A stretch of 39,388 bases of DNA from an uncultured Bacteroidales bacterium. GTDB taxonomy: Bacteria; Bacteroidota; Bacteroidia; Bacteroidales; Paludibacteraceae. The number at the start of each line of letters is the position of its first letter. Position 1 is the first letter of the stretch. The stretch covers positions 1 through 39,388 of the forward strand of contig ONMV01000012.1 of assembly GCA_900319005.1 (NCBI GenBank), read 5' to 3'. Below the pieces are notes generated by a model, which ran no database searches, was not told the origin of the DNA, and worked only from the letters and a program-made list of their open reading frames with translations. Shown here piece by piece: positions 1-39,388 of the stretch. The translations under genes were made by a program, and so were the position numbers.

Positions 1-89
1 GCGGTCAGAGTCGTTTTTCCGTGGTCTACGTGACCGATGGTACCGATGTTAACGTGCGGTTTCGAACGGTCAAATTTTTCTTTTGCCAT
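1..89 (-). CDS. tuf: Elongation factor Tu, N-terminal fragment
   Basis: This is the first 29 codons of EF-Tu, cut by the left window edge. The visible protein begins [20 protein letters not shown] and continues into the P-loop GHVDHGKT that binds GTP. EF-Tu delivers aminoacyl-tRNA to the ribosome. The gene lies downstream of four tRNA genes on the same strand, about 125 nt after tRNA-Thr(GGU), so it is probably cotranscribed with them, as tufB is in E. coli. The start is the ATG at 89-87, the only one that gives the family N-terminus. A hairpin followed by five T lies in the spacer and could attenuate tuf transcription. Confidence 0.97.
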
Positions 90-152
90 AGTAATTCTTA
101 ATTTTTATTAACGTTAATAAACAAAAAGTGTTTAATATTGTCGTTTAACTTG

Positions 153-182
153 AAAAAGGTCGGTCAAGTTTGACCGTTGACC
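153..182 (-). terminator. Hairpin with short T-run between tRNA-Thr(GGU) and tuf
   Basis: Read on the minus strand, CGGTCAA pairs with TTGACCG across a 2-nt loop. The stem is extended by GGT/ACC after a 3-nt bulge and is followed by TTTTT. This looks like a partial terminator or a processing site separating the tRNA part of the transcript from the tuf mRNA. Its activity is inferred from shape only. Confidence 0.5.
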
Positions 183-213
183 AACCTTTATTCTTCGCGT
201 TAGCACGCGAGAG

Positions 214-285
<72 letters not shown>

Positions 286-290
286 ATAAG

Positions 291-353
291 AGCGAAAGAC
301 GGGACTCAAACCAGCTTGGAAGGCTAGTGCTCTATCGACTGAGCTACTTTCGC
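291..353 (-). tRNA. tRNA-Gly (anticodon UCC), lacking the variable loop and 5' T-stem strand
   Basis: The acceptor stem (GCGAAAG/CTTTCGC), D arm (GCTC...GAGC) and anticodon arm (CTAGC-CTTCCAA-GCTGG, anticodon TCC) are intact. Directly after GCTGG the sequence goes to the T loop TTTGAGT and the 3' T-stem strand CCCGT. About 10 nt, which should hold the variable loop and the 5' strand ACGGG, are missing. The gene is therefore about 63 nt instead of about 73. The deletion could have occurred between the two GG dinucleotides. Either this is a recent pseudogene or the sequence or assembly has a 10-nt error. The position in the cluster matches glyT. Confidence 0.85.
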
Positions 354-483
354 GCGCTTGAGCTAATACTGGCGTAACTCGCGGCAAAGCCGCTCGATGA
401 CGCTACATATTGCTCTACGCTTTTCGAGCTGCAAAGTTAGACTTTGCATCTCGAGGTGAGAGATATGCTCTCGATTGCGCGTG

Positions 484-565
484 TGGGTGCGGATGGATTC
501 GAACCACCGAAGTCGAAGACAGCAGATTTACAGTCTGCCCCATTTGGCCACTCTGGAACACACCC
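484..565 (-). tRNA. tRNA-Tyr (anticodon GUA)
   Basis: This is a class II cloverleaf with a long variable arm. The acceptor GGGTGTG pairs with CGCACCC, the anticodon stem-loop is GCAGA-CTGTAAA-TCTGC (anticodon GTA), the variable arm has the GTCTTCGAC hairpin, and the T arm is GGTGG-TTCGAAT-CCATC. CCA is not encoded. It is the second gene of the tRNA-tuf transcript. Confidence 0.95.
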
Positions 566-603
566 AATTTTCAAAGAACATTTGTCATTTGACATTTTCT
601 CGG

Positions 604-676
604 AGCCTCTAGTCGGACTCGAACCAACGACCGCTGGATTACAAATCTAGTGCTCTACCAACTGAGCTATAGAGGC
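604..676 (-). tRNA. tRNA-Thr (anticodon UGU)
   Basis: A full cloverleaf is seen on the minus strand: acceptor GCCTCTA/TAGAGGC, D arm GCTC...GAGC, anticodon stem CTAGA/TCCAG with loop TTTGTAA (anticodon TGT), and T arm GTTGG-TTCGAGT-CCGAC. It is the first gene of the tRNA-tuf transcript, about 130 nt downstream of the proposed start point, in the position of E. coli thrU. Confidence 0.96.
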
Positions 677-815
677 GCGCTTGCATTGACATTTGCGTGA
701 CTGCGCGTTTCACGCTTGTATAACGCTCCATGTCATGCCACGCTTTTCGATCTGCAAACACTTCGTTGGTTTACATCCCGAGGTTATCAAACCCCGTTTT
801 TGTCGAAAGCGGGTG

Positions 816-847
816 CAAAGGTACTGCTTTTTTTTGACATGACCAAA
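816..847 (-). promoter_or_regulatory. Promoter of the tRNA-tuf operon
   Basis: On the minus strand a TTTG (-33) at 847-844 is followed after 20 nt by TACCTTTG (-7) at 823-816. This fits the Bacteroidota consensus TTTG-N19/21-TAnnTTTG. Transcription should start near 809. Bases well beyond both boxes are shared with the rimP promoter at 16591-16622. Confidence 0.85.
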
Positions 848-1086
848 TATTTTTGAAAAAAAATGCAAAAAAAATGCACTTTTGCTATTTTTTCTTAACA
901 TTTTGCCCTCTCTTACGCGCGCACACACTGATATAAATAAGGAAAAAGCGACTTTGCTCGTCGCATTTCCCAATTCACACTGTACTAAAAAAATGAATGG
1001 GGTTGCGTTGGGTCTCGGACATTACGTAGTGGTAACGATGTGGTAACGTAAATGACAGGTGAATGGCAGGCAAAAGGCGGCTAAAT

Positions 1087-1191
1087 GGGTGACAGGTAGA
1101 CCAGCGGACACCCTTGTTTAGTTTATATATCTCACACACGCGTGGGTGTATATTACTAAGAAAAGGGTGTCCGCCGGTCTACCTGTCACCC
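1087..1191. repeat. Long imperfect palindrome with 29-bp arms
   Basis: The arms 1087-1115 and 1163-1191 are reverse complements at 28 of 29 positions. Both begin or end with the GGGTGACAGGTAGACC motif. The 47-nt interior is itself partly self-complementary (TAGT/ACTA, TATA/TATA, and the perfect palindrome CACGCGTG at 1137-1144), so the whole unit could form one long cruciform or RNA hairpin. A second imperfect pair, 1057-1068 with 1212-1223 (11 of 12), flanks it. No transposase or clear target-site duplication is visible. Options are a MITE-like element, a structured RNA or a leader element of the bat operon. Confidence 0.85.
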
Positions 1192-1533
1192 TCGCCCCTC
1201 GATGTTCCTGTTGGCATTCACCTCCTCCATGCGAGCGGAGGGACGGAAAAAGTAAAAAATATCCATAAAAAGAGAGTGAATGGCACGATTTTTGATAATT
1301 GAAAATTGATCTTTTAGATAAGAAATAAACACAAAAAACATTTTTTAGTAGTCGAAAATTATCGAAAATTAAGGAAAATTTTTATTTTTAGTCCAAAACA
1401 ACCCATAACACCCCCCAAAAAAAAAAATCAAAAAGAAAAAATTAGAGGAAATGAAAATTGTTTTTTAGTTTTTTTTCTAAAATCACCAACAGGGAAACTT
1501 AAATTAGATAATTAATAAATTACTATATAGATT

Positions 1534-2523
1534 ATGCAAGTAGATATTCGTGAACTGCAAGAGCGCGTGGAGCGCGAGAGTTCGTTTGTAGATGCGTTGA
1601 CCTTAGGAATGAATCAAGTGATTGTGGGTCAGAAGCATCTGGTAGAGAGTTTGCTTATTGGTCTTTTGAGCGATGGGCACATATTGTTGGAAGGCGTGCC
1701 GGGTTTGGCAAAAACCCTCGCTATCAAGACCTTAAGCGACTTGATTAAGGCTGATTTCAGCCGTATTCAGTTTACACCGGATTTGTTACCTGCCGATGTG
1801 CTTGGTACGCAGATTTACAGTCAGAAGAGCGAAGAGTTCAAGATCAAGAAGGGTCCTATCTTCGCTAATTTTGTGTTAGCCGATGAGATCAACCGTGCTC
1901 CGGCAAAGGTTCAGAGTGCGTTGTTAGAGGCAATGCAGGAGCGTCAAGTGACTATCGGCGAGCAGACCTTCAAGTTAGATGATCCGTTCTTGGTTCTGGC
2001 TACCCAGAACCCGATCGAGCAAGAAGGAACGTATCCTCTTCCGGAAGCGCAGACCGACCGTTTCATGCTGAAAGTTGTGATCGGTTATCCAAAGAAAGAG
2101 GAGGAGCAGGCAATTATCCGTCAGAACATAGCTTCTGAGAAGAAGACCGTTCTGCCGATACTCTCGACCGCGGATATCATCAAAGCTCGTAAGATCGTGG
2201 AAGAGGTGTATCTGGACGAGAAGATCGAGAAATACATCGTGGATATCGTGTTTGCGACCCGTCAGCCGGAAGAGTACGGACTGAAGGACCAAAAACAGAT
2301 GATCGCTTTCGGCGGTAGTCCCCGTGCAAGTATCAACCTGGCAAAAGCAGCGCGTGCGTACGCGTTCATTCACAGAAGAGGTTATGTAACGCCGGAAGAC
2401 GTACGCGCGGTATGTTATGACGTACTGAGACATAGGATCGGTCTGACTTACGAGGCAGAGGCAAACAATGTGACGACGGAGGATATAATTACGGAAGTAC
2501 TTAACGCGGTACAAGTACCTTAA
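1534..2523 (+). CDS. moxR: MoxR-family AAA+ ATPase
   Basis: This 329-residue MoxR ATPase is thought to act as a chaperone-like partner of the von Willebrand A proteins encoded just downstream. Visible motifs are Walker A GVPGLAKT at 54-61, Walker B FVLADE at 113-118 followed by INRAP, and sensor-1 Asn in LATQNP at 155-160. A conserved Arg follows in AQTDRFMLK near 176. There is no signal peptide, so the protein is cytoplasmic. It is the first gene of the bat cluster, and a 131-nt spacer separates it from the DUF58 gene. The start ATG at 1534 gives a normal family N-terminus. No consensus promoter is recognised in the AT-rich upstream DNA. Confidence 0.95.
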   Translation: MQVDIRELQERVERESSFVDALTLGMNQVIVGQKHLVESLLIGLLSDGHILLEGVPGLAKTLAIKTLSDLIKADFSRIQFTPDLLPADVLGTQIYSQKSEEFKIKKGPIFANFVLADEINRAPAKVQSALLEAMQERQVTIGEQTFKLDDPFLVLATQNPIEQEGTYPLPEAQTDRFMLKVVIGYPKKEEEQAIIRQNIASEKKTVLPILSTADIIKARKIVEEVYLDEKIEKYIVDIVFATRQPEEYGLKDQKQMIAFGGSPRASINLAKAARAYAFIHRRGYVTPEDVRAVCYDVLRHRIGLTYEAEANNVTTEDIITEVLNAVQVP

Positions 2524-2654
2524 TTGTTTTTGTTTTTTCGCGGAGTCTTCAGCTTTTCGGTTCGGTCATTATGGACCCCATAACTCCCTTACCGGAAAAA
2601 CCAAATCCTCTCACGAAAAATTCAAAAACGGAAATTACTAATGAGGCATAATTT

Positions 2655-3536
2655 ATGACTTCAGAAGAATTATTACAACGAGTTCGGAAGATAGAAATCA
2701 AGACGCACGGGTTGAGTCGGAACATCTTCGCAGGCGAATACCACAGCCAGTTCAAGGGCCGTGGTATGGCATTCAGCGAAGTGCGCGAATATCAGCCGGG
2801 GGATGACGTACGGTCGATAGACTGGAACGTGACAGCCCGGATGAACAGACCGTACATCAAGGTCTATGAGGAGGAGCGCGAGTTGACAGTGATGCTGCTC
2901 GTCGATGTGAGCGGAAGCCGGAACTTTGGTACACAAAGTCAGATGAAACGCGACACGATGGCGGAAGTAGCTGCGACGCTGGCGTTCTCAACGATCGAGA
3001 ACAACGATAAAGTAGGTGTGATCTTCTTTAGCGACCAAGTGGAGAAATTCATTCCGCCGAAGAAAGGAAAGAGCCATGTGCTGCATATCATCCGCGAGTT
3101 GCTGTCGTTCGAGCCGGCACATACGGGTACGAACATCAACGCGGCGCTGGAGTACCTGACAAACGCACAGAAAAGAAGGTGTACTGCGTTTTTGATAAGC
3201 GATATGATAACCCCACCCCAACCCTCCCCACAAGGGAGGGGGCATGTTGATCCCGTGGTTATTGCGAGCAGGAAGCATGATCTGAGTGCGATACAGATCT
3301 ATGACCAAAGGGATGCGGAGATGCCGGATGTGGGATTACTCAAAGTACGCGATCCGGAGACAGGCGTACGCGTATGGGCGGACACGAGTATAAAGAGCGT
3401 GCGCGACGCGTATGCGAAAGCATGGAGAGGGCAACAGGAGGCGCTAGAAGAGATGTACAACAAAACCGGCATGAACCATGTGTCGATGCGGACGGATGAG
3501 GACTACGTGAAAAAGTTGATGCAACTTTTTAAGTAA
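2655..3536 (+). CDS. DUF58 / vWA-like protein of the bat operon
   Basis: This 293-residue protein contains the DUF58 core (GRGMAFSEVREYQPGDDVRSIDWNVTAR in outline, residues 36-62) followed by a vWA fold with the metal site DVSGS (D84, S86, S88). Such proteins accompany MoxR ATPases and BatA/BatB, probably as part of an envelope-stress or complex-assembly system. The exact substrate is unknown. Between SDM and VVIASRKHD (about residues 186-197) it carries TPPQPSPQGRG, encoded by a C-rich repeat also found elsewhere in the window, where relatives should have only a short loop. Its stop codon is the first unit of a TAATGAA repeat. Confidence 0.92.
   Translation: MTSEELLQRVRKIEIKTHGLSRNIFAGEYHSQFKGRGMAFSEVREYQPGDDVRSIDWNVTARMNRPYIKVYEEERELTVMLLVDVSGSRNFGTQSQMKRDTMAEVAATLAFSTIENNDKVGVIFFSDQVEKFIPPKKGKSHVLHIIRELLSFEPAHTGTNINAALEYLTNAQKRRCTAFLISDMITPPQPSPQGRGHVDPVVIASRKHDLSAIQIYDQRDAEMPDVGLLKVRDPETGVRVWADTSIKSVRDAYAKAWRGQQEALEEMYNKTGMNHVSMRTDEDYVKKLMQLFK
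3209..3241 (+). repeat. C-rich repeat, copy 1, in frame inside the DUF58 gene
   Basis: The sequence is CCCCACCCCAACCCTCC, then CCACAAGGGAGGG. Its CCCTCCC and GGGAGGG parts can pair as a small hairpin. It is read TPPQPSPQGRG. Copies 2 (4457-4489) and 3 (7370-7403) are nearly identical. Diverged relatives lie at 8527-8560 and 20165-20198. Confidence 0.9.
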
Positions 3537-3561
3537 TGAATAATGATTAATGAATAATGAA
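3534..3561 (+). repeat. Tandem 7-nt repeat TAATGAA x4 in the DUF58-3576 spacer
   Basis: Four consecutive units TAATGAA/TAATGAT/TAATGAA/TAATGAA start exactly on the TAA stop codon of the DUF58 gene. The spacer to the next ATG (3576) consists of these units plus 14 nt. Confidence 0.9.
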
Positions 3562-3575
3562 TATTTCGCAGTAAC

Positions 3576-4511
3576 ATGTTGAATATTTTATTAGCGATAG
3601 TAGTTGGTGCGGCGATTGATTCGACGACCCTGATGATTGGCGACCAGACGGACTTGCATCTGCGTGTAACGCAGGAGGCGGGTGAGCGTGTGGAATGGCC
3701 TGTTTTCGGTGAGACACTCCAAGACGGAATCGAGATAGTGGACCGCACGATTGTGGACACGCTGACGATGAACGACGGACGGCTACAGTTGAACCAATAC
3801 CTGACTCTGACCAGTTTCAAGGACAGTTTGTTTGCCATCAACCCGATTGCTTTTGCCAGCGGTAACGACACGTTTTGGACCGAGGGGTTGGCAATCAATA
3901 TCGTACAGCCGTTTGAGGTGGACACGACACTTGCCATCACGGATATCAAGGACATCGAGAAAGCTCCAATCTGGTGGTGGGGCATCTTCCGTTGGATTCT
4001 CTTAGCGCTGCTGTCAGGCGGTATAGGCGTTGGAGCTTATTACCTATGGAGATGGTACGAGAAGAACCGTAAGCGCGAAGAAGAGCCCGTTAATCCGGAG
4101 TTATTGAGGCCGGCAGACGAGGTGGCGCTGGAAAAACTGGATGCTATCAAGGCGCAGAAGATATGGAAAGACGGTAAGGTCAAAGAATACCAGACCGAAT
4201 TGACGGATGTCGTGCGCGAGTATATAGGCCGCCGGTTCGATGTACAGAGTACCGAGAAAACCTCCGACGAGACCTTAAAGGAGGTAAAACCTCTATTGGT
4301 GAATGGTGATTTGGCATCGGAAGATGGCAAAGAGCTCTACGAGCGGCTGAGCAAGATGCTGCGCACGGCGGATCTCGTCAAGTTCGCCAAATGGCACACT
4401 ACACCCGATGAGAACGAACAGGCACTGACCACGGCGTATGATTTCGTGAAGGAGACAACCCCACCCCAACCCTCCCCACAAGGGAGGGAGGAGGAAACGC
4501 TTCAAGCCTAA
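3576..4511 (+). CDS. Single-pass membrane protein of the bat operon (BatD-like/DUF4381-like)
   Basis: This 311-residue protein has an N-terminal hydrophobic start (MLNILLAIVVGAAI) that may act as a short signal peptide. An extracytoplasmic beta-rich part with BatD-like character follows, to about residue 125. One transmembrane segment lies at about 133-157 (WWWGIFRWILLALLSG), and a charged cytoplasmic helical part comes after it. Proteins of this shape sit between DUF58 and batA in Bacteroides-type clusters, and I do not know a gene name. The C-terminus ends in TTPPQPSPQGREEETLQA, the product of copy 2 of the C-rich repeat, so the natural C-terminus has probably been replaced or extended. Its stop codon lies in the first unit of a 15-nt repeat. 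Confidence 0.8.
   Translation: MLNILLAIVVGAAIDSTTLMIGDQTDLHLRVTQEAGERVEWPVFGETLQDGIEIVDRTIVDTLTMNDGRLQLNQYLTLTSFKDSLFAINPIAFASGNDTFWTEGLAINIVQPFEVDTTLAITDIKDIEKAPIWWWGIFRWILLALLSGGIGVGAYYLWRWYEKNRKREEEPVNPELLRPADEVALEKLDAIKAQKIWKDGKVKEYQTELTDVVREYIGRRFDVQSTEKTSDETLKEVKPLLVNGDLASEDGKELYERLSKMLRTADLVKFAKWHTTPDENEQALTTAYDFVKETTPPQPSPQGREEETLQA
4457..4489 (+). repeat. C-rich repeat, copy 2, at the 3' end of the 3576-4511 gene
   Basis: It is almost identical to the copy at 3209-3241 and is read in the same frame as TPPQPSPQGRE. It lies 20 nt before the stop codon. Confidence 0.9.
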
Positions 4512-4553
4512 ATGACTAAAAGGTAAATGACAAAATAGTAAATGATTATGACA
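4509..4553 (+). repeat. Tandem 15-nt repeat bridging stop codon and batA start
   Basis: Three units are seen: TAAATGACTAAAAGG, TAAATGACAAAATAG and TAAATGATTATGACA. The first TAA is the stop codon of the upstream gene and the third unit contains the ATG of batA at 4542. The whole spacer is made of this repeat. Confidence 0.85.
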
Positions 4554-5534
4554 TTTGCGAACCCAGGATATTTATTTTTGCTTCTGCTGCTGATACCAGT
4601 TATCGGCTGGTATGTATACGAACTCAGGAAGAGCGATGCGAGCGTACAGATCTCGGACACAAGCGTGTTGGCAGCTCAGCCTAAAAGTTGGCGTATATGG
4701 ATGCTACACGTACCATTTGCTTTACGCGTAGCCGTAGTGACGTTATTGAGTCTGGCGTTGGCGCGACCGCAGCTGACCAACCGCTGGTCATCCGAATCGA
4801 CCGAAGGAATCGACATCATGATGGCGCTCGATATATCGGGTACCATGCTTGCCGAGGACCTCAAACCGAACCGTCTGGAGGCAGCCAAACAGGTAGCGTC
4901 GGACTTTGTGATTGCCCGTCCGAACGACCAGATCGGTCTGGTGGTGTTTGCCGGCGAGAGTTTCACCCAATGCCCGCTGACTACCGACCATGCGGTGCTC
5001 ATCAATCTCTTCAAGTCGGTGGAGTACGGCATGATTGAAGACGGAACAGCTATCGGTTTGGGTCTGGCTAACGCGGTGAACCGAATGAAAGACAGCGAGA
5101 CGAAATCGAAAGTGGTGATCCTGCTGACCGACGGTAGCAACAACCGCGGCGACATCGACCCTCAGACGGCAGCTCAGATCGCCAAGACATTCGGTATCCG
5201 CGTTTATACGGTAGGTGTAGGCAGTTACGGTCAGACCCGCGTGCCGGTAAAGACGCCGATGGGCATGCAGTACGTAACGATGGATTCCGAGTTTGACGAA
5301 GGGACACTCCGCGGCATTGCGGAGGTTACCGGAGGACAGTATTTCCGCGCTACTGATAACACCAGCCTCAAACGTATCTATGAGCAGATAGACCAACTGG
5401 AGAAGACCAAACTGCGGGTGCGCGAGTACTCGAAACACACGGAGAACTTCGCTCCCTTCCTCTATGCGGCACTCATCTGCCTGCTGCTGGAGATCATTCT
5501 GAGGTATTTTGTATTACGAACAATAAGCAACTAA
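4542..5534 (+). CDS. batA: BatA, vWA-domain membrane protein
   Basis: This 330-residue protein has two N-terminal transmembrane segments (about 9-26 and 55-75). A vWA domain follows, with the metal site DISGT (D97, S99, T101, with Thr in place of the last Ser) and MLAEDLKPNRLEAAK. A C-terminal membrane segment (FLYAALICLLLEIILRYFVL) closes the protein. BatA is one of the aerotolerance proteins named in Bacteroides fragilis, and the vWA domain probably faces the periplasm. The start could be M1 or M3, since both lie in the repeat at 4509-4553. The methyltransferase gene begins 5 nt after the stop. Confidence 0.94.
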   Translation: MIMTFANPGYLFLLLLLIPVIGWYVYELRKSDASVQISDTSVLAAQPKSWRIWMLHVPFALRVAVVTLLSLALARPQLTNRWSSESTEGIDIMMALDISGTMLAEDLKPNRLEAAKQVASDFVIARPNDQIGLVVFAGESFTQCPLTTDHAVLINLFKSVEYGMIEDGTAIGLGLANAVNRMKDSETKSKVVILLTDGSNNRGDIDPQTAAQIAKTFGIRVYTVGVGSYGQTRVPVKTPMGMQYVTMDSEFDEGTLRGIAEVTGGQYFRATDNTSLKRIYEQIDQLEKTKLRVREYSKHTENFAPFLYAALICLLLEIILRYFVLRTISN

Positions 5535-5539
5535 CCACT

Positions 5540-6313
5540 ATGCAAGAACGTCATCATAACCGTCTGCTCTATTTCCATGAGCAGGCAGAGACAACAGAGA
5601 AATACGTGATTCCCTATATAGAGCAGGTATTCCCGCTGCGCGAAGGGCTGCGCGTGCTCGAGATCGGGTGTGGCGAGGGTGGCAACCTGAAGCCGTTCCT
5701 CGACCGCGGTTTTCACTGCACAGGCATAGACCTGAACAAAGCGCAGATTGAGAACGCCAAGGTCTTTATGGCAGACCATCCGCATCTGGACAAACTGACT
5801 CTGATTGCGGAAGATATCTATAATATCGAGCCTGCCCCTTTCGACCTGATCATTCTGCGCGACGTGATCGAGCACATCCATAACCAGGAGCGTTTCATGG
5901 GATTCCTCAAACGCTTTATTGCCCCCGGGGGCGTTGTGTTCTTCGGTTTCCCGGCGTGGATGATGCCGTTCGGCGGACACCAGCAGGTATGTATCAGCAA
6001 GCTATCCAAGACGCCGTTCATCCATCTGCTTCCTGCCAAACTCTACGCAGGACTGATGCGGAAAGCCGGTGAGTCAGAGGGCACTATCGAAGCGTTGCTG
6101 GAAATCAAAGAAACAGGCATTACAATTGAGCGGTTTGAGCGCATTCTAAAGCACGAGAACTACCGGACACTGGTCAAGACACTTTGGTTCATACAGCCTA
6201 ATTATGAGGTCAAGTTCCATCTGCACAAGATGCGTGTCTGGCCGGTGCTGCGCGCACTGCCGTGGATAAGGAATTTCTACACCACCGCCGGGTATTACGT
6301 GGTTGGCATATGA
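5540..6313 (+). CDS. Class I SAM-dependent methyltransferase inside the bat operon
   Basis: This 257-residue protein has the Rossmann-fold motif I VLEIGCGEGGN (E41, G43, C44, G45, E46, G47), the acidic residue after strand 2 (GIDLN), and a motif-III-like FDLIILRDVIEHI around 112-124. It belongs to the broad Methyltransf_11/23 group and the substrate cannot be read from sequence. It starts 5 nt after batA and ends 26 nt before batB, so it is cotranscribed with them. I do not know a methyltransferase as a standard part of the Bat cluster. It could modify a lipid, a quinone or a Bat partner, or it may be a passenger. The spacer to batB is a TGATGT-type repeat. Confidence 0.88.
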   Translation: MQERHHNRLLYFHEQAETTEKYVIPYIEQVFPLREGLRVLEIGCGEGGNLKPFLDRGFHCTGIDLNKAQIENAKVFMADHPHLDKLTLIAEDIYNIEPAPFDLIILRDVIEHIHNQERFMGFLKRFIAPGGVVFFGFPAWMMPFGGHQQVCISKLSKTPFIHLLPAKLYAGLMRKAGESEGTIEALLEIKETGITIERFERILKHENYRTLVKTLWFIQPNYEVKFHLHKMRVWPVLRALPWIRNFYTTAGYYVVGI

Positions 6314-6339
6314 TGTATGATGTTTGATGTTTGAGATTT
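6310..6339 (+). repeat. TGATGT-type microrepeat between the methyltransferase gene and batB
   Basis: Irregular units ATGATGT, ATGATGTTTGATGT and TTGAGATTT begin at the TGA stop of the methyltransferase gene (6311-6313). They run to the batB start codon at 6340. Confidence 0.75.
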
Positions 6340-7368
6340 ATGTTTAGATTTGCAAATATAGAGGTTTTATGGCTGTGTGTGACTATTCCGGTTTTCATCG
6401 CAGCCTATCTATGGTACACCGGCCGCAAAAGAAAGCAGCTGGAGGAGTTCGGCGACCCCGAACTGATGGAGGCGCTGATGCCCAATGCCAGCCGTGTTCG
6501 TCCGGCGGTCAAGTTCTCCATCCTCATGGTGGCATTGGCATTGCTGATTTTCGCTGCCGCCCGGCCGCAATACGGTCAGAGCGAGCACACCGAGAAGAGG
6601 CAAGGCATTGAGGCCATTGTGGCATTGGATATATCCAACTCCATGCTCGCCGAAGATGTAGCCCCGAACCGTCTGGACCGCGCCAAACAGATGCTGAGCA
6701 AACTGATGGACAACATGGTGAACGACAAAGTGGGACTGGTGGTGTTCGCCGGAGAGGCATTCGTGCAACTGCCGATCACCTGCGATTACGTGTCCGCGAA
6801 GATGTTCCTCAACTCGATCAAACCGGAGTTGATCAAGACGCAAGGAACAGCGATTGGTTCGGCACTGAGTACGTCAATACGTTGTTTTGGCGAACAGTCC
6901 GAGACGAGCCGTGCAATCATCCTCATCACCGATGGAGAGAACCATGAGGACGATGCTGTTGCCGTAGCCCAGAAAGCCAAAGAAATGGGTATCCAAGTGT
7001 TAGTGGTAGGTATCGGTAAACCCGAAGGAAGTCCTATTCCTCTTCCGGGAACGAATAACTTCATCAAAGACCGTCAGGGCAACGTTGTGGTCAGTAAGCT
7101 GAACGAAGAGATGTGTCGAGAAATTGCGCAGGCGGGAGGAGGAATATACGTGCGTTGCGACAACAGCAACACCGCTACCAAAGCTATTCAGAAAGAGTTA
7201 AACAAACTGGCGACACAAGAGATTGAGACACAAGTATTCACCGACTACAACGAGCAGTTCCAGAGTTTTGCGCTATTGGCATTGCTGCTTCTCGTCATCG
7301 ATTTCTTCATCTTCAATCGTAAGAACAAATCATTAACTAAATTGGATATATTCGGAGAAAAGGATTGA
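6340..7368 (+). CDS. batB: BatB, vWA-domain membrane protein
   Basis: This 342-residue paralogue of BatA has N-terminal transmembrane segments (about 8-26 and 57-73), a vWA domain with a complete metal site DISNS (D97, S99, S101) followed by MLAEDVAPNRLDRAK, and a C-terminal membrane helix (FALLALLLLVIDFFIF). The ATG at 6340 gives MFRFANIEVLW, which matches the family N-terminus. An in-frame TTG at 6331 lies in the upstream repeat and is less likely. BatA and BatB are believed to form a membrane complex with BatC and BatD. A C-rich repeat follows the stop codon. Confidence 0.94.
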   Translation: MFRFANIEVLWLCVTIPVFIAAYLWYTGRKRKQLEEFGDPELMEALMPNASRVRPAVKFSILMVALALLIFAAARPQYGQSEHTEKRQGIEAIVALDISNSMLAEDVAPNRLDRAKQMLSKLMDNMVNDKVGLVVFAGEAFVQLPITCDYVSAKMFLNSIKPELIKTQGTAIGSALSTSIRCFGEQSETSRAIILITDGENHEDDAVAVAQKAKEMGIQVLVVGIGKPEGSPIPLPGTNNFIKDRQGNVVVSKLNEEMCREIAQAGGGIYVRCDNSNTATKAIQKELNKLATQEIETQVFTDYNEQFQSFALLALLLLVIDFFIFNRKNKSLTKLDIFGEKD

Positions 7369-7369
7369 G

Positions 7370-7403
7370 AACCCCACCCCAACCCTCCCCACAGAGGGAG
7401 GGA
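7370..7403 (+). repeat. C-rich repeat, copy 3, in the batB-batC spacer
   Basis: This is the same element as at 3209 and 4457 with one small change (CACAGAGGGAGGG instead of CACAAGGGAGGG), here outside a gene. It shows that the element also lies in non-coding DNA, as expected of a mobile or recurrently formed repeat. Confidence 0.9.
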
Positions 7404-7419
7404 GAAAAAGATTAAAAAC

Positions 7420-8136
7420 ATGAATAGGATATATAATATATTAGTTTTGGTTATCGCCTTCAGTTCGGCGGTATATGCGCAGCAGGAGTCGGGCGATGTG
7501 CGTCGCGGCAACAAAGAATACCGCAAACAGGACTACACAGCGGCGGAAGTGAACTATCGTCGCGGTTTGGAGAAGAACAAGAACGGTTACGAGGCACATT
7601 ATAACCTTGGCGATGCGCTCTTCAAACAAGACAAGTACGCAGACGCACAGACAGAGTTTGAGACCGCAGCCAAAATACTGGACAAGGACAAAGACAAAGG
7701 GCGTTATGCGAAAGCGATGCACAATATCGGGAACTGCGCTTTTGCCCAGCAACAGTATGACAAGGCAGTAGGCGCTTACCAGGAGTCTTTGCGCGCCAAC
7801 CCGAAGGATGATGACACGCGTTACAACCTGGTGAAAGCTATGCAATTATTGCAGCAACAGCAACAACAGCAACAGCAGAATCAGCAGAATCAAGACCAAA
7901 AACAGAATCAGCAGCAACAACAACAGCAACAACAGGAACAGCAAGATCAGCAGCAACAAGAACAGCAACAAGAACAGCAGCAAGAACAGCAACAAGAACA
8001 GCAACAGAATGAAGACCAGATGGATAAAGAGACGGCAGAGCAGATTCTGCAAGCTTTGGAGCAAGACGAACAAGATACACAGGAGAAATTGCAGCGTCAA
8101 CAAGGACGCAAGAAAAGAGTAGAGAAAGAATGGTGA
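7420..8136 (+). CDS. batC: BatC, TPR protein with long glutamine-rich tail
   Basis: This 238-residue protein has a signal peptide (cut near VYAQ, residue 21). Tetratricopeptide repeats follow at about 28-140 (NKEYRKQDYTAAEVNYRRGL, AHYNLGDALFKQDKYADA, KAMHNIGNCAFAQQQYDKA). A tail of about 60 residues consists almost only of Gln, Glu and Asn, and a short charged end closes the protein. BatC is a periplasmic TPR scaffold of the Bat system. The Q-rich part is encoded by 12-nt tandem units (QQEQ) that could change length by slippage. One nucleotide separates its stop from the batD start. Confidence 0.93.
   Translation: MNRIYNILVLVIAFSSAVYAQQESGDVRRGNKEYRKQDYTAAEVNYRRGLEKNKNGYEAHYNLGDALFKQDKYADAQTEFETAAKILDKDKDKGRYAKAMHNIGNCAFAQQQYDKAVGAYQESLRANPKDDDTRYNLVKAMQLLQQQQQQQQQNQQNQDQKQNQQQQQQQQQEQQDQQQQEQQQEQQQEQQQEQQQNEDQMDKETAEQILQALEQDEQDTQEKLQRQQGRKKRVEKEW
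7850..8008 (+). repeat. CAG/CAA-rich tandem repeats in batC
   Basis: The stretch is built of CAA, CAG and GAA codons. The last third (about 7954-8008) is a tandem of the 12-nt unit CAGCAACAAGAA with small variations. It encodes the poly-Q/E tail. Confidence 0.9.
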
Positions 8137-8137
8137 T

Positions 8138-9991
8138 ATGAAGAAGATTTTATCGATATTAGTATTCATCGGCATCGCACTAAGTGTGTTTGCCGAAGAT
8201 GTAGTTTTTAAGGCACAGGCACCAAAGCAGGTGATTGTAGGCAGACCTTTCCAGATCTCCTATACTGTTAATCACCGCTGTCGGGATTTGCAAGCACCGG
8301 AGTTCACAGATTTCGATGTACTGAGCGGTCCGTACAGCAGTACAAGCAGCAGTACTTCGTTTACGAATGGTCATATGACATCGAGTTACGAGCAGACGTA
8401 TACCTACATGCTCATGGCTCGCAAGGCAGGTTCGTTCACCATCGGTCCAGCAAGCGTCAAAGTGAGCGGAGACCGTGTCCAATCGAACGGTGTGCGGATT
8501 GAGGTGCTACCAGAAGATCAACAGACAACCCAATCTCAACCCTCCTCACAAGGAAGAGGGCAAGGAGGGCAAACATCCCAAAGTTCTCAAACAAGTCAAA
8601 CATCTTCCGAGAATATCTTTGTAAGGACGATAGCCACAAAGACCCGTGTACATGAGCAGGAGGCGTTGATGATTAGTTACAAGCTCTATTTTGCGAACGT
8701 AGATGTAGCGCAGCTGACGAATAACATCAAGATTCCTGAGTTCACGGGTTTCCTCAAACAGGACTTGGAGCAAGGTGAGATCCAAACCGAGTTAGAACAC
8801 TATAACGGCAGGAATTACCAGACAGCTGTTCTATACCGCACGATCCTTTATCCGCAACACTCCGGCGATATTGCTATCGACCCTGCGCATTTTGAAGTCA
8901 TCCTTCGTGTGCAGACCCAACAACGCGTTCGGTCTATTTTCGATGATTTCTTCGGATCGTACACAAACGTAACCAAAGCCCTTACAGCACCGGGCGTCAC
9001 TATTCACGTAGCGTCCTTGCCGAGCGGTAAGCCAGCTGGATTTAGCGGCGGTGTCGGAAAGTTCTCCATGACACCATCTATCAGCCAGACGGAGATCCAA
9101 GCGAACGAGGCAGTGACCATCAAGTTAGACATCTCCGGTTCGGGCAACATGAAACTCATCAAGACCCCTGCTATCGATTGGCCGGAAGGGTTTGAGCCGT
9201 ACGACCCGAAGGTAACGAATAACTTCAAGACTACGACAGCAGGTGTAAGCGGCACCAAATCCATTGAGTACCTCGCAATTCCCCGGAGCGCCGGAGAATA
9301 CAACATCCCTGCGGTTAAGTTCAGTTATTTCGACATCGAGGAGAAGGTTTACAAGACCCTCTCTACCCCTGAATACACGATCCGTGTGAAGCGTGGAGCG
9401 AATGAGCAGTCCACCGTAAGTGGTGAGCCGTCAGCCGTCGTATCCTACACCCAGAAAGAGGACATCAAACAGCTCGGCACCGACATTCGCTATATTGATA
9501 CCAAGCCGCTCAAGAAGCAAAAAAGCCGTCAGTTATCGGACCTCAGCTATCAGTGGATGTGGTTGTGGTACGTAATCCCGCTGATGATTTCCGCAATCCT
9601 ATTGGTAATCATGCGCAAGCAGATCAAGGAAGCATCCGACCTGACGCGAGTACGCTATAAACGTGCGAACAAAGTAGCCAAGAAACGACTCAAAGCCGCA
9701 GAAAAAGCCCTCAAGGCGAACGACAAAGAGGCGTTCTATGCCGCGATTGAGCAAGCCGCATGGACGTACCTCAGCGACCGTCTGTCCATCCCGACCGCGG
9801 ATCTGAACAAGGATAACATCACCGCCCTGCTGACGCAGAAAGGTGTTTCTGAAACCCTTATTGCAGAGGTCAAGAACGTGCTCTCTACCGCAGAGTTTGC
9901 GCGCTACGCACCGACGACCGATCACGCGATGGACGAGCTGTACACTGCTACAACAAATCTGATAAATAACCTGGAGGAGGAAAAAATATGA
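8138..9991 (+). CDS. batD: BatD, oxygen-tolerance membrane protein
   Basis: This 617-residue protein has a signal peptide (cut after SVFA, near residue 19) and a large periplasmic region of beta-sandwich domains typical of BatD (VVFKAQAPKQVIVGRPFQISY and following). One transmembrane helix lies near residues 466-488 (WMWLWYVIPLMISAILLVIM), followed by a cytoplasmic helical part of about 120 residues. It is thought to work with BatA-BatC in the envelope. Residues about 130-150 (TTQSQPSSQGRGQGGQTS) lie over a diverged copy of the C-rich repeat. Its TGA overlaps the batE ATG by 4 nt, which suggests coupled translation. Confidence 0.94.
   Translation: MKKILSILVFIGIALSVFAEDVVFKAQAPKQVIVGRPFQISYTVNHRCRDLQAPEFTDFDVLSGPYSSTSSSTSFTNGHMTSSYEQTYTYMLMARKAGSFTIGPASVKVSGDRVQSNGVRIEVLPEDQQTTQSQPSSQGRGQGGQTSQSSQTSQTSSENIFVRTIATKTRVHEQEALMISYKLYFANVDVAQLTNNIKIPEFTGFLKQDLEQGEIQTELEHYNGRNYQTAVLYRTILYPQHSGDIAIDPAHFEVILRVQTQQRVRSIFDDFFGSYTNVTKALTAPGVTIHVASLPSGKPAGFSGGVGKFSMTPSISQTEIQANEAVTIKLDISGSGNMKLIKTPAIDWPEGFEPYDPKVTNNFKTTTAGVSGTKSIEYLAIPRSAGEYNIPAVKFSYFDIEEKVYKTLSTPEYTIRVKRGANEQSTVSGEPSAVVSYTQKEDIKQLGTDIRYIDTKPLKKQKSRQLSDLSYQWMWLWYVIPLMISAILLVIMRKQIKEASDLTRVRYKRANKVAKKRLKAAEKALKANDKEAFYAAIEQAAWTYLSDRLSIPTADLNKDNITALLTQKGVSETLIAEVKNVLSTAEFARYAPTTDHAMDELYTATTNLINNLEEEKI
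8527..8560 (+). repeat. Diverged C-rich repeat in batD
   Basis: It shares the ACCC-A-TC-CAACCCTCCTCACAAGG layout of the C-rich repeat with several substitutions. It is read in the same frame (QSQPSSQGRG). This may be an older copy. Confidence 0.65.
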
Positions 9992-10755
9992 TTATAAAGT
10001 TGAAAGTTGAAAGTTTAAAGTTGAAAGGACTTTGCCTGACGGTAATACTCTTTTTTAATCTCAACGCTTTTGCACAGAGCGATTTCGACCTTGCAAACGC
10101 TGCTTACGCAGACGGTCGATACGAAGAGGCTGCTGCTGGATATCAGGCCTTGCTGGAAGAAGAACCGAGTGCAACCCTCTATTATAATCTCGGTAACGCT
10201 TGTTTCAAACAGGGCGAGTTGTCGCAAGCTATCCTCAATTATGAGCGGGCTTTGCGTCTCAACCCGAACCATAAAGATGCGCAGCATAATCTGAAATTTG
10301 CAGAGAGCCGTATTACCGATAATATTGTAGAGCAGGATTTCTTCCTGTCCGCGTGGGCTCGCACAGTACGTAACAGTCTGAGCGAAATAACCTGGTGGAG
10401 AGGCTCAATAGGATTGTTTATTCTGGCATTGATCGGATGTTCTCTCTTCCTCTTGGGGCGCGAGTTATGGTTGCGTAAGACCGCATTTCATGTAGCATGG
10501 CTTGCACTACTCTTCTCATTGATAGCAGGGCTGAACGCAGGTTCATTACATCAACGAAACACCCTGCGCAATGAGGCTATCATCACACAGGGTGTTGTCA
10601 ATGTCAAGTCTTCCCCCGACCGTTCGGGCACAGACCTGTTCACGATTCACGAGGGCACCAAAGTGACTATCCGTGAGACCCTCGGCGAATGGGTCAACGT
10701 ACGCGTTGCCCAGAACGAGGGCTGGATGAGGTCTGCGTATCTGGAGCGGATATAG
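9988..10755 (+). CDS. batE: BatE, TPR and SH3-like membrane protein
   Basis: This 255-residue protein has an N-terminal signal sequence ending near NAFAQ. TPR motifs follow at about 30-105 (ANAAYADGRYEEAAAGYQALL, LYYNLGNACFKQGELSQAI). Two membrane helices lie at about 133-152 and 164-185. A C-terminal bacterial SH3-like domain (VNVKSSPDRSGTDLFTIHEGTKV) probably contacts the cell wall. Residues 4-14 (KLKVESLKLKG) come from a GTTGAAAGT repeat inserted between the start codon and the hydrophobic core of the signal peptide. The gene overlaps batD by 4 nt. Its last 62 nt overlap the convergent lipoprotein gene. Confidence 0.92.
   Translation: MIIKLKVESLKLKGLCLTVILFFNLNAFAQSDFDLANAAYADGRYEEAAAGYQALLEEEPSATLYYNLGNACFKQGELSQAILNYERALRLNPNHKDAQHNLKFAESRITDNIVEQDFFLSAWARTVRNSLSEITWWRGSIGLFILALIGCSLFLLGRELWLRKTAFHVAWLALLFSLIAGLNAGSLHQRNTLRNEAIITQGVVNVKSSPDRSGTDLFTIHEGTKVTIRETLGEWVNVRVAQNEGWMRSAYLERI
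9996..10027 (+). repeat. GTTGAAAGT repeat at the start of batE
   Basis: Units AAAGTTGA, AAGTTGAAAGTTTA and AAGTTGAAAGG are read KLKVESLKLKG. Relatives lie at 18884-18957 and 19606-19681, both in the rlmL-like gene, and between rsfS and ftsH at 22773-22803. Confidence 0.85.
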
Positions 10756-12025
10756 CTCCGCTGGTACGCGTAGAAGTACCACTCCTTTGAGCACCGATAC
10801 TGCCCGTACGGGTAGTATTCACGCTCTCCCTTTTCACTATATTTGTACGACCTGTTTCATCGGTGGTTGTCACCATGGTACGGGTCGTACCGCTTTTATT
10901 GACGCGGGTAGAGATCGAGTTGACCGCTCCGGATGAACGAGACGTATTAGAGGAACCAGAGGTACCAAACGATCTCGTAACATTAGAGGTATTCGACGTT
11001 CTGGTCGCAGAGGTAGCGCCAGAGGATCTGGTCGTAGTAGAGGAACCAGATGCGCCAGTCGTACCCGATGATTTAGACGCTCCAGGAGCATTGGAAACAG
11101 AGGAGCCAGAAGTGCCGGTAATAGCTCCGGATGTACGGGGAGAAGTCTTCTCGACCTCCATACGGAGCTGCTCGGCATTGCGCACGGTAACACCGGACGA
11201 AGCCGCTGCACGGGTCACACGCTGATCAAAGGAGTCGGACGGATGCTGCGCTCCATAATCATTCCTGCTGTACGACCGCGTCATCTCCGTATAACCGCTA
11301 TAAAACGGCTGGGATGGGTAGTCACAATGATGGCAGTAATGATGGTTCGTCATATAAGTCTTCACATACGCCTGATAATGGTTGATATACACCGGCTTAA
11401 GCTGCGTGTAATACGACGGGAAAGCCCCATAATAATACGGTGAAGACCAAACGGCATATGTCGAACGACCATAGGCAGTCCATAACGGCGGACGTTTCAC
11501 AAAGACAGGCCGAACAATATAGTTATATCCATATAGATACCTATCTCCAATCACCTCTACAAACAGCAAATCCGGTCGGCGCTCCGCCACAATAGTAGCT
11601 ACGTCTTGGAACACTCCGGGTGCCAGACAAGCCTGCAACAAGAGCGAATGGTAATAGCCTTTGGAGGTCTCTATAACACGTACATAATCAACCCACCCGT
11701 CTCGATTGAGGTCGAGGTTGTTGATCATATAGCGGCTGGAGTTCAAAATCTGCTCGAAGTCGCGTACCGAGTTAGACTCCGCGAACGCCGCAGCTACCGC
11801 ATTGAGATCCAAATAGAAGCAAGGATCCGTATTATAGCGCGTCACAGTAAAGGTAGTTACCGTTTTCACCTTCGGCGAGGATGTAGTAACCGTCGTCACA
11901 TATGTCGGAGCAGGTTTCCTTTCATGCACCACTACCGGTTCAGAGACCGTGTATATTGACGTCCAGCAGCCCGTCAAAAGGAAGGACAAAGGGACAATAT
12001 ACAATGTACGAAGGAACTTATTCAT
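10694..12025 (-). CDS. Lipoprotein with calcium-loop-like motif and Ser/Thr/Gly-rich tail
   Basis: This protein of about 443 residues has a lipoprotein signal (FLRTLYIVPLSFLLTGC), so it is probably anchored to the outer membrane. The central part contains LDLNRDGWVDYVRVIE, a DxNxDGxxD loop like EF-hands, and a beta-rich stretch, a layout seen in unnamed Bacteroidales proteins. The last 150 residues are low complexity (TSGSSNTSRSSG and similar). The start is taken at the ATG at 12025, because the longer reading uses a TTG inside a repeat. It lies 24 nt downstream of infB and may be cotranscribed. Its 3' end runs 62 nt into batE on the opposite strand. Function unknown. Confidence 0.8.
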   Translation of the reverse strand: MNKFLRTLYIVPLSFLLTGCWTSIYTVSEPVVVHERKPAPTYVTTVTTSSPKVKTVTTFTVTRYNTDPCFYLDLNAVAAAFAESNSVRDFEQILNSSRYMINNLDLNRDGWVDYVRVIETSKGYYHSLLLQACLAPGVFQDVATIVAERRPDLLFVEVIGDRYLYGYNYIVRPVFVKRPPLWTAYGRSTYAVWSSPYYYGAFPSYYTQLKPVYINHYQAYVKTYMTNHHYCHHCDYPSQPFYSGYTEMTRSYSRNDYGAQHPSDSFDQRVTRAAASSGVTVRNAEQLRMEVEKTSPRTSGAITGTSGSSVSNAPGASKSSGTTGASGSSTTTRSSGATSATRTSNTSNVTRSFGTSGSSNTSRSSGAVNSISTRVNKSGTTRTMVTTTDETGRTNIVKRESVNTTRTGSIGAQRSGTSTRTSGAISAPDTQTSSSPRSGQRVR

Positions 12026-12050
12026 AATCATCAACTATCAATTATCAACT
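12022..12050 (-). repeat. TTGATAATTGATAGTTGATGATTATG-type spacer repeat between infB and the lipoprotein gene
   Basis: On the minus strand the spacer is GTTGATAATTGATAGTTGATG, irregular units of TTGATA/TTGATG. It runs from the infB stop to the possible start codons (12031, 12025) of the lipoprotein gene. Confidence 0.75.
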
Positions 12051-14677
12051 TAAAGTGTCTTCGCTACTTCAATTTCTTCGAAGGACTCCAGGATATCACC
12101 TTCCTTGAGGTCATCATATGCCTTGAGGCTCAGACCGCACTCCGTATTGACACCAGCTTCCTTAATATCATCCTTAACGTGCTTGAGGGATGCGAGTTCG
12201 GCGGTCTTGATCACAATACCGTCACGGATGACGCGTACTTTGTTGCCGCGTTTGATCTTACCCTCACGCACAATACAACCGGCGATTGTACCGACTTTGG
12301 AGATATGGAACGTCTGGAGTACCTCAAGGGTAGCCGTAACCTCCTCTTTGACCTCCGGAGCCAACATACCTTCCATCGCGGCTTTGACCTCGTTGATTGC
12401 ATCATAGATGATGGAGTAGATACGGATATCCACCTCCTCCGTCTCCGCCATCTTACGAGCCGTACCGGTCGGACGGACGTTAAAGCCTACGATGATCGCA
12501 TCCGAAGCAGCTGCTAACATCACATCGCTGTCAGATATAGCACCCACAGCGCCGTGAATGACGTTGACTTGGATATTCTCCGTGGAGAGTTTGATAAGCG
12601 AGTCTTTGATAGCCTCTACCGAACCGTCCACATCGGCTTTGACGATAATATTCAGTTCTTTGAAATCACCAATAGCCAGACGACGACCAATCTCCTCCAG
12701 TCCGACGTGTTTCTTCGTGCGGATAGATTGTTCACGCTGGAGCTGCTCACGTTTGTTAGCTATCTCGCGTGCCTCTTGCTCGTTCGGCAGGACGTTAAAC
12801 TCGTCACCCGCCTGCGGAGCACCGTTCAGACCAAGAATCGAACAGGGTTCACCCGGACGTACCTCGGTGATTTTCTGACCACGCTCATTGAACATGGCTT
12901 TGATACGTCCGTGGAACGTACCGGCAAGCACGATATCGCCCATATGCAGCGTACCGTCTTGTACCAACAGCGTAGCTACGTATCCGCGACCTTTGTCCAG
13001 CGACGACTCGATGACTGATCCTTTTGCACGACGCTTCGGATTCGCCTTGAGGTCGAGCATCTCTGCCTCAAGGAGCACTTTCTCCAAAAGTTCATAGACA
13101 CCGTCACCTTTCTTCGCAGAGATCTCCTGACACTGGTATTTACCACCCCAGTCTTCCACCAAGATATTCATGTTCGACAACTGCTCGCGGATCTTATCGG
13201 GGTTAGCGCCGGGTTTATCCACTTTGTTGATCGCGAATACCATCGGCACGCCGGCAGCCTGCGCATGGTTGATGGCCTCAATGGTCTGCGGCATGACGGC
13301 ATCATCGGCAGCGATGATGATGATCGCTATATCCGTCACTTTCGCTCCACGAGCACGCATGGCGGTAAACGCTGCGTGACCCGGAGTATCGAGGAAGGTG
13401 ATATGCTGACCATTCTTGAGTTTGACGTTATAGGCACCGATATGCTGGGTGATACCACCCGCCTCACCGGCGATGACGTTTGCGTTACGGATATGGTCCA
13501 ACAATGACGTCTTACCGTGATCCACGTGTCCCATGACCGTGACGATCGGGCATCGCGGTTCTATATCCTCCTCGTTCACCACCTCATCGGCATTGATCTC
13601 ATCTGCCACATGCGCAGAGACATATTCCGTCTGGAAACCGAACTCCTCTGCCACAAGGTTGATGGTCTCCGCGTCAAGACGCTGGTTGATTGAAACGAAC
13701 AGACCGAGAGACATACAGGTACCAATGATTTTATTCACCGGCACGTTCATCATGACAGCGAGGTCATTTGCGGTCACGAACTCTGTCAGTTTCAGCACTT
13801 TGGATTGCTCCTGTGCCTCCATCTTCTCCAATTCGTGTTTCTCTCGTTCCTGCTCACGGCGTTCGCGTTTGTACTTGGAAGTATTGGATTTATTCTGTTT
13901 TTGCTGCAGACGATTGAGCGTCTCTTTCAGCGCCTTATCCACCTCTTCCTGTGTAGCCTCACGGGGTTTATTATTCTTATTCTTGTTTTTACCCGCTTGG
14001 TTACGCTTATCGTTCGGATCTACTTTTGCCGCTCCTTTGATACGCTCTCTTTTACGCTTCTCGGCAGCTGCTTGTTGCTGTGCCTGCTGTGCCTGCTGAC
14101 GTTCCTCACGCTCCTTGCGTTTCTGCTCTTTGGTCTTCTTGGCAGGGCGAGTAGAGGTATCTATTGAGTCGAGGTCGATCTTACCGAGCACTTTCGGAGC
14201 TTTTTTCAATTCCGGCTTGCCGAGGGTGAAGATTTCCTTTTTGGGTTTCTCCGGCGCAGGAGTTGGTTTCGCCGCTTCTTGGGCAGTCTTAGCAGCTTCT
14301 GCAGCGGCTTTCTCCGCAGCCAGACGAGCTTTCTCCGCCTCTTCGGCAGCACGCTGCGCTGCGACACGAGCCGCTTCGCGTTTGGCTTCCTCCGCAGCCA
14401 GACGCGCCGCCTCTTCCGCTTCCTTGGCACGTTTCGCCTCTTCCGCCGCTTGACGCTCTGCGTCTTCGCGGGCCTGACGAGCGGCAGCCTGACGATCCGC
14501 TTCTATCTTCGTCGCCATGTCTTTATTAAACTCTTTGGCAAGCAAGAGATAGAGATCGTCATCGATACGTACGTTCGGGTCCGACTCAATGGGATGACCG
14601 TTTTTCTCACACCACGCGGTGAGAGTAGCCATACCGATATTTAATTCTTTACATGCTTTAATTAACTTTATTGCCAT
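12050..14677 (-). CDS. infB: Translation initiation factor IF-2
   Basis: IF-2 places initiator tRNA on the 30S subunit and drives GTP-dependent subunit joining. The 875-residue protein begins with the IF2-N helix region ([14 protein letters not shown]). A very charged Ala/Glu/Lys-rich coiled stretch follows (about 60-270), then a second IF2-N-like segment ([21 protein letters not shown]). The G domain has GHVDHGKTS at 383-391, DTPGHAAF and NKVD. Domains II, III and IV end in [17 protein letters not shown]. The start is the ATG at 14677. An upstream in-frame codon at 14701 would add eight repeat-derived residues and is unlikely. The gene is third in rimP-nusA-infB. Confidence 0.97.
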
Positions 14678-14809
14678 AATTTTTAATTTACGATTTAACA
14701 ATGTACAATGTACGTTTATATACGTTTTATTTCATGTACGATTTATTGTTACCTTCGTTTAATTTCCTTCGTAAATCCATCGTACATGGTACATCTGTTC
14801 TTCGTCCTT
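14678..14809 (-). other. nusA-infB spacer with inverted repeat
   Basis: The 132-nt spacer contains a perfect 10-bp inverted repeat, CATGTACGAT (14733-14742) and ATCGTACATG (14779-14788). It also has several TGTAC/GTACA words, for example ACAATGTACAATGTAC near 14698-14713. No ORF or terminator T-run is seen. It could be a stem-loop that stabilises or processes the operon mRNA. Confidence 0.6.
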
Positions 14810-16069
14810 TTAGTCGTTTGCAAACTCAGCAGAGAGAATGCGGAGTACCTCATCCACCGTCTCCTCCTCCAAGTCTGTCTTGGCGAGCAACTCATCTTTA
14901 GGCATAGCCAACACATCCTTGGCGGTGTCCAGACCGATGGCCTTGAAGGCATCCAGTACCCACTGATCGATCTCATCGTTGAACTCGTCCAGATAGATAT
15001 CATCCATGTCTTGCTCGCTCATCTCACGGTAAACATCAATCTCATAGCCGGTCAGCATCGATGCCAACTTGATGTTATAACCACCCTTACCGATAGCCAG
15101 GCTCACCTCATCCGGCTGGAGGTACACTTTTGCGCTCTTTGCCTCCTCGTCAATCTCCATCGACGAGATCTTAGCGGGCGCAAGTGCACGCTGGATATAC
15201 AGGTTAATGTTCGGTGTATAGTTAATGACATCAATGTTCTCGTTACGCAACTCGCGCACGATACCATGAATGCGCGCGCCTTTTACGCCGACACAAGCAC
15301 CCACCGGATCAATACGCTCATCGAATGTTTCCACTGCAACTTTAGCACGCTCACCGGGGATGCGGGCGATCTTCTTAATAGCAATCAGCCCCTCTTTCAC
15401 CTCCGGTACTTCCTGCTCGAAGAGACGTTGCAAGAAGAGCGGGCTGGTACGGCTGAGGATGATTTTCGGGTTCTGGTTCTTGTTATCCACCTGTACCACC
15501 ACGGCACGCACCATCTCGCCTTTGCGGTAATAATCCGTGGGGATCTGGTTCTGCTTCGGCAGGTACATCTCGTTGCCCTCTTCGTCGAGCAGCAACATCT
15601 CTTTCTTCCAAACCTGGTAGAGCTCACCGGTAACCACCTGACCCATCATCTCCGAGTATTTCAGATACAGGTTTTCCTTCTGCAACTCTAAGATCTTCGA
15701 TGCCAGGGTCTGACGCAAGTTAAGAATCATACGACGACCGAAGGACTGCATGTCCACTTTGTCGGTAAAGTCCTCTCCTACCTCAATCTCGGGGTCTGTT
15801 TCACGCGCCTCACTGAGCGAGATCTGCGTCTCGGGGTTCGCAACATCATCATCCTCCATTACCAGACGGTTTCGGTATATCTCAAGGTCACCTTTGTCCG
15901 GGTTGATGATCACATCGTAGTTAGCGTCCGTACCGTACATCTTCGCGATCACGTTGCGGAACGAATCCTCCAGTACGTTAATAAACGTCTGTTTGTCAAT
16001 TCTTTTGAAGTCCTTAAACTCCGAAAAGATGTCAATCAAATTGATTGTTTCTGGGTTTTTAGTAGCCAT
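14810..16069 (-). CDS. nusA: Transcription elongation/termination factor NusA
   Basis: NusA binds RNA polymerase and nascent RNA and modulates pausing, termination and antitermination. The 419-residue protein has the N-terminal polymerase-binding domain (INLIDIFSEFKDFKRIDKQTF, about 1-125). An S1 domain lies at about 135-200. Two KH domains follow, with VGVKGARIHGIVREL and SLAIGKGGYNIKLA. A short acidic tail of helix-hairpin character (LAKTDLEEETVDEVLRIL) ends the protein. The length is normal for Bacteroidota. It starts 7 nt after rimP and is followed by infB. Confidence 0.97.
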   Translation of the reverse strand: MATKNPETINLIDIFSEFKDFKRIDKQTFINVLEDSFRNVIAKMYGTDANYDVIINPDKGDLEIYRNRLVMEDDDVANPETQISLSEARETDPEIEVGEDFTDKVDMQSFGRRMILNLRQTLASKILELQKENLYLKYSEMMGQVVTGELYQVWKKEMLLLDEEGNEMYLPKQNQIPTDYYRKGEMVRAVVVQVDNKNQNPKIILSRTSPLFLQRLFEQEVPEVKEGLIAIKKIARIPGERAKVAVETFDERIDPVGACVGVKGARIHGIVRELRNENIDVINYTPNINLYIQRALAPAKISSMEIDEEAKSAKVYLQPDEVSLAIGKGGYNIKLASMLTGYEIDVYREMSEQDMDDIYLDEFNDEIDQWVLDAFKAIGLDTAKDVLAMPKDELLAKTDLEEETVDEVLRILSAEFAND

Positions 16070-16076
16070 TTTGTAT

Positions 16077-16535
16077 TTAGAATTTTAAATCATATTTCAC
16101 ATATTTCGGCTCGTCGTACCGCCATGTATGCGTTACGCTCTGCGTCTGTTTGCGCTTCTTGCCTTCGACAGCCACTTTCTCCTCCACATCTACAGAGAAA
16201 GTATCTTCATCCACACTCACCAGCTGTCCGTGGAACTTCTTTCCGTCCGCCAACACCTCGACATCATGCCCGAGGTTTTTCTCATACTGAATCTTCGTTT
16301 TGAAAGGGTCGGTCAGGCTCACACTTCCCACTTCCAGCGAATAATCGGGCTCTACGTCATCCAACTTCTCCACGAGGAAATGATTCAACTCCGCACAGAA
16401 ATCTACATCCACGCCAGCAAGGCGATCCACCTCCACCAAAATATCATTCCCCGCTGATACATTCAGCGTGACCAACTCATAATCGGTACCCTTCAGGTAC
16501 TCTTCAATCCATTCTTGTAAATCTTCTTTCAACAT
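16077..16535 (-). CDS. rimP: Ribosome maturation factor RimP
   Basis: RimP assists 30S subunit maturation. The 152-residue protein shows the two-domain layout. The N-terminal alpha/beta domain includes NDILVEVDRLAGVDVDFCAEL and the motif DYSLEVGSVSLTDPF, a Bacteroidota form of the family signature YxLEVSSPGldrP with SVS in place of SSP. An Sm-like barrel follows (FHGQLVSVDEDTFSVDVEEK). It is the first gene of rimP-nusA-infB, and its promoter lies 56 nt upstream. Confidence 0.94.
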   Translation of the reverse strand: MLKEDLQEWIEEYLKGTDYELVTLNVSAGNDILVEVDRLAGVDVDFCAELNHFLVEKLDDVEPDYSLEVGSVSLTDPFKTKIQYEKNLGHDVEVLADGKKFHGQLVSVDEDTFSVDVEEKVAVEGKKRKQTQSVTHTWRYDEPKYVKYDLKF

Positions 16536-16590
16536 AATTTTTAAAGCGTGAGGGAACTCCTTTCGGGGTCCCCTCTATCATTTCACGATG

Positions 16591-16622
16591 CAAAGGTACT
16601 ACTTTTTTTTGAATTGACCAAA
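16591..16622 (-). promoter_or_regulatory. Promoter of rimP-nusA-infB
   Basis: On the minus strand TTTG (16622-16619), 20 nt, then TACCTTTG (16598-16591). The expected transcript start is near 16584, giving a leader of about 50 nt. The surrounding bases, including a run of eight A between the boxes and ATTTGGTCA around the -33 box, are nearly the same as in the tRNA-tuf promoter. Confidence 0.85.
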
Positions 16623-16729
16623 TTTTTTAGTAAAAAAATCATTTTTTGTCATATAATTCCTTTTTTATTGTATAAAATGTAAGTTCTATTTCGCATTTTC
16701 AGGTTAGAGACATTATTTTTCTATTTTTA

Positions 16730-16761
16730 TTTGCATATATCAAAAAAAAGCAGTAATTTTG
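16730..16761 (+). promoter_or_regulatory. Promoter of the small ORF and barrel protein gene
   Basis: TTTG at 16730-16733 and TAATTTTG at 16754-16761 are separated by 20 nt, a full Bacteroidota consensus. Transcription should begin around 16768, only about 8 nt before the ATG of the 31-codon ORF. Confidence 0.8.
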
Positions 16762-16775
16762 CAAATCGTTTTGTA

Positions 16776-16871
16776 ATGATCAAGACGCACGACATGACCG
16801 TAGTCGGACTGATTGTCGGTCTGCTCGGTATAGTTGTTTCATATTCTGTTGTACTTTTTTTCCCATTCTAA
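16776..16871 (+). CDS. Small single-pass membrane protein (31 aa)
   Basis: An ATG-to-TAA frame of 32 codons begins about 8 nt after the predicted transcript start. It encodes MIKTHDMTVVGLIVGLLG followed by IVVSYSVVLFFPF: a short polar N-terminus and then an uninterrupted hydrophobic stretch of about 22 residues. The stop TAA is separated from the ATG of the barrel protein gene by one base, so the two are likely translationally coupled. It could be a genuine small membrane protein or a leader peptide controlling the downstream gene. I recognise no family. Support comes from its fit between promoter and gene and from its composition, not from homology. Confidence 0.6.
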   Translation: MIKTHDMTVVGLIVGLLGIVVSYSVVLFFPF

Positions 16872-16872
16872 G

Positions 16873-18330
16873 ATGAAAAGAAGCATTTTAATCTGTATCC
16901 TCTGTTCGTTATGCGGTCTTCCTGTTTGGGCTCAAGACAGTGCAAGAATAGCGAAGAGAGAAGCCGTCAAATCGCACCTCAAGCAGCATTTCAAGCCTTA
17001 CGGATTCATCCGCAACTTTTTTACTTACGATAGTCGGGAATCGATATCCGGAACGGGTGATTTGTATAACTATCAGCCGAAAGATGAGAACTGGAACGTG
17101 AAGACTCAGGAAGAAGCGGATCAACTGGGTGTAGAACGTCAGGATCTGAATGCTATCTCCACGTTCCGTTTCCTCACTCTCACCACACGTGTGGGTCTGA
17201 ATATTGTCGGCTATAAATGGCGCAACACGGAGTTCGGAGGTAAGATTGAAGCGGACTTTTATGCCGGCTTGAGTACTAAAGGCTCAGGCACTCACTCCGT
17301 ATCCGGGGCCGCCCAAATGCGTCTCCGTCAGGCTTATATGACGCTCGCATGGGATAGCCTGCGCATGAATAACAAAGATTTTGCACGTGTCGATCTGCTT
17401 CTCGGCCAGACATGGCACCCGATGGCGGCAGACCTCTGCGACGCGATTGCGCTTAACTCAGGTGCTCCGTTCGGCCCTTTCTCGCGTACGCCGCAAGTGA
17501 AGATGGATGCCCGTTTGGGTAATCTGTTCACGCTTACGGGTGCTCTCATCTGGCAGATGCAATACTGCTCCATCGGCCCGGACGGACAATCGGCAGAGTA
17601 CATCGGTTATAGCAAGACTCCGGAGGCATATTTAGGTCTGAGTTTCCACCACAAAGGCTGGTTAGTACGTGCCGGAGCGGATGTGCTGAGTATCAAGCCG
17701 CGTCACATTGGAAAAGTAATACCAACGCCCGGAGATACAGTTGCAGTAAAAGTATCCGACCGAATCACCACCGCTTCGCCTTTCATCTATTTGCAGTACA
17801 AGAAAGGCGAGTTCTCCATCAAAGCTAAATCAATCTTCGCCGAAGCAGGAGAGCATATGAACATGAACGGCGGTTACGGCGTAAGCAGCATCAATCCGGA
17901 CGGATCGTATTCGTACACTCCGACCCGCTCTTCCAACTCATGGATTAGTATCGTTTATGGCGGCAAAGTGGGAGCACAGGAGAGCAAACATCCGCAGAAA
18001 TTACAGGGTATTTTGTTTGCTGGATATGCCCATAATTTCGGAACCAAACAGGCTTTATACGATCCCAATAAGGATGGTCGAATTGTCGCCTCCGAGATTG
18101 CAACAAACTACTACTATCGGCACGTACCCAATATGAATCAGATGTGGCGTCTCTCACCCACACTCCTCTATACTATAGGCAAGTTCCAAGTGGGTCTGGA
18201 GTATGAGATTACTTCCGTTCATTACGGAGATGCCGCCCAAGGTCTGAATGCAAACAACGGTCTTGCAGACCTGGGTTTGCACTGGGTCACCAACCATCGC
18301 GTACAACTCATGACCAAGTTTAACTTCTAA
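16873..18330 (+). CDS. Outer-membrane beta-barrel (porin-like) protein
   Basis: This 485-residue protein has a signal peptide (MKRSILICILCSLCGLPVWAQ). Many alternating amphipathic strands follow, such as FRFLTLTTRVGLNIVGYKW and GGKIEADFYAGLS. The C-terminus NHRVQLMTKFNF ends in Phe, as expected for a substrate of the outer-membrane insertion machinery. Strands with MRLRQAYMTLAW and LLLGQTWHP resemble porin-type barrels of Bacteroidota. The cargo is not known. The ATG at 16873 is chosen because it starts a standard signal peptide. A TTG further upstream would overlap the small ORF in another frame. A bidirectional hairpin terminator follows. Confidence 0.82.
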   Translation: MKRSILICILCSLCGLPVWAQDSARIAKREAVKSHLKQHFKPYGFIRNFFTYDSRESISGTGDLYNYQPKDENWNVKTQEEADQLGVERQDLNAISTFRFLTLTTRVGLNIVGYKWRNTEFGGKIEADFYAGLSTKGSGTHSVSGAAQMRLRQAYMTLAWDSLRMNNKDFARVDLLLGQTWHPMAADLCDAIALNSGAPFGPFSRTPQVKMDARLGNLFTLTGALIWQMQYCSIGPDGQSAEYIGYSKTPEAYLGLSFHHKGWLVRAGADVLSIKPRHIGKVIPTPGDTVAVKVSDRITTASPFIYLQYKKGEFSIKAKSIFAEAGEHMNMNGGYGVSSINPDGSYSYTPTRSSNSWISIVYGGKVGAQESKHPQKLQGILFAGYAHNFGTKQALYDPNKDGRIVASEIATNYYYRHVPNMNQMWRLSPTLLYTIGKFQVGLEYEITSVHYGDAAQGLNANNGLADLGLHWVTNHRVQLMTKFNF

Positions 18331-18378
18331 ACATGAGAAAGTAGGAAAATACCACGGGCATCCTATGTAACCAAAACA

Positions 18379-18420
18379 AAAAACTGCTTGCTTGAGTAAA
18401 CTCAGACAAACAGTTTTTTT
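18379..18420. terminator. Hairpin terminator between the barrel protein gene and tRNA-Ser
   Basis: AAAAACTG (18379-18386) pairs with CAGTTTTT (18411-18418). An inner stem GAGT/ACTC with a few mismatches closes the structure, and runs of A and T lie on both sides. It can serve the plus-strand barrel protein gene and the minus-strand tRNA-Ser gene. Confidence 0.75.
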
Positions 18421-18430
18421 GTTTTATTAG

Positions 18431-18515
18431 CGGAAAGAGAGGGATTCGAACCCCCGGTACCTTTCAGTACTTCGGTTTTCAAGACCGACGCAATAGACCA
18501 CTCTGCCATCTTTCC
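18431..18515 (-). tRNA. tRNA-Ser (anticodon UGA)
   Basis: This is a class II cloverleaf on the minus strand. The acceptor is GGAAAGA/TCTTTCC with discriminator G, the anticodon stem TCGGT/ACCGA with loop CTTGAAA (anticodon TGA). The long variable arm contains GTACTGAAAGGTAC and the T arm is GGGGG-TTCGAAT-CCCTC. CCA is not encoded. It is a single gene with its own promoter and terminator. Confidence 0.95.
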
Positions 18516-18599
18516 TTCGCAGTAAGTGCTTGTCACCAATACAGCCCGCGATAGTAGAACTTTTTCATTCAAAAAATAGTTTTTTGACGAAAAAGCGTG

Positions 18600-18631
18600 C
18601 AAAGGTACAAAATAATTTTGATATATACAAA
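18600..18631 (-). promoter_or_regulatory. Promoter of tRNA-Ser
   Basis: On the minus strand TTTG (18631-18628), 20 nt, TACCTTTG (18607-18600). It overlaps the divergent promoter of the rlmL-like gene (18617-18647), so both polymerases cannot bind at once. Confidence 0.8.
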
Positions 18632-18647
18632 TTTTTTTGTAATTTTG
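18617..18647 (+). promoter_or_regulatory. Promoter of the rlmL-like-queA-tatD operon
   Basis: TTTG at 18617-18620, 19 nt, TAATTTTG at 18640-18647, with an expected transcript start near 18654 and a leader of about 32 nt. It is interleaved with the tRNA-Ser promoter on the other strand. Confidence 0.8.
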
Positions 18648-18685
18648 CAGTCGAAATCATCATTTTATCGGGTTAAAGACAAAAA

Positions 18686-19957
18686 ATGGATCAAAAAAGG
18701 GAGTTTAGACAAGTAGCAAAGACTTTCAAGGGCTTGGAGGAAGTGTTAGCGCAAGAGTTGATCGAATTAGGTGCCAATGAAGTGCAGATGGAGCGCCGTG
18801 CGGTATCGTACAAAGGCGATAAGGCGATGCTTTATCGTGCGAACTTGTGTCTGCGTACGGCTTTGCGCGTGCTCGTACCTATTAGAGTTGAAAGTTTGAA
18901 GGTGAAAAATGAAAGAAGTAGAAAGACAAAAGTAGAAAGTAGAAAGCCGGAGGATCAGGTTTATGAGATTGCAAAGAGTGTGAAGTGGGAGCAGTACATG
19001 ACGAAAGACAGCACTTTTGCGATTGACGCGACCGTGTATAGCGAGAGTTTGCGGAACAGCCGGTTTGTGACGTACCGCGTGAAGGATGCGATAGCGGATT
19101 ACTGGACAGAGAAAACAGGCAAGCGTCCGAATGTGAAGACCGAAGATCCGGATGTGCGGATCAATGTGCATATTGCGAATGAGACGGTGACGGTGAGTCT
19201 GGACAGCAGCGGCGAGAGTTTGCACAAGCGCGGTTATCGTGTTGCCACTACCGAAGCGCCTATCAGCGAGGTATTGGCGGCAGGGATGCTGCTGATAGCG
19301 GGTTGGAAAGGGCAATGCGACTTGTATGACCCGATGTGCGGATCTGGCACTATACCTATTGAGGCGGCTTTGATAGCAAGGAATATCGCGCCGGGTGTGT
19401 TCCGAAAGTCTTTTGCATTTGAGAAATGGCCGGACTTTGACGAGGAGTTATGGAGCGAGATCTATAATGACGACAGCAAGGAGCGGGATTTTGCGCACAA
19501 GATCTACGGCTCGGACGCTTCTTTCTACGCCGTGCAGCAAGCGACGAAGAACGTGAAAAGCGCCGGAGTGCAGAAAGATGTGGAGTTGCGGCAGATACGT
19601 CTTGAAGAGTTGAAAGTTGAAAGTTTAGAGTTGAAAGAAGTAGAAAGTAGAAAGACCGCTTCGCTCAAAGTAGAAAGCGAGAAGATTGTGATGATCAATC
19701 CGCCTTATGGCGAGCGTCTGGCGAGCAACAAGGATATGGAGGAGTTGTACGGCAAGATCGGAACAGCTCTCAAGCATCAGTTTACCGGTGCAACGGCTTG
19801 GATCATATCAAGTAACGAGGCGGCAATGAAATGTATCGGTTTGAAACCGAGTAAGAAAATGCGGTTGCTGAACGGCGAGTTGGATTGCCAGTTCAACAAG
19901 TATGAGTTGTTTGCCGGCAAGCGTTCCGATGCTTTACCTCATAGTGACCTAAGCTGA
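18686..19957 (+). CDS. THUMP-domain RNA methyltransferase (RlmL N-half type)
   Basis: This 423-residue class I methyltransferase probably makes N2-methylguanosine in 23S rRNA, like the first half of E. coli RlmL. It has an N-terminal ferredoxin-like/THUMP part (about 1-165). The catalytic domain follows, with SAM motif DPMCGSGT at 215-222 and catalytic NPPYGER at 338-344. Two in-frame microrepeat insertions are seen. Residues about 67-90 (VESLKVKNERSRKTKVESRK) lie within the THUMP part. Residues about 307-332 (EELKVESLELKEVESRK and on) lie between VELRQIRL and IVMINPPYG, where relatives have only a short linker. It is the first gene of an operon with queA and tatD. Confidence 0.9.
   Translation: MDQKREFRQVAKTFKGLEEVLAQELIELGANEVQMERRAVSYKGDKAMLYRANLCLRTALRVLVPIRVESLKVKNERSRKTKVESRKPEDQVYEIAKSVKWEQYMTKDSTFAIDATVYSESLRNSRFVTYRVKDAIADYWTEKTGKRPNVKTEDPDVRINVHIANETVTVSLDSSGESLHKRGYRVATTEAPISEVLAAGMLLIAGWKGQCDLYDPMCGSGTIPIEAALIARNIAPGVFRKSFAFEKWPDFDEELWSEIYNDDSKERDFAHKIYGSDASFYAVQQATKNVKSAGVQKDVELRQIRLEELKVESLELKEVESRKTASLKVESEKIVMINPPYGERLASNKDMEELYGKIGTALKHQFTGATAWIISSNEAAMKCIGLKPSKKMRLLNGELDCQFNKYELFAGKRSDALPHSDLS
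18884..18957 (+). repeat. GTTGAAAGT/GTAGAAAGT repeats in the rlmL-like gene, first block
   Basis: Units such as AGTTGAAAGTTTGAAGG and AAAGTAGAAAGTAGAAAG encode RVESLKVKNE and TKVESRK in frame, within the THUMP region. Confidence 0.85.
19606..19681 (+). repeat. GTTGAAAGT/GTAGAAAGT repeats in the rlmL-like gene, second block
   Basis: Units AGAGTTGAAAGTTGAAAG, AGAAGTAGAAAGTAGAAAG and AAAGTAGAAAGC lie just before the catalytic NPPY motif. They are read ELKVESLELKEVESRK and LKVESEK. Confidence 0.85.
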
Positions 19958-20000
19958 TTCACCCACTAACAACCCACTAATCACCCACTAATCACCCACT
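19957..20000 (+). repeat. Tandem 11-nt repeat AATCACCCACT x4 after the rlmL-like gene
   Basis: The units ATTCACCCACT, AACAACCCACT, AATCACCCACT and AATCACCCACT begin at the last base of the TGA stop codon and fill most of the spacer to queA. Confidence 0.9.
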
Positions 20001-20059
20001 CAAAGAAGGGAAAAGGAAGGTGAAAATCATATAGCAATATAGAAAAAAAAAGAAACAAG

Positions 20060-21472
20060 ATGGAACCTATTTATATAGCTGATTATAATTATCCGCTGCC
20101 GGATGAACGGATTGCAAAATACCCGTTGGCAGAAAGAGACAGTAGCAAGTTACTGGTTTATAAGCCTATCCCCGACCCCTCCCTAAAGGGAAGGGAGATA
20201 GAAAATGGACAAGGGGATAAAGGACAAGGGAGTATTTCGGAGGATAGGTTTTATAATGTGGGAGAGCATATTCTGCCAGAAGGACTCCTTATATATAATA
20301 ATACGCGCGTGATACAGGCGCGACTGGAGTTTCACAAGAAGCCCAAAAACGAGGGCTTGGTGGCAAATGGGGAAAGCATTTTGACAAATGGGGAAAGCAA
20401 TTTAAGAAATGGCGAAGTGAAACAGGGCGCACGGATTGAGGTGTTCTGCTTGGAGCCGTTAGAGCCGAGGGACTATCAGTTGTCGTTAGGCAGCACGAAA
20501 GGATGCGTGTGGAAATGTATGGTGGGGAATGCGAAGAAATGGCACACGGGCGATGCCCTTGAATTAAAAATTAAAAATGAAAAATTAAAAATTGCACTCC
20601 GAGTACATAAAGAAGAGGTATTGGGGAATACATATGCCGTGCGGTTTGAATGGGACGACGAGACGGTTTCATTTGCGGAGATATTGGATGCGGCAGGAGA
20701 ATTGCCGATACCACCTTATTTGAACAGGAAGACCGAGGAGTCGGATCTGAAGACGTATCAGACCGTTTATTCGCGGATCAAAGGATCTGTAGCCGCTCCG
20801 ACAGCAGGTCTGCATTTTACGGAACGGGTGTTGGAGGATATCCGCAAACGAGGGATTGAGACCGACGAAGTGACGCTTCATGTGGGAGCCGGGACTTTTC
20901 TGCCGGTGAAGACCGCGGACGCCAACGAGCATACCATGCACACAGAGATTATTGCCGTTCCGAAGAGCACTATCGAGCATATTATCGCGAAATTGGGAAA
21001 GATAGTGGCTGTGGGAACAACGAGTATGCGGACATTGGAGAGCCTATATTTCATCGGTAAGCAGATTGCCGATGAAAAAATTAAAAATGAAAAATTAAAA
21101 ATTACGAATTTGCATGTCGGGCAATTCGAACCCTATCAGGAAGGAAAAAGTACAAAGGAAATGAGTACCAAAGAGGCGTTGGAGGCGATAGTGGATTATT
21201 TGACGGAAACGGGACAGGAGACGCTGCATGCCGAGACACAGATCATGATCAAGCCCGGGTATAAGTTCCATTTGGTAGATCAGTTGATCACGAATTTTCA
21301 CCAACCGCAATCCACGTTGCTGCTGTTAGTGAGCGCTTTCGTAGATGGAGACTGGAAACGGATATATGAGTATGCGCTCGGGCATAATTTTAGATTCCTC
21401 TCTTATGGTGATAGTTCTATTTTAACAAAGGGAACTCGGCATGTATGCCGAGAGTTAGACAAGGAAATATGA
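20060..21472 (+). CDS. queA: S-adenosylmethionine:tRNA ribosyltransferase-isomerase QueA with several insertions
   Basis: QueA transfers and isomerises the ribosyl part of SAM onto preQ1 in tRNA, forming epoxyqueuosine. Family motifs are clear: LPDERIAKYPLAERDSSKLLVY, NNTRVIQARL, PTAGLHFTERVL, EVTLHVGAGTFLPV, NFHQPQSTLLLLVSAF and FRFLSYGDSS. At 470 residues it is over 100 longer than E. coli QueA. The excess sits in low-complexity insertions at about 36-57 (PIPDPSLKGRE, C-rich repeat relative), 96-121 (three 7-residue units NGESxLx), 168-178 (LKIKNEKLKI) and 337-349 (EKIKNEKLKIT). A C-terminal extension ends in RHVCRELDKEI over a palindrome. All are in frame and the catalytic motifs are intact. 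It overlaps tatD by 4 nt. Confidence 0.94.
   Translation: MEPIYIADYNYPLPDERIAKYPLAERDSSKLLVYKPIPDPSLKGREIENGQGDKGQGSISEDRFYNVGEHILPEGLLIYNNTRVIQARLEFHKKPKNEGLVANGESILTNGESNLRNGEVKQGARIEVFCLEPLEPRDYQLSLGSTKGCVWKCMVGNAKKWHTGDALELKIKNEKLKIALRVHKEEVLGNTYAVRFEWDDETVSFAEILDAAGELPIPPYLNRKTEESDLKTYQTVYSRIKGSVAAPTAGLHFTERVLEDIRKRGIETDEVTLHVGAGTFLPVKTADANEHTMHTEIIAVPKSTIEHIIAKLGKIVAVGTTSMRTLESLYFIGKQIADEKIKNEKLKITNLHVGQFEPYQEGKSTKEMSTKEALEAIVDYLTETGQETLHAETQIMIKPGYKFHLVDQLITNFHQPQSTLLLLVSAFVDGDWKRIYEYALGHNFRFLSYGDSSILTKGTRHVCRELDKEI
20165..20198 (+). repeat. C-rich repeat relative in queA
   Basis: ATCCCCGACCCCTCCCTAAA followed by GGGAAGGGAG forms a CCCTCCC/GGGAAGGG hairpin and is read PIPDPSLKGRE. It sits between LLVYK and GSISEDRFYN, which normally adjoin. 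Confidence 0.75.
20365..20420 (+). repeat. Tandem 21-nt repeat in queA
   Basis: AAATGGGGAAAGCA occurs at 20365-20378 and again at 20386-20399, with a diverged third copy from 20407 (AAATGGCGAAGTGA). The period is 21 nt, so every unit is seven codons (NGESIL, NGESNL, NGEVKQ). Confidence 0.85.
20562..20593 (+). repeat. AT-rich in-frame repeat, queA copy 1
   Basis: AATTAAAAATTAAAAATGAA and then AAATTAAAAATT is read ELKIKNEKLKI. The same family lies at 21073-21110, 21906-21940 and 37355-37387. Confidence 0.85.
21073..21110 (+). repeat. AT-rich in-frame repeat, queA copy 2
   Basis: This copy is almost identical to the one at 20562-20593 and is followed by ACGAATT. It is read DEKIKNEKLKITNL, inserted before the conserved LHVGQFEPY. 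Confidence 0.85.
21434..21453. repeat. Palindrome at the 3' end of queA
   Basis: CTCGGCAT and ATGCCGAG are perfect inverted repeats around a 2-nt loop (21435-21452). There is no T-run. It encodes part of a C-terminal extension beyond the usual end of QueA, so it may be another inserted element. Confidence 0.7.
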
Positions 21473-22320
21473 TCGATACACATTGCCATATTGATGAAGA
21501 GGCTTTTGCAGCGGATCGAGAAGAAGTGATTGCGCGGCAGAAAGCGGAAGGCGTGGAAGCGATGATCGTTCCGGGTGTGAACGCGGCATCCATTGAGACG
21601 GTCATGGATGTTTGTCATCGGCATCCCGGGTATTGTTATCCGGCTTTGGGTCTGCATCCGGAGGACGTGAAGGATAATTGGGAGGAAGAGTTGGCGAAAG
21701 TGGAAGCGGCTATCCGTGCACATCGGGAAGAATTAGTGGCGGTAGGCGAGATCGGACTTGATTATTATTGGGACAAGACGTACAAAGAGGAGCAGAAAGA
21801 GGTGTTAAGACGGCAGTTGTTGTTGGCAAGGGAACTGGATTTGCCGGTGATTCTGCATAACCGCGAGGCGACGGAGGACATCGTGCAGCTCGTACGGGAA
21901 GCCGCAAATGAAAAATTAAAAATTAAAAATTACGAATTAAAGCCGCTACGGGGCGTGTTTCATTGTTTTAACGGGAGTAAGGAGACGGCTATGCAGATAT
22001 TGGAGATGGGATTCTATTTGGGTATCGGCGGTGTGCTGACATTCAAGAATTGCAAATTGGGCGAACAATTAGCGGGAGTGAATGAGATTTTTCGAGATAC
22101 CGATATATCGAAAGATCGAAATATCGAAGGCGCGTTGATAGACCGTTTGGTATTGGAGACCGATGCACCGTATATGGCACCCGTTCCGCATCGCGGAGAG
22201 AGGAACGAAAGCCGGTTCATGAGGGGTGTGGTGGATAAATTAAGCGAGATACTGCACATAAGCGCTGAAGAGGTAGTTCAACGCAGTACAGCGAACGCAA
22301 GAAAACTCTTTTTTGCATAA
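21469..22320 (+). CDS. tatD: TatD-family metal-dependent hydrolase
   Basis: TatD proteins are TIM-barrel metal enzymes with 3'-5' DNase activity, among other roles. The 283-residue protein has MIDTHCHID at the start (metal-binding HxH, H5 and H7), the glutamate in VGEIGLDYYWD, the histidine in LPVILHNREA, the motif GVFHCFNGS and LETDAPYMAP with the last metal ligand. Residues about 146-157 (NEKLKIKNYELK) come from the AT-rich repeat and lie just before LRGVFHCF. The ATG at 21469 overlaps the queA stop by 4 nt. A longer start at 21445 would add eight residues not seen in the family. Confidence 0.94.
   Translation: MIDTHCHIDEEAFAADREEVIARQKAEGVEAMIVPGVNAASIETVMDVCHRHPGYCYPALGLHPEDVKDNWEEELAKVEAAIRAHREELVAVGEIGLDYYWDKTYKEEQKEVLRRQLLLARELDLPVILHNREATEDIVQLVREAANEKLKIKNYELKPLRGVFHCFNGSKETAMQILEMGFYLGIGGVLTFKNCKLGEQLAGVNEIFRDTDISKDRNIEGALIDRLVLETDAPYMAPVPHRGERNESRFMRGVVDKLSEILHISAEEVVQRSTANARKLFFA
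21906..21940 (+). repeat. AT-rich in-frame repeat in tatD
   Basis: AAATGAAAAATTAAAAATT followed by AAAAATTACGAATTAA is read NEKLKIKNYELK, in the same frame as the copies in queA and in the Xer gene. Confidence 0.85.
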
Positions 22321-22354
22321 ATATGCAAGGGATTTTGATTTTTATTGTCAATTC

Positions 22355-22386
22355 CTTGTGTATATGAAAATTTTTTAGTACCTTTG
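22355..22386 (+). promoter_or_regulatory. Promoter of rsfS-ftsH
   Basis: TTG at 22356-22358 and TACCTTTG at 22379-22386 with 20 nt between them. Transcription should start near 22393, leaving a leader of about 17 nt. The -7 box forms the left arm of the hairpin at 22381-22398. Confidence 0.8.
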
Positions 22387-22404
22387 CAGCCGCAAAGGTT
22401 TTTT
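22381..22404 (+). terminator. Hairpin plus T6 overlapping the rsfS promoter
   Basis: CCTTTGC (22381-22387), loop AGCC, GCAAAGG (22392-22398), then TTTTTT (22399-22404). It has the form of an intrinsic terminator for transcripts coming from tatD. Transcripts starting at the rsfS promoter would begin inside the hairpin and escape it. Confidence 0.65.
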
Positions 22405-22409
22405 ATTAT

Positions 22410-22775
22410 ATGAAAGAAATAAGTACAAAAAAATTACTGGATACGATTATCGAAGGTATCCGCAACCGAAAAGGACAACGTATTGTAACCATTGACTTAC
22501 GCAAGATCAAAGAGGCTCCCGTGGAGATGATGCTTATCTGCGAAGGACAGAGTAACACGCAGGTAGCCGCTATTGCGGACGAGGTAGATGATTTCGTTCG
22601 CACGCAGACACACGTACACCCGCTGAGTGTTGCCGGTGTGGAGAATGCCGAATGGATTGCCATGGATTATGGCACGATCTTTGTGCATATCATGCAACGT
22701 GAGCCCCGTGCTTTCTATGACATTGAGCATCTCTGGGCTGACGGGAAGATTACCGAGTTACCGGATATTTTGTAG
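22410..22775 (+). CDS. rsfS: Ribosomal silencing factor RsfS
   Basis: RsfS binds protein uL14 of the 50S subunit and blocks joining of subunits in starvation. The 121-residue protein carries the family motifs KKLLDTIIEGIRNRKGQRIV, MMLICEGQSNTQVAAIADEV, WIAMDYGTIFVHIM and REPRAFYDIEHLWADG. In Bacteroidota it is commonly followed by ftsH, as here. Its stop codon opens a TTTAGAGTTTAAAG repeat that fills the spacer. Confidence 0.95.
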   Translation: MKEISTKKLLDTIIEGIRNRKGQRIVTIDLRKIKEAPVEMMLICEGQSNTQVAAIADEVDDFVRTQTHVHPLSVAGVENAEWIAMDYGTIFVHIMQREPRAFYDIEHLWADGKITELPDIL

Positions 22776-22803
22776 TTTAGAGTTTAAAGTTTAGAGTTTA
22801 GAG
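22773..22803 (+). repeat. TAGTTTAGAGTTTAAAGT-type repeat between rsfS and ftsH
   Basis: Units AGTTTAGAGTTTAA and AGTTTAGAGTTTAGAG start at the TAG stop codon of rsfS and end 4 nt before the ftsH ATG. The word is related to the GTTTAAAGTTGAAAG family seen inside batE. Confidence 0.8.
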
Positions 22804-22807
22804 AAAC

Positions 22808-24853
22808 ATGGCGACAAAAAAGAAACAGCCAACACCGCAGCAAAATAACAATGATCAGCCAAGCGGTCCGAGACGATGGATGAGCATCCTCTTTTACACG
22901 CTTGCATTTGCGCTGTTGGGGTATTATTTCTTTGGCGACAAAGAGAATCAGGGTATTAGCAAAGAGTTGAGTTACACCAAGTTCACGGCGTATATCGAAG
23001 CTGACGCGATAGACAAGATCACAGTATATGACGATTTGAGTCTGAAAGCGAATGTGAAGCCCGCCAAGTACACCTTGGTGTTCAATTCACAAGGCGACGG
23101 CGAACAAGCGCGGGGACAATTGAAAGTGCAAGTGCCGTCGGTAGAGGAGTTTTCCAAATACATCGAAGGTGTGAACAGCGCGCGCAAGGAGAACGGGCAA
23201 GCCGCTATCGATGTGCGGTACGACAAATCGCACGATTATTGGTATCTGATTATCGTGAATATCCTTCCGTTCCTGCTGATCGTACTGTTTTTCGTGTACA
23301 TGAGCCGCGGAATAGGAAGTGCCGGAGGAGGTATATTCGGTGTGGGCAAGGCGAAAGCACAGTTGTTTGACCGCGATAAGAAAGACAAAGTGACGTTTGA
23401 AGATGTGGCAGGTTTGTATGGCGCCAAACAAGAAGTGCAGGAGATTGTGGAGTTTTTGAAGAACCCCAAGAAATACACAGAGATAGGTGCGAAGATTCCG
23501 AAAGGCGCGCTGCTGGTAGGCCCTCCGGGAACAGGAAAGACGCTGCTTGCCAAAGCTGTAGCAGGTGAAGCAGACGTGCCGTTCTTCTCGATGTCGGGTA
23601 GCGATTTTGTAGAGATGTTCGTTGGTGTGGGTGCGAGTCGTGTACGCGACCTGTTCCGTCAGGCGAAAGAGAAAGCTCCGGCTATCATCTTCATCGACGA
23701 GATCGATGCGATCGGTCGCAGCCGAAGCAAAGGTGTGATGACCGGTGGTAACGACGAGCGTGAAAGCACGCTGAACCAGTTATTGACAGAAATGGACGGA
23801 TTCGGAACCAACTCTGGTGTGATCATCCTTGCCGCTACTAACCGCGCGGATGTGCTGGATGCCGCCTTGCTGCGTGCCGGACGATTTGACCGACAGATCC
23901 ATGTGGAGTTACCGGATTTGCAAGAGCGCAAGGAGATTTTCCAAGTGCATCTTCGTCCGCTCAAACTGGATGAGACAGTAGATATAGATTTTCTGAGCAA
24001 GCAGACACCGGGTTTCAGCGGAGCAGACATAGCGAATGTATGCAACGAGGCGGCCTTGATAGCAGCTCGAGGCGGACGCAAGAAGATCAGCAAGCAGGAT
24101 TTCATGGATGCAGTGGACCGTATTGTAGGCGGTTTGGAGCGCAAGAACAAGATCATGACCGACGAGGAGAAGAAGTCTATTGCTTATCATGAAGCGGGTC
24201 ATGCGACAATCAGTTGGATGCTTCGTTGGGCGAACCCCTTAGTCAAAGTGACGATTGTGCCTCGCGGCATGGCTTTAGGGGCAGCATGGTATCTTCCGGA
24301 AGAGAGGCAGTTGACCAACGAATCGCATATTCTGGACGAGCTCTGTTCGTTACTCGGCGGTCGGGCAGCAGAGCAACTCTTCCTCGACCAGACATCGACG
24401 GGAGCGCTCAATGACTTGGAGCGTGCAACGAAACAGGCATATTCGATGGTAGCTTATTACGGTATGAGCGACAAACTGAAAGATATCAGTTTCTACGATT
24501 CCACCGGCCGTTACGACTACGGATTCGTCAAGCCCTATTCAGAGCAGACCGCCAAGGTGATAGACGAAGAGACCAAGCGTATCATCGCTGAGCAGATGGC
24601 ACGCGCCAAACAGATACTCACCGAGCAGTCCGAAGGGCATCATCAGATAGCCCAGTTGCTGATCGACCGCGAGGTGATTACCTCCGAAGATGTGGAACGG
24701 ATCTTAGGTCCGCGTCCGTGGAAGAGCCGCGGTGACGAGCTGTTAGAAGCCAACGCTGCCGAAACAAAAGAGGAGGGCAAAAAGACCAAACGCGCTCCGC
24801 GCAAAACGAAAAAAACAACAAATACAAATACGAATGAAGAAGTTACTGCTTAA
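22808..24853 (+). CDS. ftsH: ATP-dependent zinc metalloprotease FtsH
   Basis: FtsH is a membrane-bound hexameric protease for membrane and regulatory proteins. The 681-residue protein has two transmembrane segments (about 24-41 and 144-164) flanking a periplasmic domain. The AAA+ module has Walker A GPPGTGKT at 238-245, Walker [10 protein letters not shown] and the SRH region ([21 protein letters not shown]). The zinc site HEAGH lies at 461-465. The tail is rich in Lys and Thr ([17 protein letters not shown]). Its last 20 nt overlap the start of the M16 peptidase gene in another frame, so the two are probably translationally coupled. Confidence 0.97.
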
Positions 24854-27638
24854 CATCGCGCTGCTGTTCGCAGCGATGATGGTATCGGCGCAAGAAGCGC
24901 CGGAGAAACTGCCGATGGACCCGGAGGTTCGCTACGGCAAGTTAGACAACGGATTGACCTATTACATCCGTCATAACGAGCAACCCAAGCAACGTGCTGA
25001 GTTCCATATCGCGCAAGCTGTCGGAGCTATTCTGGAGGAAGACCACCAGAACGGTCTGGCTCACTTTCTGGAGCACATGGCTTTCAACGGAACACAGCAT
25101 TTCCCGGGTAAAGGGATCATCAATTATTTTGAGTCGGTAGGTGTTAATTTCGGCGGAAATATCAACGCTTACACCTCCATCGACGAGACCGTTTACCGTC
25201 TATCTGACGTACCGACCTACCGCGAAGGAATCGTAGATAGTGCCTTGCTGGTTATGCACGATTGGAGTTGCGGACTGCTGCTGTTAGACGAAGAGATCGA
25301 CGCTGAGCGCGGTGTAATTCTGGAGGAATGGCGTACCGGTCGCACGGCCAACCGCCGTATCTGGAAGAAGCTGAACGAGCTGATGTACCCGGGTACGCAG
25401 TACGCCAAACGCGATGTGATCGGCGACACGGCTGTGATCAATAATTTTGAGTATCAAGCCCTGCGCGATTACTATCACAAATGGTATGGTCCTGATAATC
25501 AGGCGATCATCGTGGTAGGTGATATTGATGTGAATGCCATTGAGGCGAAGATCAAAGCGCTCTGGAAAGATGTGCCTCGTCGTAAGAATTTCGGCGAGCG
25601 TCCCATCTACACGGTGAACCATAACGACAAGCCGTTAGTGGCAATCGTGACCGATCCCGAAGCGCAGGAGAGCCGTATTATGATGGAGTATAAATTCGAC
25701 CAACTGCCTGATGTCTTCAAGGGCACAGCGCAGGAATACATGCTGAACCTGATTCGCGATCTGGCGTGCGACATTCTCAATAACCGTTTCTCGGACCTTG
25801 TACTCAATCCGAACGCCTCTTTCGCCGGCGCATTCTGCCACTATGGCGAGACCGCCAAGAAAATGGACGCATTCCAAGTAACAATGGTTCCGAAAGCAGG
25901 CCGTGAGACGGAAGCGTATAACGACCTGATTTACCAATTGGAGAAAATGCATCGTTATGGTTTCACCAACGCTGAGTTAGAGCGCGTGAAGAACGACAAG
26001 ATGACCGCTATTCAGCAGGCATATAACGAGCGTAACACGCGTAAGAACATCAGTATCGCCCGCGAATGTATCCGCCATTTTGAGAACGGCGAATCAATGC
26101 CGGGGGCAGAATGGGAGTATGAGTTCGTACAAGCTACTCTGCCGCTGGTAAACCTCGATGCCGTTAACAGTGTCGGTCAATCGCTCGTCCATACGAACCC
26201 CACCGTAGCGATCGCAGGACCGGAGAAAGAGGGCATTCAGATTCCGAGCGAAGAGGCTATTTTAGCCACCTTGGCAGGTCAGACCGAATTGGCTATCGAG
26301 GCTCCGGTAGAAGAGGTGATTGACAGCGAGTTAGTGAAAAAAGCACCTAAGAAAGGTGCCATCAAGACCTTTGCGAAGAACGAAGGATTCGGATTCACGG
26401 AATGGACTTTGAAGAACGGCATCAAGGTGGTGATCAAACCAACGGATTTCAAATCCGACGAGATATTGATGCAGGCTTTCTCGAAAGGCGGTAAGACTCA
26501 AGTAGCTACCGAAGATCTGCCTTCGGCTGAGTTGGCAACGATGATTGTAGGTATGTCGGGTATCGGTCGTTTCACCGCTCCTCAGTTAGAGAAAGCGCTG
26601 TCAGGCAAGACCGTTTCCGTTAGTCCTGAGATTTCAGAGAACATCGAGCGGATTAATGGTTCTTCGTCCGTCAAGGACCTGGAGACCATGCTCCAATTGA
26701 CCTATCTGTATTTTACAGCTCCCCGCCGTGATGAAGAGGCTTATCAAACCACTCTCGCTCTGCTGCGCAACCAGTTGTCGAACCGCGATAAGAACCCCAA
26801 AGCAGCGTTCTCGGATTCCGTACAGATGATGAGCAGTAACCATTCGGAGCGTACGCTTCTCTTCAACAACGAGTTACTGGAGAAAGCTGATCTGGACAAA
26901 GCGCTGGAGATCTATAAAGCTCGCTTTGCCAACCCCGCGGACTTTACGTTCATCTTCGTGGGTAACATCAACCCGAACGACCCGAAAGTGCGCGATATGA
27001 TCTGCCAATGGTTGGGCGGTCTGAAAACTAAGAAGACCCGCGAGGAAGTGATTGACCATCACGTGACCGTAGCCCTGGGAATGCAGAAGAACTACTTCAG
27101 CCGCAAGATGGAGACCACCACTGCTTCCAACCGCATCCAATACACCTCATACGACATGCCTTACACAATGGCGAACGACCTGAACATGGAGATGATCGGA
27201 CGCATCTTGAGTACCCGTTATCTGGAGTCTATCCGTGAGCGTGAAGGCGGTTCGTACGGCGTAGGTACGTACGGTTACATGACGCCTCTACCGACACCGA
27301 GAGCCGGTCTGCTGATGCAGTTTGACACCGATCCGAAGAAACAGGAACGCTTGATGGAGATCATCCACGAGGAGATCCAAACGATCATTGAAAACGGTCC
27401 GCTGGAGAACGATTTGCAGAAAGAGAAAGAATCGATGCTGAAAGATTTTCAGGAGGATCTGGAGAACAACAAATACTGGACCTCTGCGTTGTACCAGTAC
27501 TATATGTACGGCATCAATAATATCCGCGATTACAAACCGGCAGTAGAGGCTATCACGGGACATACCGTACAAGAAACGCTGAAAAAACTCGTTTCTTCAG
27601 GAAATGTATTCGAGGTAGTGATGTTTCCGGAGAAGTAG
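24834..27638 (+). CDS. M16-family zinc peptidase (exported)
   Basis: This 934-residue protein has a signal peptide ([19 protein letters not shown]). The M16 active site HFLEH lies at 77-81, with a distal Glu in ERGVILEEW. Two repeated peptidase halves are seen, as in periplasmic M16B enzymes such as PqqL/YmxG-type proteins of Bacteroidota. The C-terminal half contains the RxxxGGSYGVG-like segment (REREGGSYGVGTYG). It probably degrades peptides in the periplasm. The substrate is unknown. It overlaps ftsH by 20 nt. After its stop comes a 14-nt repeat that runs into lpxB. Confidence 0.92.
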   Translation: MKKLLLNIALLFAAMMVSAQEAPEKLPMDPEVRYGKLDNGLTYYIRHNEQPKQRAEFHIAQAVGAILEEDHQNGLAHFLEHMAFNGTQHFPGKGIINYFESVGVNFGGNINAYTSIDETVYRLSDVPTYREGIVDSALLVMHDWSCGLLLLDEEIDAERGVILEEWRTGRTANRRIWKKLNELMYPGTQYAKRDVIGDTAVINNFEYQALRDYYHKWYGPDNQAIIVVGDIDVNAIEAKIKALWKDVPRRKNFGERPIYTVNHNDKPLVAIVTDPEAQESRIMMEYKFDQLPDVFKGTAQEYMLNLIRDLACDILNNRFSDLVLNPNASFAGAFCHYGETAKKMDAFQVTMVPKAGRETEAYNDLIYQLEKMHRYGFTNAELERVKNDKMTAIQQAYNERNTRKNISIARECIRHFENGESMPGAEWEYEFVQATLPLVNLDAVNSVGQSLVHTNPTVAIAGPEKEGIQIPSEEAILATLAGQTELAIEAPVEEVIDSELVKKAPKKGAIKTFAKNEGFGFTEWTLKNGIKVVIKPTDFKSDEILMQAFSKGGKTQVATEDLPSAELATMIVGMSGIGRFTAPQLEKALSGKTVSVSPEISENIERINGSSSVKDLETMLQLTYLYFTAPRRDEEAYQTTLALLRNQLSNRDKNPKAAFSDSVQMMSSNHSERTLLFNNELLEKADLDKALEIYKARFANPADFTFIFVGNINPNDPKVRDMICQWLGGLKTKKTREEVIDHHVTVALGMQKNYFSRKMETTTASNRIQYTSYDMPYTMANDLNMEMIGRILSTRYLESIREREGGSYGVGTYGYMTPLPTPRAGLLMQFDTDPKKQERLMEIIHEEIQTIIENGPLENDLQKEKESMLKDFQEDLENNKYWTSALYQYYMYGINNIRDYKPAVEAITGHTVQETLKKLVSSGNVFEVVMFPEK

Positions 27639-27640
27639 TT

Positions 27641-27668
27641 GACAAATGAGAATAGACAATTGAGAATT
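27641..27668 (+). repeat. Tandem 14-nt repeat between the M16 peptidase gene and lpxB
   Basis: GACAAATGAGAATA and GACAATTGAGAATT are 12/14 identical and directly adjacent. The last two bases are the first two bases of the TTG start codon of lpxB. Confidence 0.85.
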
Positions 27669-28764
27669 GGCTAAATACTTTATCATAGCCGGTGAAGCAT
27701 CGGGAGACATCCATGCAGCTGAGTTGATCAAGCAGATTCAGTTAAAGGATTCCCGGTCACAATTCATAGGACTCGGTGGCGACCAAATGGTCGCTGCCGG
27801 GTGTCGTATTTATCAGCATATACGCCATATGGCATTCATGGGCTATGTTGCCGTGCTACGTAATCTCGGTCAAGTACGCCGAAATTTCCGAATAGCGGAG
27901 CAGGCCCTGATGGCAGAACAACCGGATGTACTGGTTTTGATTGACTACCCCTCTTTTAATCTGCGGATGGCTGCTTTCTGCCGCAAACATCTGCCACACA
28001 CAAAGATCTACTACTATATTCCCCCGAAAGTTTGGGCATGGAAGAAAAGGCGTGTTCACCGCATTGCCCGTCTATGCGACGAGGTATTAGGTATTTTCCC
28101 GTTTGAACCGGCATTCTACGCCCGATACGGGTATCACTGCACATATGTCGGTCATCCGACAGTGGAGGAGATGGGAAGGATGAAGGAGGAAAAGGAAAGG
28201 AAGAAGATGATTGCTCTTCTGCCGGGTTCGCGTCCGAGCGAGATCACTCATTGTTTGCAGACGATGTTAGCGGCAGCCAGACGTTTTCCGGAATACCAAA
28301 TCGTAGTTAGTGCAGCTCCGGGCATAGAGGACTCCTTCTACACCCCCTATCTGCAGGAAACGGAGAGATTGACGCGTGACACCTACTCTGCCGTGCAGCA
28401 AGCTTCAGCAGCTGTGGTCAATTCAGGAACCGCAACGCTCGAGACCGCCCTGCTCGGCTGCCCGCAAGTAGCAGTATATCATCTTGCATACTCCTGTCTT
28501 CTGCGATGTATCAAATGGGCAAAACCGCTCATTTTCTCCATCCCCTATTTCACACCGGTCAATATCATCTCCGGCAAAGAGATCATCCGCGAATGTGTGG
28601 CATATGATTTCACGGAAGCGAAGGTATGCGCAGAATTACAACGAATACTGACCGATGAGGCGTATAAAAAAGAGATGCTCGCCGAATACGAACATCTCAT
28701 TACTCTTTTGGGAACGCAGCCCGCTTCCGAGACAGCAGCCCGCATCATCACATCGAGACCATAA
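27667..28764 (+). CDS. lpxB: Lipid-A-disaccharide synthase LpxB (TTG start)
   Basis: LpxB joins UDP-diacylglucosamine and lipid X to the disaccharide of lipid A. The 365-residue protein has the family motifs KYFIIAGEASGDIHAAEL, FIGLGGDQM, MAFMGYVAVL, LIDYPSFNLR, YYYIPPKVWAWKKRR, FYARYGYHCTYVGHP, LLPGSRPSEI and SGTATLE. The only possible start near the conserved N-terminus is TTG at 27667, because an in-frame TGA lies two codons upstream and no ATG follows until far into the protein. The start codon is partly made by the upstream 14-nt repeat. The 3' end overlaps the convergent gene at 28748 by 17 nt. Confidence 0.94.
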   Translation: MAKYFIIAGEASGDIHAAELIKQIQLKDSRSQFIGLGGDQMVAAGCRIYQHIRHMAFMGYVAVLRNLGQVRRNFRIAEQALMAEQPDVLVLIDYPSFNLRMAAFCRKHLPHTKIYYYIPPKVWAWKKRRVHRIARLCDEVLGIFPFEPAFYARYGYHCTYVGHPTVEEMGRMKEEKERKKMIALLPGSRPSEITHCLQTMLAAARRFPEYQIVVSAAPGIEDSFYTPYLQETERLTRDTYSAVQQASAAVVNSGTATLETALLGCPQVAVYHLAYSCLLRCIKWAKPLIFSIPYFTPVNIISGKEIIRECVAYDFTEAKVCAELQRILTDEAYKKEMLAEYEHLITLLGTQPASETAARIITSRP

Positions 28765-29026
28765 GCGCCGCCAACACATAAGGCATAGCGCCTACCAATA
28801 CTCCCTTACTCAACCGCCATGTATCCGTGGTGTAAAAAACAAAGATTAACGCCAGGTCAGGAAAGACACTGACGAGCAATAATTTGCTCAAGACACCTCC
28901 GGCCTGGAACTGCAAAGTCTGAAGGGGATACCAAAGGTTCATGACCTCGATATAGGTCAGACCGAAAGCCGCGGGTAGAATCAGCCCTATAAGAATCCCT
29001 ATCCAATAGCGATCAAAGCGATCCAT
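28748..29026 (-). CDS. Small multi-pass membrane protein (92 aa)
   Basis: The protein has three hydrophobic segments: WIGILIGLILPAAFGLTYI, LLLVSVFPDLALIFVFY and GVLVGAMPYVLAALMVSM. I do not recognise a named family, although small proteins of this type occur next to surE in Bacteroidales. Its start overlaps the surE 3' end by 14 nt, indicating coupled expression. Its 3' end overlaps lpxB on the other strand by 17 nt. Confidence 0.8.
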   Translation of the reverse strand: MDRFDRYWIGILIGLILPAAFGLTYIEVMNLWYPLQTLQFQAGGVLSKLLLVSVFPDLALIFVFYTTDTWRLSKGVLVGAMPYVLAALMVSM

Positions 29027-29768
29027 AATCTGTCAAGTCAATAGAAAGCGGCGTGATCGCCAATAACTGATGCTCCATAGCCCATATATCCGTATCGGTG
29101 GCATCCGGTTCGTCGCTCACAAAAGCTCCCGCTAATCGCCATCCGTTGATGACTCCTTCGGGCAGCGGTTCCTTCATGGGATCCAGCTCATTTGCCCAAT
29201 GTCCGGCACATTGACGAGTCCAACGGATACCTTCAATTTCCCCTACGGGCGCATTGATATTAAAGCAGGTACGAGGTGCGATGCCTTCTTCGAAGAGATG
29301 TTGCGTCACTTCGCACAAGAAAGGCTGCAACCAATGCAAATCCACATCCATGGCATGGCTGTTAATAGACCATCCGACCGCCGGGATACCCTTCTCTGCA
29401 GCGACCAAACATGCACCGATCGTACCGGAATATATAGCGTTGATTGCTGCGTTACTACCATGATTGATACCGGAAACGAGCAGGTCTATCGGCTTATCAG
29501 GAAAGAGTATCTCGCGAGCAATCTTCACACAATCAGCCGGTGTTCCGTTGGTAGTATAGACATCCGCTCCGTTGAGATCATGCTCCTCAATACGCCTGAG
29601 ATAAATCGGGTTAGCCACACTGATGGAAGCACCATATCCGCTGCGCGGTCCATCAGGAGCGATGACCGTCACCGACCCCAACTTGGTCATTTCACGCGCT
29701 AACAATCGGATACCTGCTGTTCCCCAGCCGTCATCATTAACGACCACGATATTCAAACCTTTTGCCAT
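29013..29768 (-). CDS. surE: 5'/3'-nucleotidase SurE
   Basis: SurE is a metal-dependent nucleoside monophosphate phosphatase used in stationary phase. The 251-residue protein has the N-terminal metal site VVNDDGWG (D12, D13), the serine in SGYGASIS, TNGTPADCV and the signature LLVSGINHGSNAA. The length is as expected. It lies 3 nt after glmM and overlaps the next small gene. Confidence 0.95.
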   Translation of the reverse strand: MAKGLNIVVVNDDGWGTAGIRLLAREMTKLGSVTVIAPDGPRSGYGASISVANPIYLRRIEEHDLNGADVYTTNGTPADCVKIAREILFPDKPIDLLVSGINHGSNAAINAIYSGTIGACLVAAEKGIPAVGWSINSHAMDVDLHWLQPFLCEVTQHLFEEGIAPRTCFNINAPVGEIEGIRWTRQCAGHWANELDPMKEPLPEGVINGWRLAGAFVSDEPDATDTDIWAMEHQLLAITPLSIDLTDYGSL

Positions 29769-29771
29769 GGG

Positions 29772-31148
29772 TTATTTCGCATTTACCACGTTAATCACTT
29801 GCTGCGCGAGCTCATTAGCCCGTTCCATCGTAGCTGCCTCGGAATAGACCCTAATGATGGGTTCTGTATTGGATTTGCGCAGATGTACCCATCCGTCCGC
29901 AAAATCTATCTTCACGCCATCACGATCGTTGACGCGTTCATTTCGATAGAGCTCTTTTACACGCGCCAAAATGGCATCGACATCTGTATCAGGTGTGAGG
30001 TCAATACGGTTCTTACTAATGCAATAATCCGGCAGGGTTCGACGCAGTTCGCTCACTTTCATATCAAGATGTGCCAGATGGCTCAAGAAGAGTGCTATAC
30101 CGACCAAGGCATCCCGTCCATAATGACACTCAGGATATATGACACCCCCGTTTCCTTCACCGCCGATCACCGCTCCTACCCGTTTCATCTCCGCTACTAC
30201 GTTCACTTCTCCCACAGCAGAAGCGCTGTACTGCCCACCGTGCAAAGCGGTGATATCGCTCAGAGCGCGGGTAGAAGACATGTTACTAACCGTATTACCG
30301 GGCGTATGACGCAGGATATAATCCGCTACGCTGACCAAGGTATATTCCTCGCCAAACATGTCTCCGTTCTCGCAGATGATTGCCAGACGGTCCACATCCG
30401 GATCCACTACAAAACCTACATCCGCTTTTCCTGAGCGAAGCAAGTTACTTATCTCGGTCAGATGTTGGGGCAGAGGTTCGGGGTTATGAGGAAACTGACC
30501 ATTCGGCGTGCAGTTCAGTTCGATAATATGTTGTACGCCTACCGCCCGCAGGATAGCAGGAATAGCCAATCCACCTACCGAGTTCACGCAATCAATAGCG
30601 ACTGTAAAATCGCGTTTCCTGATAGCCTCCACATCAACGAGTTGGAGGCTGAGAACCTGCTGCACATGGTAAGGCAGATAATCCTTATTCGTCATATGTC
30701 CGAGCGCATCGACCTCCGCAAAGGTGAAGTCCTCTTTCTCCGCGATCGCCAACACACCTTTTCCTTCCGCATCATTGAGGAACTCGCCATGCTCATTGAG
30801 CAATTTGAGGGCATTCCACTGCTTGGGGTTATGGCTCGCCGTGAGGATAATACCTCCCGCTGCTTTTTCACCGGTCACTGCCAACTCGGTAGTGGGAGTG
30901 GTTGCCAAACCGATATTCACCACATCATAGCCCATTCCCATCAGTGTTCCGCAAACAATCTGCTCCACCATCGGGCCACTCAGACGCGCATCGCGCCCCA
31001 CCACAATCACATTATTTTCCGGCATAGCAGCGCGACGTTGGGTCGCATAGGCCGCCGTAAAACGAACGATATCCACCGGATTCAAGCCTTCGCCTACACG
31101 ACCGCCGATCGTTCCGCGGATACCGGAAATAGATTTAACTAAACTCAT
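29772..31148 (-). CDS. glmM: Phosphoglucosamine mutase (GlmM-type phosphohexomutase)
   Basis: The enzyme converts glucosamine-6-phosphate to glucosamine-1-phosphate for peptidoglycan and LPS. The 458-residue protein has ISGIRGTIG at the start, the phosphoserine loop TASHNPKQWN (S105), the metal-binding loop DPDVDRLA, the sugar-binding GGEGNGGVIYP and the phosphate-binding RKSNTEPIIRVYSEA. Phosphomannomutase activity cannot be excluded from sequence. It lies in the long minus-strand cluster 4 nt after the lipoprotein gene. Confidence 0.93.
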   Translation of the reverse strand: MSLVKSISGIRGTIGGRVGEGLNPVDIVRFTAAYATQRRAAMPENNVIVVGRDARLSGPMVEQIVCGTLMGMGYDVVNIGLATTPTTELAVTGEKAAGGIILTASHNPKQWNALKLLNEHGEFLNDAEGKGVLAIAEKEDFTFAEVDALGHMTNKDYLPYHVQQVLSLQLVDVEAIRKRDFTVAIDCVNSVGGLAIPAILRAVGVQHIIELNCTPNGQFPHNPEPLPQHLTEISNLLRSGKADVGFVVDPDVDRLAIICENGDMFGEEYTLVSVADYILRHTPGNTVSNMSSTRALSDITALHGGQYSASAVGEVNVVAEMKRVGAVIGGEGNGGVIYPECHYGRDALVGIALFLSHLAHLDMKVSELRRTLPDYCISKNRIDLTPDTDVDAILARVKELYRNERVNDRDGVKIDFADGWVHLRKSNTEPIIRVYSEAATMERANELAQQVINVVNAK

Positions 31149-31152
31149 ATAT

Positions 31153-31713
31153 TTATTTTACTTGCTTTAACCAAATAATATAGACATAGGGGGTAACGGA
31201 CATCTCATCCTCGTTAAACCCCTGCTTACTCGGAACAATGATCTCGCATTGCGAGTCCGGATATTTCATCAGCCTGATGGCCTCTTGCCATCCGATGGAT
31301 TCACAGATCTTACCGCTTCCGCTGACCGGTCCGTAAACGAACTCAAACGGAGCGGGGGTATCATTCGTGTTCCAATAACTGAGTGTATCTGCTCCTTCCT
31401 CCAGTTGGAATTTCTTATATCGCGTCACAACGATATCATTTATTTTTACTTCGCGTGTCGAATCGCCTCGCCGGATGAGATGGAAATAGAGGTCGTCATA
31501 ATTTCCGTATCTTCCTTTGGGCACTTTATAATAATCCTTTTCTCCCCAGACATCGTTTTCGGGCAGTTCATAGATTATATTCAACTGATTACGATGAATA
31601 AAGGACCCTATCAATCCGTCTTCACGGCTACGCAAAGAGGAATACGTATTAGCGCTACATCCTGCGATGAGCAACCCGATAGTTATTAATAAGAAAAAAG
31701 ACAGTTTTTTCAT
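31153..31713 (-). CDS. Lipoprotein, DUF4827-like (FKBP-like fold suspected)
   Basis: This 186-residue protein starts with a lipoprotein signal (SFFLLITIGLLIAGCSAN, Cys near 19). The body contains YYKVPKGRYGNYDDLYFHLIRRGD and ends in VTPYVYIIWLKQVK, similar in outline to the FKBP-like lipoproteins of Bacteroidales and to its upstream neighbour. The DUF4827 assignment comes from memory and order of genes. The catalytic status is unknown. One nucleotide or less separates it from the gene at 31714. Confidence 0.75.
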   Translation of the reverse strand: MKKLSFFLLITIGLLIAGCSANTYSSLRSREDGLIGSFIHRNQLNIIYELPENDVWGEKDYYKVPKGRYGNYDDLYFHLIRRGDSTREVKINDIVVTRYKKFQLEEGADTLSYWNTNDTPAPFEFVYGPVSGSGKICESIGWQEAIRLMKYPDSQCEIIVPSKQGFNEDEMSVTPYVYIIWLKQVK

Positions 31714-32229
31714 TTATCTGATGTTCAATTCAATAATTACATTCTCATAAGGCGGGATATAATCCGTACCCTTTATTCCATAAGCGGCATACCAAGGTGC
31801 AAACATACGCACTTTGGCGCCGTGATTCCATTCCGTGATGTTCTCATCGACAGCAGCAGGCAGTTCGTATTTGCCTATCCGCGCCGTGAGATCGCTATCC
31901 AAGTATCTTTTTCCGGCGAGGCTGAACACCGTCATATGCAGCAGACACTCCTCTCCTGCCAAGACCGGCTGATCCGTATCGCCTTTTTCCACCACGTAAG
32001 CCCAGACACCTCGCTCGTACAACGCGTAGGGATCCTCTTGCTGCAGCGCCAAATGATGTAACTGTTCATCTGCCGCTTGCGCCAACTGCTGGTTCATCTC
32101 CATGAGTGCGATTGCAGTCGAATCGGCTTTCGGAGCCTCTCCTTTGCGCTGAGAAGGACGTTGCGGTGCAGTACCATTACACCCCGCTACCAGCAGCGCT
32201 ACGATAATAATCCATCCGTATTTTCTCAC
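31714..32229 (-). CDS. FKBP-type peptidyl-prolyl isomerase-like lipoprotein (GTG start)
   Basis: This 171-residue protein has a lipobox (WIIIVALLVAGC) and a C-terminal FKBP-like domain (GEECLLHMTVFSLAGKRYLDSD, MFAPWYAAYGIKGTDYIPPYENVIIELNIR), like the GldI-type proteins of Bacteroidota. It probably assists folding of envelope proteins. Several residues of active FKBPs are not obvious, so the isomerase activity is uncertain. The start is GTG at 32229, overlapping the TGA of the sensor gene as GTGA (4 nt), which points to coupled translation. Confidence 0.82.
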   Translation of the reverse strand: MRKYGWIIIVALLVAGCNGTAPQRPSQRKGEAPKADSTAIALMEMNQQLAQAADEQLHHLALQQEDPYALYERGVWAYVVEKGDTDQPVLAGEECLLHMTVFSLAGKRYLDSDLTARIGKYELPAAVDENITEWNHGAKVRMFAPWYAAYGIKGTDYIPPYENVIIELNIR

Positions 32230-35200
32230 TCTCCCAAACGTTTTTTACGGTATTCACTGGGGGTGAGACCATAGGTATTCTTGAAGCACTTGGAGAAATA
32301 ACGGCTGTCGTTCATACCTACCATATAAGTCACCTCGGTGATGTTATGCGAGCGGTCCTCTAATAATTGCGCTGCACGCTTGATACGCATCTCACGGATA
32401 AACTCCACCGGACTCAAGCCCGTCATGCTCTTCAGTTTGTTAAAGAACACGGTACGTCCCATACCCATCTCATCCACCAGTTCATCTACCGTCAGCGTAT
32501 TGTTATCCATCTGCTTATCCATTATATCCAGCAGTTTGGCAAGGAAGGTATCACCAGGAACAGGTTCGTCTGCCTTTGGCGGTTCAAGGCGCATCAGACG
32601 TTGCCGATAGCTCTGTTCCAACTGAGAGCGCTGGGTCAGAAAATTATGCACACGTGCACGGATGTACTCCGGTTCAAAAGGCTTGGTGACATAATCATCC
32701 GCTCCGCATTGCAATGCCTGCAAACGACTTTCAATAGCCGTCTTGGCTGTCAGCAGAATGACCGGAATAAAATCCGTATCGGTATTCCCTTTGATAAACT
32801 GTGTCAACTCCAAACCATCCACCTTCGGCATCATTAGATCAGTGATCACCAAGTCTATCTGTTTGGTACGAATGATTTGTTCTGCCTCTTCGCCGTCTGC
32901 AGCCGTCTCTACTGTATAATCGCGGCCTAACACACCGGCTAGAAACTGACGCATATCCTGATTATCATCCACTACCAATACCGTGTGACGATTATCATTA
33001 CGATCCTGCGCCAATTGGTCTAATTTATCCTCCAGGCTGGTGTTGTAAGTTTGCTGTTTCATAGTGGGAGCATCGGTTAAGAATTCCACTTCATCTCCGA
33101 AATGCTCTTTGCCGGTATGCAGCAGGATGGTAATGGTCGTTCCTTTCCCCACTTCGCTTTCCACCTCTATATGACCGTGATGCAGATCCACCAACTCTTT
33201 GGTCAGGTTCATACCGATTCCCGTTCCGGTCGTATTCAGGTTATTCAACTCATTATTACTGGAGAAGCGTTCAAAAAGCACGTTCCGTTTCTCGGGGGGA
33301 ATACCGATACCCTCATCTTGCACGGAAAGCGTAACAAAACCCGGCTTTGAATCCACGATAACATGAATATTCTTCCCTGCCGGAGTAAACTTAAAGGCAT
33401 TACTCAGCAGATTCCAAAGGATTGTATCCATCCTTCCGCGGTCCACCCAAACGGTAGAATCCTCCGCCTTGCATTCCACAGTGAAATGGATATGCTTGTC
33501 ATAAGCCTCTTTCTGGAAATTAGCACAGGTCTCGTTCACCAGTTCGCTCAGCAGTGTCGGTTGCACTTTGAGTTTCATCTTCTGGTTTTGCACTTTGCGG
33601 AACTCCAGCAACTGGTTGATCATGCGCAGCATCCGCTGAGCATTATTCTGCACTATTTCCAATTGACTGCGTACACTCTGACTGATACGCTCGGTCTGCA
33701 GAATATTGTCTATCGGACCGGTGATGAGGGTCAACGGAGTACGAAGTTCGTGGCTGATATTCGTAAAGAAACGCAGTTTGATATCCATCACCTGTTGCTC
33801 CACTTTCACTTTCTGACGCAGCCCGTTATAGACACTCACGATATACACTGTCATGCCTATAATCAGCACTGCTATAACAACATACAACACAAAAGCCCAC
33901 CATGTCAGCCACCACGGACGCTCTACGTAAATGACCAACTGTTTCTCATTATCCACATCACCGCCTTCACGGTTGGTAGAACGAACCCGGAAGATATAAC
34001 GGCCATATCGCAGGTTACTATATGTCACACGGCGGACATCACGCGCATAGTTCCAGTCGGCATCGATCTTCTCCATCTTATAGGAATAAAAAATCCTATC
34101 CGCTCCGATATAATCCATTGCCGCATACTCAATAGTCACGCTGCTCTCGTCGGCTATATGTATCGTATCGCCTTCCAACTCTTGTCCCTGCACTTCGATT
34201 CGGGTGATATGCATCGGAGGCACCGAATTGGAACGGCTGATCAAGGATGGGTCAAATGCACAATAACCATTTGAGTAACCGAAAAGAATAACTCCATTGG
34301 GGGTTCGTAAAGCCTCTGCTTCCGTAAAATAACTGTCTTTCTGCCCGTCTAATGCATCGTAATAATAGATATCATGCGTATCCAAATCCCATTGAGCGAT
34401 GTCACTCTCCGTACAGAACCATAAGTTCCTTCCATCGCCCGTCATACTCAAGATGATATCATGGAACGTCTCAACACGTGTTATCTCACCTTTCGGGTCC
34501 TTGGGGTCCAACATCATCAGACCGCCGCCAAAAGAGCCCAGCCACAAACGGTTGTGGCTATAATAAATAGCACGGATATCATAGCTGGGAAGAACAAGGC
34601 TCTCGTTCGTGTTCAAGTTCACGCGCATAACACCCGTTGTCGTTCCACACCACAGCATATCATCCACAATCTCGATGTCACGCACTTTCATGCCATTACC
34701 CACAACAATAGGTTTCTCCCATTGATGGGAACCCTCGTTCCAACGGATAATATTCACGCCGCCACCATAGGTTGCCACATACAATGTGCCATCCCGGCCC
34801 TCTTCTATATCGTATATATCCGAATGGGTGGTTGGAATTGTCTGGTTCTTTGTTTTGTTAATCAGTCCATGCCCCTTCGTTCCATACAGCATGCCATGTT
34901 GAGTCTCCAGCGCACAATAAACGCTCGTCTCCGATTTGATGAGCGTCAGTACTTCTCCGTTCTTCCTGCGCGCAAAGGCACGAACCTCGCCGTTTTCACG
35001 TACTGAATGACGCATGTCGTAAAGCTTATACGGAGTTGGATCCATACTCACACAATCCACTCCGCCGTCATACGTCGCCATCCACATCTGTCCGTCGCGA
35101 TCCATATAAGCCGTGTGAATCATATTCGTCAGACCCTCTATCGGATAGACCAACTCATCCTTTTCGTAGTCATAATAGCTCCATCCTCCGCCGGTCGGGT

Positions 35201-35780
35201 TAACCCAAGTACGTCCTTGCTTATCTTCCAACAAGAAGAAATGCTGACGAAGCCGTCCTGCGTACCGGCTATCCAAAGGAGGAGTGAAGCGCTTCCATTG
35301 ACCAAAACGGTAACGCATGATTCCGTTCGCATCGTCTGTCTGCCAAATCACACCGCGCGAATCCACTTTTGTATTCTTATCCGCCTCGCTCATCTTCGAT
35401 AACATACCCTCAGGAAGGCTGTCGTATGGCTGCTCCGTCGTCACTTTGCGTGCGGCATCCAAACGATAGAAATGACCATCGTAAGTCCCCCACCATATCC
35501 GCTCCGATTCATCTTCAAAGATTATATCCACACGATTGTTCACATGAGCCTCAACACCATTATTCATCGCCTTATAAACCTTAAAGGTATATCCGTCAAA
35601 ACGATTCAACCCTTCCCATGTGCCGAACCACATAAAACCTTGGCGATCCTGAAGAATCGCCATAACGGTGTTCTGACTCAGTCCGTCTTTGATGGAGTAA
35701 TGTTGAACCACATAGTGCTCATGTGCCTGCGCGCACAAGACCCACATACAGCAGAGAAGCAGAGAATAGAAACGCCTCAT
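32226..35780 (-). CDS. Hybrid two-component system sensor/regulator (HTCS)
   Basis: This single-chain signalling protein of 1184 residues starts with a signal peptide (RFYSLLLCCMWVLCAQA). A periplasmic sensor of two-component propeller repeats follows (DGLSQNTVMAILQDRQGFMW and similar, about 25-540), then a Y_Y_Y domain (about 555-625) and one transmembrane helix (about 632-655). The histidine kinase has SHELRTPL with phospho-acceptor H677 and an HATPase domain with DEGIGIP and GTGIGMNL. The receiver has phospho-acceptor D981 in ITDLMMPKVDG, and a C-terminal AraC helix-turn-helix follows. Such proteins in Bacteroides usually control polysaccharide loci, but no susC/susD pair is visible here. 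Upstream is rfbA, 43 nt away, and downstream are two lipoproteins. Confidence 0.95.
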   Translation of the reverse strand: MRRFYSLLLCCMWVLCAQAHEHYVVQHYSIKDGLSQNTVMAILQDRQGFMWFGTWEGLNRFDGYTFKVYKAMNNGVEAHVNNRVDIIFEDESERIWWGTYDGHFYRLDAARKVTTEQPYDSLPEGMLSKMSEADKNTKVDSRGVIWQTDDANGIMRYRFGQWKRFTPPLDSRYAGRLRQHFFLLEDKQGRTWVNPTGGGWSYYDYEKDELVYPIEGLTNMIHTAYMDRDGQMWMATYDGGVDCVSMDPTPYKLYDMRHSVRENGEVRAFARRKNGEVLTLIKSETSVYCALETQHGMLYGTKGHGLINKTKNQTIPTTHSDIYDIEEGRDGTLYVATYGGGVNIIRWNEGSHQWEKPIVVGNGMKVRDIEIVDDMLWCGTTTGVMRVNLNTNESLVLPSYDIRAIYYSHNRLWLGSFGGGLMMLDPKDPKGEITRVETFHDIILSMTGDGRNLWFCTESDIAQWDLDTHDIYYYDALDGQKDSYFTEAEALRTPNGVILFGYSNGYCAFDPSLISRSNSVPPMHITRIEVQGQELEGDTIHIADESSVTIEYAAMDYIGADRIFYSYKMEKIDADWNYARDVRRVTYSNLRYGRYIFRVRSTNREGGDVDNEKQLVIYVERPWWLTWWAFVLYVVIAVLIIGMTVYIVSVYNGLRQKVKVEQQVMDIKLRFFTNISHELRTPLTLITGPIDNILQTERISQSVRSQLEIVQNNAQRMLRMINQLLEFRKVQNQKMKLKVQPTLLSELVNETCANFQKEAYDKHIHFTVECKAEDSTVWVDRGRMDTILWNLLSNAFKFTPAGKNIHVIVDSKPGFVTLSVQDEGIGIPPEKRNVLFERFSSNNELNNLNTTGTGIGMNLTKELVDLHHGHIEVESEVGKGTTITILLHTGKEHFGDEVEFLTDAPTMKQQTYNTSLEDKLDQLAQDRNDNRHTVLVVDDNQDMRQFLAGVLGRDYTVETAADGEEAEQIIRTKQIDLVITDLMMPKVDGLELTQFIKGNTDTDFIPVILLTAKTAIESRLQALQCGADDYVTKPFEPEYIRARVHNFLTQRSQLEQSYRQRLMRLEPPKADEPVPGDTFLAKLLDIMDKQMDNNTLTVDELVDEMGMGRTVFFNKLKSMTGLSPVEFIREMRIKRAAQLLEDRSHNITEVTYMVGMNDSRYFSKCFKNTYGLTPSEYRKKRLGE

Positions 35781-35785
35781 AGTAT

Positions 35786-35825
35786 AACAATTTAACGGCT
35801 TAACAATTTAACAATTTAACGGCTT
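35786..35825. repeat. Microrepeat AACAATTTAACGGCTT between rfbA and the HTCS gene
   Basis: A full 16-nt unit AACAATTTAACGGCTT (35786-35801) is followed by a half unit AACAATTT and another full unit (35810-35825). The last unit reaches into the stop codon of rfbA (35826-35824). The spacer is therefore almost entirely repeat. Confidence 0.85.
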
Positions 35826-36696
35826 ATCCTTTAGCTGCCAAACGCTCCAGATAGCGGCCATAAGCTGTCTTCATCTCCTTGCCCAATGCCGCCAACTGCT
35901 CTGTACTGATCCAGCCGTTACGCCAAGCGATCTCCTCTATACAGCTCACATAGAATCCCTGACGGTTCTGAATAGTAGCAATGAAATTGCCGGCATCCAG
36001 CAAACTGTCACAATTACCGGTATCCAACCATGCAAAACCGCGGCTGAAGAGTTTCACTTTCAGCGTCCCATCCGCCAAATAGAGCTTGTTCAAGTCCGTA
36101 ATCTCATATTCACCGCGCGCACTGGGCTGCAAGTTTGCCGCTTTCTCGCAAACGGTCTTGTCGTAGAAATACAGACCCGGTACCGCATAATTGCTCTTCG
36201 GTTCTGCCGGCTTCTCCTCCAGACTCAGCACTTTTCCTTCCTCGTCAAACTCGACTACGCCGTAAGCACGAGGATCAGCTACCTCATATCCGAAGATACA
36301 AGCACCTCCGTTCTTCACGCTATCAACAGCATCCTTGAGCATATGACCGAAATGCTGACCGTAAAACATGTTGTCGCCGAGAATCAAACAACCCGCTTCG
36401 CCATTCAGGAACTCACGACCTAAGACAAAAGCCTGCGCCAAACCATTGGGAACCATCTGCACTTTGTAACTCAGCTTCATACCAATCCGGCTGCCGTCAC
36501 CTAATAACTCCTCGAACATCGGAAGGTCACGCGGAGTACTGATCACCAGCACTTCACGAATGCCCGCCAACATCAATGCGCTCAAGGGATAATAGATCAT
36601 CGGCTTGTCATAAACCGGCATAATCTGCTTGCTGATTGCTTTACTCAAGGGGTACAACCTCGTTGCACTCCCCCCCGCCAAAATGATTCCTTTCAT
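35824..36696 (-). CDS. rfbA: Glucose-1-phosphate thymidylyltransferase RfbA
   Basis: RfbA makes dTDP-glucose, the first step to dTDP-rhamnose. The 290-residue protein has the nucleotide-binding start KGIILAGGSATRLYPLSKAI, SKQIMPVYDKPMIYYPLSALM, the sugar-binding LILGDNMFYGQ, the motif GVVEFDEEGKVLSLEEKPAEPKSNYAVPGLYFYD and the C-terminal FAWLDTGNCDSLLDAGNF. It stands alone here without rfbB, rfbC or rfbD, so the other steps must be encoded elsewhere. It is the first gene of a long minus-strand series and has a clear promoter. Confidence 0.95.
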   Translation of the reverse strand: MKGIILAGGSATRLYPLSKAISKQIMPVYDKPMIYYPLSALMLAGIREVLVISTPRDLPMFEELLGDGSRIGMKLSYKVQMVPNGLAQAFVLGREFLNGEAGCLILGDNMFYGQHFGHMLKDAVDSVKNGGACIFGYEVADPRAYGVVEFDEEGKVLSLEEKPAEPKSNYAVPGLYFYDKTVCEKAANLQPSARGEYEITDLNKLYLADGTLKVKLFSRGFAWLDTGNCDSLLDAGNFIATIQNRQGFYVSCIEEIAWRNGWISTEQLAALGKEMKTAYGRYLERLAAKG

Positions 36697-36724
36697 ATGC
36701 TTTGTTCCTTATTGACTAATTGCT

Positions 36725-36741
36725 TCCGGTTACAAACCGGA
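36725..36741 (-). promoter_or_regulatory. Leader hairpin of rfbA
   Basis: TCCGGTT and AACCGGA pair perfectly around the 3-nt loop TGT in the 50-nt leader of rfbA. On the plus strand the same hairpin is followed by ATTTTT, but no plus-strand gene needs it. It could stabilise the mRNA or affect translation. Confidence 0.55.
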
Positions 36742-36752
36742 TTTTTCGGCTG

Positions 36753-36784
36753 CAAAGGTACAACAATTTTTCCACATGTGCAAA
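36753..36784 (-). promoter_or_regulatory. Promoter of rfbA
   Basis: On the minus strand TTTG (36784-36781), 20 nt, TACCTTTG (36760-36753), with transcription expected from about 36746. The palindrome CACATGTG (36773-36780) lies against the -33 box, and ACACATGT recurs at 36813-36820. These could be operator sites. Confidence 0.8.
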
Positions 36785-36819
36785 TTTTGTGGAAAAATAA
36801 TCGCAAAAAATTACACATG

Positions 36820-37743
36820 TTATTTTTTTGCACGGGGATGGGTCTGCATATAGACGCGTTTGATCTGCTCGAAGGTGGTGTGAGTATAGATGGACGTAGT
36901 GCTTAACGAGGCATGCCCCAATAGGGTCTGAATAGTTCGTATATCCGCTCCGTTATCCAACATCGTGGTAGCAAAAGTATGTCGCAGCACATGCGGAGAA
37001 TGTTTCTTGAGCGTACTCACCTCCCCCATCCGTGTACGTACGATCGTGTATAAGGTGTTTTTGGTCATCGCCACTATCTCGCCGGACTTGGAGCGTTTGA
37101 CAAAGAACGTCGGCGATTCCCTGATGATTTCTGCGCGCACGGAGAGATAGTCGAGTATCTGATGAATGAGGTGTTCCCCTATCGGCACGATGCGCTCTTT
37201 GCGACGCTTACCGAAGATACGTACCTGTCCCTTCGACAGATCCACATCAGCATCCGTCAATCCCAGCAGCTCCGCCTGACGCATACCTGTCTGATAGAGC
37301 ATCTCTATAATCAGGTTATCACGTAGCGCCTCGAAATGATCATCCGCGCCGCATTCGTAATTTTTAATTTTTAATTCGTAATTCTTCTCCGCCGCCTCCA
37401 TCTCCTCTTGGCGAAAGAAGACCGGGAGAGGTTTATCCGCTTTCGGGGGGATAATACGCGCCGTGATATCTTTCTCCACACAACGCTGACGAAGAAGAAA
37501 CCGGTAAAAACTGCGGAGTGCCGACAGACGCCGCTTGACCGAACGTGGTTTCTGATGCTGATTCTCTATCATATCCAACATCCATGTTTTCACGTCGGTC
37601 TCATCTACACTCTTCGGATCGAAGTCGTCCGTCTGGCACCCTATAAAACGACAGAAATCCCGCAGATCATCGCGGTATGCCTCCACCGTCCGCGGGGAGT
37701 ACTTACGCTCTATGGCTATATAATCCAAGAAATGCTGAATCAT
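36820..37743 (-). CDS. xerC: Xer-type tyrosine recombinase
   Basis: This 307-residue recombinase resolves chromosome dimers at dif. The N-terminal SAM-like domain begins MIQHFLDYIAIERKYSPRTVEAY. The catalytic residues are complete: R155 (GMRQAEL), H251-x-x-R254 (SPHVLRHTFA), H277 (LLGHASLSTT) and nucleophile Y286 (SIYTHTT). XerC and XerD cannot be separated by eye. Residues about 119-131 (NYELKIKNYECGA), in the linker before the catalytic domain, come from the AT-rich repeat. The start at 37743 fits the family. An upstream ATG at 37791 would add 16 residues and overlap the ATPase gene. Confidence 0.93.
   Translation of the reverse strand: MIQHFLDYIAIERKYSPRTVEAYRDDLRDFCRFIGCQTDDFDPKSVDETDVKTWMLDMIENQHQKPRSVKRRLSALRSFYRFLLRQRCVEKDITARIIPPKADKPLPVFFRQEEMEAAEKNYELKIKNYECGADDHFEALRDNLIIEMLYQTGMRQAELLGLTDADVDLSKGQVRIFGKRRKERIVPIGEHLIHQILDYLSVRAEIIRESPTFFVKRSKSGEIVAMTKNTLYTIVRTRMGEVSTLKKHSPHVLRHTFATTMLDNGADIRTIQTLLGHASLSTTSIYTHTTFEQIKRVYMQTHPRAKK
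37355..37387 (-). repeat. AT-rich in-frame repeat in the Xer gene
   Basis: On the minus strand GAATTACGAATTAAAAATT and then AAAAATTACGAATG is read NYELKIKNYECG. It is the reverse-oriented copy of the repeat in tatD and queA, matching the gene direction, so the same reading frame is used. Confidence 0.85.
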
Positions 37744-37757
37744 GGCTGCAAAAATTG

Positions 37758-38891
37758 TCATACCAACAAATGCGTATTTCTGCGCAGCCAATGAATGAAG
37801 ATCGGATCTGCAAAGCGAATGTCTTTCCCTTCGATTTCGATTAGTTCCTTCCTTTGCAAAGCCTTTTTGATGGTTGCGATATTGGCAGAGCTGCCTAATT
37901 CATACTCATCAATGGTTTCTTTGCGGTTTATCTCCGGCGCTTTTCCTGCCATAACAGCCCGCACAAAACGCATTTGGTATTGGGTTAGTCCGTTCATCTG
38001 CTCCATGAATAAAGCATGGTTTTGATTCAGCAAATCCTGCTGCGCATCGGTCAATATCTCCTCGTTTACTTCGCCCGTTGTACGCGCCCAAATCAGCCAA
38101 CTCAGTTGCTGCACATAGGATGAGTTGCCATCTACATAGGCATAAATCTGATCAATTATCTCGGACGATATATGTTTATTGGCTTGCTCGAAACGCTTTT
38201 GAATATATTCGTACCAGTACTCAATGGGTATCCGCTCCAAAAAAATCATGTCTCCGAACTTGTAAAACGGATAACTGCGGCTTCCGAACATATTCATCAG
38301 CAGATGACGTTTACTACCATAAAGGCAATAAGAGACAGAATGCTGGTGTTGCCAAACGGAACGGAGCTTCTTCTGAAAAGTAATCGAATCATTCAACTCG
38401 CCTATTTGCTGAAACTCATCGATACAGATGATAATATGAATATTCTTCTCCTTGGCGATCCGCTCAGGTAACGTTAGTACCTCTTCTCCGTAGTTAGAAA
38501 CTACACTTTTGAGACTAAAGGAGACCGGATTCATCGGGTCGGCAGACATGGTGATGATGGGCACTAATGAACTAAGAAATCGTTTCGCATTCTCCATCCA
38601 TTCCTCCGTACGCGTTGCTGTCTGTTTGATGATTTCGGTCGCAAACAAGCGAAAGAAGTCCTCCGGTGTACGCACAGAGAAAACATCCATCCGCACAATG
38701 CGAATATCAGAACGATCCTTCATCTGTTCCGCCACTTTATTGACCAAAGAAGTCTTACCCCAACGACGCGGAGAAATGATAACCGTATTGAGTCCGTTCT
38801 CAAAATTCATGGTTAACCGAAAGGTCTCTTTCTCGCGGTCTGTAAAATACATTTCTTCTGCCGCTACGCCATAAACAAAAGGTGCATTCAT
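37758..38891 (-). CDS. AAA ATPase of the archaeal ATPase (STAND-like) type
   Basis: This 377-residue protein has Walker A PRRWGKTS at 41-48, Walker B IHIIICIDEF (D158, E159), a LYGSKRHLL sensor-like motif and a C-terminal winged-helix region (QYQMRFVRAVMAG, SSANIATIKKALQRKELI). Proteins of this kind are common in Bacteroidota, often as scattered paralogues, and the function is unknown. The start is set at the ATG at 38891, since the longer reading from 38918 would begin inside the -7 box of the promoter. Fourteen nt separate it from the Xer gene. Confidence 0.88.
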   Translation of the reverse strand: MNAPFVYGVAAEEMYFTDREKETFRLTMNFENGLNTVIISPRRWGKTSLVNKVAEQMKDRSDIRIVRMDVFSVRTPEDFFRLFATEIIKQTATRTEEWMENAKRFLSSLVPIITMSADPMNPVSFSLKSVVSNYGEEVLTLPERIAKEKNIHIIICIDEFQQIGELNDSITFQKKLRSVWQHQHSVSYCLYGSKRHLLMNMFGSRSYPFYKFGDMIFLERIPIEYWYEYIQKRFEQANKHISSEIIDQIYAYVDGNSSYVQQLSWLIWARTTGEVNEEILTDAQQDLLNQNHALFMEQMNGLTQYQMRFVRAVMAGKAPEINRKETIDEYELGSSANIATIKKALQRKELIEIEGKDIRFADPIFIHWLRRNTHLLV

Positions 38892-38915
38892 AAGCCTTAA
38901 TTTCAAAATTCGCTG

Positions 38916-38947
38916 CAAAGGTACGAAAAAAAAAGGAAACTAACAAA
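38916..38947 (-). promoter_or_regulatory. Promoter of the AAA ATPase gene
   Basis: On the minus strand TTTG (38947-38944), 20 nt, TACCTTTG (38923-38916). Transcription should start near 38909, giving a leader of about 18 nt before the ATG at 38891. It probably also serves the Xer gene. Confidence 0.8.
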
Positions 38948-39028
38948 TAAATTAGTAATAAAATTGTTACTAATTAAAAAATTACCTGTATTTTTCGCTA
39001 CATAATACCTGTTGGCGGAATAAAAGAG

Positions 39029-39053
39029 AAAATCGCCCGTATTAGAGCGATTT
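39029..39053. terminator. Stem-loop between the partial gene and the ATPase promoter
   Basis: AAATCGC pairs with GCGATTT around a 10-nt loop. On the plus strand it is followed by CCCTTTTTTT. On the minus strand, where the gene at 39062 ends, the following TTTTCTCTTTT is a weaker T-tract. It is likely the terminator of the partial gene. Confidence 0.55.
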
Positions 39054-39061
39054 CCCTTTTT

Positions 39062-39388
39062 TTAGCCTTCGTAGGCTTCCAGTTCGAGTTTCCAGAGGAA
39101 GCTCTTCATGGTTCTTCGACCTCCCGAGAGATCCTTCTGCGCGATGAAGGCAGCTTTGTCGGCAGCCATCTTCGTGAGGTCTTTGGCGCGCGCAGCAACG
39201 GCTGCAGATACGGTTGCGAATTTCTCGCGTGCTGCCATCTCGTCCTGCGAGGGTGCTGTGGAACGCTCTACTTTCGAGCGCAGATACAGACGGTTGCAAT
39301 CGGGGTTGGTGGTCTCTGCTACGCGGTGGGTTGCCAGCAGCATTTTGCTGCATGAGTGTTGCGGGTTCTTACCCGGCTTTGCGAGCGC
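39062..39388 (-). CDS. Unrecognised protein, C-terminal 108 residues
   Basis: The frame is open from the right window edge to the TAG stop at 39062. The visible part includes LAKPGKNPQHSCSKMLLATH, an Ala/Lys-rich helical stretch (EKFATVSAAVAARAKDLTKM) and the end TMKSFLWKLELEAYEG. It looks soluble and partly helical. I do not recognise the family. The true start lies outside the window. An ATG at 39343 inside the frame is not a convincing start, because the open frame continues upstream. Confidence 0.7.
   Translation of the reverse strand, partial: ALAKPGKNPQHSCSKMLLATHRVAETTNPDCNRLYLRSKVERSTAPSQDEMAAREKFATVSAAVAARAKDLTKMAADKAAFIAQKDLSGGRRTMKSFLWKLELEAYEG

Follow-up and report, generated by a model that had tools for sequence, protein, structure and literature searches.

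Tandem arrays of a 7-bp unit are found in the loops of conserved enzymes of an uncultured Bacteroidales bacterium, and in loops of core enzymes across many genomes of its genus; the coding copies show how the stop codons that such repeats bring are avoided. The window, i.e., the whole 39,388-nt stretch analysed here, comes from a Paludibacteraceae-like draft genome of 2.18 Mb, and the host genus consists of uncultured bacteria, for the most part from gut and rumen. The arrays are probably made or spread at a high rate, copied and recombined, and sifted in loops for a frame that is open and mostly hydrophilic. This reading relies directly on the arrays and their period, on their frame and orientation bias, on their absence or replacement in relatives, on the occurrence of differing unit families at one and the same loop, and on a 70-bp block shared with a diverged lineage that is best read as exchange. 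It looks as if the loops of housekeeping proteins, QueA, TatD, Xer, MurG, and RsmH among them, were being remodelled by repeat DNA.

The 7-bp unit and its stop-proof variants

The sequence-only reading had described one AT-rich word, inserted twice in queA and once each in tatD and a xer gene, and read in a single frame as variants of KLKIKNYELK. The four copies lie where it placed them, within a few bases, and the single frame stands, but both queA copies read KNEKLKI rather than KNYELK. The supposed ten-residue microrepeat is really one dialect of a 7-bp system with many units, GC palindromes, and longer composites. Tandem Repeats Finder (TRF) gives a period of 7 for the unit, AATTAAA and its variants. 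Other families are GGACAAA, TACACCR, CAACTTT, TCAGACR, and more, besides AATTNNN, the GC palindromes, and the composites. Arrays range from 22 to 68 b, have no fixed ends, and differ in unit from one to another.

As 7 steps through all three frames, a long pure array has TAA in every frame of both strands; for AATTAAA, this occurs once per 21 bases in any frame. A coding copy must, therefore, carry a stop-proof unit in that phase, since 7 is not a multiple of 3, and AAT-GAA, AAT-TCA, or AAT-TAC replaces AAT-TAA. The gene copies have AATGAAA, AATTCAA, or AATTACG at the positions where TAA would fall. In the sense direction, each of the four copies is open in exactly one of the three frames, the one used, as had been claimed. 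The further claim that any other direction would break the gene does not strictly hold for the two queA copies, in which one antisense frame is open and codes for a hydrophobic IFNFSFLIF-type peptide.

The dominance of period 7 was seen in a 381,236-b sample, with 49 arrays at 7, 26 at 14, and 10 at 21 (period 28 also being raised), while the same sample yielded 0 arrays after one dinucleotide shuffle. The word AATTAAAAATTA occurs 7 times in the window, against 0 in 100 dinucleotide shuffles; these 7 include two overlapping pairs and a copy near 14677 that does not belong to the four described. Its excess, which the sequence-only reading required, also holds against a reversed control (7 vs. 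0, and 295 vs. 34 in a second count), although this control exceeds the AATTNNN pattern in 11 of 61 genomes. Given that AT-rich arrays are the most frequent and that the comparison is of draft genomes, the named relatives being mostly metagenome-assembled genomes (MAGs), chance, composition, or assembly artefacts in AT-rich low-complexity loops might be suspected. This explanation is hardly credible: composition bias is contradicted by the shuffled and reversed controls, as well as by a codon shuffle of the loops (z of 18), and assembly error by the recurrence of the same sites in separate assemblies.

Within the genus, AATTNNN matches range from 0 to about 300 per genome, so the question of why bacteria favour 7-bp repeats becomes testable. 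Four consecutive units (AATTNNNx4) are present in 126 of the 247 genomes of the class, and only the open reading frame (ORF) bias described below, tested with one word, thus looks genus-specific.

Arrays in the window and at the same loops in relatives

Table 1. Repeat features of the window.
Feature	Position	Strand	Remark
TAATGAA array, intergenic	3534..3563	.	
AAAGTTG array, start of TPR/SH3 protein gene	9996..10027	+	
Degenerate 7-8-bp repeats, rlmL (ESLKVKNERSRKTKVESRK), first domain/THUMP interval	18884..18946	+	
Second heptamer array, rlmL (ELKVESLELKEVESRK)	19602..19654	+	Second variable region of RlmL
63-nt in-frame composite insert, queA first loop: GC palindrome and GGACAA-type heptamers	20165..20227	+	
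21-bp repeats, queA (ANGESILTNGESNLRNGE)	20364..20416	+	Absent or unrelated in relatives
Heptamer array, queA second loop, ELKIKNEKLKI	about 20561..20593	+	TRF period 7
Heptamer array, queA third loop, KIKNEKLKITN	21076..21110	+	TRF period 7
Heptamer array, tatD loop, NEKLKIKNYELK	21906..21941	+	TRF period 7
AGTTTAG array, intergenic, rsfS/ftsH interval	22774..22803	+	Matching array in the G079 stretch
Heptamer array, xer tyrosine recombinase linker, KNYELKIKNYE	37353..37387	-	TRF period 7

At the loops listed in Table 1, most relatives have either no array or a different repeat. In the second loop of queA, LPGPPLKGRE takes the place of the array in L028/L029, while L034, L040, L038/L111, L085/L122, and L030 have the same or a similar AT-type segment. 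The third-loop array is common to L028/L109, with GAA in the window vs. TCA in L028, and the remaining rows show other residues or a gap. The tatD array is common to L028/L109 and L029 and appears as NEKLKIKNEE in L069/L128; related AT-type segments occur in L131, L038/L111, and L125, and other residues or a gap elsewhere. The xer array is absent in the closest relative (L159/G079), and its form is absent in the 28 further rows listed from other genomes. The four copies had all been taken for insertions: relative to the closest relative, those of the queA second loop and xer are loop replacements, and those of the queA third loop and tatD are shared with it. Clean in-frame insertion is seen at few sites only, such as the 63-nt queA composite when aligned with G079; the first rlmL repeat, in a variable region of RlmL, is 27 nt longer than in G079. 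The same residues at the same sites in distant Bacteroidales would have told against the sequence-only reading, and the five most distant QueA rows (L101, L102, and L104-L106, at 50-53% identity, two of them labelled Paludibacteraceae) lack them.

The periodicity extends beyond the AT-type words. Across 124 non-redundant segments of the QueA, TatD, and RlmL variable loops, lag-7 identity is 0.401 vs. 0.287 after codon shuffling (z of 18.3), and z is 15.9 for the 119 segments free of AT-type words; this is a pooled signal, only 14 of the 124 segments being strongly periodic individually (lag-7 identity of at least 0.6). Rows with internal stops, low score, short length, or identical sequence were dropped from this set. 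In a separate comparison, internal stops were present in 23 of 93 RlmL and 2 of 101 TatD matches. Differing families at one loop are also found in other proteins. For example, the MurG linker reads GVKSQESGVK in the window's own genome vs. GIKNEKLKIKN in G357 (matched by eye), and a TRAM-domain loop reads KGQGTKDKGQ vs. IKNEKLKIKN in G378 and G035. In the solved MurG structure 1f0k, the linker is longer by a few residues, so the MurG array need not be an addition.

The variable segments of a QueA structural model lie at turns or at a helix end, and ELKIKN-EKLKI is predicted there as two strands, the confidence of the model being low in the loops. Such a beta-hairpin might aid binding or stability, and KLKIK-type segments might then be adaptive inserts kept for their function, the same loops being repeatedly occupied and the cassette standing at the same site in several species. 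It is, however, a quite improbable explanation, as the same loop is short in relatives or filled by unrelated repeats (LPGPPLKGRE, GVKSQES, KGQGTKD, NDQSPIT), a pattern that tolerance, not need, would be expected to give.

Frame, orientation, and stop escape in genes

The array census covered a 737,595-b sample, with gene calls from a home-made codon-usage program rather than a standard caller; in one run on the window, this program missed the ORF at 10694-12034 and shortened others. It counted 91 arrays, 31 in called genes (0.052/kb) and 60 outside (0.427/kb); in the window, the arrays in xer and rlmL score below the cut-off and are not among them. Arrays are, thus, denser between genes than within them, and still a third lie inside called genes, which by Pfam include MurG, RsmH, SerS, UvrA, and DapA-type genes. 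The reading used is more hydrophilic than the antisense one for 26 of 30 in-gene arrays and less so for 4, L192, whose reading has stops, having been left out when orientation and hydropathy were counted. For all eight arrays with at least two open antisense frames, the direction read is the more hydrophilic one.

The interrupted 18-mer AATGAAAAATTAAAAATT lies in an ORF of at least 120 codons, counted from stop to stop, with its A-rich strand as sense at 26 of 30 genus loci, some of which are orthologous sites and, therefore, not independent, and at 8 of 8 own loci. Outside the genus, this is so for 2 of 16 (Fisher p 1.2e-6 vs. the genus). Of the 96 places in the genus, the survey covered 30, one of which is from the own genome, and it covered all 16 outside. 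With the same definition of an ORF, the stop-phase codon relates to location: arrays with GAA lie in ORFs in 11 of 12 cases, with TCA in 7 of 12, and with TAA in 0 of 12. This sample comprised all 20 arrays of G035 and 20 of the 71 of G068, taken from its first 22 (one TAA and one TAC were skipped). The TAA result follows largely from the genetic code, and the contrast between GAA and TCA comes from a small sample. Within the genus, the form interrupted by AATGAAA is hardly seen outside ORFs, which suggests gene-to-gene copying or change after insertion.

Putative exchange, replacement, and length change

Several differences between relatives are block replacements. In queA, 70 bp (20534-20603) are identical to L034/L040, while the flanks match L034 at only 74 of 109 and 82 of 112 positions. 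This block shared with a diverged lineage is best read as a putative short-tract exchange. Twelve close locus pairs gave replacements, composites, a junction array, and a length change, but no case of an AT array cleanly inserted within a gene in one of two near-identical alleles. The junction array, 57 nt of AAATGACC-type units, spans the rlmL/queA junction in L055 and L056 and is absent in L034 (95.6% identical to L056), altering RlmL at its end and QueA at its start. The length change, of two units (14 nt), affects an array adjoining tatD in L042 vs. L044 (96.6% identical).

This 14-nt difference in copy number is what pure local slippage would produce, where each array grows in place from a chance seed in an already variable loop, without copying from locus to locus, and open arrays are retained by selection. 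According to Mrazek 2007, via PMC4679880, heptamers are reported to be the most abundant long-repeat category in most genomes, and polymerase slippage is proposed. Unit sharing points the same way, in that the excess within genomes is only modest: among 87 period-7 arrays, 21.7% of array pairs share a unit within G000, compared to 11.9-18.7% between genomes and 8.5% for random units. Genome-specific unit dialects were, for this reason, rejected as proof of copying, and the sharing within G000 favours copying over local slippage weakly. Nevertheless, slippage as the whole explanation is unlikely, since the identical interrupted array, with the same single-base change in the stop phase, occurs in many genes of the genus, where independent growth should vary more, and the shared 70-bp block is better read as exchange.

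A mobile element of the Rickettsia palindromic element (RPE) or MITE type, with defined ends, moved by a transposase and inserted in frame, would also account for the many copies scattered in frame through conserved genes. Of 7 matches to one GC-palindrome pattern, 5 likewise lie in frame within genes, and the RsmH insert contains four short hairpins. Such an element is improbable, given arrays of 22-68 b whose ends are not fixed and whose unit sequences differ. Unsystematic inspection of the aligned inserts revealed neither a target-site duplication nor any terminal structure.

The AT cassette is patchy rather than clustered on a QueA tree of 79 rows built with the poorly filled loop columns excluded: it needs at least 5 changes, of which the starred branches force 3, and 72 of 500 shuffles do equally well. 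The cassette label came from a single regular expression matched at any position in queA; it marks 6 rows and passes over looser copies.

Proposed course and its meaning

The preferred reading, of arrays spread by copying and recombination and filtered in loops, may be set out as follows. In this Paludibacteraceae-like genus, 7-bp arrays would be created and moved often, the majority landing between genes. Those landing in genes would survive in permissive surface loops or, read in the opposite way, in signal peptides, with a stop-free frame and usually with the strand that encodes hydrophilic residues as sense. Coding copies would then spread by recombination, from gene to gene via the repeat and from species to species via conserved flanks, so that the loops of housekeeping enzymes would be repeatedly overwritten with repeat DNA. 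We infer an origin by polymerase slippage, entry of AT arrays into genes by ectopic copying, and a nearly neutral effect on the host. The idea that a repeat spreads, or a mutational process acts, under a filter for one frame in linkers is supported, but in its simplest version, with existing intergenic arrays inserted at random and then filtered, it fits the AT type poorly. Tentatively, the AATGAAA-interrupted array might even have become, within this genus, a selfish coding cassette of minimal size, in effect a peptide (IKNEKLKI) that moves without a transposase, passing through coding DNA across genes and species via template switching or short-tract conversion between arrays.

As a stop-proof 7-bp system has entered the loops of core enzymes, the genus offers a natural experiment on loop acquisition and on selection acting on raw repeat DNA. 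In practice, the loop sequences of these bacteria would be poor phylogenetic markers and could mislead annotation.

Comparison with known repeat systems

At the level of titles and abstract openings, no report of heptamer arrays in frame in Bacteroidales housekeeping enzymes was found, subscription papers being mostly outside this coverage, so that absence of a report is not proven. Repeats with units divisible by three are those expected in coding DNA (Mrazek 2007, via PMC4679880). The present arrays share with other heptanucleotide repeats their 7-bp tandem unit and their over-representation between genes (PMC4692102; Mrazek 2007, via PMC4679880). The heptamers of Xanthomonas and Nostoc differ from them, being G-rich, scarcer than expected in coding regions, and linked to G-quadruplexes (PMC4692102); here the units are of many kinds and mainly AT-rich, a third of the arrays lie in called genes, and the coding unit is stop-proof.

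The TAACTGA heptamers of Beggiatoaceae, Cyanobacteria, and some Bacteroidetes likewise form arrays with stops in the three forward frames and have some copies in ORFs, including MurG, near its end; mobility and exchange between lineages have been considered for them (PMC4679880). They nevertheless have one fixed unit, mostly precede start codons at a short distance, and, when part of a protein, succeed mainly at its periphery (PMC4679880), whereas here many units occupy interior loops of conserved enzymes with a bias of frame and orientation. No TAACTGA doublet occurs on either strand of the 737,595-b sample.

RPEs measure about 150 bp and form ten families, each coding for a conserved peptide (PMC10969869). 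Both systems place dispersed repeat DNA in frame in many unrelated conserved genes (for RPEs, PMC10969869), and the likeness of outcome that the sequence-only reading proposed is supported. The difference lies in the DNA, here tandem heptamer arrays of 22-68 b without fixed ends, with many units and with loop families that vary by species. The DNA is that of a heptamer microsatellite, and the outcome resembles that of RPEs.

Heptamer arrays in the window and across genomes

The sequence-only reading had placed four copies of an AT-rich word, read as variants of KLKIKNYELK, inside queA, tatD and the Xer gene, and all four are present at these positions (see table). The unit of the word is the heptamer AATTAAA in tandem, with the variant units AATGAAA and AATTACG, and also AATTCAA in relatives; the window contains AATTAAAAATTA 7 times, versus 0 in 100 shuffles. 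Counting the word genome-wide, as that reading had proposed, gives an excess in the window's own genome (G000, a draft of 2,183,908 bases in 41 contigs, completeness 85%), with 295 matches of AATTNNNAATTNNNAATT versus 34 for the backward-read pattern. Across 36 other genomes of the genus, counts range from 0 to 301 per genome; of the 61 genomes searched, 11 have more matches for the backward control than for the pattern. For the four-unit version, the own genome (171 versus 11 backward) ranks first among 247 genomes drawn from the class, 126 of which have any such array; arrays of the AATTNNN type are thus common across the class, and this genome is rich in them. Where relatives in QueA have a named record, it is of uncultured Bacteroidales or Paludibacteraceae, often with a rumen or gut sample name in the title.

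Scanning 381,236 bases for self-matches at periods 2 to 30, with one dinucleotide shuffle as control, yielded 49 arrays at period 7, 26 at 14, 10 at 21, 11 at 11 and 8 at 8, and the shuffled sequence gave none at any period in this range. Period 7 is also found in the genomes G034, G035 and G079 and is weak in G009; six stretches of G028 (120,000 bases) held no period-7 arrays. Period 11, third to 7 and 14 in G000, is the commonest period in the G009 stretches, and an 11-bp tandem repeat lies in the window.

Features and their coordinates (window positions unless stated)
Feature	Position	Strand	Remark
Array in queA	20561-20593		
Array in queA	21076-21110		
Array in tatD	21906-21941		
Array in Xer gene	37353-37387	minus	
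63-nt composite in queA	20165		
70-bp block, second queA loop	20534-20603		exact match in L034 and L040
Array of AAATGACC-type units, 57 nt	rlmL/queA junction		L055, L056 present; L034, L058 absent
Stretch colinear with G079	18716-37743		
RsmH gene of locus L021	L021 16552-17766		
Tandem repeat, 11-bp unit TCACCCACTAA	19959-20000		intergenic
Repeat CCCCACCCCAACCCTCCCCACAAGGGAGGG	3206-3240, 4454-4488, 7367-7401, 8524-8558		partly palindromic
TGCAAAGGTAC-containing word	814-849, 16589-16623, 16728-16763, 18598-18632, 22356-22390, 36747-36780, 38912-38931	both	outside called genes or at gene ends
Long CAG/CAA tract	7851-8006		within gene, glutamine-rich

Other repeats also occur in the window. 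CCCCACCCCAACCCTCCCCACAAGGGAGGG codes in frame for PPQPSPQGR in two genes, with a degenerate copy in a third, and a palindrome pattern for such repeats gave 5 matches in called genes and 2 outside in a 737,595-base sample of the own genome. The TGCAAAGGTAC word may be a promoter-region motif of Bacteroidetes.

Stop codons and reading direction

An AATTAAA array has the codon series ATT AAA AAT TAA AAA TTA AAA, with TAA once per 21 bases in any frame, and coding copies carry GAA, TCA or TAC at this stop phase. The phase was analyzed in 40 ATTAAAAAT-NNN-AAATTAAAAATT arrays from two other genomes (all 20 of G035 and 20 of the 71 of G068), an ORF being a stop-to-stop frame of 120 codons or more. 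Arrays with TAA were in ORFs in 0/12 cases, those with GAA in 11/12 and those with TCA in 7/12, next to the rarer TTA (1/1), TAC (0/2) and GCA (0/1); 18 of the 19 in-ORF arrays read I-K-N-x-K-L-K-I. While the TAA result is a consequence of the genetic code, the GAA result is not so explained. For the 18-mer AATGAAAAATTAAAAATT, all 8 places in the own genome fall in ORFs whose sense strand is the A-rich one, as do 26 of 30 examined genus loci (from 96 places in 26 genomes; one locus is that of the own genome, and some are orthologous sites), versus 2 of 16 places beyond the genus (Fisher p 1.2e-6). AATGAAA is missing from all 12 intergenic AATTAAA-type arrays listed in the own genome; two arrays of another type contain it. 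Random insertion followed by a filter predicts the intergenic pool as the source; the bias of the AATGAAA form towards ORFs suggests that coding copies descended from coding copies or were altered after insertion.

The 737,595-base sample, with genes from a home-made caller, contains 91 arrays of 22-68 bases, of which 31 fall in called genes (597,045 bases) and the other 60, at eight-fold higher density, outside them. By Pfam match, the array-bearing proteins include MurG, Mur ligase, RsmH, seryl-tRNA synthetase, UvrA, a DapA-family protein, a TRAM-domain radical SAM protein, GH32, DUF1015, UbiA and MatE. The claim that the word can be read in one frame only was partly upheld: on the sense strand, one of three frames is open per copy and is the one used, but in both queA copies one antisense frame is open as well. 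Among 30 of the 31 in-gene arrays (one was dropped for stops in its reading), the used reading is more hydrophilic than the antisense in 26 (means -0.96 versus +1.09). In eight arrays two or three antisense frames are open and stops would not bar the opposite direction; every one of these eight uses the more hydrophilic direction. Three T-rich readings in genes (loci L198, L263 and L297) are located at apparent signal peptides, judged by eye.

Repeats in enzyme loops

Variable segments of 27 nt or more were collected from QueA (90 rows), TatD (78) and RlmL (58), giving 193 segments, 124 once similar ones were removed, with 300 shuffles of codons within segments as control. Lag-7 identity is 0.401 versus 0.287 shuffled (z 18.3), and 0.252 in the conserved parts of these genes; lags 14 and 21 are raised as well, lag 8 less so (0.333, z 6.6), and lag 11 shows no rise in these segments. 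Leaving out the AT-type segments has little effect, with 119 remaining and z 15.9. Across many species, heptamer DNA has left its mark, mostly a faded one, on the loops of these enzymes, and the signal is a pooled one, since just 14 of the 124 segments are strongly periodic singly.

Equivalent loops are filled by different repeats: KLKIKNYEL in the TatD loop of the window versus NDQSPITNDQSPIANDQSPMT in locus L073 and, matched by eye, GVKSQESGVK in the MurG linker of the own genome and GIKNEKLKIKN in that of G357, or KGQGTKDKGQ in the TRAM-domain loop of the own genome and IKNEKLKIKN in those of G378 and G035. Such sequence comparison argues for loops that would be permissive sites, rather than sites needing a given peptide. 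In the QueA AlphaFold model (45 sequences, mean pLDDT 75), the first two variable segments are low-confidence turns between strands, ELKIKNEKLKI forms two strands and a turn, and the last variable segment is at a helix end. Compared with 1wg8, the RsmH of L021 has an insert of ~67 residues following FGGGGHSRAIL, comprising a heptamer array, then four short hairpins (by eye), with two copies of GAACAGGACAAAGAAG.

Comparison with relatives and proposed route

QueA has four variable sites, and the inserts are absent from the most distant rows. On the proposed check of which close relatives lack the insertions, the closest relative (G079) has a GC palindrome in the second queA loop at the site of the window's array, and its Xer loop differs from that of the window, but the tatD and third queA copies are shared by both. 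This third copy has TCA in G079 and GAA in the window; in another gene the two are swapped, the own genome carrying TCA (L232) while G079 and G099 (L261 and L257) carry GAA. The 63-nt queA composite is a clean insertion relative to G079. In L028 (of G079) and L029, a queA repeat coding PTPxxVLRxxTGxxIEQSSSPxKGGE lies in two different QueA loops of two close relatives.

The flanks of the 70-bp queA block match L034 at 74/109 and 82/112 bases. Because the block is identical yet its flanks have diverged, and because it is missing from L056 (95.6% identical to L034), short-tract exchange would be its best account. The junction array changes the RlmL end, and the QueA start moves inside the repeat (MVNDQMVNKPL).

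The most likely route, as a whole, runs from slippage through recombination and cross-species transfer to a selective filter. Arrays would arise by slippage; recombination or template switching through the repeats would then spread them, and recombination in conserved flanks would carry them into other species. Selection would retain those in loops, in open and mostly hydrophilic frames. The sole direct trace of slippage is a 14-nt difference between loci L042 and L044, no instance of AT arrays entering gene interiors was caught among 12 close pairs of loci, and unit sharing within the genome is just modestly above that between genomes.

Comparison with known systems

Heptamers are described in PMC4679880, after Mrazek 2007, as the most abundant long-repeat category in most genomes, with slippage proposed; PMC4679880 also describes TAACTGA arrays and places the in-ORF ones mostly at the protein periphery. 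Detailed heptamer literature is said to be lacking in PMC4692102. Rickettsia palindromic elements (RPEs) are the known in-frame invaders, according to PMC10969869. The likeness to RPEs drawn from the sequence holds for the outcome, but the RPE description does not fit, as the present arrays have no fixed element and the AT arrays no palindrome. As DNA, these arrays are a heptamer SSR; as biology, they are something new within that kind.
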